From: Siphonodentalium dalli
Lineage: Eukaryota; Mollusca; Scaphopoda; Gadilida; Siphonodentaliidae
DNA length: 64,000 bases
Assembly (NCBI GenBank): GCA_032622095.1
Contig: CP136061.1
Coordinates: 6,334,734-6,398,733, forward strand
Reading direction: 5' to 3'
Under the pieces are notes generated by a model, which saw nothing but the letters and a program-made list of their open reading frames with translations, was not told the origin of the DNA and did no database searches. Positions 1 through 64,000 of this stretch are shown piece after piece. How positions within the stretch are numbered: position 1 is the first letter of the stretch; every line of letters starts with the position of its first letter. A program made the position numbers and the translations under genes.

Positions 1-3000
1 ATCGTATGAATACATAGATGTAATAAGGTGAGTTGATCATTTAACAAACTAGTCAAATCGTATGAATACATAGATGTAATAAGGTGAGTTGATCATTTAA
101 CAAACTAGTCAAATCGTATGAATACATAGATGCAATAAGGTGAGTTGATCATTTAACAAACTAGTCAAATCGTATGAATACATAGATGTAATAAGGTGAG
201 TTGATCATTTAACAAACTAGTCAAATCGTATGAATACATAGATGCAATAAGGTGAGTTGATCATTTAACAAACAGTCAAATCATATGAATACATAGATGC
301 AATAAGGTGAGTTGATCATTTAACAAACAGTCAAATCGTATGAATACATAGATGCAATAAGGTGAGTTGATCATTTAACAAACTAGTCAAATCATATGAA
401 TTCATAGATGCAATAAGGTGTGTTGATCATTTAACAAACTAGTCAAATCGTATGAATACATAGATGCAATAAGGTGAGTTGATCATTTAACAAACAGTCA
501 AATCGTATGAATACATAGATGCAATAAGGTGAGTTGATCATTTAACAAACAGTCAAATCGTATGAATACATAGATGCAATAAGGTGAGTTGATCATTTAA
601 CAAACTAGTCAAATCGTATGAATACATAGATGCAATAAGGTGAGTTGATCATTTAACAAACAGTCAAATCGTATGAATACATAGATGTAATAAGGTGAGT
701 TGATCATTTAACAAACTAGTCAAATCGTATGAATACATAGATGCAATAAGGTGAGTTGATCATTTAACAAACTAGTCAAATCGTATGAATACATAGATGT
801 AATAAGGTGAGTTGATCATTTAACAAACTAGTCAAATCGTATGAATACATAGATGCAATAAGGTGAGTTGATCATTTAACAAACAGTCAAATCATATGAA
901 TACATAGATGCAATAAGGTGAGTTGATCATTTAACAAACAGTCAAATCGTATGAATACATAGATGCAATAAGGTGAGTTGATCATTTAACAAACTAGTCA
1001 AATCATATGAATTCATAGATGCAATAAGGTGTGTTGATCATTTAACAAACTAGTCAAATCGTATGAATACATAGATGCAATAAGGTGAGTTGATCATTTA
1101 ACAAACAGTCAAATCGTATGAATACATAGATGCAATAAGGTGAGTTGATCATTTAACAAACAGTCAAATCGTATGAATACATAGATGCAATAAGGTGAGT
1201 TGATCATTTAACAAACTAGTCAAATCGTATGAATACATAGATGCAATAAGGTGAGTTGATCATTTAACAAACAGTCAAATCGTATGAATACATAGATGCA
1301 ATAAGGTGAGTTGATCATTTAACAAACAGTCAAATCGTATGAATACATAGATGCAATAAGGTGAGTTGATCATTTAACAAACAGTCAAATCGTATGAATA
1401 CATAGATGCAATAAGGTGAGTTGATCATTTAACAAACAGTCAAATCGTATGAATACATAGATGCAATAAGGTGAGTTGATCATTTAACAAACCAGTCAAA
1501 TCATATGAATACATAGATGCAATAAGGTGAGTTGATCATTTAACAAACAGTCAAATCATATGAATACATAGATGCAATAAGGTGAGTTGATCATTTAACA
1601 AACTAGTCAAATCATATGAATACATAGATGCAATAAGGTGAGTTGATCATTTAACAAACAGTCAAATCGTATGAATACATAGATGCAATAAGGTGAGTTG
1701 ATCATTTAACAAACAGTCAAATCATATGAATACATAGATGCAATAAGGTGAGTTGATCATTTAACAAACAGTCAAATCGTATGAATACATAGATGCAATA
1801 AGGTGAGTTGATCATTTAACAAACAGTCAAATCGTATGAATACATAGATGCAATAAGGTGAGTTGATCATTTAACAAACAGTCAAATCATATGAATACAT
1901 AGATGTAATAAGGTGAGTTGATCATTTAACAAACAGTCAAATCGTATGAATACATAGATGCAATAAGGTGAGTTGATCATTTAACAAACAGTCAAATCGT
2001 ATGAATACATAGATGCAATAAGGTGAGTTGATCATTTAACAAACTAGTCAAATCATATGAATACATAGATGTAATAAGGTGAGTTGATCATTTAACAAAC
2101 AGTCAAATCATATGAATACATAGATGTAATAAGGTGAGTTGATCATTTAACAAACTAGTCAAATCGTATGAATACATAGATGCAATAAGGTGAGTTGATC
2201 ATTTAACAAACTAGTCAAATCATATGAATACATAGATGCAATAAGGTGAGTTGATCATTTAACAAACTAGTCAAATCGTATGAATACATAGATGCAATAA
2301 GGTGAGTTGATCATTTAACAAACTAGTCAAATCGTATGAATACATAGATGCAATAAGGTGAGTTGATCATTTAACAAACTAGTCAAATCGTATGAATACA
2401 TAGATGTAATAAGGTGAGTTGATCATTTAACAAACAGTCAAATCGTATGAATACATAGATGCAATAAGGTGAGTTGATCATTTAACAAACAGTCAAATCG
2501 TATGAATACATAGATGCAATAAGGTGAGTTGATCATTTAACAAACTAGTCAAATCATATGAATACATAGATGCAATAAGGTGAGTTGATCATTTAACAAA
2601 CTAGTCAAATCGTATGAATACATAGATGGAATAAGGTGAGTTGATCATTTAACAAACTAGTCAAATCATATGAATACATAGATGCAATAAGGTGAGTTGA
2701 TCATTTAACAAACTAGTCAAATCATATGAATACATAGATGCAATAAGGTGAGTTGATCATTTAACAAACAGTCAAATCGTATGAATACATAGATGCAATA
2801 AGGTGAGTTGATCATTTAACAAACTATAGTCAAATCATATGAATACATAGATGCAATAAGGTGAGTTGATCATTTAACAAACTAGTCAAATCGTATGAAT
2901 ACATAGATGCAATAAGGTGAGTTGATCATTTAACAAACAGTCAAATCATATGAATACATAGATGCAATAAGGTGAGTTGATCATTTAACAAACAGTCAAA

Positions 3001-5739
3001 TCGTATGAATACATAGATGCAATAAGGTGAGTTGATCATTTAACAAACAGTCAAATCGTATGAATACATAGATGCAATAAGGTGAGTTGATCATTTAACA
3101 AACAGTCAAATCATATGAATACATAGATGCAATAAGGTGAGTTGATCATTTAACAAACAGTCAAATCGTATGAATACATAGATGCAATAAGGTGAGTTGA
3201 TCATTTAACAAACAGTCAAATCGTATGAATACATAGATGCAATAAGGTGAGTTGATCATTTAACAAACAGTCAAATCGTATGAATACATAGATGCAATAA
3301 GGTGAGTTGATCATTTAACAAACAGTCAAATCGTATGAATACATAGATGCAATAAGGTGAGTTGATCATTTAACAAACAGTCAAATCATATGAATACATA
3401 GATGCAATAAGGTGAGTTGATCATTTAACAAACAGTCAAATCGTATGAATACATAGATGCAATAAGGTGAGTTGATCATTTAACAAACAGTCAAATCATA
3501 TGATTACATAGATGCAATAAGGTGAGTTGATCATTTAACAAACAGTCAAATCGTATGAATACATAGATGCAATAAGGTGAGTTGATCATTTAACAAACTA
3601 GTCAAATCATATGAATACATAGATGCAATAAGGTGAGTTGATCATTTAACAAACAGTCAAATCGTATGAATACATAGATGCAATAAGGTGAGTTGATCAT
3701 TTAACAAACAGTCAAATCATATGAATACATAGATGCAATAAGGTGAGTTAATATAACAAACAGTCAAATCGTATGAATACATAGATGCAATAAGGTGAGT
3801 TGATCATTTAACAAACAGTCAAATTGTATGAATACATAGATGCAATAAGGTGAGTTAATATAACAAACAGTCAAATCGTATGAATACATAGATGCAATAA
3901 GGTGAGTTGATCATTTAACAAACAGTCAAATCGTATGAATACATAGATGCAATAAGGTGAGTTGATCATTTAACAAACTAGTCAAATCATATGAATACAT
4001 AGATGCAATAAGGTGAGTTGATCATTTAACAAACAGTCAAATCGTATGAATACATAGATGCAATAAGGTGAGTTGATCATTTAACAAACAGTCAAATCGT
4101 ATGAATACATAGATGCAATAAGGTGAGTTGATCATTTAACAAACAGTCAAATCGTATGAATACATAGATGCAATAAGGTGAGTTGATCATTTAACAAACA
4201 GTCAAATCGTATGAATACATAGATGCAATAAGGTGAGTTGATCATTTAACAAACAGTCAAATCGTATGAATACATAGATGCAATAAGGTGAGTTGATCAT
4301 TTAACAAACAGTCAAATCATATGAATACATAGATGCAATAAGGTGAGTTGATCATTTAACAAACAGTCAAATCGTATGAATACATAGATGCAATAAGGTG
4401 AGTTGATCATTTAACAAACAGTCAAATCGTATGAATACATAGATGCAATAAGGTGAGTTGATCATTTAACAAACAGTCAAATCGTATGAATACATAGATG
4501 GAATAAGGTGAGTTGATCATTTAACAAACAGTCAAATCATATGAATACATAGATGCAATAAGGTGAGTTGATCATTTAACAAACAGTCAAATCGTATGAA
4601 CACATAGATGCAATAAGGTGAGTTGATCATTTAACAAACAGTCAAATCATATGAATACATAGATGGAATAAGGTGAGTTGATCATTTAACAAACTAGTCA
4701 AATCGTATGAATACATAGATGCAATAAGGTGAGTTGATCATTTAACAAACTAGTCAAATCGTATGAATACATAGATGGAATAAGGTGAGTTGATCATTTA
4801 ACAAACTAGTCAAATCATATGAATACATAGATGCAATAAGGTGAGTTGATCATTTAACAAACAGTCAAATCGTATGAATACATAGATGCAATAAGGTGAG
4901 TTGATCATTTAACAAACAGTCAAATCATATGAATACATAGATGCAATAAGGTGAGTTGATAATTTAACAAACTAGTCAAATCATATGAATACATAGATGC
5001 AATAAGGTGAGTTGATCATTTAACAAACAGTCAAATCATATGAATACATAGATGCAATAAGGTGAGTTGATAATTTAACAAACTAGTCAAATCGTATGAA
5101 TACATAGATGCAATAAGGTGAGTTGATCATTTAACAAACAGTCAAATCATATGAATACATAGATGCAATAAGGTGAGTTGATCATTTAACAAACTAGTCA
5201 AATCGTATGAATACATAGATGCAATAAGGTGAGTTGATCATTTAACAAACAGTCAAATCGTATGAATACATAGATGCAATAAGGTGAGTTGATCATTTAA
5301 CAAACAGTCAAATCGTATGAATACATAGATGCAATAAGGTGAGTTGATCATTTAACAAACAGTCAAATCGTATGAATACATAGATGCAATAAGGTGAGTT
5401 AATATAACAAACAGTCAAATCGTATGAATACATAGATGCAATAAGGTGAGTTGATCATTTAACAAACTAGTCAAATCGTATGAATACATAGATGCAATAA
5501 GGTGAGTTGATCATTTAACAAACAGTCAAATCGTATGAATACATAGATGCAATAAGGTGAGTTGATCATTTAACAAACAGTCAAATCGAATGAATACATA
5601 GATGCAATAAGGTGAGTTGATAATTTAACAAACAGTCAAATCGAATGAATACATAGATGCAATAAGGTGAGTTGATAATTTAACAAACAGTCAAATCGTA
5701 TGAATACATAGATGCAATAAGGTGAGTTGATAATTAACC
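1..5739. repeat. 55/56-bp tandem satellite array (about 104 units)
   Basis: Head-to-tail monomers fill the first 5.7 kb and continue past the left edge. The monomer reads roughly CAAATCGTATGAATACATAG, then ATGCAATAAGGTGAGTTGAT, then CATTTAACAAAC(T)AGT. Two length classes alternate: 56 bp with CTAGT and 55 bp with CAGT. Recurrent single-base states are CGTATG/CATATG and GATGC/GATGT/GATGG. Three shorter units with GTTAATATAAC lie near 3750, 3855 and 5400. The last units carry GATAATTTA and decay at about 5739 into unique sequence. There is no open frame. The array lies upstream of a terminal exon, so it is probably within an intron of that gene; this is inferred, since the gene's other exons are outside the window. 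Confidence 0.97.
57..1278. repeat. Higher-order duplication of 11 monomers (611 bp) in the satellite
   Basis: Monomers 2-12 (57-667) and 13-23 (668-1278) show the same order of length classes and diagnostic bases. The clearest marker is the unit with GAATTCATAG and GGTGTGTTG, at about 401 and again at about 1012, 611 bp apart. This points to a recent block duplication or unequal exchange rather than independent monomer drift. Confidence 0.8.
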
Positions 5740-6799
5740 AACACTATTTTCTAAGGTTTAAACATCTGCTGATCATGATTGGTCTGTCATTTCCGTTACT
5801 TGTCAGGATTCTTCAATATGTGAGATTGTATATGCCGAAACAATGTGTGTCTTTTTAAATGTTTAAGCATATATGATATCGATATATATTTTTTTCCATT
5901 CCCAGTGAGAGAATTTCTGGATTTGAATTAGACGCTGACCAACCTCGTCAGTGAAAAATAAGTGAAGCTAAAATGGTCAATAAGATAGTATATATGCTCA
6001 AACAAAGTGCGCCTTTAATCTATTTTAAAGATTTATTTTAGTAAGGCCAAAACAAAAAACTTGTCTGTTTATGATTTCTTGAGTGAAAAAAACCAGGTAG
6101 GCAGGTAGGATTTTTTTTCTCCAATTCCATCTATAATGAACCATATTCTAAAAACAAGATAAAAGTTGGTATTCCCAATACCTTTGTATCCAGTTGCTGA
6201 AATTTCTGACAGAAAACTAGTTTTATATCTGACAATTATACCCAGAATATACACCAGAGTGATCTGAGTTCCAAGAAGGGACATTAAAATGCTCTCTCCC
6301 GTGGCTCATGGCACCGCAACACTGTACATGACAACATTGATACATTTTCACCTGGCCGTGCGACTCTCAGAACAGAACAGATTTATTCCTGAGATTCATC
6401 TGCAACCACAAATACATGTATTTTAATAGAAGTAAATTTATTTTTATATTATCCAACTAAAATTATTGCTGCTTAATGTAAGCATAGTATATAGTATGTA
6501 TTTAGTGATATAGATGTATTTTACATGTCAATTACATGAATACAAAAAAAAAAATTGTTGCAAATTTTAGAAAACAATTCCAGGTTGGCCCAATTTCGGC
6601 AGGTTGGTTGGCAAACCGGAAACACTGATTTTTTTTTTGGCATAAGAGTATATCTGGATTCACTATTCAGACAAGAAGCTGACCCACCTCAGTCACTGAA
6701 ACATATGCAGGATCGGTGATCAGTGAGATCCTATATGCCTAAACTGAGTGTGTCCCTTCAATATATGCACCATAAATAGATTTTCTTCTTTTTTTTTAG
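5740..6799 (+). pseudogene. Intron end with decayed copies of the next exon's 5' part
   Basis: No intact exon is visible here. Degraded relatives of the start of the 6800 exon are. One is at about 5906-5975, after an acceptor-like TTTTTTCCATTCCCAG, reading GAATTTCTGGATTTGAATTA then GACGCTGACCAACCTC. A second is at about 6640-6770 (GCTGACCCACCTCAGTCACTG, followed by GATCAGTGAGATCC). A partial third is at about 5805-5860 (GTGAGATTGTATATGCC). Frames are broken in each. The intact exon has GATGCTGACCCACCTCCATC and CAGTGAGATTGTACGCC at the matching places. They look like local tandem duplicates of the intron-exon junction, now pseudo-exons. Confidence 0.65.
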
Positions 6800-7325
6800 T
6801 AAAAGAATATGTGGATTCGGATTAGATGCTGACCCACCTCCATCACCGAAACAAGTGAAACTACAAGGATCAGTGAGATTGTACGCCAGTAATTTCATGC
6901 AGGATAACATGATCGGATTGCAAGCTCTCCCGACGTCAGAACAATACCACGTATTACAGAAAGCGCGGTTAGACGAGCAGGAACGACGGCTGAAGGAGGA
7001 GAGGGAATCCGCTCTCGTAGCTCAAGAGATAGAACGGGAACGACTGAAGAAACTCGAGAATTCGCCCGTGAAGAAAGTAAAAAACAATGAGCGAGAACGC
7101 AGTGATTCTCGTGATAGTGTCGGGTCGGGTTGGAAGCCGGCCGGTAATGTGGTTTCTCCTGCTAATTCTGATGATCCTCTCGTGCAGCAAATGAATATAA
7201 TACGCGGGTACATAAAACAGGCGAAACAAGTGCAGAAGTACGACGAGGTCGACATGTTACAAATGAACCTTAAAGAACTACAGCAGGAGTATCTCCGAAA
7301 TAAACACAAGCAAGATGAAGCATGA
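6800..7325 (+). CDS. Rabenosyn-5-like protein, C-terminal exon
   Basis: This is the terminal exon of a likely early-endosome Rab effector. A polypyrimidine tract ends in TTTTTTTTTAG at 6799, and the frame is open from 6801 to TGA at 7323-7325, upstream of the first start-like codon at 6855, so the exon start is a splice acceptor and not a start codon. The peptide begins KRICGFGLDADPPPSPKQVK. It then has a highly charged helical stretch (about residues 50-85, many E/R/K), a polar Ser-rich linker, and a final helical hairpin (DPLVQQMNIIRGYIKQAKQ followed by a DEV..LQ.NLKELQQEY pattern). That pattern matches the Rab-binding domain of rabenosyn-5 (Rbsn family) as I know it. The FYVE finger expected in this family would be encoded upstream, outside the window. 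No NPF motif is seen in this exon. Family assignment is by recognition, without a search. Confidence 0.8.
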
Positions 7326-7440
7326 TCGTAACCAAGCAAGATGAAGAATGATTGTAACCAAGCAATATGAAGCATGATCGTAACCAAGCAATATGAAGCG
7401 TGAACGTAACCAACCAAGATGAAGCATGATATTGTAACCT
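7305..7440 (+). repeat. Short minisatellite across the stop codon
   Basis: About five imperfect units of 25-29 bp (AAGCAAGATGAAGCATGATC plus GTAACC) begin in the last codons of the rabenosyn-like exon and run into the 3' UTR. The C-terminal residues NKHKQDEA are therefore encoded by repeat sequence. A further piece of the same sequence lies at about 7746-7820, separated from the first by a foldback insertion. Confidence 0.8.
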
Positions 7441-7488
7441 TGTTTTGGTAGTTTTCATGATTAGGTCTAAAAAAAATAGTGTTTTATA

Positions 7489-7747
7489 ATACCCATATAA
7501 TATGAGCAGGGGGATGCTCGTATCCAGGGCGTACAGTAGAGGTACCCCTGTCTTGGACGTCGGTAGTGGATAACTTCACGAATAATGATGTACAGAGCAG
7601 TCTACCTTGCAGCAGTTTACAAATGTCAGGATAAGAGTAACAAAAGCATAGAATATAACAGTCGAGACTACCTTGGATTAACCAACCTTTATCATATTCC
7701 CGTGGGACCGGGATACGAGCATCCCCTGCTCATATATTATGGGTAAC
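7489..7747. mobile_element. Foldback MITE in the 3' flank of the rabenosyn-like gene
   Basis: Inverted ends of about 32 bp (left TACCCATATAATATGAGCAG, right complement TACCCATAATATATGAGCAG, both continuing GGGATGCTCGTATCC) enclose about 190 bp with no open frame. Sequence on the two sides is continuous in theme: CAAGATGAAGC repeats and TTTTCATGATTAGGTC occur on both. I could not define a clear target duplication. Confidence 0.65.
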
Positions 7748-9060
7748 ATAAAACACAAGCAAGATGAAGCATGGTTGTATCCTTGTTTCAGTAGTTTTCA
7801 TGATTAGGTCTAAAAAATAGTGCTGTTTCTAGATCTGGTGATCCACCAACCCTCCTAATATAATTGCCCCCCCCCCCCAAAAAAAGGTTTCCAGATGATA
7901 ACTGTAATTTCTGATCGGATCTGAACCAAATTTGGTATGTCATGTTATCAGCTCCAAATACAGGTCAAGTACGAATATGGGTTTGCCGGAGTTATGGTCC
8001 TTATCGACTTAATATTTGCCCATTATTTTGGGTTCTGGATAACTTTAATTTTAGTTATCTGATTGTTTTTAAATTCAACTGAATATCTTGATATTTGGTA
8101 CGTGATTCAAATTGCAAAAGACAAAGGACAAGTTTGAATTTGGTCGTGGTCCAATGAATTTTGACACAATTAAAAAAAAAATCTATCCTTACTTAAAAGC
8201 TACCTTTTCAGGGTACATGTGGTCGGCAACCTTTTATTCTGTATTTTAAAAATGAACGCAAAGACCAAAAAAACAAAATTGTTTTATCGATCCCTGACTG
8301 AGGTAGTAAAACTGCGCTGATTAGTTGCCGATCTGCATTATTTAGACCTGAAGTCAGTGCTTTAAGATGGCGGCGAACTTCTGTACATGGGCTACAAGGC
8401 TTCCTTATTCCAGCCAATACCTACAGTAATGTGCTCATTATGTCCTGTTATATCATTTGTGCTGCCAAGGGCATATATTCAGAACAAATATATTCCAGAT
8501 ATAAAATAATTAATATTCTTTTTTATTTCCACTTGACAAAGTTATGTTTGAGCAATTCCATGAGCTTGCATCTGTTGTTCATCTGTGCATGCGCCATCCA
8601 TCCGTGACACCCTACAGACCACATTACTCATCTGATCATTACCAAATTTCATATGGATCTTTTGGGTGACCGCTAGATGGGACCTGTCAAATGTTTCTGA
8701 ATTTTGTTGAATAACATGGCTGCCAGTGGCCATCTTGGATTTTACTCTTTGCATGACTAAATCATTCGGCACACCCTACAGACCACATCCCTCATCCGAT
8801 CGTCACTAAACTTCAAGGATCTTCTGGGTGACCACAGATGGCCATCTTGGATTTCACATTTGAATCTACCGGCACACCCTGCAGTCGACATTTATTAGAG
8901 AAATGTTTTCAAAAATTTACAGGCATGTTCAGGATCACTTCTAGATTGGAGCTATCAAATTTGAACGATATTCAATCTAAAACTGCAGTGCCATTGATGC
9001 TTTCATAAACCTATGTTACCACAAACATCACTATTTTTTTAGGCATATATAAAACATGAT
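7748..9060. other. Gene-free interval with dispersed repeat fragments
   Basis: There is no convincing gene. At 7870-7878 there is a C run followed by an A run. At about 7888-8160 lies a dispersed repeat recognisable by CCAGATGATAACT, AAATTTGGTATGT and ACAGGTCAAG; relatives are at 49735-49880 and 60240-60660. At about 8545-8900 there are two copies of the CCATCTTGGATTT repeat with the GACC..CTAGATGGGA context, related to the arrays at 52100-54260 and 61765-62230. The short open frames here fall within these repeats. Confidence 0.6.
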
Positions 9061-9061
9061 T

Positions 9062-9525
9062 GTTGGCCTGATTATAGCATGTCTGTCATTTGAAGAATGA
9101 GGTCCCCAGAGAGTGAATTTAGTGACGCTATCCCGCATAGATAGCTAGCATCACTAAATTCACCCTCTGGGGACCTCTTTCTGCTTAGGCCTCATCTTCA
9201 TTGGAAAGTTTCTTTATTATCAAATTTCTACAGAAACTTCTTCACATAGATTCTATTTCTTTTTTAGTTTAGTTTCTCTATATCCCTAAATTGGCTGACG
9301 ACACATTGCATAATCGAGGTTCCCAATGGGTGTACATCACAATATTCACCATTTGGGAACTTCAATCTGAGTCTATGTCTCCCATAGCAGATGAGGCCAT
9401 GCAAAATGAGGTTCCCAGAGGGTGAATTTAGTGATGCTAGCCCACTATGCAGGATAGCGTCACTAAATTCACCCTCTGGGGACCTCATTCTGTAAATGCG
9501 CACTAAACTCAGACTTGATGTAGGC
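9062..9525. mobile_element. GGTCCCC foldback MITE, near full length
   Basis: Both ends carry the hairpin module GAATGAGGTCCCCAGAG..GTGAATTTAGTGA with its inverted partner (9100-9180 and 9405-9490). The centre holds AACTTCAATCTGAGTC and GTCTCCCATAGCAGATGAGG. No coding capacity. Its central CCCATAGCAG at 9381-9390 is the uninterrupted counterpart of the sequence split by the large CACTA element. Confidence 0.75.
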
Positions 9526-9727
9526 TTGTTCCTGTAGCAAGATGAAACATAATTGTAGGCTTGTTCGTGTAGTTTTCAGGACTGTTTTCATGATTATTCC
9601 AAACAAAAATTTATGTTCTATTTCCCAGTCGCCTGCCTCCACATAAAAATATGGCTCCATGGATGCTTTTTATGGTGCTCGAATTATTATCGTCTGCTCA
9701 TGTTTGTCTGGGGCTCTGTATGGGTGA

Positions 9728-9861
9728 AATTATAAAATTGTTAAAGAATACAAGAACAAATTATTAAAATTGTAAAAAATTGTTAGGCCAATGCATTCTC
9801 TTATATATGCGAGGCGACCTATGGTCGACTCGCATATATAAGAGAATGCATTGGCACAGGG
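9728..9861. mobile_element. Truncated palindrome MITE (TTAA family)
   Basis: This holds one of the two palindromes typical of the TTAA MITE described at 25406-25776: GCCAATGCATTCTCTTATAT, a GTCGAC-like centre, and the inverse, ending GGCACAGGG. An AT-rich linker precedes it. The outer CCCTTTACCCAACA ends are missing, so this is a fragment. Confidence 0.75.
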
Positions 9862-9978
9862 TAAAAAAAATCCCAACTTACGACTGGATTTGATTTGGCG
9901 GGTCACATTAATACATGCTCTGCTCGTGTCATAATTATAAATCATCCTGCCACTTGACAAAGGATGACCATAGATTTA

Positions 9979-10193
9979 CAGTAATGCTCTAATTAATCGA
10001 CTCCTTTAACCACAGCAGAATTATGGGTAACTTTTCAGGATTTAGTCGGAAATATGGCTTGTTGCCATTCATCTGAAAGCACTTGGCGAGAGCTTTCCGA
10101 TGAATGGCAACAAGCCATATTTCCGACTAAATCCTGTAAAGTTACCCATAATTCTGCTGTGGTTAAAGGAGTCGATTAATTAGGGCATTACTG
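9979..10193. mobile_element. Tc1/mariner-like foldback MITE, copy 1
   Basis: A near-perfect hairpin with arms of about 100 bp. It is bounded by TA dinucleotides (9977-9978 and 10194-10195) and starts CAGTAATGCTCTAATTAATC. Arms include CCACAGCAGAATTATGGGTA and GATTTAGTCGGAAATATGGC. The loop is about 10 nt near 10085. TA flanks and a CAGT start fit a Tc1/mariner-derived MITE. A second copy is at 23134-23343. Confidence 0.8.
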
Positions 10194-10431
10194 TAGCTTC
10201 ACACATTACAGCTTGTATTATTTGATACATCCCTTTGTTATTTCTGGTAAATTTTCTTTTTGATTTGTTTATTAAGTATTTCTCAGGTTGTATAACAGAC
10301 TGTTACATTAAAATTGCATTAACTCTTAAAGGGGTACTGTACACAAAATCTGGCCATTTATGAAATCATCTCCTTTTATATTAACAGAATATATGCAACA
10401 AATGAATGAATTTGAGTCATGGATTAGTGCA

Positions 10432-10572
10432 AAATACACTTATGTGCTCTATGAATGATGCAAACAACATGGTAATTATAGTAAAAATGAATGTATGACT
10501 CCAGCCTTTTATTCATTTTCATTATAATTACCACGTTGTTTGCATCGTTCATAGAGCACATGAGTGTATTTC
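10432..10572. repeat. Inverted repeat with 60-bp arms
   Basis: AAATACACTTATGTGCTCTA at 10432 and its inverse near 10545-10572 enclose a short loop near 10500. The element abuts the left half of the GGTCCCC-type MITE. No target duplication is evident. Confidence 0.6.
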
Positions 10573-10700
10573 TTTATTAGTTTAGTTTCTCTTTTCCCCA
10601 AAATTGGCAGACGACACAATGCATGATTGAGGTGCCCTAATGGGTGTAAATCACAATATTCACCATTTGGGAACTTCAATCTGAGTATATGTCTCCCATA
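10573..10700. mobile_element. Left half of a GGTCCCC MITE split by the CACTA element
   Basis: The sequence parallels 9268-9386 closely (GGCAGACGACACAATGCATG, ATTCACCATTTGGGAACTTC, ATGTCTCCCATA). It stops exactly at the CACTACTGCACAC end at 10701. The missing continuation (ATAGCAGATGAGACC) resumes at 42131. Confidence 0.85.
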
Positions 10701-11275
10701 CACTACTGCACACAAACCCATTAAATGACCATTAAATAACCATTAATCAGAAGTCATTAAAACACCATTAAAACACCATTAAAACCCAATTAAAATCCCA
10801 TTAGAAAAACCTCTTATTCGTTGTCCTTTAAGTGCCATTAAATTGCCATTAATACGGACCATTAATGGGCATTAAATCCAAAAATATTTAATGGCATATA
10901 CACAATATGTGTTAATGGGCATTAATTATTAAGTATCGATTAAAGGCCATTAAAACAAATTAATGGGTGATGACATCTGTTAATGGGCATTAATTTCCCA
11001 TTAAAAACCACTTAAAGGACAACGAATAATGCCCATTAAAATCATGGCCATTAAATATTTGTAATTGTCATGGCCATTAATTTTTGCAGAAGCATTTTCA
11101 TTGCTATTAATGGGCATTAATTTCCCATTAAAAGTACTTTTTACTTTCATGGCCATTAATTTTATGACCATTAATGACATTCCACATTTTAATGGGTTGA
11201 ACTTATTTTTACTTTAATGGCCATTAATGAGATTTCGAATGGTTTAAAATAATGGCCATTAAATATACCATAGCA
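10701..11275. repeat. Left subterminal repeat array of the CACTA element
   Basis: Dozens of copies of CCATTAAA/TTAATGG and the palindromic form TTAATGGCCATTAA occur in both orientations. The first 100 bp are nearly all in the CCATTAAA orientation; further in they mix. A perfect 19-bp inverted pair (ATTCGTTGTCCTTTAAGTG at about 10817, its complement at about 11010) makes a larger fold. By analogy with plant CACTA elements, such clusters are accessory-protein binding sites; function here is inferred. Confidence 0.85.
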
Positions 11276-13096
11276 ACCATTAACCAGGGCTGGAATTTTG
11301 TAGGCAGGCTGCCCGCGGCCTACAGCCCATGCAAAATTATTTTAGGCGGGCAATTGATAGCCCGCCTAACTTCTAAGTTTGACTGGCAAAGTCGCGAAGT
11401 TTTTCAGAACAAAACTTCAAAGGTCGACACCGCCGACGAAACACCAAAGAGACTGTCGGTTTAATCGAAGTTCCATCGCTGAAACAAAGACTAATTCGTG
11501 TTTATTGTCAACGGAGGACCACGTGCTATCCCGCACATCACTGTTATGTGTTGAAGTATCACTTTGAACGCCATTTTGTTCTGGAGTTGTAATTTTTAAC
11601 ACCATTCTTGAAATTTTGCGAGACCTCAATGGAATCGAAAGTTGTTTATTCACGTAAACTTTAAACAAATAAAAAAATTATTTGTAAATGAAATCAATAA
11701 ATTTTATAACTAGAAAGTCAATGTTTTCCGCAGGAATACTTTGTCAATTTTTATAACACTTAGTTGATTCAGTGTTGTACGGGTCAATATTAAACAATTT
11801 CTGAAGAATTTGTTATTGAATTTAGAAAATGCAAAATGAGTTAAATTTCGTGGAATTTCCGCAGACAATATTAATACAAATGTATAACAATCTGACGGGA
11901 AAATTGGGACAAATCTTCCGAATAAATTATTTTCATTCAACAGGTCTGGTATGCTGTTTAATATAATTTATATATTTTTTGGTTGAGGAGGCTTACTAGC
12001 GTGATCACCTGATCACAAGATACTAGGATATCTGTTACCTAATATGGTTTAGCCTTCCACTCGAATGATATCAGTGTGTCATATTCAAAGCACACAATAT
12101 ATTATTCCTATTGTCTCGGCATTGCCTGTTTCAATTATGAATGAGCTTTATTCTTATCAATGGGGAGTTGGGATAGGTACTATTGTACACTCCCACTCAG
12201 TTATAAAAGTATACATATGAATAGTCTGGAGGGGTGTTCATGAAACCAACAGGAAACGACATGAATACAGAGTCTATAAATCAATCGCATCAAACTAGAC
12301 AAATAGCCATTTTGCACCAGCGTTGCTGAAGACAAATCTGAAACTATGGGTTCCAATAATGCTCCAGACCAAGTTTGAAAGAAATACACCCTGTGGTTCT
12401 TGCTAAGATTTTTTAAAGTTGCACCAAATTAGTCCTCTTTTGCCCATAATTAACATATTGACCTAATTTTAACAAACATGAATACCAGTCATCCAATTAG
12501 CAAGGCACTTGCACACCAAATTTGAGCAAAATCGGCCAAGTGGTTTTGTAGAAGAAGTCGTTTAAAGAATTGTTGACAGACTAACGCATGAAGAGTGACG
12601 ATCATAGATCCCCTCGATACTTTGTAGACGTATCAGGCTAGGTGATCTAAAAATTATGTTTAAAATTCTTGACGAAATGAACACAAAATCATTCAAATTT
12701 TTTATTTGCATATCTTTTATGCAAATTTTGTTCTCATGCCTTAACTCTTTCATGATGGGAGCTGTGCTGGTGCAGCATTATAACCCTGTGCCAGTGCATT
12801 CTCTTATATATAAGAGAATGCACTGGCTTACAAGATCAAGGTAAATATTGTTAGGCCAATTGATGGAATCTCTTTTATATGCGAGGCGCCCTATGGGCGA
12901 CTCGAATATATAAGAGAATGCATTGGCACAGGGTTTTTCGACTCTCCATGACCATTTATGTTAGGAAGAATAAAATATAAAAAATAAAATTTGCCCTCCC
13001 ACCCCAGTTTTCTGAAAAAGTTGGATGTAAATCTAGCAATTTATTCTTATTGGCCTTATGAGGAATATACACACCCGAGGATGAAATTGAATCAAT
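11276..13096. other. CACTA interior, left part, no supported gene
   Basis: Short open frames at 11252-11668 overlap each other on both strands and show no family resemblance. From about 12330 to 12650 the sequence is a minus-strand copy of the dispersed repeat best seen at 33247-34070 (phrases AAACCCATAG-like, GGTCAATATG and GATTTTGCTCAAATTT in reverse). At 12784-12933 lies a diverged palindrome MITE: CCAGTGCATTCTCTTATATA, a second half-palindrome, and CATTGGCACAGGG. Confidence 0.6.
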
Positions 13097-13097
13097 A

Positions 13098-13925
13098 TTA
13101 CATGGTTACGAAATGAGATTTGACAAATGTTGTGTGAACCTGAATCGTGTGAACGCCATTTGTCGAAGTTCACTTCGCAACCATGTAATAACATTGAGAA
13201 CGACAATCATTTGTTAACTATTGCCAGGAAGTGCAAATCAACAAGGGAGTGGGTTTAAGTTCTATGCATGCGTAACATGTATATACATGTGGAGGAGCGT
13301 AGACAATTGCATGATGGTCTCCAGGAAATAAACATAAAACGGTAGGTTTATAATTGCATTCATAGGCATGTCAGCACAAATATTTGAATGCAAAATCTTG
13401 AAAAATGATCGTATAATTATTTCTTCGAAAAATATTGATATTGTAATTTTAATTCACACACAGGAATTGATTTATCTTAAATATTTTAATAAATTTAATA
13501 AAATCACTCCATCGGTCGTTGAGTTATAGACCCCTGAACCAGATATACCCTTCTGGATGAATTGCCACCCACACATGACAGATAAAGTCGCTGCAAAAAA
13601 AGAAAATCCCTCCAATAAAAAAAAAGTGATTACAGATTCGGAACTGACTTATGTCAGCTTCAGCATGACACATGCATGATGCATCGTGAAAAAAGGCACA
13701 CTAGATCTAAAATTATAAGCCATCGACTGCACATACCCCAGTACCGTAACAAATGCGGTCTGCCATTTATCAGTGAGTGCTACATCCTTACCTGTGCCGT
13801 CATGTTTGGTAGGAAAATTATCCACGCAGGTATTTCTGGTTCGGGGTCTATAACTCTGATAGACTGATTTTAATAAATTTGGTATCAAATTAAATCAATT
13901 CCTGCAATAAGATATCAATTTTCAT
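13098..13925. repeat. Two foldback repeats in the CACTA interior
   Basis: The first (13098-13190) has arms ATTACATGGTTACGAAATGA and its diverged inverse. The second (about 13433-13925) has arms of about 140 bp that share ATTGATTTA, GAGTTATAGACCCC and ACATGACxG motifs in opposite orientation. The open frames at 13649-13888 lie in these arms and are not supported as genes. Confidence 0.6.
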
Positions 13926-13996
13926 GACGTGGTGAAAAACGGCAGCACCAACCGCTAGCTAGTTCCCTATATATAATATATACTATTCCACATGTA

Positions 13997-14370
13997 CCCC
14001 GCTGGACAAAACAAGTGTCCATTGGCACCGTGTTGTATTTGCCGTTCGGCTGCGGTGTCAGAGTTTGTAACTGCAGTTGAACACTGCGGCCGAACGGCAA
14101 GTACACTGCGGCCAAACGACAAATTCACTGCGGCCGAAAGGCAACTACCCTCACGGTCGAATGGCATGTACACCGTGGTTAGATTTCTGGTTTGTATTGT
14201 ATTTTTTCAGTTTGATGAAAGTACACCGTGGCAAATACACCATGCTGAATGGCAATTACACCGCGGCCCAACTGTAGTTAGCCGGTGGAGCCGCGTGTAG
14301 TTGCATGTCGGCCGCGGTGGCAATGCTAACCGCACCGCAGTTAAGTGGACACTTGTTTTGTCCAGCAGGG
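13997..14370. mobile_element. 374-bp TA-flanked MITE with GC-rich internal repeats
   Basis: Inverted ends CCCCGCTGGACAAAACAAGT and, complemented, CCCTGCTGGACAAAACAAGT, each flanked by TA (13995-13996, 14371-14372). The interior differs from the surrounding AT-rich DNA: degenerate units of about 22 bp of the type ACTGCGGCCGAACGGCAAGT are repeated directly, then in complementary form. The several overlapping short frames on both strands (13915-14300) come from this repetition. Probably a Tc1/mariner-type MITE by its TA flanks. Confidence 0.7.
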
Positions 14371-15530
14371 TATATACCCATATTAAGTGTTCGTAAACCC
14401 ATTTCCGCATAGGGTTGCAAAGTTTTTGCATAAAATATTCGCCCTGAGATTTATATGGACGCAATATATAGACATACCATTTTGTTTATTTCCTGCGACC
14501 ATCTATTCTACACTCCTGATTAGATCACACACAGTATCCGACAATGTTCATGTGATAAATGTGTTTACCATTGGCATCTAATTGTAATATAATGTAGAAC
14601 ATTGTAACAACTGTGAATAAACTTTATTTTAACAAGGAATCAAACGAAACAGCGAACATGCTCATTATTTGAGAAGATAAAACTAACAGAACATGAATTG
14701 GGATTTTCATGCCAACTCAAACATACAAGATGGATTATGCGCAATTGCGTATTTATCATGAAAGGCAAATAAAAGCTTTGATTGAATAGATAATTAAATA
14801 GTAAGGACAGAGTATATATACATAGTTGCATAAAAAAACCCAAATATGTATTTCTCTGGATATACTTAGTCGTCAGTCATTCCATATACCAAAAGAAAGG
14901 GCATTGTCTAAGGAACATTGTGCCAAAAAATGTAGTTGTTTGAACCATGCAAAGGAAAAGAAATCATTCCTGAAATCTGACCACAGACGGTCATCGGGAC
15001 GACAAAGTCATTTTTTTCATATGGTCAATAATGTTATTTTACGGGTTTGTCATTAACATTGACACCATATAGACTTGAAATTTTGACCTTTGGAACCAAT
15101 CCTATGTGAAGAGCTTGTGGTACACTTTATGAAGAAACTTCAAATAGTATGTGAACAATAAATGCATAAGATAGTTCTGAAATTTCTGTATATTATGAGC
15201 TGAGACTTGGAAAATATTGTTTTTGTTCCAGTTTATCAATTTTGATATGTTATGAAAGGGTTTTCATGCAAATATTTGGTCCACCAAATTATTGGGCTGT
15301 GTATGTCTTTCATTGATCTCGGACCTCTTTTTATATGAGAGTAGATGACTAGCTAGTAATACTGTGTTCACTGGGGCTGCTAAATCATCAGGTTGACTAT
15401 GGGGAAACTGTGACCCAGTTCATGGTCTAATGTCATGTCGCATGTCATTTCTGGGTTGGTGGGTGAAGCATTGGGCCAGGCATAATTGTGTATTCTGTAA
15501 ATAAACTAGAGCTGACAGGGCGGCTGGGAC
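14371..15530. other. CACTA interior, no supported gene
   Basis: AT-rich sequence with only short, uncorroborated open frames (for example 14826-15056). No family motif, no clear splice-bounded exon, and no strong repeat structure was seen by eye. Confidence 0.5.
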
Positions 15531-16213
15531 GCTCACCTGACCACAGGACCCCTGGTGCGACAACACTACCATAAGTATATACATGTACCTTAATACAAGG
15601 TTTATACATGTATCTATCGGACCTATATTGAGCATAGACTCACTTGCAATCTAATTTCATCAATATCCTCTGTACATAAGATAATGTCACATCCCCAGTT
15701 CTTTTGACCATATTCACACCTTTAATTTGGTGTATCTAGATCTCTTGCATCGATACGTGTACGATCACCAAAGATATATCTGAATGTGTGCACACTTTCA
15801 AATCCAGACAAACCCTTGAACAGATTCCCATCAAATATAGCATACTAGTAGTACTACTGCAGAATTCCACTTGTCACAATAATTCACAATGGATGGTCCT
15901 GTCTGTGTGACCTCAGCAGAGTAAATTCTGCAGTGCTACTGTGCTATATTTGATGGGAATCTGTTCAGGGGTTTGTCTGATTTTGAAAGTGTGCACATAT
16001 TCATAAATATCTTTGGCGATCTTCCACGTATCGATGTGGGAGATACACCAAATTAAAGGTGCGAATATGGTCTAAAGAACTTGGTATGCGGCATTATATT
16101 ATACACAGGGGATATTGATGAATTTTTATCGCAAGCGAATCTATGCTCAATATAGGTCGGATAGATATAAACCTTGTATTAAGGTATATACTCATGGTAG
16201 TCGCCTGTGCACC
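15531..16213. repeat. Long foldback repeat (about 680 bp)
   Basis: Arms of roughly 300 bp. The left arm has CCTTAATACAAGGTTTATAC, CCTATATTGAGCATAGA, ATCGATACGTGTACGATC and CAGATTCCCATCAAATATAG; their complements appear in reverse order from 15940 to 16205. The loop is near 15870-15920. Arms differ by several substitutions, so this is not recent. It is bordered by CTCACCTGAC on one side and CACCTGACATGGTGTAG on the other, phrases that also end the dispersed repeat at 34520-34560. Confidence 0.75.
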
Positions 16214-16369
16214 TGACATGGTGTAGTGCCTTAAGCTTCATATTTCTATCATTGCATGCGATGCTAATTTGTTGAGCATGATTAACCCAGTCATACATAA
16301 ATAAATTATAGACTATAAGATAAACTGTTATATATGATGAATTTGTGATCACAAACAGTATTTGAACCC

Positions 16370-16590
16370 AATTGCCAGCGCCTAATTAACCAATCGAGCC
16401 TATTTCAACACGGATGCCCTATCACCAAAAGTATATAGACACAAAGTTTTTGAGCAAAATCGGCCAAGGGGTTTTGGAGAAGTCATTTGAAGAAATTGTT
16501 GACAGACTAACGCATGATGAGTGACGACTATAGCTCACCTTGATACTTTGTATCAAGTGAGCTAAAAAGTGTTTTACAACTTGGGTCTTC
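16370..16590 (-). repeat. Dispersed repeat fragment (minus copy of the 33247 family)
   Basis: Reading the minus strand, the phrases TTAGCTCACTTGATACAAAG, GTCGTCACTCATCATGCG and CTTCTCCAAAACCCCTTGGC match the start of the copy at 33247-33400. No coding capacity seen. Confidence 0.7.
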
Positions 16591-16649
16591 AAAAGTATTT
16601 ATATTTCGGGTCTCAGCTCATAACATACATAACTTTCAGAACACACTTA

Positions 16650-17938
16650 CACTGGGGGGAAACTATTTCACCAGAATCGATTCTATCGCCCTTCCGGTTG
16701 CGTCTCTATCGAATTAAGTTCCGACTCTTTCGCGATTTCTAAAACATGTTTTCAAAGTTTTGACCGTTGTTTATAGACTGAATGTCAAAACAGAATGTTT
16801 TCTCCAATAACAATCGACAGATTATGTCTTTATACGTGTTTATTGATGACAGTAAAGCAAAATCGGCTGCATGTTGTGCACAGTCACAGACGTAGTGCGT
16901 TTGGGTGCATTTCCCATGAAAATTAAGCAGCACTTTGATGCTCAGATTATCGGCCTTGTCTACTTTAAATTGGACTGAAACTTGTCAAGTTTTATGGTTG
17001 AACATTAGATAATTATAATACAATACCTCCCGACGGTTCCTCGCCATACAATTCCTTCAAATTAGTGCCTAAAAAAGCAACAAAAGGTTCCGATTCTATT
17101 GTGATGTTTATGTTCACGATCGGTTCTTTCGTTCCTGTTTACAGTACATTCATACTCGATCAGATTATTTGATTGTACATCTATAGTTGCCCAATGACAA
17201 TCCATGATAATATATGGTTTAAAATTGTAGCCATAGTAAATCAATAGATGAGTTTTAGTGGTCCCAAACGATCATAGGTCAGATATTAAAGATGTTCGAC
17301 GGATAATCTTTAATATCCAACCTATGATGCTTTGCGACTACTGAACAACTCATATTGGTGTTGCTGTGACTATAGTTTAAACCATATATGGTAATATGGC
17401 AACTAGAAACACAAATGAACTCTCTGGTCGAATATAATATTGCATTAAACGGGGGGCGAAAGAACCGATCGTGAACATAAAAATCACATTAGAACCGGAA
17501 CATTGCGTTGCTTCTTTTGGTGGATTAATTTGAGGGTCTTTTACTGTGAGGAGCCATCGAGAGCTGTGCTGTAATCGTGTCCTGGTGTTCGATCATACAA
17601 GAAGACATATTTCAGTCTAATTAACAGGTAAAAAGGCCGATAAAAGGAGCATCAAAATGCTGCTTAATTTACAAAGGAAATGCACACAAACACATTACTC
17701 TTCTAAGTGTGCAAAAAATAGCCGACTTCGCATTATTATCACCAATAATTACGCACAAAGACACAATCAAGCGATAGTTTTTGTAAAATACGTTCTGTTT
17801 TAACATTTAGTGTATAAATGGAGGTCAAAACTTTGAAAACATTTGTTTCAAGTCGCGAAAGAGACGGGACTTAATTCGATAGAGACGGAACCCGATAGGC
17901 GATAGAATCGATTCTTGTGAAACAGTTTCCCCCCAGTG
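16650..17938. mobile_element. 1.29-kb foldback element with 5-bp target duplication
   Basis: Long inverted arms start CACTGGGGGGAAACTATTTC on the left and, complemented, CACTGGGGGGAAACTGTTTC on the right. They contain ATCGATTCTATCGCC, TCTATCGAATTAAGT and GTTTTCAAAGTTTTGACC. ACTTA lies directly outside both ends (16645-16649, 17939-17943). The centre, about 17260-17345, has its own hairpin with TCTTTAATAT. No transposase frame exists. Superfamily is open: a 5-bp duplication with CAC ends is compatible with more than one family. Confidence 0.75.
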
Positions 17939-18796
17939 ACTTAGCTATTTAAAGTTTCATCAAAAAGTGTACCAAAAGTGTTTAACATAAGATAATTTCC
18001 AAACATCACATTTTTTTAAATAAACATCTTGAAATTTGTGGAGTCAGTTTTAAATACACATCTTTGTGGAGACAAACGGTGACCCACAAAGAACATTACT
18101 GACCAAATAGAAGAATTGTATGTCTTAATTCCTCAAAAATGAGATTTTAGAAATGTCTAAGAGTGGTCGCAGGGCTAAACTTTACAAATATGGTGAGTTG
18201 GTTTGAGATTATTCACAAAATGTGTATGTCTTTGTGTCCCTTCAATAAACATATATAAATGTATTCACAAAATAGCATCAGTGGACAATATCGTAAGCAA
18301 GTAAAATTTAGATAAAATTCAATTAAAATATGAAGACCATAAAATTAAGGTTCCACTCACATACAATACTGATTTCAAGGGCTATACATATGTACAGTTC
18401 ATTACCCACTGTTTTTGAGTAGGTACCAAGAATTATCCCATGATTGGCTACAAGGAAAGAAATATAAGATTTTCAGACGCGATTGATAATCTAGATTTTC
18501 TTGTAGGAACGAATGAGATAATTAATCATGGTATTCAAAAACAGTAGGTTTTCTTTTTATTATATGATTTATTGCTCGAATTTCATTGAATTGAAATCTT
18601 GATATTAATTTATTGTCTTCCAAATAATCGTGGGATATTAATACTGTATCAAATCATAAGTTCATTTACCAGCATGTCTGAGCTAGGAAAAGCATGCAAT
18701 ACAAATACAGTTGAATTTCATGACTTCACCTATGAAGCTACTAGTATTAAACTTTAAAAAAAATAAAAATAAAAACATTTCATAATATAAAAAGTT

Positions 18797-18812
18797 GGGG
18801 GGGGGGGGGGGG
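18797..18812. repeat. Poly-G tract (16 nt)
   Basis: Sixteen uninterrupted G on the + strand between AT-rich sequence. The exact length is uncertain in any assembly. Confidence 0.9.
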
Positions 18813-18851
18813 CTTAAAAATTGTCCCAAATGTGTACTCTACATATTAATA

Positions 18852-19193
18852 CAATTGCTTCTGACTAGTCCCCCTTCAATTTTTTTTATTTTTTTTTTTA
18901 TTTTTTCATTTGTTTATTTAATTTGTTTAGTGCCCCTTTAAATTTTCTTGTGTTCCTAGACTGAACTGGAAGCACTCATTTTTTTTAAAGTTTTTCAAAT
19001 ATGCGACATGCATGTCTTCACTTCAACCTTCGATAATGGATATCTCTGAATATCAAATAATACCGCAATAAACGTTGAGAAAATGGGTGCTTTCAGTTCT
19101 GATTAGGAAACAAGAAAATATAAGGGGGCACTAAAAAAAATGAACAAATGAAAAAAATAAAATAATTCAAGGGGAGACTAGTCAGAAGCAATT
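18852..19193. repeat. Foldback repeat with AT-rich arms
   Basis: ATTGCTTCTGACTAGTCCCC at 18854 is matched by its complement ending at 19193. Inner arms share TTCAATTTTTTTTATT and AGTGCCCC. A partial relative (AGTGCCACTTTAAATTTTCA, AATATGCGACATG, ATCTCTGAATATCAAAT) lies at about 32800-32945, so the sequence is dispersed. Confidence 0.7.
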
Positions 19194-19344
19194 CGGATTA
19201 TCTACCTATAAATATGTTAATTCAGCCAATTATAGTGGTCGTGTGTGAATCTATATTTAGAATGCCCTTGAAAGTGGTAAAATATACAGCAGTGGAACAT
19301 TTAATCTTCATAAAACAAAACAAATTCACTCATTCTTTGAGTAG

Positions 19345-19915
19345 GAACACAAGATTTGGCACGCTACGATTCATTTCCGGTGACAAACAAGTTTTTCCTC
19401 GTGTTTAGGCCTTTAAATGCAGTTTCGGTGACAAATTAGGATTCATATCATTATATTAATACACTGTAGAATAACGGTTTAAAAGATAGGCGATACTTCA
19501 TTTCGGAAAAAGAACTGTCGCGTATCTTTCAAATGGCTTTTCTACTTATTTTATTCAATGTACTGTCTTGATTTGGATGGATATCAGTAACACGAGACAC
19601 ACTCTGGATGGAGGGACAGCTTCTGGACAGACAGACCCCGGGACATACAACGACTCATCGCGAACGACATTACATGTATGTGTACCAGTGATGTGGATAA
19701 AAATGAAGAAAAAAATCGGAAGAATTTTTTTAAAACAATAAAATGGAATTCGGCGCCAGGTTTGGAGTAGGGGCGGGCCGCAGGCGGGTTACCCTAAACA
19801 CAGGTATATTTTATTTGGCCTGATGTGAATGCCAATTTGAATTTGTAACGGAAACTGCGTTTAAATGCCTAATCACGAAGAAAAAACTTGTTTGTCACTG
19901 GAAACGAATCGTCTT
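19345..19915. repeat. Foldback repeat, about 570 bp
   Basis: Left arm: ACGATTCATTTCCGGTGACA, TTAGGCCTTTAAATGCAGTT. Right arm, complemented: ACGATTCGTTTCCAGTGACA, TTAGGCATTTAAACGCAGTT. Arms are about 100 bp or more and diverged. The 19214-19408 frame overlaps one arm and is not supported. Confidence 0.7.
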
Positions 19916-20343
19916 GTTTATCAGAACGCCACCAGGTCCTATCAACACGTCACATGTAATTGTAACTAGAGAACATTTTGTCGCCTGGGCCGGATATCAT
20001 ACATGATGTAGGCTGCAATTAAAGATCACGTATTTCACTTATCCACAAATAACACTTACCAATTTAATAAATATTTGCCGAAATATTTTGCGCCTTAAAT
20101 CAACGACGGACTGTGACGGACACCTTGAACAAAACAGAGAACTCAAAGCGAAGCACACATCAAGGGCCTGGTAGCGACGTATCAGATCTCCAAAAATGAG
20201 CATTTTCCAAGGGTCTAAGGGCTAAACCTCCCTCAAATCATAATATTCACCCTAACACCCAACATTTTAATTTGAGAGAGCTTTAACAGCAAGGGACTTG
20301 AAACTTGCTCATTTTTGTAATCCAAATTCATGGCCACCTACAT

Positions 20344-22010
20344 TTACAAAATGTTGGTATTGCTCATATACATATCAAACTTCTGTTTGAATGTTTCATA
20401 AAATTTGCTCTCGTCAAGATCATCATCAAATCGAAGTAGTCCTTCTTCCAGGTTTAGTTTGTAATTCATAACACAGAACTGCTCATCGATGTCGTAGGCC
20501 ATATCCCGCTGGTTAAGCTTCTTCGATTTTGGGTCATTCACAAAAGTTAATTTTTTGCTGACATCGTCTATTTTAGCAATCGCTTTGTTGCAATTGATAA
20601 GGTATTTGATTCCACGGTCATTAACTATTGTTTGGCAAAGATAGAGGTCTCCTGCTGCCCATTCATATATGGCTACACAAACCCTCTCTGAATTTGAAGC
20701 TTTCTGCTTAATTTCCTTCTCTATCATTGAATTAGGCGACTTTTTGTTGTCAATCACATCACTTTGTTTGGCAACGGTTGATGTCTTTATATTAAGCTTC
20801 TGCGTTGTTCTCTCTGAATTTGAAGCTTTCTGCTTAATTTCCTTCTCTATCATTGAATTAGGCGACTTTTTGTTGTCAATCACATCACTTTGTTTGGCAA
20901 CGGTTGATGTCTTTATATTAAGCTTCTGCGTTGTTCTCTCTGAATTTGAAGCCTTCTGCTTAATTTTCTTCTCTATCATTGAATTAGGCAACTTTTTGTT
21001 GTCAATCACATCACTTTGTTTGGCAACGGTTGATTGAACTGATGCCAATTCATCAATTACTTTCTCTGATGTCTTATTAATTATAAGCTTCTGCGTTTTT
21101 TTCTTCTTTTCTTTACCAGTGGCCCTCTTCTTGTTATCAGAGTCAGACTGCTTCTCTGTTTGTCTTATTAATTTATCTTTTTTAGCTAACCTTTCTGTCC
21201 AATATAAAATCCTACCAATGTCTTTGTGCAATCTTGTACCGGTCCCGGTACTACCACATCCTGAAGGTAACTCCATGTCATTTTCATCAATATCATTTGT
21301 CACAACAGATTTAACAACAATTTCAGAAAAGAGATCCGAACTGGATAGAAGGAATATACCAAGTCCAATTTTCACATTCCTTTGTCTATTTAAAAGAACC
21401 ACTTCATCCCCTGCTTGGTAACGCAGACAACTTTCAGAACTTTGGGGCATTTTTTCAATGTTTTTTTTGGTCCCTCGCTTCCCATTTGTACAGTCTTGTG
21501 TGTACTTCCGCCTGTTCTGCAGTTGTTTCCCAAGTCTTTTGAGAACGGTGCCCCTTTTTTTTTTCAGCTGAGGAAGAACATTAAATACTTGTTCGAAAAA
21601 ACGTTCTCGTCTTGAACTTGGTAACGCAGACAACTTTGGGGCATTTTTCCAGATTTTGGCGTTTACTGCAGCATCCTTCAGAACATTGGTAAAGAGCTTC
21701 TGTGCCAGTGTTGGTTTCCCTCTTAGAGGTTTCATCTGCAGTAATTCTTCTTCAGAAAATTCATTATTGACATCGGTACATGTATTAACTTGAGCATCGA
21801 GTGAGGATACATGTAATTCATCATTAAAACTAGTGTCACCATTTACTTGAGTAACTGGACTACTCAAAATATCAGACTCGCCATCTGTATCGGTATTAGT
21901 GTCCTTGCAAAGAAATTTTCTTATCTTATGTCTGTCCCAGAAGTTTTTGAACAAGTCCAATATGTCTGCTTCAGTGAAATTTAAGAGTTGCCATAGTTGG
22001 ACTCCATTTT
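20344..22010 (-). CDS. CACTA-encoded accessory protein candidate (long terminal exon)
   Basis: The longest minus-strand frame in the window. It stays open upstream of the first start-like codon (TTG at 21960) to an acceptor-like CTCTTTTCAG whose last base pairs with 22011. It is best read as a 3' exon beginning NGVQLWQLLNFTEADILDLF. The first start exon was not found. The N-terminal half is mixed acidic then basic, with a Lys/Arg-rich helical stretch around residues 100-160 of the frame from 21960 (KKKRGTVLKRLGKQLQNRRK). Residues of about 305-425 are three tandem 42-aa units (126 bp each, starting 20691, 20817, 20943; core TVAKQSDVIDNKK..NSMIEK.IKQKASNSE). Two units are almost identical. The C-terminus (MYMSNTNIL) is acidic. 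I recognise no domain. Its location within the element and basic character suggest a DNA-binding partner of the transposase, as TNPA is in plants; this is inference. Confidence 0.7.
20691..21035 (-). repeat. Three 126-bp in-frame coding repeats
   Basis: The period is exactly 126 bp, a multiple of three, so each unit adds 42 residues without a frame change. The two units nearest the 3' end of the gene are nearly identical; the third differs at a few bases (NKKLPN and EKKIKQ instead of NKKSPN and EKEIKQ). The + strand frame at 20669-21037 is an antisense shadow. Confidence 0.9.
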
Positions 22011-22300
22011 CTGAAAAGAGTAACGGGAATTAATGAGTGAACTCAATCTGGGCATCATATCTGGCCATACTCAGCCCTCGACAATTTGTTCCCAAATGTT
22101 TTTAACTCCATCTGGGACTATAGAAATAATCTCCTTCCTTTGCCATATTTACAGCAACATGCATGGTCTACATACTGTAGTGGTCATAATGAATACCATA
22201 CATGGATTAAATGAAAGTGTCAATGACACTGTAGCTTATCTCACTTTCATTTTAACAAGCATCAGCTCTGATGATAGTACTATGCAATGGAACTAATGTA

Positions 22301-24566
22301 GGGTTGCCACGACTGAGTTTTCATAATCAACTGTTATAGTCGACGGTTAGTCGATTAATCGTTTATATGTGGCCTATATTGCACCTGGGCAGGTAAAGAC
22401 GTGATCAAATCGAAATTACAATGACTACAATACATTCAGTCTGAACACAGTTATAAACTGTCAATCAGCAGGCTTGTCATTCTGAGGCACCCACCCGTCA
22501 TCGGCCACCTAAACTCAAATTTACGCAGCAGGTAAACGCCCTCTATGGGAGGCCAAATTCACATTTAATAATTAATTGTGCTTAAGCGCAATCAATTGCG
22601 CTTAAGCGCAATTCATGGTTATATGTAACAAAACACCCCTGGTGAATAAATAGGTTTCTCCATAACTTAGCATTAACTCCTATTGACATGTCACTTCTTG
22701 GTTTCATTGGTTTGGATGGGTAGGGAGCTAGCCCAACTTCTTTATCAAAATGGCTGACTCGCAATAGTATCACCTTCTGTTTTAGTTGGAGCGATTCGTG
22801 ATAGCATTATATTATCTTCGGTATATATTAGTTGGGGCTACTTGCAATAGCATTACTTTCTGTATTAGTCGGGGCGACATTGATTTTCTTAAATTTTCGA
22901 GTATACAGGCACACCATATGAGGGAAGCAAGCCCTCGGTGACACCACATTCACACTATATGATCATGGAAATACTATAGATTTGTGCAAGAGCTGCTGAT
23001 TTAATAAGAAAAACTAGAGCTTCAGGACTGAGACACCAAAGCTCCAGTAATTACACACCATTTTTTGGACAGGGATGCTGATAATATGAAAATAGGGTTT
23101 TTCCCTCTGATTTAAGTAAATAACTAAACCATACAGTAATGCTCTAATTAATCGACTCCTTAACCACAGCAGAATTATGGATAACTTTTCAGGATTTAGT
23201 CGGAAATATGGCTTGTTGCCATTCATCGGAAAGCTCTCGAGAGCTTTTCGATGAATGGCAACAAGCCATATTTCCGACTAAATCCTGAAAAGTTATCCAT
23301 AATTCTGCTGTGGTTAAGAAGTCAATTAAATAGAGCATTACTGTATGAGGGAAGAAAGCCCTCATGCAGTGACACCGCATGCATGTATAGGATATTACCA
23401 TAGTAAAGGCTAAAATCTGTGCAAAAATACATTAAAAACATCATACAAAACATTACTAGAGTTCCGGGAAGGCGACATCAATTCTTTGGATAGAGGGATG
23501 CTGATATGTAATTAGGGGATTCTCCTTGTTGAACACATACTCACAGTTTGACTGTTGAGTACAGGTCAAAATTAGCCCAATGCTCATCTTGTGTTGCTAG
23601 GTGATACACCAGGTCATGCTAATAGTTTATGGGTGGGTTAGATAGTAGTCACAATTACGCTTAAGCGCAATATGTGGTATTTGCGCTTAAGCGCAATTCA
23701 TTATTAAATGTGAATTTGGCCTCCCATAGCCCTCCTCATCGCTATTCCCGCGGACGAGAATTGTTTTAAATATCTGTCCAGTCAATCAATGTTACCTGTG
23801 AACATGTATCGCGGTCACAGCGACAAAACATGAAAGCATGCGGATTTGTCGCATACTTATTGAAAACGGACTATAGTTATGTTTGCAGAAAATCCCATTG
23901 TGTACCGATTGCTTCACCTGACACATTATTTTATTTCTGTTATTCAAATTGCATGCAACGCATCGTGCAGTAATGGGGTGAGGGGGGGTATATATGTTAC
24001 CAAGTTGGAGAATGTAATGTATGTAGCACTAATAAGTGATGACATCAATTTGTTATTAACTGTCTAGTAACACTAAACAATCCATGTCCCGCGAACTTTA
24101 TGACTTTGTCAATTATTATCAATAATGGTGAACGTTTTACAGTATGAAATTTGAAGAAAAAAAATATATAGATGAGTCCATTTTGGATATGTTGATCGCT
24201 AACTACAGATCCATAGGAAGATAGGTTTACATTTAAACATAATACATAAACAATGTCAAGTCTGTAACACCGAACCCTTTGAAGATGACCGCCACACATT
24301 GGCTGCGTTATCAAAGGAAGCCGCATTAGAAGTGGCGACAGTAGGCTACAGGCTGTCGGGTGGTAAATTGCGCTACAAACACTGTTAACTTTTACTTCTA
24401 GGCATGGTATTTGCGCATAGTACTGCTTAAATACACAACCATACCCCACATCACACCCCCCCCCCCCCCCCCCCCCCCCCCGGTTGGGCGATTAGTTGAC
24501 GAAAGTAAATAACCGTCGACTACCGCACCTGCCGAAGGTTAGTCGAATGATCGTGGCAAGCCTAAG
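22301..24566. mobile_element. Nested 2.27-kb non-autonomous element, hAT-like
   Basis: CTAATGTA lies at 22293-22300 and 24567-24574, an 8-bp candidate target duplication. Just inside are inverted ends: GGGTTGCCACGACTGAG on the left and, complemented, GGCTTGCCACGATCATTCGA on the right, with TAGTCGAC-type motifs beyond. A second inverted pair lies inside (about 22535-22620 against 23650-23740; GCTTAAGCGCAAT motifs, GGGAGGCCAAATTCACATTT). No transposase frame was seen. The left end is about 4 nt shorter than the right, so the boundary is tentative. It contains the Tc1-like MITE at 23134 and a 26-nt poly-C tract at 24456-24481. Confidence 0.55.
23134..23343. mobile_element. Tc1/mariner-like foldback MITE, copy 2
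   Basis: A 210-bp hairpin flanked by TA (23132-23133, 23344-23345), starting CAGTAATGCTCTAATTAATC and almost identical to 9979-10193. Its centre is the palindrome AAGCTCTCGAGAGCTT. It lies within the hAT-like element, so it arrived later. Confidence 0.85.
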
Positions 24567-25401
24567 CTAATGTATATCTATTTTTTGTTTAAAGAAAAAA
24601 AAAAACATTTGAAAAAAAAAGAAAAGATTTTTTTTTTCGAGAAATGAGCTGAAAGCAAAGAATTAAATTTTTTTTTAAATTATTCCTTTTTTCAAGAAAC
24701 TCTAAAGGGGACGTCCTCGCCTAGACCTTGACCTGAACCTGCATTTATGGCTGCATATGAAATTTGGTGATGATCGGATGAGAAATGCGGTCTGTAGACT
24801 GTGCGGGAGGAAATGTGGACGGACAGACTTCCGCACACTTGATGGAAATAGCTTAGCTTGACAAGTCAAGATATTAAGCTAAAAATGTTGAAATTTTCAT
24901 AGTCGAAAAATATAATGCTGACAGCGAAATTATATACCCCCTGTCTATGGAATTAGTGCTTGCTTGTTTGTGCTTGCTTGCAAAGACCATATACATAATT
25001 TTTTAACACAATTGGAGTTGATTAAAAATCTCACTGGGCTGAATAATAGGCCCAGAACAAAGCCCTAACAGGGCCGATTACGGGGCCTGGGCCTAAAGGC
25101 CCCGCTAAAATGCGAAGCCTGGCGTTTTATGTATAATACACGTTTTATGCATAATATAAGTTATTATTTATTAAACGGTTGAAGTATGCATCTAAAGCAT
25201 GAGAATGTCTCCGATTTCAGTCGCGATCAACGATGCTCCTGTTGCAGGATTTCAATATACGGCGCCTATACTGGTACACTGTCGCGCAGCTGTCACCGAA
25301 CATTTCTTTAATATGAAAGTATCAATGACACTGTAGCTTATCTCATGAATGACTGATCGAAATCCATTTCTGAAGCGCGAGGTTGCCTTTCAAAATTTGA
25401 C
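24567..25401. other. CACTA interior with dispersed repeat, no gene
   Basis: At about 24735-24880 is a repeat fragment with TGAAATTTGGTGATGATCGG, GGTCTGTAGACTG and GACGGACAGAC, similar to mollusc-type dispersed repeats. Homopolymer A/T runs cover 24590-24690. A fragment with GTATCAATGACACTGTAGCT at about 25315 recurs at 22210 and, inverted, at 54360 and 61930. No supported gene. Confidence 0.5.
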
Positions 25402-25405
25402 TTAA

Positions 25406-25776
25406 CCCTTTACCCAACAAACCGGCCAAATAAAGCTTCAACAGCCTAAAATATCTTCGGTCTGTCTCAATAGAACCATACAAATATGGATATCATTGGA
25501 ACCGGCTCCTTGACCACATTGTGATATTTACAGTTATGCCCTGTGCCAATGCATTCTCTTATATATGCGAGTCGACCATAGGTCGCCTCCCATATATAAG
25601 AGAATGCATTGGCCTAAAAAAAATCTTTTTTTAACACTTTTTACTATTTTTTCTTACATTTTATAATTTTTAATGTGTTAAGCCAATGCATTCTCTTATA
25701 TATGCGAGGCGACCTATGGTCGACTCGCATATATAAGAGAATGCATTGGCACAGGGCCGTTCTGTTGGGTAAAGGG
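25406..25776. mobile_element. TTAA-flanked palindrome-pair MITE, reference copy
   Basis: TTAA at 25402-25405 and 25777-25780. Ends CCCTTTACCCAACA and TGTTGGGTAAAGGG are inverse. A left arm of about 135 bp (CAACAGCCTAAAATATCTTC, CCATACAAATATGGATATCA) is followed by two palindromes of about 70 bp, each GCCAATGCATTCTCTTATAT through GTCGACC/GGTCGCC to the inverse, joined by an AT-rich linker. TTAA duplication and CCC ends fit piggyBac-type MITEs. No coding capacity. Confidence 0.85.
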
Positions 25777-28700
25777 TTAAGCCATGATCACCGACAGTAC
25801 TGCATGTTGCAGGATTTTGATTTGGAGCACTGCTGGGCAAGTGCCAACAAAGAATCAGTCAGCACACTGGAATTTAAGACCACGTCTTTTTAAAACCTAA
25901 ACATGTCTCGATCCCGATAACACGTACTTGTGCAGCAAAATGAAACAGAGTTACAGAGGGTTAAAATTTACACATCTTAGCTTGCACGTGGTTTGGTGTC
26001 TTCAATTCGATATAACTACGGAAATTGACAATTTTTCTTGATAAATTTTGCCACAATCGACCGCCCGCTGCAGTTGGATCTAAGGTTCTTTCGGTTCTCG
26101 TTAGACCATAGAACAATTGACTTCCCGTAAGTTTCATGACTTCCGAATCCATGCACATTCATCCATAAAATTGTTCTCCCAACGTGATACCATATGGTAG
26201 TAATATATATATATATATACTAGGGTTATAACCTGTGGAGCTGCGAATTCCATTTTCGCCGAATCATTTTCAAGTTTCCTAATTTCGTGATATTGCGACT
26301 TTGACAATTTGTAAAAGTCTTTTAAAAAAGAAAATCTCGAAAATGTACAGTTATTGTTATAGTACAGGGCGGATTTCCCCCAGAATTTAATAAACGTACA
26401 GACCCGTATAACATCGTACAGGGGGGATTTTTTTCTATGAAATTAATAAACGTACAGGTACGTTTATTTGGCACGCGAGAGAATATGGAACTGTCTCAGA
26501 TGCCGCGTTATGTAATATCGCTGCGAATGTAAACAACACATGTTTCAGACATCGAAAAGTCCGAGTGGGCAGCATTTTCTTTTAAATTTGACATTGAGTT
26601 TCGGAGTAGGGCTGGACGATATTAACGAAAATAAAAACCGCGATTTTTGGAAATTAAAACCGCGGTTAACGATATAATCGCGGTTTTTTAAAACATCAGA
26701 TACTAGTAACTTAAACAGTTTCTCACTGTTCGCTAGAATCACATCATTGTCATTAATTTTGACAAGTTGACGTCAATAATAACATACCTGTACACAACCT
26801 TTCAACCAGTGACAACCTCATGCTCGCATCGATATTCGGAATGAAAAGTAAATTCACTGGTTAAATTCCGCTATTCGGACAATTTCTTTCCGGTGACTTG
26901 ACAAATTCTGGTATATACCGATAATTAATAAAACCATTATCTAGTCTATGCCAAAACTAAAAGTGTTCTATACTATACAGTATCCTTTTCTAACTCGGTA
27001 TATTCAACTATGTTGAGCAAATACATATGTTGTTCCCGATGACACTTGCGTCGCTTGACAAATGGAATATGGTTTACCGTCAAGACAAATTTTAGCGAAG
27101 TCCACACACACGTAGTACATAACTTTTGGAATTCGGCCAAGCAAGGACACCATGTATTTTGGGCGGGTTTGAAGCCCTAATTCTATAATATTGGTTTTAA
27201 CCAATCGCCGTGAGTGGTTTCTTCTAGACGAGAAGGGGGCGGTATCTTCGCTCATTTACTATTTTGATTGACGGTGCATGTGCATCATTGTACTGAAGGA
27301 AGAGACATGGCAAAACTGACATTCATATTGATCTATCACCCGATCAGTCGTCAATTCATTTGGTGAATTCTCTTGTAATAAAAAGTACGCAGGGAAGTCG
27401 GAGCGTTTGTGTAATATTGTGAGCGAAAGGGGGACGTATTCGGGGTTTTCGTATCCCCTTAATTTTGTTAGTCGTCCTAAACGTTGTTTACTATGATTTA
27501 TATTGAATATTGAAAAAGTCAGGACACGGGGATTTAGTTGGAATTTAAAACTTAAATAACTCGATTTAGGCTTGAGTTAAACTATTTGTTTGTATACGCT
27601 TATGATGGTCTGGCACCCTCTAATTGCCGACGATATTACGATTATTTTAGTTTAGACGATATTACTGACGATATTGAAATATTAACCGGGTATTGACAAT
27701 TAATCGGGAAACCGCCCAGCAGGCCAGCACTATTTCGGAGCACTCCTTTACTAAGGCCAAAACAAATTTAATGCGTGTTTCCCGTAACCTGACTGACCAT
27801 CTTCAAAACCCCCCGACCCAAGTTCATTTTATTGGTTTCAAAGAAAAAAAATCAATCTATAAACAGACCGACTGCACTGTTAACCAAATTGTGTACACAT
27901 GGTTACATTTTACCTGTATCTGATTCGCCCCGCGAGATAAATTATATCTTTGATATATTTATATATTTTTCGCAAACCCACATCGTCACTCTTCAAATGG
28001 AAAGTCAAATTACGACCAGACGCTATACCGGAAGATCATGAGTTATCGTTCCTCTTCGCTGACCGGAAGCACGTGTTTGTGTTGATATGGAGTATTTATA
28101 TTAAACATGGATGTTCTCTGAGGTTGATTCGAACCGAAATTTGAATGCAGGAACAAGTTCTTTTCAACGATAGCGGTCGCACATGGGTCGATTCCCATGT
28201 GCATAATTCACGACTGCTGTGGCAAAAAAACCCGCATTTTAAAGATAACAGAAATCTGTTTTATACATGTTTCCCCTCAATATATCAGTTTTATCACCAA
28301 TTTGTTGGTTACTCTGGCAATATATATGGCATTTTAATCAGCGATGTTCTCCGCAATGCAATTGCGAGTGTACTTTGTTTGTATAAGACTACAAATGCAT
28401 ACTTAGAATTTACTAGTAAAGGCTATCGCATATCTTGTGGTGAATGCTGAATGAAACTGACTATTATGAAATACTTTGCTTGTTCTGAGTCCTGCAATTT
28501 GCGGGTGGGGGCACACGTTTGTGATTGTTAACCACGCTCTGGAAGTTTGATGAAACTTATTGTTTCCGTAACATTTGATTCCTTTCTTTAGGAACCGCCG
28601 GCGGTCCAACGCGTTCATTCCTACTTTTATATTATTGGATATGTGGCTATTCATTAAAATGAAATAGTAATCGCCACGTTCGTTCTAGTGAACTCACAAA

Positions 28701-30020
28701 TATTATAAGTTAACCATGACATCGCCGAGAAATGTGCTAGTATTCAATACATTGTGCTCTTTAGTCATTAAGGGTGGTCTATGATGCACTTTATTAACGT
28801 AAAAATTACATCAGCCAATGCCTCAAACAACCAGTTAAAATTGAGTTAACCAGCACCTAGGCAATAGTCCATATTACGGAATACTTCCACTGATGTTATT
28901 AATATTAGGTACAGTTAAGTCGATTATTGATGAACGATTATCAAAATCAATAATCGTGTCACCTCTACTCTAGGCTCTACCTTAACTTTGACATGTAACT
29001 GAGTAGACTGTTTGGATTTTGTAAAGTTGGTAGGGGAAGCTTATACGAGTATGGAATTTTCCTGGATGATTAATCATTTAATAATGTTCTCTGTATTGTA
29101 CAACATCTAGATCTATTTAACAAGATTCATCTACCCTAGGAATTCCAATTCACAAAATTAATTACTTTTGAAGCATTTTTTTTCCCTCCAGCCAGCCTGC
29201 CACTAGTGCCAGGTGACAAGAAATCACCCATTCGGCCATTGTCGTCTGCTTTTTTCTTGTCAGTAAATGTCACCTCAAATCCAAACAGTTCAATCAATCA
29301 TACTCATACGAGTCATAGGCCCTAGCACAGAAGTTGGAATCACTGACTTTTATAGATTACCAGGGGACTTATAAGCAAACCCTAATGCTTTTAACTCGCC
29401 TGATAATCTCTAAAAGTGGCATAAAAGTCAGTGATTCCAACTTCTGAGGATCGTACTCGTAGGCCTAGCTAAAATTAAAAATTGGACTCTGCAGACAATA
29501 ATCTGTAGAGTCCAATTTGGATAACATGTATATATCAATAGACCGACAACACACCATTTAAAGATTTCAGACCATCGTCGCTAAGTCCAATACTTTGGAT
29601 ACTCATTGTTGAATTGTATTAATATTTGCTGAAACAAAAAGGCGCCAATGGAATTGGTAAAGCCGAAAAGTCCGCGTTGCTAATTGACTAATTAAAACCA
29701 TTGTTTTAATTTCACTTCAGCCTTTATGGCTTTATCCAATCAGAATGCATAACACTCAATTTATCTGAGGAAGAGATAAAACGTGATACTGAGGTACGAT
29801 ATCGATGAAATTGAGAACACTCGAGAAATCAACACTTACGCTTAATATTCACATTCTGAGATGTGACACAAACGAAAAATGTCACCACAATGCAACTCCA
29901 ATGTATTAGCCACGCATCTGATTGGAAGTGAAAATTAAAAAAATATATAAACCAGCTACTGACACAAGTTAACATTACACGTTTTATGGGAGCCCATTTT
30001 TTCGGATCGATGTTTGGTCA
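25777..30020. other. CACTA interior between the two coding units, no supported gene
   Basis: This is the interval from which the two coding units diverge. Seen here: an (AT)n run at 26199-26219; two direct copies of a CGTACAG..GGGGATTT unit at 26357-26455; GACGATATT-rich stretches at about 26610-26690 and 27625-27690; a foldback at 29331-29450 (CAGAAGTTGGAATCACTGAC and inverse); and a perfect small hairpin at 29481-29519 (AATTGGACTCTGCAGA). Frames at 27693-28450 and 28403-28654 show no family resemblance and were left out. Promoters of both genes might lie here, but I could not place one. Confidence 0.5.
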
Positions 30021-30029
30021 TGTGACAAT

Positions 30030-30469
30030 GTGCGCGAATTGTTGATTGTTGATCAAGAAAAAGAACAAATTATATCAGCATATATGTATAAATCTAGGAA
30101 AAGACCATGTGGCTGTAAGCGTTGTAAATACCATCGCTCTCAACATTACAGTACCGTACAGAAACATTTGGTCGAATTTGGCAAGTATAATGCCAATGGA
30201 ACTTCTGACATTGACAATAAATTGAATAAGTTTAAGAATAACGTTGTTGATGTTGTTATTGTGGACAATGAAAGTATAAGTGATACTGATAGTGAAGATA
30301 TTCAGTGTGATGATCTTACCAGTACTGATGATGAATCAACTACCAGTACTGATGATGAATCAACTGATGACATCATGGAGTCGATGGACCAAAGCATTTC
30401 TAATAATGCTCTTGTTGCCAATGTTGGCACTACTGGACATTCAACCAATTACCAAACCAGCCTTACCAG
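30030..30469 (+). CDS. CACTA transposase, first identified exon (N-terminal Cys/His domain)
   Basis: The frame opens after TAA at 29970 and reads to a donor at 30470 (CCAG/GTGAGAAC), phase 2. The base at 30030 begins a GTG codon and not a true start; the first ATG in frame is at 30084, so either translation starts there or an upstream exon joins. The peptide has PCGCKRCKYHRSQHYSTVQK followed by HLVEFG, close in spacing to the Cys/His-containing Transpos_assoc domain at the N-terminus of plant TNP2 proteins. It then has a very acidic tail with DDEST repeats. The final 30 bp resemble the end of the next exon. Confidence 0.75.
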
Positions 30470-32586
30470 GTGAGAACTTATGATATTTATTAATTCTCCA
30501 GGCTCTTGCCATTTTACTAGTCTTAGTTCAAAATGAACCTATTTAAATCAGGTCGAGCACTAGCCCGCATCTTCCCGGGCTTTAATGACCTGGATTGGAA
30601 TATCACAGATTGGTGTCGTTATAGACCGCGTTCCATGCCTATATTTTCAATAGCACTTTGTGCGCCTATGATCCTGAGCATGAACGGTGCATGTTTATAG
30701 GGTTTTCCATGACTGAGATTTGAAGGTCAACTAATCAGCCGTAATAGTCAAAGATTATTCGATTAATCATCAACTCATACACCAAAAACTGTCATCAATG
30801 CCAGAGTACTAGTACCTTCCTGTGGATACCATACTTTTCTTCCGCAGTTATTAACTATCCGTGTATCTTTTTTCAGCCCTCAAAATTCACTAAGGCAATT
30901 CCGTAGTAAAATGCCATAGTTCATGTAATTAGCCATGGCATATCATTACTAGTACCGTAGTAAAGTGTCAGGTAAATCCTGTGTAATCACTCAGCTCCAG
31001 TACAAACGTGACAAGATTGAATACAATCACGCAATACCGCTATTCTCAAAGTAATTGACCAGAAAAACGGGGTGATACCCCGGTCATGACCGCGGTGATA
31101 CCGGTAATAAACGGTAGCGGTATCGAGGCGGTCATGGCGTGGAGTTACGGTATTGGGCGATAATGATACCGTGGTCTTTTAGCGGGCACCGCATTAATTT
31201 TGTTGAATACCGCAGTGATTTTCGTGGAACTCTTTTAGGGGAAGTATTTACTCACACATACTTGTTCGCGTTAACAAGCGGTATCAGTACCGTGGTATTG
31301 GAGGATACCGCGGCATAGTACCGCCATATTAACGGGGTGACACCACGTTATTGGTGGTCAATTACTTTAAGTATAGCGGTACTTCCAATACATGCAAATA
31401 AACAAGTGCGAATGGTGAAGGATCAAGAGGTGCCGGGGAGTATGTATTTGTTACACATTAGATGTTTTTCTGTTCTGTTAATATCATTGAAATGACTATA
31501 ACAAATAATTTCCCGGCTTCCCTGCCCAAAAGTTGACAATTTAATAACGAATTTTGTCTAAAAATACCATATTTTTCCAAAGTAAAAATAAACACAAAAA
31601 CAATCATAATATGTGCCAATAATTATAAATGAAAAAATTTAATATTCAGACATAAAATAATGAGTCAAATTGTGTAAATCAAGCATAAAGAATTATAAAA
31701 TAAAGGTTTTACTTCATTTTAGTGTCCTAAAACCTCCTCCAGGTGGCACCTCCTGATCCGTCACCATTGAGAGGAATGGGAGGAACTTGAACATTACATG
31801 AAGGTTCATTTTGAACTAGACTAGTCTAAACAAAGTAGACTGAGTAGTACAAAATGAACCTATGTCCTATACTAATATGTATAGTATTGGTTCATTTTCA
31901 ATGTCCAATGTGTATCAAATAATGCCTCGAAAACCTCCCCTGGCACCTCTTGATCCCTCACCATTGAAATGAATGTTGGCAATTACATGTAGGTTCATTT
32001 TAAACTCAGCCTTTTGTCATTGACTCGCCGTATTGTACATGTAACCAACATATGAACCCAGAATGGCAGAAATAATAAATCACTTACCGGTAGTTATCTT
32101 CGTAATAGCCCATTCACATTCGGCAACATAAATATAAATGAAATCAGGATGTTTTCTTAATTTTCTGTGGATATTATTGTGAGAAAAAAATCCCTCTTTG
32201 TTTATCTTCTTAAAACGGAAAAATATCTGAAAAGTATCGTAAGAAAATTTGAGTTTTTCATTTCACCGAGTGTGTTATGGATACAGCCCTCTAAATTTAG
32301 ATTGTTTGGCTTCGGCAACAGTATGCCGTGCCCCAGTTTGCTTCAGCAAATTGCTTCGGCAATGCTGATTGCCGTAGCCAATTATGAAGGCTGTGGATAT
32401 GCATACATGCAAAAATGCAGCGACATTGAATTCACAGCGAATTACCTCAGCCAGATACCTGCGTATAAAAAGCAGCAAAGCTACATATTTATTTGAGTGC
32501 TGTCTCTTATTTATACTGAAAAATAAGAAATTATTATGGTGATCAATTCCAAGGCAATTTCTTTTATTTCACTGTTCTTTTTGCAG
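30470..32586 (+). other. First transposase intron with a TA-flanked foldback
   Basis: The intron begins GTGAGAACTTATG and ends TTTTTGCAG. It holds a foldback at about 31035-31381, with arms TACCGCTATTCTCAAAGTAA and its diverged inverse TGGTCAATTACTTTAAGTAT, and many internal GCGGTAT/ATACCGC motifs. At 31725-32015 there are two direct copies of a GGCACCTC..TGATCC..TCACCATTGA unit, each followed by GGTTCATTTT. The frame at 32167-32496 lies in intron sequence and shows no family signal. Confidence 0.6.
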
Positions 32587-32706
32587 GGACACTGGTATGG
32601 ATCATGCGGGTGATGGATCGACTATCGGTGCTGCATGCCAGGACCATAGCATTGCTAATGGTACTCATAACTGTACTGCTGGACATTCAACCAATTACCA
32701 AAGCAG
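32587..32706 (+). CDS. CACTA transposase, small middle exon
   Basis: 120 bp between TTTTTGCAG (acceptor at 32585-32586) and AGCAG/GTGAGAAT. It enters and leaves in phase 2, so it joins in frame to both neighbours, encoding DTGMDHAGDGSTIGAACQDH and ending GHSTNYQS. ACATTCAACCAATTACCAAA and the adjoining donor are shared with the end of the previous exon, so this exon arose, at least in its 3' part, by duplication. Too short for detection by length alone; support is phase, splice sites and shared sequence. Confidence 0.7.
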
Positions 32707-33246
32707 GTGAGAATATTTATAGTATGAACCAGCTGTATCTTAACAGATCATGTTATGTCTTAATCCGAATTGCTTTTTATTTTTTTTGTTCATTTTTTTT
32801 TAGTGCCACTTTAAATTTTCAGTGTTCCTAGTCAGAACTCCTCATTCATACTCATCTTTGGGAAGTTTTCAAAATATGCGACATGTGTTCACTTCAACCT
32901 ACGATTTCTCAGCCATATCTCTGAATATCAAATCATGCCTTCTATGAGTTGAATAGGGCATTCAGATAACGCCTTTGCGACGCGTGCGTTTCAGTGTTAA
33001 CTATACCAAGCTCTGAGACATGAGCAACACGTGCGATGTGCCAATCGTTTTCAACGCACGTTCCGTATTTTGTTTGTGCACCACAGAGGCCGCATACCTT
33101 TATAAATGGAAAATTACGTCACTTGGCTTTTTGACTACCGCAAAGTCGCCTCTGTAACAATTTATTCATTTAAACATAGCTCCGATTGGCAAAATAAATA
33201 TTCTCTTGTTGCAGGTGGGATAATATATGGAAGTGTGTTTTGTTTT

Positions 33247-34560
33247 CGTTAGCTCACCTGATACGAAGTATCATGGGGAGCTACAGTCGTCACATATTGT
33301 ACGTTAGTCAACAATTTCTTTAAATGACTTCTTCTCCAAAACCCCTTGGTCGATTTTGCTCAAATTTGGTGTGGGAGTGGGCGACTGGTTTTCAGATTTG
33401 TTAAAATTAGGTCAATATGTTGAAAGGGACTTATTTGGGTGCAACTTTAATCTTCTTCTCAAGAACCACCAGGTGGATTTCTTTCAAACTTGATCTGGAG
33501 CATTATTGGTACTCATAGTTTCAGATTTGTTCAAGGCATTATGCTCGAATGATTTTAAGGGGCCATTAGGGCCCTTTGAAAATAGTGGTTTTGGGTTTGA
33601 CTTGGAAAAATATGTTTTCTCAAGATAAACATGGTGGCTTGGCCCATTTCGCTCAAATTTGTTGTGCATGTGCCTTGGGTGACTGGTATTCAGATATGTT
33701 AACATTAGGTCAATATGTTCATACCGGTAAGGGGGCAAAAGGGGCTTATTTGGGTGAAATTAAAAAAAATTGGTTTCCTCAAGAACCACTAAGTGGATTT
33801 CTTTCAAACTTGGTCTGGAGCATTACAATTTACTGGAACCCATATTTTCAGATTAGTTCAAGGCGTCATGCTTGACTGATTTAAAGGGTCGCAGGGCTCT
33901 CTGAAACTAGGGTTTTTGGGTTCGATGCAGCTTTTCAAATTGGAAAAATATGTTTTTCTCAAGAAAAACATGGTGGAATTCTTCCAAATTTGGTTTGGAA
34001 CATTAATGGGAGACCTAGTATCAGATTTGTTTACCATTATGTTGGTGGGGCCAAACAATTTGTTATTTTTTTCTATTTTTTAAGGACGACCATGGCCAGC
34101 TGGGTGCAGCCCAGCCACACATTTGTTGAGTAGCAACAAATGCGCTGGTCGTCCTTATACTGAGTTCACTTTCAAACATGGGTGCCGCCATCTTGAATTT
34201 GAGGGGGCCTTCATCTTGGTCGTCCTTATACTGAGTTCGCTTTCGAACATGGGTGCCACCATCTTGAATTTGAGGGGCCGCCATCTTGGAACGTCATTGC
34301 AGTTAAATTAAAACTACAAAATGTTACTTTTCATATAGCCAACATAACAGTAATCATTACGTTAAGGCATTACATGGTTTATTCTTTGCACGTTTATGTA
34401 AACTATTAGGTGACATCACAGATATGTTGTATCCAAAGCGACGTCATATTGGCACGCACATTTCCCCGCGAAATTTCCCCAACTAAAATTTCAATGATAG
34501 AAATATGAAGCTTACGGCACTACACCATGTCAGGTGAGCATCCCAGCCGCCTCTAGTCAA
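33247..34560 (+). repeat. Dispersed repeat inside the second transposase intron
   Basis: It begins AGCTCACCTGATACGAAGTA and ends near CACCATGTCAGGTGAGCATC. Within it, three related subunits carry CAAGAAxxAC..GGTGGA, CAAATTTGGT.TGGA.CATTA and GTTAGGTCAATATGTT. Relatives lie at 12330-12650 and 16370-16590 (minus) and 39780-40260 and 40735-40790 (plus). At 34146-34288 two 71-bp direct copies of GGTCGTCCTTATACTGAGTT with GCCATCTTGAATTTGAGG are inserted. Non-coding. Confidence 0.7.
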
Positions 34561-34778
34561 CTAGATATTGTGTATGAATAAAAGTTGAGTGCATCGTGCA
34601 TGTATATATGCAAAATTTTCTCCTGTTCCAGCAGGCCTAATGTTTTGAGGTCCGGTAAATACTGGGGTGTTCTACCGGTACATTAATTTAAAATTGAGGA
34701 TTATGTAAATAAGGCCTGAAAGCTAATCCATTTGAAGCTTATATCTGCATTGTAATATTTTAAAACCTTCTTTTCTAG

Positions 34779-37485
34779 CTCATCTGAAAATGACAAGTCT
34801 TCTGTTGATTCATCTGACTCTGAAAACATGGACAGTGATGGATCTGGAGAATTTGAAGCCGACGTTGAATCAGAATGGTGTTGTCGGTATGACCAAGATA
34901 TTTACAACTCACATGTGGCTGATGAGAAAGTAACAGAAGATTTAACAATACTACAGTGGTTGGCGATGAATTTTCACCTATTCGTTCTCCACCCTACTAT
35001 GAGCAAAGCAGCCTTTAGTCATATTCTGGAGATGCAAAGTGTGCTACATCATGACAAAAGTGTCATGCCAAATTCTTATTATAATGCACGCAAGATTATT
35101 GAACCATTTCTTATCAAGAAATTTGTTTACCATGTCTGTGTCAATGACTGCATAATATTTAGAGGAGAGTATGAAGACGTTGAAATTTGTCCAATTTGTA
35201 AGGAGGAAAGGTACAAGATGGACAGATCTAGATCTATAGCTAGTGGCCGAAATAAAAACAATTCAACAGGACGTCGCAGATTTGTGTACATTCCTATAGG
35301 CCCGAGAATTGCAAGAATGTTTGGTGAAGTGAACCTGGCACAGCTGGTACAATCCCACCCTGGAAACACTGATACATGTAGTGATGGTAAAATGTCTGAT
35401 ATTCATGATTCGCCAATCTGGAAGGAGCTGTATTCTGTGCAGGGTCACTTCAAAGGTGACAAAAATGGGTTATCCTTTGCATTGGAACTGGATGGTGTCA
35501 ACCCGTTCCACAATATTGGTGCTATATACTCTATGACTCCAATTATGCTCACATTGTTAAACCTACCGAGACATGTGAGGAACGCATTCGGAAACATAAA
35601 CCTTGTGGGAATAATTCCAGGAAATGGACGTTCAGAAGCAAAAAACATTGATCCTTACATTGAGATCTTAGTCGATGAGTTGATTTTCATTTCTGGCTAC
35701 TCGGCATTTAATAGTTATGAAAAAGCTCCTATAGAGGTGAAAGTGAAACTTCTGCTCTTTGTTTTAGACTATCCAGGCCTTTCAAAACTTTTTCATCAAC
35801 AGGGAAGTGGTAGTTTGTCTGGATGCCATTGGTGTATGGTCAGAGGTAGAAAATGCAAACATTTAGATAAGGTTATTTACTTGTCCAACAGATCTTTTCT
35901 GGATACAGGAGATTCTCTGAGACTTGATGATAAAAATTTCAGCGTAAAGTCGACCGATTTTTCTGAGAAGCCAGACCTACGCGATTCAAGAAATGAGTTG
36001 GCCTACCGTAAAGCATTTCAAGGGGCATCAAATAAAACAAATTCAAATAAAGTTGCTAGTGCGACAGGCTGCAAGAGTACATATCCTTTAATGCGTTTAC
36101 CAGGACATTCGAGAATTGAGAGCACCCTGCCAGATGCATGCCACACCATAAAGGATGCAATACAGAACATTATGAATGTTATAGTACAAAACAAAAAAGT
36201 TAACATGGCCAAAGTCATAAGTGCTGAACAGAATTATGGTAGGCTTCATAATTCAGTATTGGATGTGGTAACTTCTGATGATGGGCCAGTATGTAAAAAG
36301 AGGAAGTTGCAAAAACCAGAACTTCCATATGTGTTGACAAAATCTGAGTTGAATATCGCTGACCAACGTGCAAGTAGTTTAAGGGTGCCATCTGACTTTG
36401 GCTTGAAACCGTCCAAATTCATTTCAAATACCAGCAGCTTGAAATCACACGACTGGAAACAGTTAGGCTCTCAAGAAATTCTAAAGTTTTGTCTAAAAGG
36501 GGCCCTTGAGCCACGATGTAGAGGAACGTTATTTTCCCTACTTGATTGCGTGGCAGACATGTGTCAGGAATGTTTGTCTATTGACGATATCAATGACTTG
36601 AAAGTAAAAATCAACACAGCACTAGCGCTACTGGAAAGAGACTTCCCACTACACATACAGAATATAACTACACACATTCTGCATCATATTCCAGAGGGGA
36701 TGGTCCGATATGGACCTGTGTACAGCACATGGATGTGGGTCTATGAACGCTTCAATTCCTGGATTTGCAAACGTGTACAAAACAAAAGATATCCGGAGGC
36801 AACTGTTGTGGAAACATTTCTCATTCATGATTGGTGTAACTTCATGATTTCTTCGGGTCGACTCCCATTGCATGCATTGAAGAGCTGCTCAATGTTCACT
36901 TCGAGCTTTTTTGATGATGGTGATGCAAATAATAGTAAACAGCGACAGAAACAATTATATGTGCTTAGAAGAAAAAAGCTTAAAAATTTACACAAACAGC
37001 TGGGCAAGGAAAATTGTGATGGAAAGTGTTCAGTGTATAGATATTTTGTTCACAAAGAATCAAATCCTAAGACAATGCGAATACGCACATACACTTCGCA
37101 ATCAAAAGAATTACTCTCTGCAAAAAGTATGTCGTCATTCATATGTGCAGAATTCCAGCGAGGAACGCAGAAGCAAAAGTTGTGTTCTGGAAAGTTTGCA
37201 TTCTTTGGTAGAATTGATTTCTTCGTTGAACATATGAGTGAAAATAATAGTGCAATCAACACACTTGCATTTGTTAATTGGTATGATAACATCAGAGTTG
37301 ACCATGACTCTGGTCTGTGGTACACAGACATGAATACTGCAGGTGGCAATTCAAAAAAATCTTTTATTTTAACAAAACTCATGTCGGATCCTCTTGTGAC
37401 TGCTGTTGAAGATGGTTGTCTGTGGTTTCTTGGTAATACACCCCAGCCTAATGACTTTAAATATAATCATACAGTGAGAGATTGA
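34779..37485 (+). CDS. CACTA/EnSpm transposase, TNP2 type, main exon
   Basis: The acceptor TTCTTTTCTAG ends at 34778. Phase 2 joins the middle exon, and the frame runs to TGA at 37483-37485. The spliced product from 30030 would be about 1,088 aa. Numbering from ATG 34828: CPICKEERY at 121-129; RRFVYIPIGPRIARMF at 150-165; ALELDGVNPF at 218-227; LNLPRHVRNAF at 244-254; IIPGNGRSE at 262-270; LDYPGLSKLF at 313-322; GCHWC at 332-336; LPDACHTIKDAI at 434-445; HDWKQL at 541-546; and a DUF4218-like segment with RYGPVYSTWMWVYERFN at 627-643. This order matches the Transposase_21 and DUF4218 regions of TNP2. Candidate catalytic acids are D222, D314 and E640, by analogy. No stop or frameshift breaks it. 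It cuts and joins DNA at the CACTA ends. Confidence 0.9.
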
Positions 37486-39050
37486 GTCATGGACCAACAA
37501 ATATAGGCAAATTTAACTGTATACATTACATTGTACTAAACCCATATTGATGTTTAGAGGCGTCATCACTTTGAGTAAGGTATACAGCCCGCATTTCCCC
37601 GGCCTCTGCTCGCTAAGACATTCGGATAGATAATGATGCTAGACAGATCGCCCGAGAGCACTCCCATAGGCCTCCTATAGCGGGATTACGTCGCCACAAA
37701 TGGTTTGTTCACATTTAGTAATTGGTGTGTTTTTTTTAAAGTATAGAGAAGACGATAAAATATATTAGCAATTGATGAGACAACTAAATCATTGACCAAT
37801 ACAACAGTGTAAATGAATTGTAAAGGTACGAAGCAAAGGATTTTTTACATTTATCGAGTGACATCCAAAATAGCGTTGAATGTAATATATATATAAACAA
37901 AGCTTTGTGAACTTAATTCAACTTGCTAGCTATATGGACAGCTAATTTACCAGGACTGTTGATGTATCACACATTGTAATCGGAAGACACTGATCTTTCC
38001 AACTATAGTACTATACCAGGGTTTTGGTTCAAGAATATCTGAGTGGAAATCCTGTTATAGGATGGCTACGGGAGCACTCCCGGGCTCTGTCGACCATTTA
38101 TATCTAACCGAATGTCTTAGTGAGCAGAGGCCGGGGAAACGCGGGCTAAGTAAGCTTTAGAGGCATTCTTCGAGTGTTCTTAATGCTACTGATCATGACA
38201 TGGTTACATGGTGAATGAGTCGATTTCATTGGATCAGTTTTAATAATGCAGTACATCTACCTTACTCGTATTTGAATTCGCGCAGTACTTTTAGCGTGAC
38301 CATGAAATTAAAACTGAGTGATAAAAAGTATGATACAAAAGTTTATCGATAATTTTATTTCAAATTCTATTAGATTCTTAGATTGGAACTCTCTATAATT
38401 GTTCTGTATTTCAGACGTCTGAAAGCAGTAAACTGACTAAATGTCGGAGAAATTATTATTATCGGAAATGGCATTACATTACAGGTGGTCTATATGTTCA
38501 CAACTTTCTAGTTCAAATTTGGAACTGATACTATGTATCCATGGAGCTGTCGTCCATTGTATATAAAATTGATTTACCTTTGCTATTCCCAGGAACACAA
38601 AATGTTGGGTAATAGTCTTTGAGAATGTGTTTGAACTTTGAAGTTTCAGATTTGCATGCAGTATATAGATACTATTATTTACGAGGTTTTTGTGGAACAT
38701 AAAATTATAGCAGCGTTCGCAGTTTTAAACTTTATCAGATCAATTGAACCATATATATGAGGTAACATGTCTTAAGATATACATCAAGCAACGAAGTATA
38801 ACCACTAAATTGATGTTCTGCACCTGCTATGATATTTGGCACAGACCACATTTCCATTCACTTCTACATGTATACCTTTTTGCAACATTTCCGCATGGAT
38901 TCTATATATTCTGAACAACTTAAAATAAAACTGTCAGCTTTAAATTCGCATCAGGGTGCGCGAATTCAAAATGTGCGAATTTAAAACTGAGTGAAAAATA
39001 GGTACTACATGTACATGTACGTGAATTTAAATACGAGTAAGGTATATAGC
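37486..39050. repeat. Downstream flank of the transposase with two foldbacks
   Basis: The first foldback (about 37575-38150) has arms GCCTCTGCTCGCTAAGACAT and CGGGAGCACTCCC with their inverses. The second (about 38255-39050) has arms CTTACTCGTATTTGAATTCG and TTAAAACTGAGTG. No gene is supported between them. I could not assign a poly(A) signal with confidence. Confidence 0.6.
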
Positions 39051-39139
39051 TTTATTGAAGACCTATTCCCAATAAAGGATAGAAAACCACATAATGCCTT
39101 AATTTCAAATTTGTATGGCAGACATGTGTCCATATAGAT

Positions 39140-39615
39140 TAAAGGTACTCAATCCGATAAAACTCCTCCCAATTACTATTTCAATGGCTTCGGGGGGTCA
39201 AAAATATTTGATTCGAGTCGAGGAAGTCACCCATCAAAGCTCAGATTTGTTAGATATCGATTTTAGAAATCTATTATTTTTCATTATCGGGAATACTTTC
39301 TGGCCCAGAACGCAGTCAAAATTGCGTTATTATTACCACTTGATTTTAGAGTTATCCATCCTTGTCTGTTTGAATAGAGTTTTGGTGTACACATCTCGAG
39401 CAGGATATGAAATTGACGGCAATTATTAGTATCTCGAGAATATAACAAATTTCAAAAATCAATATCTAATAACTCTGAGCTTTGTTTGATGGGTTCCTCG
39501 ACTCGAAGCAAATATTTGTTACCCCCAAAGAAATAGTAATATAGGACCCTCTGATCGGATTGTTGTTGTTGGAATCTGTTGAGATGGGGACCCTCTGTTC
39601 GGATTGAGTACCTTT
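39140..39615. repeat. Foldback repeat, about 475 bp
   Basis: Left arm: AAAGGTACTCAATCCGATAA, ATTCGAGTCGAGGAAGTCAC, CATCAAAGCTCAGATTTGTT. Their diverged complements appear in reverse order from 39450 to 39612. The frame at 39115-39429 is a by-product of the left arm and loop. Confidence 0.7.
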
Positions 39616-39779
39616 AAGCAACATAAATTGTTCCTGTTTTGACGTCAGTGTGTAATTAACACAGAATCGCACACTTGTGGGATGGCTTTGGTGCAGTATG
39701 GCACTCAATTTGACGACACTACCCCCAGTGCTTCATGACATCATAGACTCGTGCCATAACCATCAAAGCCTTCACACAT

Positions 39780-40800
39780 GTACAAGTGTAATGTGGGGTT
39801 CTGTGAAAGTAGGATTTTTGGGTTCGACTTGCAAAAATCTGTTTTCTCAACATATACATAGTGGCTCGGCTGATTTTGCTCAAATTTAGTGTGAACGTGC
39901 CTTGGGTGACTGGTATTCGGATTTGTTAAAATTAGGTCAATATGTCGATAAAGGGGTCGGGTGTATTTGGGTACAACTTTTAAAAAATCTTTTTTCTCAC
40001 AAACCACTAGGTGGAATTCTTTCATACTTGGTCTGTAGCATTATTGAAACCTATAGTTTCAGATTTGTCCAAGGTATCATGCTTAACTGATTTTAAAGGG
40101 CTAGCTATAGGGCTCTCTGAAAATAGGGTTTTTGGGTTCGACTTGGAAAAATCTGTTTTCTCAAGAAATACATGGTGGAATTCTTCCACATTCGGTTTGG
40201 AACATTAATGTGACAACTAGTATCAGATTTGTTTACCATTATTTTTTCTGGGCTTTTCAGCTCATTTCTAAAAAAAAAAATTTGGATTTAATTAATTTGG
40301 TTTTATATCTTGGTTTTTTGTTCTGACCCCCTTGATAAAGAATATATTTTTTCTTCAACGCCACAGTAGTCAAGTGGGCTCAAATTTGATCTGCAATATC
40401 TATGGGGGAGTAGAACTTTTGTTGAAACCACCTCAACATTAATTTAATAGACCCAAGGCCATAAAATTTAAACCCATTTGCTGACGCACATTTTGAAAAT
40501 ATTGTGTGTCACTGTGAAACTGATATTTGTTGAAATGAGTGGGTTGGTAACTTATAATGTGCGCCAGAACCTCTGGTGACAAGCCTGTGACTAATATTGC
40601 CATGAAAGTGCTTGCTCGATAAATTGAGCCCCCCAATCAAGTGACAATATATCACATTTTATCGTATAGTCTATATATTATATATCGTAAAGTTACTAAG
40701 GCTCGAATTAGTTTCTCCTTTTGAAAACAAGCATATAGCACCGACGCATGTCAGGTGAGCGTCCCAGCTGCCCTGGCGGCTCTAGTTTGAAAATACTATG
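39780..40800 (+). repeat. Second plus copy of the 33247-family repeat
   Basis: Phrases GGGTTCGACTTGxAAAAATCTG, TTTTGCTCAAATTTAGTGTG, AATTAGGTCAATATGTCG and GGTGGAATTCTT repeat the pattern at 33360-34030. The terminal CGCATGTCAGGTGAGCGTCC at about 40745 matches the other copy's end. Short frames here are shadows. Confidence 0.65.
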
Positions 40801-41363
40801 GTTGGCATCACATAATATAGCTATAGTGTATATCATATATATCAAACTATCCAATTAATAAAACACACTGATCATCAGACATGATTCCATTTCTATCCAT
40901 GAAAACTGTTTTGCTTTTGGGTTGTATTGGTATTTTATATATAAAAGCAGTTTAACAAGCTTAAGTTGCACAGGCACAACTTGTACATTCCAATTTATTT
41001 CATTAGAATCTAAAAGAAACCACATTTGGAAAGTGATGAACATCAATTTTCCTATTCCAATAAGATGGGGGTGTTAATTAATATTTACACTTCTACCTGC
41101 ACTTCTGCTACCGAGACTGAATCAAGTCTTCTGTTTGGTCAGGAACTGATCAGCTGATAGAGCAACCGTAATGCATAAAGTATGAAAGAAGTTGACACCT
41201 GCTTCACATGTGTAACGTAGCAATTACGTTAACAACGCGCCTGTCGCTTTTAACATTCTATTTTTCACTAGAAAACGGTGCAAATCACATGTGCAAATCA
41301 TTCATTTTATTCAATAATCGAAACAAATTTCCATTGAATGTTCTTTTTGGTGTGTAAATATAA

Positions 41364-41494
41364 ATAATGTTTCCTGTATTTCCATGCGTTATGAAATCAG
41401 GTTGGTCTGACAAAGTTATGTGAGGAGCGCTTCAGCGCTACACACTGCAACCTGCTTTCATACATCGATCATATCTAGAAATACAGGAAGCAAA
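41364..41494. repeat. Small foldback near the right subterminal array
   Basis: TGTTTCCTGTATTTC at the left and GAAATACAGGAAGCA at the right are inverse. The centre contains GAGCGCTTCAGCGCT-type palindromes. No target duplication is clear. Confidence 0.55.
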
Positions 41495-41509
41495 CTTTCA
41501 GTTCTTAAT

Positions 41510-42130
41510 GAGTTTGATGGGCATTCATTTTTCAAATTCTATGTTAATGGCCATTAACCACCATAGGTACATCATTTAGGGCCCTTAATTTTTTTATTAC
41601 TAAGTTAATGGGCATTAAACACCAGCACTATTGAGGTGATAGCCATTAATTTTTCAAAATTATTAGATAATGGCCATTAAACACCAAAATGCATATAATT
41701 AATGGTCATTAACATATAATTAATGAGCATCAAGTTTTCAAATCATACTTTAATGGCCATTAACCATCATGGATGTACAACAGTTGGTATCAATTTCTCA
41801 AAGTACTTAATTAATGGCCATTAAACACTCAAATACATATAAGATGGATAATAGCCATTAAAATATTAGAGACTATGGCCATTAAATTGTGGTCTTTACA
41901 AATTTTAAGGGCATCTAATGGCCATTAACAATACATTGTTGATGATTAATGGGAAATATGGCAGTATTGGCCATTAAAATAACAAAATGTAATGGTTTTT
42001 AATGGGTTCTGGGAAACCCATTATTTTTTTTGTTACAAGAATTAATGGCATAAAGTAATGGATTTATGATATTTAATGGAATTTTAATGGGATTTTAATG
42101 ATATTTTAATGGGTTGTGTGTGCAGTAGTG
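41510..42130. repeat. Right subterminal repeat array of the CACTA element
   Basis: About 620 bp of TTAATGGCCATTAA-like motifs in both orientations. They become mostly TTTAATGG toward the end (GGAATTTTAATGGGATTTTA), then TGTGTGTGCAGTAGTG. This mirrors the left array in motif and in the polarity change near the end. Confidence 0.85.
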
Positions 42131-42245
42131 ATAGCAGATGAGACCATGCAGAATGAGGTCCCAAGAGGGTGAATTTGGTGATGCTAGCCTGCTGTGCAGG
42201 ATAGCTTCACTAATTTCACCCTCTGGGGACCTCATTCTGAAAATG
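42131..42245. mobile_element. Right half of the GGTCCCC MITE split by the CACTA element
   Basis: It starts ATAGCAGATGAGACCATGCA, which continues the sequence broken at 10700, and includes the hairpin GAATGAGGTCCCAAGAGGGT to GGGGACCTCATTCTG. The first ATA is the target duplication. Confidence 0.85.
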
Positions 42246-42318
42246 ACAGGCACCTTATTCTCAGGCCTGAATCGGACGATCTGCGTTGTAACACAAGGCA
42301 CCCGTGTGAGCAGTTTAA

Positions 42319-42692
42319 CCCTTTACCCAACAAACCGGCCAAAACCGGCCAAATAAAGCTTCAACAGCCTAAAATATCTTCGGTCTGTCTCAATAGAACC
42401 ATACAAATATGGATATCATTAGAACCGGCTCCTTGGCCACATTGTGATAGTTACAGTTTTGCCCTTTGCCAATGCATTCTCTTAGGTCGCCTCGCATATA
42501 TAAGAGAATGCATTGGCCTAAAAAAATCATTTTTTTAACACTTTTTATCATTTTTTTCTTACATTCTTTAACAATTTTATAATTTTTAATGTGTTAAGCC
42601 AATGCATTCTCTTATATATGCGAGGCGACCTATGGTCGACTCGCATATATAAGAGAATGCATTGGCACAGGGCCGTTCTGTTGGGTAAAGGG
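42319..42692. mobile_element. TTAA palindrome-pair MITE, copy 2
   Basis: TTAA at 42315-42318 and 42693-42696, the same end sequences and palindromes as 25406-25776, in the same orientation. The left arm has a short duplication (AAAACCGGCC) and the first palindrome has lost part of one arm (CTTAGGTCGCCTCGC). Confidence 0.85.
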
Positions 42693-42754
42693 TTAACATA
42701 AGACAACAGATCATGTTATTTTAATGGACCAACACAACACAGTCGTCTGAATGC

Positions 42755-43607
42755 TGGAAATAGTTTGTCTGTAATTTGCAGAATGAGGTCCCCAGCATGG
42801 CAGGCTAGCATCACCAAATGCACCCTCTGGGAACCTCATTCTGCTGAGGCCTTAACCCTTTACCCAACAAAAACGGCCAAATAAAGCTTCAACAGCCTAA
42901 AATATCTTCGGTGTGTCTCAATAACACCATACAAATATGGATATCATTGGAACCGGTTCATTGACCCCATTGTGATGGTTACAGTTATGCCCTGTGCCAA
43001 TGCATTCTCTTATATATGCGAGTCGATCATAGGTCGCCTCGCATATATAAGAGAATGCATTGGCCTAAACAAAATTCATTTTTTAACACTTTTTACCATT
43101 TTTTCTTACATTCTTTAGCAATTTTATAATTTTTTCTTACATTTTTTAACAATTTTTATAATATTTTTCTACTTTCTTTGACAATTTTATCATTTTTAAT
43201 ATGTGTTAAGCCAATGCATTCTCTTATATATGCGAGGCGACCTATGGTTGACTCGCATATATAAGAGAATGCATTGGCACAGGGCCGTTCTGTTGGGTAA
43301 AGGGTTAACTGCTATGGGCGATCTAGGATCAGATTGAAGTTCCCCAGTTGAAGTTCTGCAAATTAGGGGATATAGAAACTACAGATTAGGGGATATAGAA
43401 ACTGATCAGAAGGAGGGTGGAAGTAACTACAAACAATGTTAATTTGAGACTATGAATACTTCCCAGAAGATGATGCCTAAGCTGAATGAGGTCCCCAGAG
43501 GGATAATTTAGTAAAACTAGCCCGCTGTGCAGGGTAGCGTCACTAAATTCACCCTCTGTGGACCTCATTCTGCAAATTACAGACACACTATTTCAAGGCT
43601 TGTGTCG
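42755..43607. mobile_element. GGTCCCC MITE interrupted by a nested TTAA MITE
   Basis: Left part 42755-42851 (GAATGAGGTCCCCAGCATGG to CCTCATTCTGCTGAGG) and right part 43309-43607 (CTGCTATGGGCGATCTAGGA, then a second hairpin at 43485-43575) together make one element. Intact relatives read GAGGCCCTCAACTGCTA at this point; here TTAA marks where the other MITE entered. Confidence 0.75.
42856..43304. mobile_element. TTAA palindrome-pair MITE, copy 3 (nested)
   Basis: TTAA at 42852-42855 and 43305-43308; 449 bp. It has the usual ends and both palindromes, with a longer linker (TTTTTCTTACATTxTTTxAC repeated three times) between them. Confidence 0.85.
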
Positions 43608-45119
43608 TCTGCTCCAGTCTATTTGGGGCTCTCTATGAGTTCAGACACATAATGGCCAGTTAACAATAGTTAAAAATAAAACCATGTTGTAAAATATTTA
43701 GAAAAAATCATTTTCGAGGCATCTGTTTTGCTATTCTATTATTAAGAAAAGAATGTTGTTTGAGCTTGTTTTATTGGCTCATGTTATGGTGTGATTTATT
43801 GGAATATGCATCGAGACCCCTGTGAATTTTGATAATCGTTTTGTTATTCGATTGAACCTCGATATTCGATTCAAAGTGATTCAACTTTAAAACAATGAAT
43901 ACTAATTTTGAATACTTCAAACCAGTGAACACGAAAGTAAATGCTTTCATCGGTATTATATTTGAACATTCACAACTAGTGTGAAGTATAAAAAGTAGAT
44001 ACGCTAGCAAATATTTGCTCAAAATCTGCCATTTTAAGTTAACATTAATAACTGTTCTACATTACCCTCTTGTTTCACGACCGCAGACATAACAGTTTAT
44101 AATTTAATCTGAGGACATTCAATTTGAGACGGTAAGATACCTCACAATTCTGTTGAACATCACGTGACTCACAGTGACTGCTAATACCTTCATTATATAA
44201 AGTTATTATACAATGTTGTGTACAGTATGTGTTTTTCTTGTACGAGTCCAGGTTGTGGTGAAAAGTCATATTGGACGAGACACGCCAGTGTCGAGTCCAA
44301 TATGACTTTTCACCACAACCTGGACGAGTACAAGAAAAACTCATACTGTACACAACATTGTATAATGACATTTTTATTATCCATCTGCAGTATGTTTATC
44401 CAAATTTTGGAAATAAAACTTTTGTGGTTATTTTTGGTATTTGTCGGCACTTAATTCTCTATAAGCCTGTACCGTATATTGATCATCAGAAAGCATGATT
44501 TGGAAAAGTAAACACGGAAGTGAGAAAAAACTCAATAAAATCCATCAATGTTGTGCGCGCATCACAATTTCACCGATTCATTTCGCAATAGAGTTAATTC
44601 GTGACGTCACGGAGTCCAATATGAAAAGTCATATTGTACAGTCGGGAGTCCAATATGACTTTCGGGAGTCCAATTACACTCCAATTACACTCCAATATGA
44701 CTTTTTCCAGGACTATCACGTGGCGGCTTTTGTCCAATCGGAAATGGTGTTAGTTAAGGGATGGATAATAATATGTATTATTGTATTACCTTCATTATCT
44801 GTTTGTGTTTGCTCAGTTTTGACTTGCAGTGACAGTTGTAATGTCATTCGCAAAAGTGCAAGTCAAAGTCCTTTAATTCAACGGCCGTTTTAATTTTGAG
44901 AGAGTTGTGATAACATAATTCTGCAATGGTCCATTTATTTCGCATTTTGAATCGATATGGAATTCCCCATTAGTGGCATCATTCAATTCCAGAAGTTTTT
45001 ATTTACCCTGCAATAAAATTGACAAAATGGTATTTTTCAAATTGTTTGTTATATTTTGAAGAAATGATGTCTTTAATTGTCGATCCACCTTTCACAAAAA
45101 AGATGACAACGAGTTTTAT
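43608..45119. other. Interval with a strong hairpin, no supported gene
   Basis: Unremarkable AT-rich sequence to 44200, then the hairpin listed at 44207-44364. At 44610-44705 short direct pieces of that hairpin arm recur (GAGTCCAATATGA, TCCAATATGACTTT several times, AATTACACTCC twice). The frames at 44075-44498 read through the hairpin on both strands and the one at 44495-44893 overlaps those pieces. Confidence 0.55.
44207..44364. repeat. Hairpin with 70-bp arms and an 18-nt loop
   Basis: Arms 44207-44276 and 44295-44364 pair with about four mismatches (TATACAATGTTGTGTACAGT, CCAGGTTGTGGTGAAAAGTC, ATATTGGA). The loop is CGAGACACGCCAGTGTCG, which itself pairs. It might be a small MITE or, if transcribed, a small-RNA precursor. 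No target duplication is evident. Confidence 0.75.
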
Positions 45120-45123
45120 TTAA

Positions 45124-45497
45124 CCCTTTACCCAACAGAAGGGCCCTGTGCCAATGCATTCTCTTATATATGCGAGTCGACCATAGGTCGCCTCGCATAT
45201 ATAAGAGAATGCATTGGCTTAACACATTAAAAATTATAAAATTGTTAAAGAAAATATGGTAAAAAGTGTTAAAAAAAGATTTTTTTTAGGCCAATGCATT
45301 CTCTTATATATGCGAGGCGACCTATGGTCGACTCGCATATATAAGAGAATGCATTGGCACAGGGCATAACTGTAACTATCACAATGTGGTCAAGGAGCCG
45401 ATTCCAATGATATCCATATTTGTATGGTTCTATTGAGACAGACCGAAGATATTTTAGGCTGTTGAAGCTTTATTTGGCCGGTTTGTTGGGTAAAGGG
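45124..45497. mobile_element. TTAA palindrome-pair MITE, copy 4 (inverted orientation)
   Basis: TTAA at 45120-45123 and 45498-45501. The palindromes come first and the CAACAGCCTAAAATATCTTC arm last, so orientation is opposite to the reference. Near-identical sequence to the other copies points to recent activity. Confidence 0.87.
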
Positions 45498-45949
45498 TTA
45501 ATAGATAATTCTGACATACAGATGAAAATGGGAAATATATCTTTATATTATCATTTCGGATTATGAAACACTTGATTCGATATTCGATTTGTTTTTAAGA
45601 GCTATTCGATACGATTCGATCAAAAACCCACTATTCGCAGGGGCCTATATACAACACATGACCTAATTAGTATTGCTTGATGACCAATCACGTCACAGTA
45701 TTCAGTCACGGAACAGGATTCAGTGTAACAAACGGACTATGCAAATATAGTGCCATAACATTTATCCACAGGGTATCATGCTTTCCTATGTTCTGTGCTT
45801 CATGGTTAAATCATACAGGGAGCAGTCTAGAGGGCGACATTGAAGATATCCTCTCCCTAAATTGTGTCATTTCTCCCTAATTGTGTCCCAGGGAGAAGGG
45901 ACTTCTCTCTCTCTCTCTCTCTCATATACCAGAATGCACATGTCCCCGC

Positions 45950-46383
45950 CAAGCCTGCAAATAGCGTGTCTGTCATTTGCAGAATTAGGTCCCCAGAGGG
46001 TGAATTTAGTGACGCTATCCCGCACAGTGGGCTAGCATCACTAAATTGACCCTCTGGGAACCTCAATCTGCTTAGGCCCTCAACTGCTAGGTAGACCTAG
46101 GATCAGATTGAAGTTCCCCAGTTGAAGTTGGTGATTGGGCACCTCAATTATGAATTTTATCTTCTGCAAATTAGTGGATATAGAAACTTCCAAGAAGAGA
46201 AATGTAACTAAAAACCATCTTAATTTGACATTATAGATACTTCCCAGAAGATGAGGCCTAAGCAGAATGAGGTCTCCAGAGGGTGAATTTGGTGATGCAA
46301 GCCCGCTATGCGGGATATCATCACTAAATTCACCCTCTGGGGACCTCATTCTGCAAATGACAGACACGCTATTTGCAGGCTTG
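45950..46383. mobile_element. GGTCCCC foldback MITE, full length
   Basis: Ends CAAGCCTGCAAATAGCGTGT and, complemented, CAAGCCTGCAAATAGCGTGT are identical, followed by CTGTCATTTGCAGAAT and the two hairpin modules. Flanks GTCCCCGC (45942-45949) and GTCCCTGC (46384-46391) agree in 7 of 8 bases and could be a hAT-type duplication. This is tentative, because the copy at 50713 has inverted sequence extending further out. A (TC)n run lies at 45904-45923. Confidence 0.75.
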
Positions 46384-46427
46384 GTCCCTGCAGCATATTA
46401 AACTCTATTTTCTGATTATTATGATGT

Positions 46428-46708
46428 TTGATTGATTGATTGATTGGTGTTTAATATCACTTTCAGCAACAAAGGTCATAACACGACATTGCCAGTTTTA
46501 ACGATTAATCTAACAGTGATTTCAATGGCTGATAAACTCATCGTCCATGTGCGGCAAACCACTGGCCATTGGCGAGTAACTGGCAACTCCACCAGATAAC
46601 ATTTTAAGTTATAAATTCCATGATGGTAACATGTAGATTTGAACCCTCATTGCCATGGCTGGAGGGCGTGGAATTCTTCTCCTAACCGACTGAGCCACTG
46701 AATCCCCC
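46428..46708 (-). mobile_element. tRNA-derived SINE, minus strand
   Basis: Read on the minus strand, it starts with a GGGGGATTCAG head, an A-box-like TGGCTCAGTCGG (46686-46697) and a B-box-like GGTTCAAATCT (46635-46645) 40 bp later, and ends in an AATC simple repeat (46428-46446). A 16-bp imperfect target duplication flanks it: CTGATTATTATGATGT (46412-46427) and CTGATTATAATGGTGT (46709-46724). All are SINE hallmarks. The tRNA of origin is not assigned. Confidence 0.78.
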
Positions 46709-46724
46709 CTGATTATAATGGTGT

Positions 46725-47670
46725 CATTACTCATTATAATCGTTTTTAAATGTGCTCTTGTGTTACTTATTGGAACATAGAATAGTGATGATGCAGTGTA
46801 AATTGAACTTTTCCTTAATAACAATCAAATATGGAGAAGGTCTAGGTTGGTCCCCAGATTCATACATTCTTTGTTTCATCACTTTTGCTTCCTTTGCTGT
46901 TCATTTGTAAATTGGTGCATACATGTGTTTTCATCACTATTTTCGAAAATCGCATGAGATCGTGCAATAATTTTATTTGAGCTACATGTATGTGCATGTT
47001 TGTGTGGGTGTGTGTGTGTAAGTGTGTGTGTTTCAAAAAAGGTCCATAGCTCTGGTGAATGGAACCCAAAATGGAACTTGACCATATTTTATGTTTGTAA
47101 CCGGCGTATTCCAGGGCTCCTTCTGCAATTTAATTTATCTGTCTGCTTTTATCACCTTAACATCCCTCCAAATGAATAATAGACCGTTCCAGTATAAACT
47201 TTTAACAGACTGGGAGAATCCAATATTGGATAAGATTAAATCTCCTGTCCATAGAATTTTTTCTGGTACTAAACACTCTACTGTATGGAGCCTCACACAG
47301 ACCGAAGCAGACGACAGTCGTCAGTGCATTGTTCTCTCTGTCTGGGTCTCCATAAAGGATTATATAACACTCCCGTATGGAGCCTCTCTCAGACCGAAGC
47401 AGACGACAGTCATCGGTGTATTGTTCTCTGTCTGGGGCTCCATAAAGGGATAATCAATTTAGTATAGAAAGGGTTAAAATATATGCAGTCCAGTTGATAT
47501 TTCTGATATCAGACAAGTCTAAGTTTAGTGTGTCTGTCATTTGCAGAACGAGGTCCCCAGAGGGTGAATTTAGTGACGCTATCTCGCATAGCAGGCTAGC
47601 ATCACTAAATTCACACTCAGTTGCGGACCGAGATGACTTGTCTATGAGTGTGGCTAAAAAACTATTTGAA
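46725..47670. other. Interval with a TG microsatellite and duplicated 105-bp unit
   Basis: (TG)n-rich stretch at about 46995-47032. At 47283-47445 two direct copies of TATGGAGCCTC..CAGACCGAAG, CAGACGACAGTC and CTGTCTGGG.CTCCATAAAG occur; relatives are at about 9690, 43600 and 48140-48205. A partial GGTCCCC module lies at 47524-47620. The frames at 47091-47467 come from the duplicated unit. Confidence 0.6.
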
Positions 47671-48115
47671 CCATTTACCCAACAGAACGGCCCTGTGCCA
47701 ATGCATTCTCTTATATATGCGAGTCGACCATAGGTCGCCTCGCATATATACGAAAATGCATTGGCTTAACATATTAAAAATGATAAAATTGTCAAAGAAT
47801 GTAGAAAAATATTAAAAAATTGTTAAAAGATGTAAGACAAAATTATAAAATTGTTAAAGAATGTAAGAAAAAATGGTAAAAAGTGTTAATAAAAGATTTT
47901 TTTAGGCCAATGCATTCTTATATATGCGAGGCGACCTATTGTTGACTCGCATTTATAAGAGAATGCATTGGCACAGGGCATAACTGTAACCCTCACAATG
48001 TGGTCAATGAACCGGTTCCAATGATATCCATATGGTGTTATTGAGACAGACCGAAGATATTTTAGGCTGTTGAAGCTTTATTTGGCCGTTTTTGGCCGTT
48101 TTGTTGGGTAAAGGA
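47671..48115. mobile_element. TTAA palindrome-pair MITE, copy 5 (older)
   Basis: The right flank is TTAA (48116-48119) but the left is TTGA, and the end reads CCATTTACCCAACA, so this copy has drifted. Opposite orientation to the reference. Palindromes carry point changes (ACGAAAATGC). A lone end (TTGTTGGGTAAAGGGTTAA) follows at about 48217-48235. Confidence 0.8.
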
Positions 48116-48524
48116 TTAATTAAGAGATTTATCCCACAGGGAGCCTCACACAGATGGAAGCATGCACTGCAGAGTGTCGTCTGCTCCAGTATATGTGGGG
48201 CTCTATAAGGGGTTTTGTTGGGTAAAGGGTTAACACTTGAATGTTAAGATGTTGGATGTTATGTTCTCATTTTGTCTGTTTATATGAGCAGTGAGTGTCT
48301 TATTATTATGTATACCTATTTATTATTATTATTATTTATTATTTCCTTCTTTCCAACCACCACAGTTGTTGGAAATTATTATCAAATCTGCTGATAAGAC
48401 TCACCGTTTAATAATAGAGAGATTCCGCTTGTAGGTTTTGGAATGTTACATGTAGTCATTAAACCAACATTTTAGGAAAATGTCCTATCATAAAAATGGT
48501 TTATTTCATTTGGAAGATAGCTGA

Positions 48525-49262
48525 GGGTTAGTTATAATAGAATACTATGGTGATTGATCCTTCGAATTTATAACCCGTTATAACCCAGGGTTAGTTATAA
48601 TAGAATACTATGGTCATTGATCCTTCGAATGTATAACCCGTTATAACCCAGGGTTAGTTATAATAGAATACTATGGTGATTGATCCTTCGAATGTATAAC
48701 CCACGGTTAGTTATAATAGAATACTATGGTGATTGATCCTTCGAATGTATAACCCGTTATAACCCAGGGTTAGTTATAATAGAATACTATGGTCATTGAT
48801 CCTTCGAATGTATAACCCGTTATAACCCAGGGTTAGTTATAATAGAATACTATGGTGATTGATCCTTCGAATGTATAACCCACGGTTAGTTATAATAGAA
48901 TACTATGGTGATTGATCCTTCGAATGTATAACCCGTTATAACCCAGGGTTAGTTATAATAGAATACTATGGTGATTGATCCTTCGAATGTATAACCCGTT
49001 ATAACCCAGGGTTAGTTATAATAGAATACTATGGTGATTGATCCTTCGAATGTATAACCCGTTATAACCCAGGGTTAGTTATAATAGAATACTATGGTGA
49101 TTGATCCTTCGAATGTATAACCCGTTATAACCCAGGGTTAGTTATAATAGAATACTATGGTGATTGATCCTTCGAATTTATAACCCGTTATAACTCAGGG
49201 TTAGTTATATTACAGTATACTATGGTGATTGATCCTTCGAATGTATAACCCGTTATAACACA
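48525..49262. repeat. 63/53-bp minisatellite (12 units)
   Basis: The unit is GGGTTAGTTATAATAGAATA, CTATGGTGATTGATCCTTCG, AATGTATAACCCGTTATAAC, CCA. Units 3 and 6 lack CCCGTTATAA (53 bp). Units 1-3 (48525-48703) and 4-6 (48704-48882) form a 179-bp duplicated block with the same GTG/GTC/GTG pattern. Non-coding. Confidence 0.93.
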
Positions 49263-50236
49263 GCCGATTGCCATAAGCTCTTTTGACTTCAACTACTGCA
49301 GAGTTATGCCATTTTAAACGACATTTATTAATATAGCGCCAAAGTCTTGTTAAAATTTTATATAACAAGATGTTCCCTAATTGCAGACATTTGTTTGTCT
49401 CGTATTAATTGTCGCTGTCACATGCTGCCATTTACCTTACAAGCTACACGTCACAAGTTAAAAGAGGAATCTCTCTAATATAGGCATGTATGGAAAGCTC
49501 CTTATCAGATTGACATTCACCATCCGAGATACTTCTAATTATAGCCTGTGACTCACTATCGATGGTTACTCATCAGATTTATGAATTTGGTGGTGTTTGA
49601 AGTTAAAGTGAATGTAGCAAAAACCGGCAAATCATTCAGTGTAAGGTTCCAGCGAGATAGTTAATTGTTTACGATCTGTTAATTTTTATACGCTTTTTTT
49701 TTTTTTTTTTAAACGGGGCATATTATGTTATTAGTCTGCTTTTGGTTTCAGGATGATAACTTTAGATTATATCAAATGAATGAAATGAAATTTGGTATGT
49801 GAGTTAGTCTAAAATACAGGTCAAGTTCAATTTGGGTTTCACCCGCCAAATTTGACCAGTTATGGCCTTTTCTCGGAATTATCACACCCTGGTGATGCCC
49901 TAAATGTTAATGCTGAAATAGAGTTTGAAACAAGCAGTAGTAGGAGTTTGGATTGACTCTGAATTGACCAGCTTTCCGTACTTGTGTACATTATTATTAA
50001 ATGAAAAGATATGTGTCTTTATCAGCAGATTTTAATAACAATTTCCAACAACTCGCGTTCCAACGATCATTTTAATTGATATATCAAAACCCAGTCTCTT
50101 TTTAAAAGCTGACGAAAATTTTACAATATTTACGTCCTTGGATATCTATTGTCAGTTAACAATATTTGTGACTGATTATTCTTTCACGTCGTGTTGTATT
50201 TATAACTATTTCTGATTACTCACAAACATTTACTAT
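49263..50236. other. Gene-free interval
   Basis: Nothing gene-like. A T run lies at about 49689-49709. At about 49745-49880 lies a fragment of the repeat with GGATGATAACTTTAG, AAATTTGGTATGTGAG and ACAGGTCAAGTTCAA, shared with 7888 and 60240. Confidence 0.5.
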
Positions 50237-51119
50237 GCCAGGAATGCAAATAACGTGTCTGTCATTTGCAGAATGAGGTCCCCAGAGGGTGAATTTAGTG
50301 ATGCTAGCCCGCATATCACGCATAGCGGGCTAGCATCACCAAATTCACCCTCTGGAGACCTCATTCTGCTTAGGCCTCATCTTCTGGGAAGTATCTAAAG
50401 TATCAAATTAACATTGTTTTTAGTTACGTTTTCCCATCTGGGAAGTTTCTATATCCCCTGATTTGCAGCAGAAGGTAAAATCCATAATCGAGGTGCCCAA
50501 TAGGTGATCATCACCAACTTCAACTGGGGAACTTCAATCTGATCCTAGATCTACCATAGCAGTTGAGGGCCTAAGCAGAATGAGGTCCCCAGAGGGTGAA
50601 TTTGGTGATGATAGCCCGCTATGCGGGATAGCATGACTAAATTCACCCTCTGGGGACCTCATTCTGCAAATAACGGAACTGGTTTACTACTTCATGTTGG
50701 GAATTTAGGCCTACACTGGCCAAGCCTGGAAATAACGTGTCTGTCATTTGCAGAATGAGGTCCCCAGAGGTTGAATTTAGTCATGCTATCCCGCATAGCG
50801 GGCTATCATCACCAAATTCACCCTCTGGGGATCTCATTCTGCTTAGGCCCTCAACTGCTATGGTTGATCTAGGATCAGATTGAAGTTCCCCAGTTGAAGT
50901 TGGTGATGATCACCCATTGGGCACCTCGATTATGGATTTTACCTTCTGCTGCAAATTAGGGGATATACTTCCCAGAAGATGAGGCCTAAGCAGAATGAGG
51001 TCTCCAGAGGGTGAATTTGGTGATGCTAGCCCGCTATGCGGGATAGCATCACTAAATTCACCCTCTGGGGACCTCATTCTGCAAATGACAGACACGTTAT
51101 TTCCAGGCTTGGCCAGTGC
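50237..51119. mobile_element. Two adjacent GGTCCCC foldback MITEs
   Basis: The first (about 50237-50700) and the second (about 50713-51119) are in opposite internal orientation: the GATCTAGGATCAGATTGAAG centre of the second is inverted in the first. In the second the inverted ends extend to AATTTAGGCCT..CACTGGCCAAGC. The adjacency may reflect a preference for inserting next to the same family. The 50910-51095 frame is repeat-derived. Confidence 0.75.
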
Positions 51120-51349
51120 AGGCCTAAATTTTCAAAAGTTGAAATTCGCATCGTTTTAGAAATGAAACATAATAGACCCATCTAGAGATGTACATCTGTT
51201 AGGATTATCGTCGGCTTTTCAATGAGACTGATCAAAACCTAAGTTATTGTTAATGTCTGTTATAACGTCTGGAAATAAAAATACTATCAAATTATGGTTT
51301 GTGAATACTCTGATGAGGGTACCCAAGTAAAACTCTATTGTAAGATTAA

Positions 51350-51556
51350 CCCTTTCAGTGCCAAGTCCGATTTTTGTATCAACCCATATTTCCTTGATCA
51401 TTTTTCAAATTTATTGATTATAATAATGTGATACATTGATGGAAAGACCTCTTAGAGCTCTTTCCATCAATGTATCACATTATTATAATCAATAAATTTG
51501 AAAAATAATCAAGGAAATATGGGTTGATACAAAAATCGGACTTGGCACTGAAAGGG
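51350..51556. mobile_element. TTAA-flanked hairpin MITE, second family (207 bp)
   Basis: TTAA at 51346-51349 and 51557-51560. The ends CCCTTTCAGTGCCAAGTCCG are inverse; the rest is an almost perfect hairpin closing at AGAGCTCT near 51450-51460. It shares CCCTTT and the TTAA site with the palindrome-pair family but no other sequence. Confidence 0.85.
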
Positions 51557-51560
51557 TTAA

Positions 51561-52100
51561 TGGGTTGCTTGAAATTCCATATAAAGTGAGGGTCAGTTCT
51601 AAACCACTGGTGTGTACACAAGCGATGCATTTTTGGGTATATATTGTGAAGTATGTCATAAGAGGACAATAACTGTGTCAACCAAATAAAAAGTAGCATA
51701 ACCCATGACATAGCGGCTGAATAGTTATTTAAAAGGAAGCTCTCATTTCAGATAGTGTACAACCAGCAATGGTGAAGCTTCTTGCAAAAGGCCGAATCTG
51801 TGCAAACTCGCCTCAATAATACTATCAACATCGCTCAGGTGGAAAATTAAAGGACCGTAACCTGGTGTTGAGTCTTAATCATTTTGAAAATAATAATTTA
51901 TAGCATTTATTTTAGAAAGTTAGTCAGTATACATGTGTGTTGTAAAAGGAAAGATAAATGTTTGCATAGTCTTCAGAAAGATATATGCTACTTCTTAACT
52001 TTGACCTTTTGCCGGTGGGTTGGGTAAAATGCTAGGAATCGGGCCATATGGAACCATCGGCCATCACGAAAATCGCGAACCAGTGACAAGGCTTATTAGC
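51561..52100. other. Gene-free interval
   Basis: No supported gene, repeat or motif beyond short open frames. Confidence 0.4.
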
Positions 52101-52109
52101 TCAACTTTA

Positions 52110-54260
52110 CTTTGTAAAGTTTGAGCTATTGCCATGGCTTTGTCGTCCGTGTGTGCGTGTGTACGTAAGGCGTCAACAATGCAGTCTACAGGTCGTACCT
52201 TTGGTCGGATCATTATGAAATTCGTCATAGCTGTTGACATCAACATTTAGACCAGAATGATTAATTTTGGGGTCATTCGGTAAAAAAACATGGCCGCCAG
52301 TGGCCATCTTGCATTTCAAAATTCAATCCATTAGCACAGGCTACAGGGCGTACTGTTTGTCTGATCGTCATGAAATTTGTCATGGATGTTAATAATGACA
52401 TGTAGATGGGAACGAGTCATTTTGGGGTCATTCGGCCAAAAAACATAGCCGCCAGCAGGCATCTATGATTTCACTCTTTGTATGACTAAATCCTTTAGCA
52501 CGGGCTACAGGTCGTACCTTTAGTCCGATCATCATAAAATTTGTCATGGCTGTTGAAATTGGAATGTAGATGGGAACGAGTCATTTTGGGGTCATTCGGA
52601 CTAAAAACATGGCCGCCAGCGGCCATCTTGGATTTCAAAATTCAACCCATTAGCACGGGCCACAGGTCGTACTGTTCGTCTGATCATCATGAAATTTGTC
52701 ATGGATGTTAATATTGACATGTAGATGGGAAAGAGTAATTTTGGGGTCATTTGGCCAAAAAACATGGCCGCCAGCAGCCATCTTGGATTTTACTCTTTGT
52801 ATGACTAAATCCTTTAGCATGGGCTACAGGTTGTACCTTTAGTCTGATCATCATTAAATTGTCATGAATGTTAATAATGACATGTAGATGGGAACGAGTC
52901 ATTTTAGGGTCATTCGGCCAAAAAAAATGGCCGCCAGCAGCCATCTTTGATTTTACTCTTTGTATGACTAAATTCTTTAGCATGGGCTACAGGTCGTACT
53001 TTTAGTCTGATCATCATAAAATTTGTCAAGAATGTTAATAATGACATGTAGATGGGAACGAGTCATTTTGGGGTCATTCGGCCAAAAAACATAGCCGCCA
53101 GCAGGCATCTATGATTTCACTCTTTGTATGACTAAATCCTTTAGCACGGGTTACAGGTCGTACCTTTAGTCCGATCATCATAAAATTTGTCATGGCTGTT
53201 GAAATTGGAATGTAGATGGGAACGAGTCATTTTGGGGTCATTCGGACTAAAAACATGGCCGCCAGTGGCCATCTTGGATTTCAAAATTCAACCCATTAGC
53301 ACGGGCCACAGGTCGTACTGTTCGTCTGATCATCATGAAATTTGTCATGGATGTTAATATTGACATGTAGATGGGAACGAGTAATTTTGGGGTCATTCGT
53401 CCAAAAAACATGGCGGCCAGCAGCCATCTTGGATTTTACTCTTTGTATGACTAAATTCTTTAGCACGGGCTACAGGTCGTACCTTTAGTCTGATCATCAT
53501 CAAATTTGTCATGGATGTTAATATTGACATGTAGATGGGAACGAGTAATTTTGGGGTCATTTGGCCCAAAAACATGGCCGCCAGCAGCCATCTTGGATTT
53601 TACTCGTTGTATGACTAAATCCTTTAGCACGGGCTACAGGTTGTATCTTTAGTCTGATCATCATTAAATTTGTAATGATTGTTAATGACATGTAGATGGG
53701 AACGAGTCATTTTGGGGTCATTCGGCCAAAAAACATGGCCGCCAGCAGGCATCTTGGATTTTACTCTTTGTATGACTAAATCCTTTAGCATGGGCTACAG
53801 GTTGTACCTTTAGTCTGATCATCATTAAATTGTCACGAATGTTAATAATGACATGTAGATGGGAACGAGTCATTTTAGGGTCATTCGGCCCAAAAAAATG
53901 GCCGCCAGCAGCCATCTTTGATTTTACTCTTTGTATGACTAAATCCTTTAGCACGGGCTACATGTCATACCTTTAGTCTGATCATCATAAAATTTGTCAT
54001 GGCTGTTGAAATTGGAATATAGATGGGAACGAGTAATTTTGGGGTCATTTGGCCAAAAAACATGGCCGCCAGCAGCCATCTTGGATTTTACTCTTTGTAT
54101 GACTAAATTTTTTAGCACAGGCTACAGGTCGTACCTTTAGTCTGAACGTCATAAAATTTGTCATGGATGTTAATGATGACATGTTGATGGGAACGACTCA
54201 TTTTGGGGTCATTCGGCCGAAAACATGACCACCAGCAGCCATCTTGGATTTTACTTTTCT
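52110..54260. repeat. Tandem array of about 163-bp units (13 units)
   Basis: Each unit has GTAGATGGGAACGAGTCATT, TTGGGGTCATTCGGCC, AACATGGCCGCCAGCAGCCA, TCTTGGATTTTACTCTTTGT, ATGACTAAATCCTTTAGCAC, GGGCTACAGGTCGTACC, then TGATCATCATxAAATTTGTC. Spacings of the GGGAACGAG phrase are mostly 155-165 bp. It starts with AACTTTACTTTGTAAAGTTT and ends with CCAAGTTGAGCTACAGTGTC, a boundary repeated at 61915. Minus-strand frames through it (52747-54318) are repeat shadows with the same peptide recurring. Confidence 0.9.
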
Positions 54261-57204
54261 CTTCATGTCTATAAACTAGTATTAGACATTCAACTTTCCA
54301 TATTCCTAATCGCTCCATTGACTGTAATACATTAAATTATTCCCTTTCCAAGTTGAGCTACAGTGTCATTGACACTTTCATTATCAGGTGATGATCCCTC
54401 TAAATGAAGGACCACCGCTTTTCGGCGCTTAAATAATAAATAAAATTATCACTTAAATAATAAATAAAATTATCACTTAAATAATAAATAAAACTAGAAA
54501 TTTTAAACTTCCAATTGGAAGTTTGATACTTCCATATAATTATCATATATATTCCAATCCAAACCCCTTCTCAATCATTACCTTTCCCATAACCCAAACC
54601 TTAACCATAACCATACCTATCGGCATCCCATACTGTATCTTAATGCGAAATGTTTTCATAAGCATAACCGTGCTCTAGTCGTAACCACAACCACATCTAC
54701 TATTCTAACTATGTATATAACAATAGCCAACCCTTTCCCATCCTTTAGCCCTGACTATACTATTCACATCCCTGACATAATCCATAACACTAACCATAAA
54801 ACTAACCCGAACACAAACCCTAAATATTTCTCTAACGGTTACCTGGATCAAGTTACCCATGTGTCGATTTGTACTGAGATAAACCACACATATTCCATGA
54901 GACACCTCTGGGAGCTACCAATTTCTCCATCCATTTATTCGAAGCTAAAGATAAACGATCTTTATTGCTAATGATTAGTGCTGCTTAAGTCAGCTGAGAT
55001 CCACGGCACCTGCCCCATGGCAATATCATGGTCAAGTTACCCATCTGTAGCAATTTCCCCACAATCTTCCAAGCTGATAATAAGCGCTATTTGATGTGTA
55101 TCTTTGTTGATATCATTTATTTGTCCCACCTCAAGTCATATGATGGCAAAGCACCTAACGGATAGCATTTCCCTGGACAATTTAAACATGTGCACTAATT
55201 TTCAGCTCCGTGGGTCCGATCATAATAGGTATGTAATTAATTATGTTATTAAATTATTCATGAATGCCAATTTAAATCATTTGACGTCAGCTGTACCTAT
55301 CCGATGACACTCCATTTGAGAATTTACCATGTGTACCAATTTTGTGTTAAAAATTACATCTGCAATTGGATGGTATTTTCCCGTGAATGATACAGAGAGT
55401 TATAGTCTGTCCAACACTGAAGTGCGAAATTTTAAATCAATGCCGATCTGTAATTTGCCCGTGTCGGTTTATCAATTTATCGGGTCAGTTATTTCAACGG
55501 CCAGTGGAAACACACCTGCTGGTGACAATCATTATTTAAAGCTAAGTGAGTAAAGGCCGATCCACACCTGGCGCGATTATAACGGCCGTGACTGACAACA
55601 TGTATGCACTTTGTGTATGTATACACCTAGTTTATGAACTGAAGCGATCACAAACATGCCTGATATATAAAACCTGATGCACGATATAGTTCTCTACTTA
55701 TAATATTAATAGTTGTACTCGATCATGATGGAGACAGAGTATAATAAAAGCCAAGCACCCTTCTGGTGGTAATATTATTACTTGATTATGACGGTGATAG
55801 TATATATAATAAACGTCCGTGCAACATTCTATACTCGTTCGCTAAAAAACTAACTTAGAAAATCGTACTAAAGTTGCACTTAGGTACTACTATCCTGCAC
55901 ATCCTCTCTTCGGTTTAGTTTTATCTGGATTGGCAAATTTGACCCCCCCCCCCTCTCTAAGTTTCTGCGGAATTTGCATAAAGTCTGAACCCTCCCGAAG
56001 CGAGCTCTTCGTTGGGCAGGTTGCTTTGTGGTCAATCTTGGTGGGCAATCCGACATTATACCGACGTACATGTCCCTGCATTAAAGATGGATTATCTCTT
56101 TAAATAACAAATTTGAAATAGTGGCATGTGTCTACAATAATAACTATGAATTGAATAACCCTGCCCGGAAAGGCTTCTATCAATTACTATCTATTTTATT
56201 TCGAATATTTTATTGTGAAATGAGATGATTAATTGGGACACTTTATTTGTCTATTTTTAGAACAGATAATTCAAGCGATATCATATAAAGATAGGTAGCA
56301 TTAGGTTGTTTTTATAGCTACGTACCGAACATCAAATATCCCAGATTGATTGATTGTATTGTTTTATTCCATAGTTGTTCATTAACTAAACAACCACACC
56401 TTTTTTTAGCAGAAAATATTCGCAATCAAATCAATATTAATCGAAAGAAGCATTTCTGGACATGAATCTTTGATTCATTTTTAATATTTTATACCCCGGT
56501 AACTATATAATACATGTTTACAAAGAGATAATCCACCTATAACATCCGTCCTTCATTCGCCCGTTTTTATTTGGCAGGAAAAATATCGGATTGTTTTGTC
56601 CCAGCCATACATTGGTAACAGCTGGGACAAAACACTTTCAAGTGGAACATTTCGGTCCGAATCACTCTTCTCATCTGGAAAATGCAATAAATATTTGGCT
56701 CCTCTATTTGCCATGTTCCTTAATTGGAGAGAGAGGGGGGGTGATTAATTTGTTCAATATTTTTCAACGGTAACTCGGTCAATTTTAAACCAATTACAAA
56801 ATGTTCACGGCATCGATATCGGGGTGTCAGGTAGAACATGCATTACATTAAAGTTTGGTCGTGATTGGAGAGAATTTGAACATTGAACACCCCTCCCCGT
56901 CAATATTATGATAACAGCCACTTTTTTTATAAATGAAGATAATTTGTCCCGTTCCGCTACCTCAAAGCATTCCGGTGATACTCTACAATAAATTGTCGAC
57001 ACATGTGAGAGGTCGGTTTAAGGGCGATAACTACATAAAGCAAGCAATGACAAATTCACGATGGCTTAACATAATGAATCCAATGCATAACTGTGTATAG
57101 TATACCGACTTATTCAACACTGAGAATATGGGAAAAATGCCAGCCCTTGAAGTGATTGGTGGCTTGGAGAGTACATTGGTCCACTGTATATCCCTTTATT
57201 TATC
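54261..57204. other. Long gene-free interval with minor repeats
   Basis: At 54430-54495 there are three copies of an AAATAATAAATAAAATTATC unit. From 54550 to 54840 the + strand is strongly poor in G, with CCATAACC, AACCCAAACC and TAACCATAACC-like words. At 54850-55090 a diverged pair of TCAAGTTACCCAT..CAATTT units occurs. A C run lies near 55943. Frames at 55104-55553 and 55880-56081 lack family signals. Nothing else is supported. Confidence 0.5.
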
Positions 57205-57212
57205 CAATAGAT

Positions 57213-57420
57213 CACAGGGCCCTGTAACTCGCTCAGTTGCCCATCCCTTTGCGCTGCCCATATACACCGCTTCTGTATACGCGCCTGCTTCACGTTAATG
57301 GTAGGATAATAAGGTCCTTATTATACTACCATTAACGCGTAGGCGAGTATATAGAAGCAGCGTATATATGGGCAGAGCAAAGGGGTGGGAACGAAGCTGA
57401 GCGCGTTACAGGCCCCTGTG
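57213..57420. mobile_element. 208-bp hAT-type foldback MITE
   Basis: CAATAGAT flanks both sides (57205-57212, 57421-57428), an 8-bp duplication. Ends CACAGGGCCCTGTAAC and, complemented, CACAGGGGCCTGTAAC. The arms pair over most of the length (CCTTTGCxCTGCCCATATA, ACGTTAATGGTA). The loop is near 57310-57325. 8-bp duplication and CA-GGG ends fit hAT. Confidence 0.82.
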
Positions 57421-57428
57421 CAATAGAT

Positions 57429-60180
57429 ATATACAAAATACTACATATATTCGTTACTGTAGTTTAGAGAGCGTCCTGCTTTATCCTTCTGCATAACGGG
57501 ACAGTCCATTAATTCCTCACATCTCTATGAAATCATTACATTCACCAGAATGTGATAAAAGCGAATATTTGGATAAATGAAGTTCTACTATACCCAAACT
57601 CTCGCATTGTAGAAATATCACGGACATGTCACTTTCGAATCAGTTAACTAATACTAAAGTTATCAATCAGAAACCATCTCAGACGGACGCACGGACAGAC
57701 ATGTTGATTACTATATTCCTCCTCCATCTATCGGGGACAATTAGATATATATATTGATGAACGGACGGACGGATGAACAAACAAGCTGATTCATGTAGGC
57801 ATATACAATTCCCACCCCACCATAATTGATTGCAGGGGTATAATAAGGTAATAATTATAATATAAATGGTACCTGAACACTCCACATTAATGCACGTATA
57901 ATCGGAAGATTAATGAGAATGCTTTAATGTCGTTCTCTTTAGCACTGCACATTTGCAGAATTCCAACATGGAAACACGACTCCAATTTGACGATTTCCCT
58001 ATATTGGATGTTCCTCACTCCGAAAATATCCGTCCCATTCTCACAAGACTTGTCCCACATGGGCAGATAAGTGGTTCAAACAAGCACATAACATGTACCG
58101 CGATCAATGAACGTTGAATCCGAAGAATAAAATGAATTTCACAGTATATTCAACAGTCACGATAAACAACAACACACAAAGCAATCCACATGGGGTATGA
58201 ACGTAACCGAACAGAAAAGAGCGTTCTCTGTAAGTACATTCCCCTGTATGGTAGAAATAATGAGCGTTTGTTTCACGTTTGCTTGTTGACAAGACTTATA
58301 TGACGGCGCACGAACCTATCAGTGGTGTTTTATTTTGTGAAAGTATAAAGGGAGTCATTTCTAATTTGGCAGACATATACTAACAGAAAGAATTGAATGT
58401 CCATTTGCAATATCCTACGGTGTATAACAATATACAAATTGTTATTACGAAAATGATGATGTTTGCATTTTTCTATGTGTTTATCGTTGTTATCGCAAAT
58501 GAAATAATTGGATATACGTCGTCTTTACGTTAGTATAAGATTACATAGTATAACTAAGCCTTGTTTGATCCCATTATTGTAATTTTTGTATTTTGTTTGG
58601 TTGTATATGAGATGCAGTGCGTTGAAGATGCGAAAGAAAATACAAAAGTGAAATGCACGCACGCAGATAGTTCATGACACACTATACACGATAAAATGAT
58701 AATTTAGCACACACCATGGGCTACAAAATTTACGAATCGGTGGGTTTATATTCAAATCCAAGTTATTTGGTTTATAATGGCTCCGATATGTACTCATACC
58801 AATATACCACTCTGGAAATGACTGTTGGAATTCGATGGGAGTTCTGTCGGTTCCCACATAGAGGAATGAGTCTGGCCCGCGAGACGGGTGTGTTCGAATC
58901 GGAGCTAGGTTCCATCCGCGGGAGGATGGGGTGGCCGGAGAAAGGAGAGAGGGGAGTGACAAATTTTTGGCGTATATATAGAAAATATATATTATATATA
59001 TAAGCGGAAATTTTGTGAAGAGTTATTTTCACTTGACTGAGAAAAAAATTATTTTCTAAGTCCAAAAGTTTAGGTTAAAATAATGAAGCCTTTTTCAAAA
59101 AGTTACTTTTCTGGTATAGGTTGGTTTGGACCCTTTTGGACTCTGGTTTCCCCAAAAGTTGACTCCGTTTCGTGTGTAGCAAAACGAGAAATTTATGAAT
59201 CGGTATTTGAATAAGACGGGATGAAGGTACAGCCGCTAGTTTGTTGAATGACACGTGAGCATGTACAACATTCGTTCATAGTTCGTGTATTATACTTTGA
59301 ATAGACAATTTCTTTGTTAACAGTTTGTTAACGGGGTTAGGTTTGAGCGGACCTTTGTCAAAATTTCCTAGTTTGGTCTTCTGTCTATGTTTAAGACGCT
59401 CACATAGACCAAATCCAGCTGTTGCGCTTCGTCTAGGAGAAGATCTGGGCACAAGCACTTTCTACACATGGACTTTATTAGTACATTTTTCGATGTGTTA
59501 TAACTTGGCCATTTCTCAACCGATTTACAAAATTCTTTTACGAGTAGCATCAGTACGTCGTATAGATACACGACAGTAAAAATGGTTGGAATCGGTGACA
59601 AATAAAAAATTGACAAATTTTGCACCCCTCCCCAGGTCAACAAATTGTTTTCGGACCTTGGTGAAAATTTCCCCGATTCGTACCCTTTCGTTAGTTAACA
59701 CGATTACGAGAACCAAATTCAGCTGCTTGACTTCTTATAGGAGAAGATCTGGGCACAAACTTTTTCCAAAATTTTGGTTTAAGGGCCATAACTCTGGTAA
59801 GCATATTGGGACATAAACCGAAATGTCTCGAGTCGCTGTAGGTCGGCAAGGTGCATATACATACCAAATTTCAATATTCTATCTTTTAAACTTTCAGAGA
59901 TATAAGGGTTACAAAATATATTAAGAAGAAGAATAAATAATAGTGAAAAATAAAAAATTGAATAACAATATACTTCCATATTAAAATATGGAAGTATAAT
60001 TATCACATGCAAATTATGTTTGTAAATACTCTGTGATGAGGGTACTCCGAGTAAAACTCACATCACGCATTGAAAATTGAAATTGTGATCGTACAAACAT
60101 TCATATCCCGATGTTCCTAATGACCACATGGATTCTCATTTTGAATATAAGCTGTCCAAGGAAGTCTGATACTATTTTTA
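57429..60180. other. Gene-free interval with a duplicated 300-bp unit
   Basis: At about 59335-59475 and 59640-59775 related sequences share TCCTAGTTTGG-like, AATTCAGCTG and GGAGAAGATCTGGGCACAA; likely one dispersed repeat twice. A small hairpin at 59970-60000 (ACTTCCATATTAAAATATGG). At 60014-60065 lies a relative of 51290-51342 (AATACTCTGxTGATGAGGGT). The overlapping frames at 58672-59065 read in three ways without any conserved family pattern. Confidence 0.5.
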
Positions 60181-60234
60181 AGCATCTTTTTGTCTGCCGA
60201 CCCAACGGGTTCGGAGGACTATTATAATCAGCCT

Positions 60235-60660
60235 GTGCGTCCGAGGTTTCCAGATGATAACTTTAGTTAGAGTGAACCAAATTAAATTAAATTTGGTATG
60301 TGGGTTTACTAGCAGAAAAGACAGGTCAAGTTCGAATTCTGGTTCCGTCCGCCAATTTTCACCAGAGTTATGTCCCCTTTTCAACTTAGAATTTGACCGT
60401 CTGTTAACATTTTTGGTTTCCGACCGATAACTCCAGTTTGGATTATTTGATCTGAACCAAAGTTGGTATGTGTCTTTCTCCCAGCAAAACACAGGTCAAG
60501 TTCGAATTCGGGTTCCGCCCGCCAATTTTCACCAGAGTTATGTCCCTTTTTTACTTAGAATTTTTGTCAATTTGAGGTTTCCGGATGATAACTATAGTAA
60601 ATGTGTACTGAATGAAATTAAATTTGGTATGTAGGTTTACTAGCACTAAAGACAGGATTT
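60235..60660. repeat. Dispersed repeat, three tandem copies
   Basis: Three consecutive copies of TTTCCxGATGATAACT, AAATTTGGTATGTxGGTTT and ACAGGTCAAGTTCGAATTC, with GCCAATTTTCACCAGAGTTA in the first two. Related to 7888-8010 and 49745-49880. Confidence 0.7.
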
Positions 60661-61073
60661 TATGCGCAAACAACGGTCGTATCAAGCCGACACTTAGATG
60701 CGGACATGAGGTCTACCGACCTTTTATTCGCTTTGTAAAAACTCGACCTAGTGTCCATGCAGGCGTCTATAAATGGCATTAGCTCAATAACTTGAACAAA
60801 TTTCAACAGATTTCTTTGATATTCGGTATATGAGACATGCTCATCAATATCTTGATCAAGTTGAAAACCAGCCTGGTCCATGCATTGTGGGTGGAATTAC
60901 GGACCTTAATTAGTTAATTTTGTTGAATAATTTTTATGGCGTTTGCTTGAAAACTTAAACAAATATCAACTGATTTTGTTTATATTCAGTACATCACAAA
61001 TATTTAAGTGCCGTCTTCATCCGCTTAACTGAAAGTTCATTAAGAGTTCAACAGTTAATATAAGCAGCTGATC

Positions 61074-61550
61074 ACGGAAACATATCTATCAAATTAATTA
61101 ACGACGGAAACATATCTATCAAATTAATTAACGACGGAAACATATCTATCAAATTAATTAACGACGGAAACATATCTATCAAATTAATTAACGACGGAAA
61201 CATTTCTATCAAATTAATTAACGACGGAAACATCTATCAAATTAATTAACGACGGAAACATATCTATCAAATTAATTAACGACGGAAACATATCTATCAA
61301 ATTAATAACGACGGAAACATATCTATCAAATTAATTAACGACGGAAACATATCTATCAAATTAATTAACGACAGAAACATATCTATCATATTAATTAACG
61401 ACGGAAACATATCTATCAAATTAATTAACGACGGAAACATATCTATCAAATGAATTAACGACGGAAACATATCTATCAAATTAATTAACGACGGAAACAT
61501 ATCTATCAAATTAATTAACGACGGAAACATATCTATCAAATTCATTAATG
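61074..61550. repeat. 30-bp minisatellite (16 units)
   Basis: Unit GACGGAAACATATCTATCAA plus ATTAATTAAC, with two shortened units near 61225 and 61300. The period is a multiple of three, so the minus strand reads as a repeated 10-residue peptide (LINLIDMFPS); this is a consequence of the repeat and not a gene. Confidence 0.95.
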
Positions 61551-61764
61551 AAATTGAAAGTTTGTAAAAACAGAATAATTAAACGGTTTTAATGAGTATG
61601 TGATATAATTCACTTGGGGAGTTGGACCAAAATAAATTGATTACCTTGTAATCAACAAGCCTCATATTAATCCCGGTAATTTCTTGTTTCTGATCAAAAT
61701 AAATACATAAATATTTACATGCAGTTTGATATGTATTAAATTACTACAACATATTTTAAGATGG

Positions 61765-62230
61765 GAGCTATCAAATGTTTTTGATATTCATTGGAAAAGT
61801 GGCCATCTTAGATTTTATTTTATATATATCTCTTCATGTTGATAATCTAGTATTACTTAGACATTTCAACTTTCCGCATTCCTAATCCATTGACTGTAAC
61901 ACTTGAAATTATTCCCTTTCCAAGTTGAGCTACAGTCATTGACACTTTCATTACTGAATACTGTTAAAAAGCATGGCTGCCAGTGGCCATCTTGGATTTT
62001 ACTCTTAGTATGACTAAATCCTTTAGCACACCTTACAGGTCACATTTCTCATCCAATCATTACCAATTGGATCTTTCGGGTGACCTCTAGATTGGAGCCT
62101 CCATTTTTTCCCAAAATTCGTAAAAAAAAAAAACATTGGCCGTCAGCAGCCATCTTGGATTTCAAATGTGAATCCTGCAGCCCACATTTATTGGAGATAT
62201 GGGAGCTATCAAATTTTAACTATGTTTTAT
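61765..62230. repeat. CCATCTTGGATTT dispersed repeat, end fragment
   Basis: It contains CCAAGTTGAGCTACAGTCAT at about 61920, CATGGCTGCCAGTGGCCATC at about 61970 and GTCAGCAGCCATCTTGGATT at about 62142, with the same order of words as 8545-8900 and the array at 52110-54260. Confidence 0.7.
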
Positions 62231-62252
62231 TAAAAACATGACAATTCTTTAA

Positions 62253-62643
62253 CCCTTTACCCAACAGAACGGCCCTGTGCCAATGCATTCTCTTATATAT
62301 GCGAGTCGACCATAGGTCGCCTCGCATATATAAGAGAATGCATATATAAGAGAATGCATTGGCTTAACATATTAAAAATGATAAAATTGTCAAAGAATGT
62401 AGAAAAAAATTATAAAAATTGTTAGGCCAATGCATTCTCTTATATATGCGAGGCGACCTATGGTCGACTCGCATATATAAGAGAATGCATTGGCACAGGG
62501 CATAACTGTAACCATCACAATGTGGTCAATGAACCGGTTCCAATGATATCCATATTTGTATGGTGTTATTGAGACAGGCCGAAGATATTTTAGGCTGTTG
62601 AAGCTTTATTTGGGCGTTTTTGGCCGGTTTGTTGGGTAAAGGG
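62253..62643. mobile_element. TTAA palindrome-pair MITE, copy 6
   Basis: TTAA at 62249-62252 and 62644-62647. Opposite orientation to the reference. The first palindrome carries a local 21-bp duplication (GAGAATGCATATATAAGAGA), and the linker is shortened. Confidence 0.85.
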
Positions 62644-62765
62644 TTAATACAAGACAACTTAGACAACAAATTCTGCAGCCGAACAATTTGAAAAGGCAAA
62701 GGCTTGTCATATACAGGTACTGGATGGTTGGATGGCTGGACAGATGGATGCATGAATACAGTAAA

Positions 62766-62796
62766 CCCCCCCCCCCAACCCCCCCCCCCCCCCCCC
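62766..62796. repeat. Poly-C tract
   Basis: Eleven C, AA, then eighteen C. Assembly length is uncertain. A frame crossing it (62526-62849) is not supported. Confidence 0.85.
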
Positions 62797-62936
62797 ATCT
62801 TTTGGGATGGGGATATAATTATGAAACTCGTTTGATAAATTTGAATCATAATTCATCTATGACGTATGAATAAAGTCATTTCATCAAAACCTATATCGTA
62901 ACATAACTCGTTGAAGATCCTCTATATATTTACTTA

Positions 62937-63405
62937 ATCAAGTCTGGAAATAGTGTGTCTGTCATTTACAGAATGAGGTCCCCAGAGTGTTAATTTATCC
63001 CACACAGCGGGTTAGCATCACCAAATTCACCCTCTGGGAACCTCATTCTGCTGAGGCCCTCAACTGCTACGAGAGACCTTGGGTCAGATTGAAGTTCCCC
63101 AGTTGAAGTAGGTGATGTTCTCCCTTTAGTCACCTTTATTCACCATTACTCATTTTATCTTCTGCAAATTATGGGATATAGAACAGAAGGGGAAAAAGTA
63201 ACTAAAACAATGTTATTTGAGATTAGAAATCGTTCCCAGAAGATGAGGCCTAAGCGATGCTACCCCGCACAACAGGCAAGCATCACCAAATTCACGACAG
63301 CAGCAATATGCATGCCTTGAAATAGTGTGTCTGTCATTTGCAGAATGAGGTTCCCAGAGGGTGAATTTTGTGATGCTACCCTGCATAGCGAATCATCAGG
63401 ATCTT
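62937..63405. mobile_element. GGTCCCC MITE, damaged copy plus a second end
   Basis: TCTGGAAATAGTGTGTCTGT and a first hairpin at 62970-63050, centre CAGATTGAAGTTCCCCAGTT at 63087, then a decayed second hairpin near 63255-63295. At 63312 a fresh end (CCTTGAAATAGTGTGTCTGT) starts another, truncated copy. Confidence 0.7.
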
Positions 63406-63586
63406 CAGTCATTTAGCAGCACATGAATCATCAGGATCTTCCAAATTTTTCTGGATTTTTTCCATGATGAATTTAATGGAGCTTTCATGATGATTGATAG
63501 CACATCAGTGCTGAAATTACGAAATTAAAAATTATGGTTGAAGTTAACCCTTTTCATGACTGGAGCTTCCTGGAATTTTGCGAAAA

Positions 63587-63773
63587 CCCTGTGCCGATGC
63601 ATCCTCTTATATATGCGAGTCTCCCATAGGGAGCCTCGCATATATAAGACAATACATATGGCCGAACAGTATTGACCTTGACCTTGTAAGCCAGTGCATT
63701 CTCTTATATATGCGAGGCTCCCTATGGGAGACTGGAATATATAAGACAATGCACTTGCACAGGATCTTTAATG
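63587..63773. mobile_element. Diverged palindrome-pair MITE
   Basis: It runs CCCTGTGCCGATGCATCCTC through two palindromes centred on CTCCCATAGGGAG to CACTTGCACAGG. The centres differ from the GTCGAC type, and a TTAACCC lies 40 bp before it (63544), so it may be an older subfamily. After it, 63774-64000 holds no supported gene. Confidence 0.65.
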
Positions 63774-64000
63774 CTGAACTAGCTGAAACGGTTAATGATC
63801 TACGATCTAATTTTGTCCCAGATCAAGACCCTTCTTCTTCTTGTCGTTCTATTTCCTCAAAGAATTTCATTTTCCTGTATTTTCCCGTTTCTTCCTTAGG
63901 AAATGGCACGAAAGCCGGGCATGGCCTTTGTCCGGGAATCTCGCACACACACCACCTCCTGAATGTGTCTCCGAAATAAGCCGGGTTTGACGCCACCGCC

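What the first reader, a model, noticed from the sequence alone, without database searches (positions are those of the whole stretch)
10701..42130. A 31.4-kb CACTA (EnSpm) transposon in an animal-type genome
The ends start CACTACTGCACAC in inverse orientation, the flanks duplicate ATA, the subterminal DNA is packed with one short motif, and the interior encodes a TNP2-type transposase. CACTA elements are best known from plants and are usually several to about 20 kb; animal examples exist. This one is very long, encodes a second protein, and contains at least four bounded nested elements and many foldbacks. That the ends belong together is seen directly from the split MITE on either side.
Basis: partly seen in the sequence, partly recalled or inferred. 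Interest (0 to 1): 0.88.

Follow-up and report, generated by a model that had tools for sequence, protein, structure and literature searches.

The report
Giant CACTA transposon, recently mobile, animal
The 31-kb stretch is a real, very long "cut-and-paste" jumping gene in what looks like an animal genome; nearly identical copies of about 32 kb lie on other chromosomes, so the whole unit, with other jumping genes inside it, has moved recently.

Summary
Confirmed. Window 10701-42130 is a complete CACTA (EnSpm) element: 14-bp inverted ends, ATA duplication, subterminal motif arrays (27 and 20 motifs against 1 in the interior), a tnp2 transposase and a second, divergent gene. An uninterrupted paralogue of the insertion site lies at 9243-9498. 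The host assembly holds nine more convergent end pairs 31.7-32.4 kb apart; the six copies read in full differ pairwise by 0.01-0.2%. Twelve transposase copies near 100% were found, all twelve open. A nested hAT-like element with an 8-bp duplication is shared by the giants examined, so the composite moved as one unit. Identified nested elements explain only about 2.8 of 31.4 kb. Thirty older left ends (88-93%) exist; 27 face an exact end, mostly 5-9 kb away, without a detected transposase. Four of ten giant pairs have unmatched target duplications: misassembly or ectopic exchange. It is a CACTA of extreme size; up to 30 kb is printed for wheat. My searches listed no animal case of this size, but the main databases were out of reach.

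The parts
10701..42130 (+). complete giant CACTA element (31,430 bp)
   Evidence: ends, target duplication, empty-site paralogue, nine further whole-length pairs
10698..10700 (.). target site duplication ATA, left
42131..42133 (.). target site duplication ATA, right
10701..10714 (+). left terminal inverted repeat CACTACTGCACACA
   Evidence: 14 of 14 against the right end
42117..42130 (-). right terminal inverted repeat
10718..11290 (.). left subterminal array: 27 CCATTAA/TTAATGG motifs
41500..42112 (.). right subterminal array: 20 motifs
30084..30469 (+). transposase exon 1 (ATG at 30084), C-x-C-x2-C motif, weak Transpos_assoc match
   Evidence: PF13963 E 0.0069, below its cut-off; GT donor; start codon inferred
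32587..32706 (+). transposase exon 2 (120 bp)
   Evidence: AG/GT sites, phase-2 introns, open in 6 of 6 copies; no transcript data
34779..37485 (+). transposase exon 3: tnp2 and DUF4218 domains
   Evidence: PF02992 and PF13960; 909-codon frame open in 12 of 12 copies near 100%
20344..22010 (-). main exon of the second gene (ORF2), TNPA-like place in the element; upstream exons not located
   Evidence: 561-codon frame open in 6 of 6 copies, three differences, all synonymous; homologue on the opposite strand upstream of the transposase of a distant relative, E 5e-28
20684..21034 (-). 126-bp tandem repeat (2.8 copies) coding a 42-residue repeat in ORF2
26607..27732 (.). nested hAT-like element, target duplication TTTCGGAG
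   Evidence: 8-bp duplication in 6 of 6 aligned copies; 29 further genome loci at 97-99%
22543..23729 (.). nested element, 49-nt inverted ends, 4-bp duplication CCCT
23130..23347 (.). palindromic foldback inside the previous element
   Evidence: 109-nt arms 96% complementary; 93% to window 9977-10195
25402..25780 (.). nested MITE-like repeat
   Evidence: 98% to window 45120-45501; no target duplication seen
9243..9498 (+). uninterrupted paralogue of the insertion site, outside the element
   Evidence: 89% to the joined flanks

Best explanation
A two-gene, plant-type CACTA transposon that has grown to about 32 kb and still moves whole. Part of the growth is other transposons; most of the extra DNA is unexplained. 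Inferred mechanism: the tnp2 transposase cuts at the CACTA ends and joins them to a 3-bp staggered target. The product of the divergent second gene, in the role of maize TNPA (recalled), binds the TTAATGGCCATTAA-type arrays near both ends and brings them together across 32 kb. Imperfect repair of excision gaps makes internally deleted copies such as the window's and, over longer time, the short elements. Shown: ends, duplications, arrays, two conserved open frames, whole-length recent copies, nested insertions carried along. Inferred: gene models, binding of the arrays by the ORF2 protein, present activity, cut-and-paste chemistry, direction of the gaps.
For: Ten end pairs 31.4-32.4 kb apart; six copies read in full, 99.80-99.99% identical; matching 3-bp duplications in 6 of 10 pairs; empty-site paralogue; transposase open in 12 of 12 copies near 100%, three-exon model open in 6 of 6; three ORF2 differences, all synonymous; a 49%-identical relative with a CACTACTGCATGC end, CATTAA array and an ORF2 homologue on the opposite strand upstream of its transposase; nested hAT-like insertion in 11 of 11 giant copies listed and its duplication in 6 of 6 aligned; the 37 parsimony-informative SNP columns fit one tree.
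Against: 4 of 10 pairs have unmatched 3-bp flanks, so not every assembled copy is a clean single insertion. The nested elements identified add up to about 2.8 kb, so accretion of transposons is not shown to account for the size. One of two transposase differences among the six copies changes the protein (K393E in copy F). No expression data. The catalytic triad was not aligned to a reference. ORF2 has only sub-threshold Pfam matches, and its single-sequence fold was poor (mean pLDDT 40.3). A few source copies could have made all the others.
Confidence: 0.93

Rival explanations
1. The 32-kb copies spread mainly by segmental duplication or ectopic exchange, not by transposition of the whole unit.
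For: 4 of 10 pairs have unmatched flanks.
Against: In the forward-oriented copies compared similarity stops within about 6 bp of the CACTA ends; 6 of 10 pairs have perfect 3-bp duplications (A ATA, B TTA, E GAT, F TAA, C6a TAA, C6b ATA); the window site has an uninterrupted paralogue.
Confidence: 0.04
2. The giant is a non-autonomous passenger moved by a smaller autonomous relative.
For: Older elements with the same left end are more numerous than the giants (27 paired against 10).
Against: The transposase was found in 12 places near 100%, none of them in the 27 older pairs; the next best match is 49% (which scored 51 of 106 candidates). Eleven of the 12 lie with the 3-kb interior piece of the giant; the twelfth (C1:95.5 Mb) has the giant's right part.
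Confidence: 0.05
3. A chance pairing of two unrelated CACTA ends around 31 kb of ordinary DNA.
For: The 13-mer occurs 85 times and the reversed control 35 times in 2.23 Gb.
Against: Nine further pairs at nearly the same spacing, five of them shown to have the same interior throughout.
Confidence: 0.005

Closest known systems
Plant CACTA elements (maize En/Spm, soybean Tgmt* of 20.5 kb, wheat CACTAs up to 30 kb)
   Same: CACTA ends of about 13 bp, 3-bp duplication (Tgmt* also has ATA), subterminal repeats, tnp2 transposase, a DNA-binding second function; very large size in wheat (PMC2613891 and PMC4290129, passages seen)
   Different: animal-type host; two divergent genes rather than one complex gene as in Tgmt*; ten near-identical pairs above 31 kb
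Enlarged EnSpm and giant KDZ elements of algae (Chondrus EnSpm 16-20 kb; Ectocarpus EnSpm to 15.2 kb and KDZ to 30.3 kb; Chlamydomonas KDZ 31.7 kb)
   Same: giant DNA transposons; in Ectocarpus, nested insertions are generally fixed among copies that went on moving (PMC6431247 and PMC12477816, passages seen)
   Different: animal-type host rather than an alga with a long haploid phase; transposase frame open in all 12 copies found near 100%, whereas it is frequently a pseudogene in the Ectocarpus giants; about twice the Ectocarpus EnSpm maximum
Animal TRC/EnSpm elements (Hydra Spongebob, 5.8 kb)
   Same: CACTA superfamily in an animal
   Different: Spongebob has CCC ends, 2-bp duplications and a transposase interrupted by stops or frameshifts (PMC4298943, passages seen)

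Membership tests
CACTA/EnSpm superfamily | termini beginning CACTA, inverted | tested here: met
   14-bp perfect inverted ends
CACTA/EnSpm superfamily | 3-bp target site duplication | tested here: met
   ATA in the window with an empty-site paralogue; 6 of 10 giant pairs match, 4 of 10 do not
CACTA/EnSpm superfamily | subterminal arrays of a short motif at both ends | tested here: met
   27 and 20 motifs against about 0.5 expected
CACTA/EnSpm superfamily | transposase with tnp2 (Transposase_21) domain | tested here: met
   PF02992 E 9.6e-27, 94 bits, cut-off 28.6
CACTA/EnSpm superfamily | N-terminal transposase-associated domain | tested here: inconclusive
   PF13963 E 0.0069, 17 bits, cut-off 27.7
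CACTA/EnSpm superfamily | intact DDE/D catalytic triad | not tested
   no reference alignment of catalytic residues was made
CACTA/EnSpm superfamily | second gene whose product binds the subterminal motif | not testable with these tools
   a second gene is present, with a homologue in a distant relative; binding needs an assay
Maverick/Polinton or virus-derived giant element | viral-type genes (polymerase, capsid) | tested here: not met
   no such Pfam match among the frames scanned (2, 10, 43, 10, partly the same ones); only stop-to-stop frames of 70 codons or more were scanned, and not every one of these

The most novel reading that the evidence does not exclude
A diploid animal harbours an autonomous CACTA family of more than 30 kb whose whole transposase supply sits in giant composites that transposed whole within the last 0.1-0.2% of divergence, and whose copies already exchange partners by ectopic recombination, seen in the unmatched flanks of 4 of 10 pairs (in two of these one flank looks like tandem-repeat DNA and the other does not). 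That would be a natural test of the idea that ectopic exchange limits transposon size.
Probability: 0.25. Interest if true: 0.72.

Novelty: new variant of a known kind. Interest (0 to 1): 0.5.

Why it matters
Cut-and-paste transposons are usually expected to lose mobility as they grow (recalled). Here a 32-kb CACTA unit that carries at least two other transposons with target duplications gave ten nearly whole-length pairs, and the twelve transposase genes found near 100% are all still open. It offers a natural system for asking how two ends 32 kb apart are brought together, whether dense subterminal arrays make this possible, how passenger transposons hitchhike, and whether giant repeats rearrange chromosomes through exchange between copies.

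Tried and rejected
Tried without result: protein database searches (switched off, not made). Solved structures with the transposase: no match. Rfam at gathering scores: no match. NCBIfam with four proteins: no match. Pfam with three frames of the distant relative: no match. Transposase in viral contigs: no match. Single-sequence structure of ORF2: mean pLDDT 40.3, pTM 0.23, not used further. ORF2 had four Pfam matches below cut-off (best DUF2209, E 0.0067), not used. An HlyIII match of the frame 32520-32828 (E 0.00045, 20.4 bits, cut-off 26.2) was judged probable chance in a hydrophobic frame that overlaps exon 2 and intron; this judgement was not tested. The 8.5-kb end pair on C9 was rejected: an inverted repeat with no similarity to the element at E 1e-5. 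Exchange between the two subfamilies was looked for inside the six copies: the 37 parsimony-informative SNP columns fit one tree, so none was seen; exchange between sister copies would be invisible. The C/D pair was tested for swapped flanks: D-left and C-right share TGT, C-left and D-right do not match (GAC/CAC). The output for the two cross-joined sites was cut off before it could be read, so that test has no result. The left end of the 49% relative was not found in 20 kb upstream of its large transposase exon. Species identification from papers failed.

Questions left open because the genome search was busy: the genome-wide ORF2 search, the right-end search (41500-42130) and the repeat maps of 11291-14290, 14000-16999 and 38500-41499 did not complete.
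Full report
What was checked. The two ends are perfect 14-bp inverted repeats, CACTACTGCACACA, flanked by ATA on both sides. If the flanks are joined with a single ATA, the product matches an uninterrupted repeat in the same window, 9243-9498, at 230 of 257 bases with no break at the junction. This is direct evidence that one insertion put both ends there. The motif CCATTAA/TTAATGG occurs 27 times in the left 590 bp and 20 times in the right 631 bp, once in 30,209 bp of interior and 6 times in 26,827 bp of flanking DNA. In 2000 first-order Markov simulations of each end the mean was 0.56 (left) and 0.50 (right) and the maximum 4.

Genes. The large plus-strand frame holds the tnp2 transposase domain (PF02992, 9.6e-27) and DUF4218 (PF13960, 6.4e-12). 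GT-AG sites with matching phase join it to two upstream exons: 30084-30469, 32587-32706 and 34779-37485, about 1070 residues. This model is open, with the same splice sites, in 6 of 6 copies; copy E has an extra in-frame 9 bp, and copy F one amino-acid change (K393E of the 909-codon frame). The model has no transcript support. Exon 1 carries a cysteine motif with a sub-threshold match to the transposase-associated domain (PF13963, 0.0069). A second gene lies on the minus strand: a 561-codon frame at 20347-22029, with a likely splice acceptor just before 22010 and a 126-bp internal tandem repeat. In 60 second-order simulations of the element the longest open run was 206 codons. ORF2 shows three differences among the six copies, all synonymous: V81 is private to the window copy, P131 and S431 split the copies by subfamily.

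Other copies. The exact 13-mer occurs 85 times in the 2.23-Gb assembly (reversed control 35), and ten convergent pairs lie 31,430 to 32,365 bp apart. An eleventh pair, 8.5 kb, is an unrelated inverted repeat. I read six of the ten in full, the window copy and five others: 99.80 to 99.99% identical over 31-32 kb. Of 98 SNP columns 5 fall in the 4,914 bp of open frames; about 15 would be expected by length, but some of the 98 columns sit beside an indel and may be alignment noise. The 37 parsimony-informative columns fit a single tree with two subfamilies, A/C/D and B/E/F. The transposase search found 12 copies near 100%, all 12 open; the next best match is 49% identical (51 of 106 candidates scored). 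Two of the 12 lack an exact left end: C3:271.4 Mb, where similarity stops 1.5 kb short of the left end in tandem-repeat DNA, and C1:95.5 Mb, where the expected left-end region is not element DNA. The window copy lacks 304 bp present in the other five, and the A/C/D group lacks 478 bp of intron 2. Both breakpoints show short repeats (TACCC, TTC), as imperfect gap repair would leave; that these are deletions rather than insertions is an inference.

Nested elements. The stretch 26607-27732 is flanked by a perfect 8-bp duplication, TTTCGGAG, and has ends TAGGGCTGG and TAGTGCTGG. That is the pattern of hAT elements (family trait recalled). It matches 29 further loci at 97-99% among the 40 candidates scored (of 5,523), and it is present in the 11 giant copies listed, with the duplication intact in 6 of 6 aligned copies. 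A second nested element, 22543-23729, has 49-nt inverted ends and a CCCT duplication in 6 of 6 and contains a foldback. Two further stretches outside it, 25402-25780 and 12783-12938, match repeats elsewhere in the window. Shared by the copies examined, these insertions predate the spread of the giants, and the composite went on moving. Together they make up about 2.8 kb, so most of the element's length is not explained by identified nested elements. The other inverted repeats reported were not shown to be elements.

Older relatives. The left 590 bp find 10 copies at 98-100% and 30 at 88-93% (40 of 122 candidates scored). Of these 30, 27 face an exact 13-bp end in the right orientation; the distances run from 4.7 to 24.4 kb, median 6.9 kb, and 24 of 27 are below 9.5 kb. 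None overlaps a transposase match. Three right ends of this older kind were read, two of them belonging to the 27; they are 91-93% identical to the giant's. In the one short element of which I read 2.6 kb, similarity covers the giant's positions 521-1766 and then gives way to DNA without a match in the giant. The family is thus older than the giants' burst, and as far as these searches reach the giants are its only source of transposase.

A distant relative. Two loci with a 49%-identical transposase (C8:188.67 Mb, C1:18.82 Mb) share a right end CACTACTGCATGC with a CATTAA-rich array, 99.9% identical over the last 2,634 bp and different beyond. The C8 locus has an ORF2 homologue on the opposite strand upstream of its transposase (29% over 275 columns, E 5e-28) and a similar cysteine-motif exon. 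The two loci also match at 99.9% over 800 bp that lie 17.8 kb from the right end, so the element is probably at least that long; its left end was not found. The head-to-head two-gene plan is therefore shared by at least two lineages.

Unmatched flanks. Six of ten pairs have identical 3-bp flanks and four do not: C2:230.26 Mb GAC/TGT, C3:0.46 Mb TGT/CAC, C4:160.95 Mb TAA/ACT, C5:191.03 Mb TAG/ACA, in genomic order. On C3:0.46 Mb the right flank is a 25-bp minisatellite and the left 300 bp are not; on C5 one 100-bp flank looks tandemly repeated and the other does not. Reads shorter than the repeat can be misjoined between nearly identical 32-kb units, and this is the simpler explanation; true ectopic exchange is the more interesting one. 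I cannot separate them here. The window copy is not affected.

Comparison with the literature (passages seen only, no whole paper). Wheat CACTAs reach 30 kb (PMC4290129); soybean Tgmt* is 20.5 kb (PMC2613891); enlarged red-algal EnSpm are 16-20 kb (PMC6431247). In Ectocarpus EnSpm reaches 15.2 kb and KDZ 30.3 kb; nested insertions there are generally fixed among copies, and ectopic recombination is named as a limit on size (PMC12477816). An animal CACTA relative, Spongebob of Hydra, is 5.8 kb with CCC ends and 2-bp duplications (PMC4298943). My searches (I saw the listings) showed no animal CACTA of this size in title or abstract opening; that is weak evidence, as repeat databases and most subscription papers are not held.

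Verdict. A genuine, recently mobile CACTA element of extreme size in an animal-type genome. The superfamily is known; the size, the whole-length burst and the apparent restriction of the transposase to giants make it a variant worth following.

Noticed in passing
window 1-5743: 55-bp satellite array, about 104 units, 97% matches.
   Followed up: no
window 6780-7322 (+): Exon with a rabenosyn Rab-binding domain (PF11464, E 5.7e-16), the clearest host gene seen; the giant is inserted about 3.4 kb downstream of it.
   Followed up: partly
flanks of C6:123.29 Mb, C3:271.40 Mb, C3:0.46 Mb (right) and C5:191.03 Mb (one side): Several giant copies sit in or beside tandem repeats, perhaps a target preference; not tested against a background.
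   Followed up: partly
G000:C3:271400773-271433880: This left-truncated copy spans about 33.1 kb from its right end to the break, some 2 kb more than expected, so it may hold a further insertion.
   Followed up: no
L054:1-6428 (C8:188645761-188652188): Tandem array of a 1,499-bp unit with 100% identical copies next to the relative's transposon.
   Followed up: no
L037 (C9:168486901-168495401): 8.5-kb inverted repeat whose symmetry extends into the flanks and which carries the 13-mer.
   Followed up: partly
G000:C9:48043471, C8:10668221, C6:46721649: A third transposase lineage (47% identity) with three open frames of 903 codons; its elements were not delimited.
   Followed up: no
L057:1249-2600: The interior of a short family member is DNA without a match in the giant, so short copies are not all simple deletions.
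   Followed up: partly
window 48524-49263, 52186-54255, 61074-61548: Three further tandem arrays with units of about 63 or 179, 164 or 319, and 30 bp.
   Followed up: no
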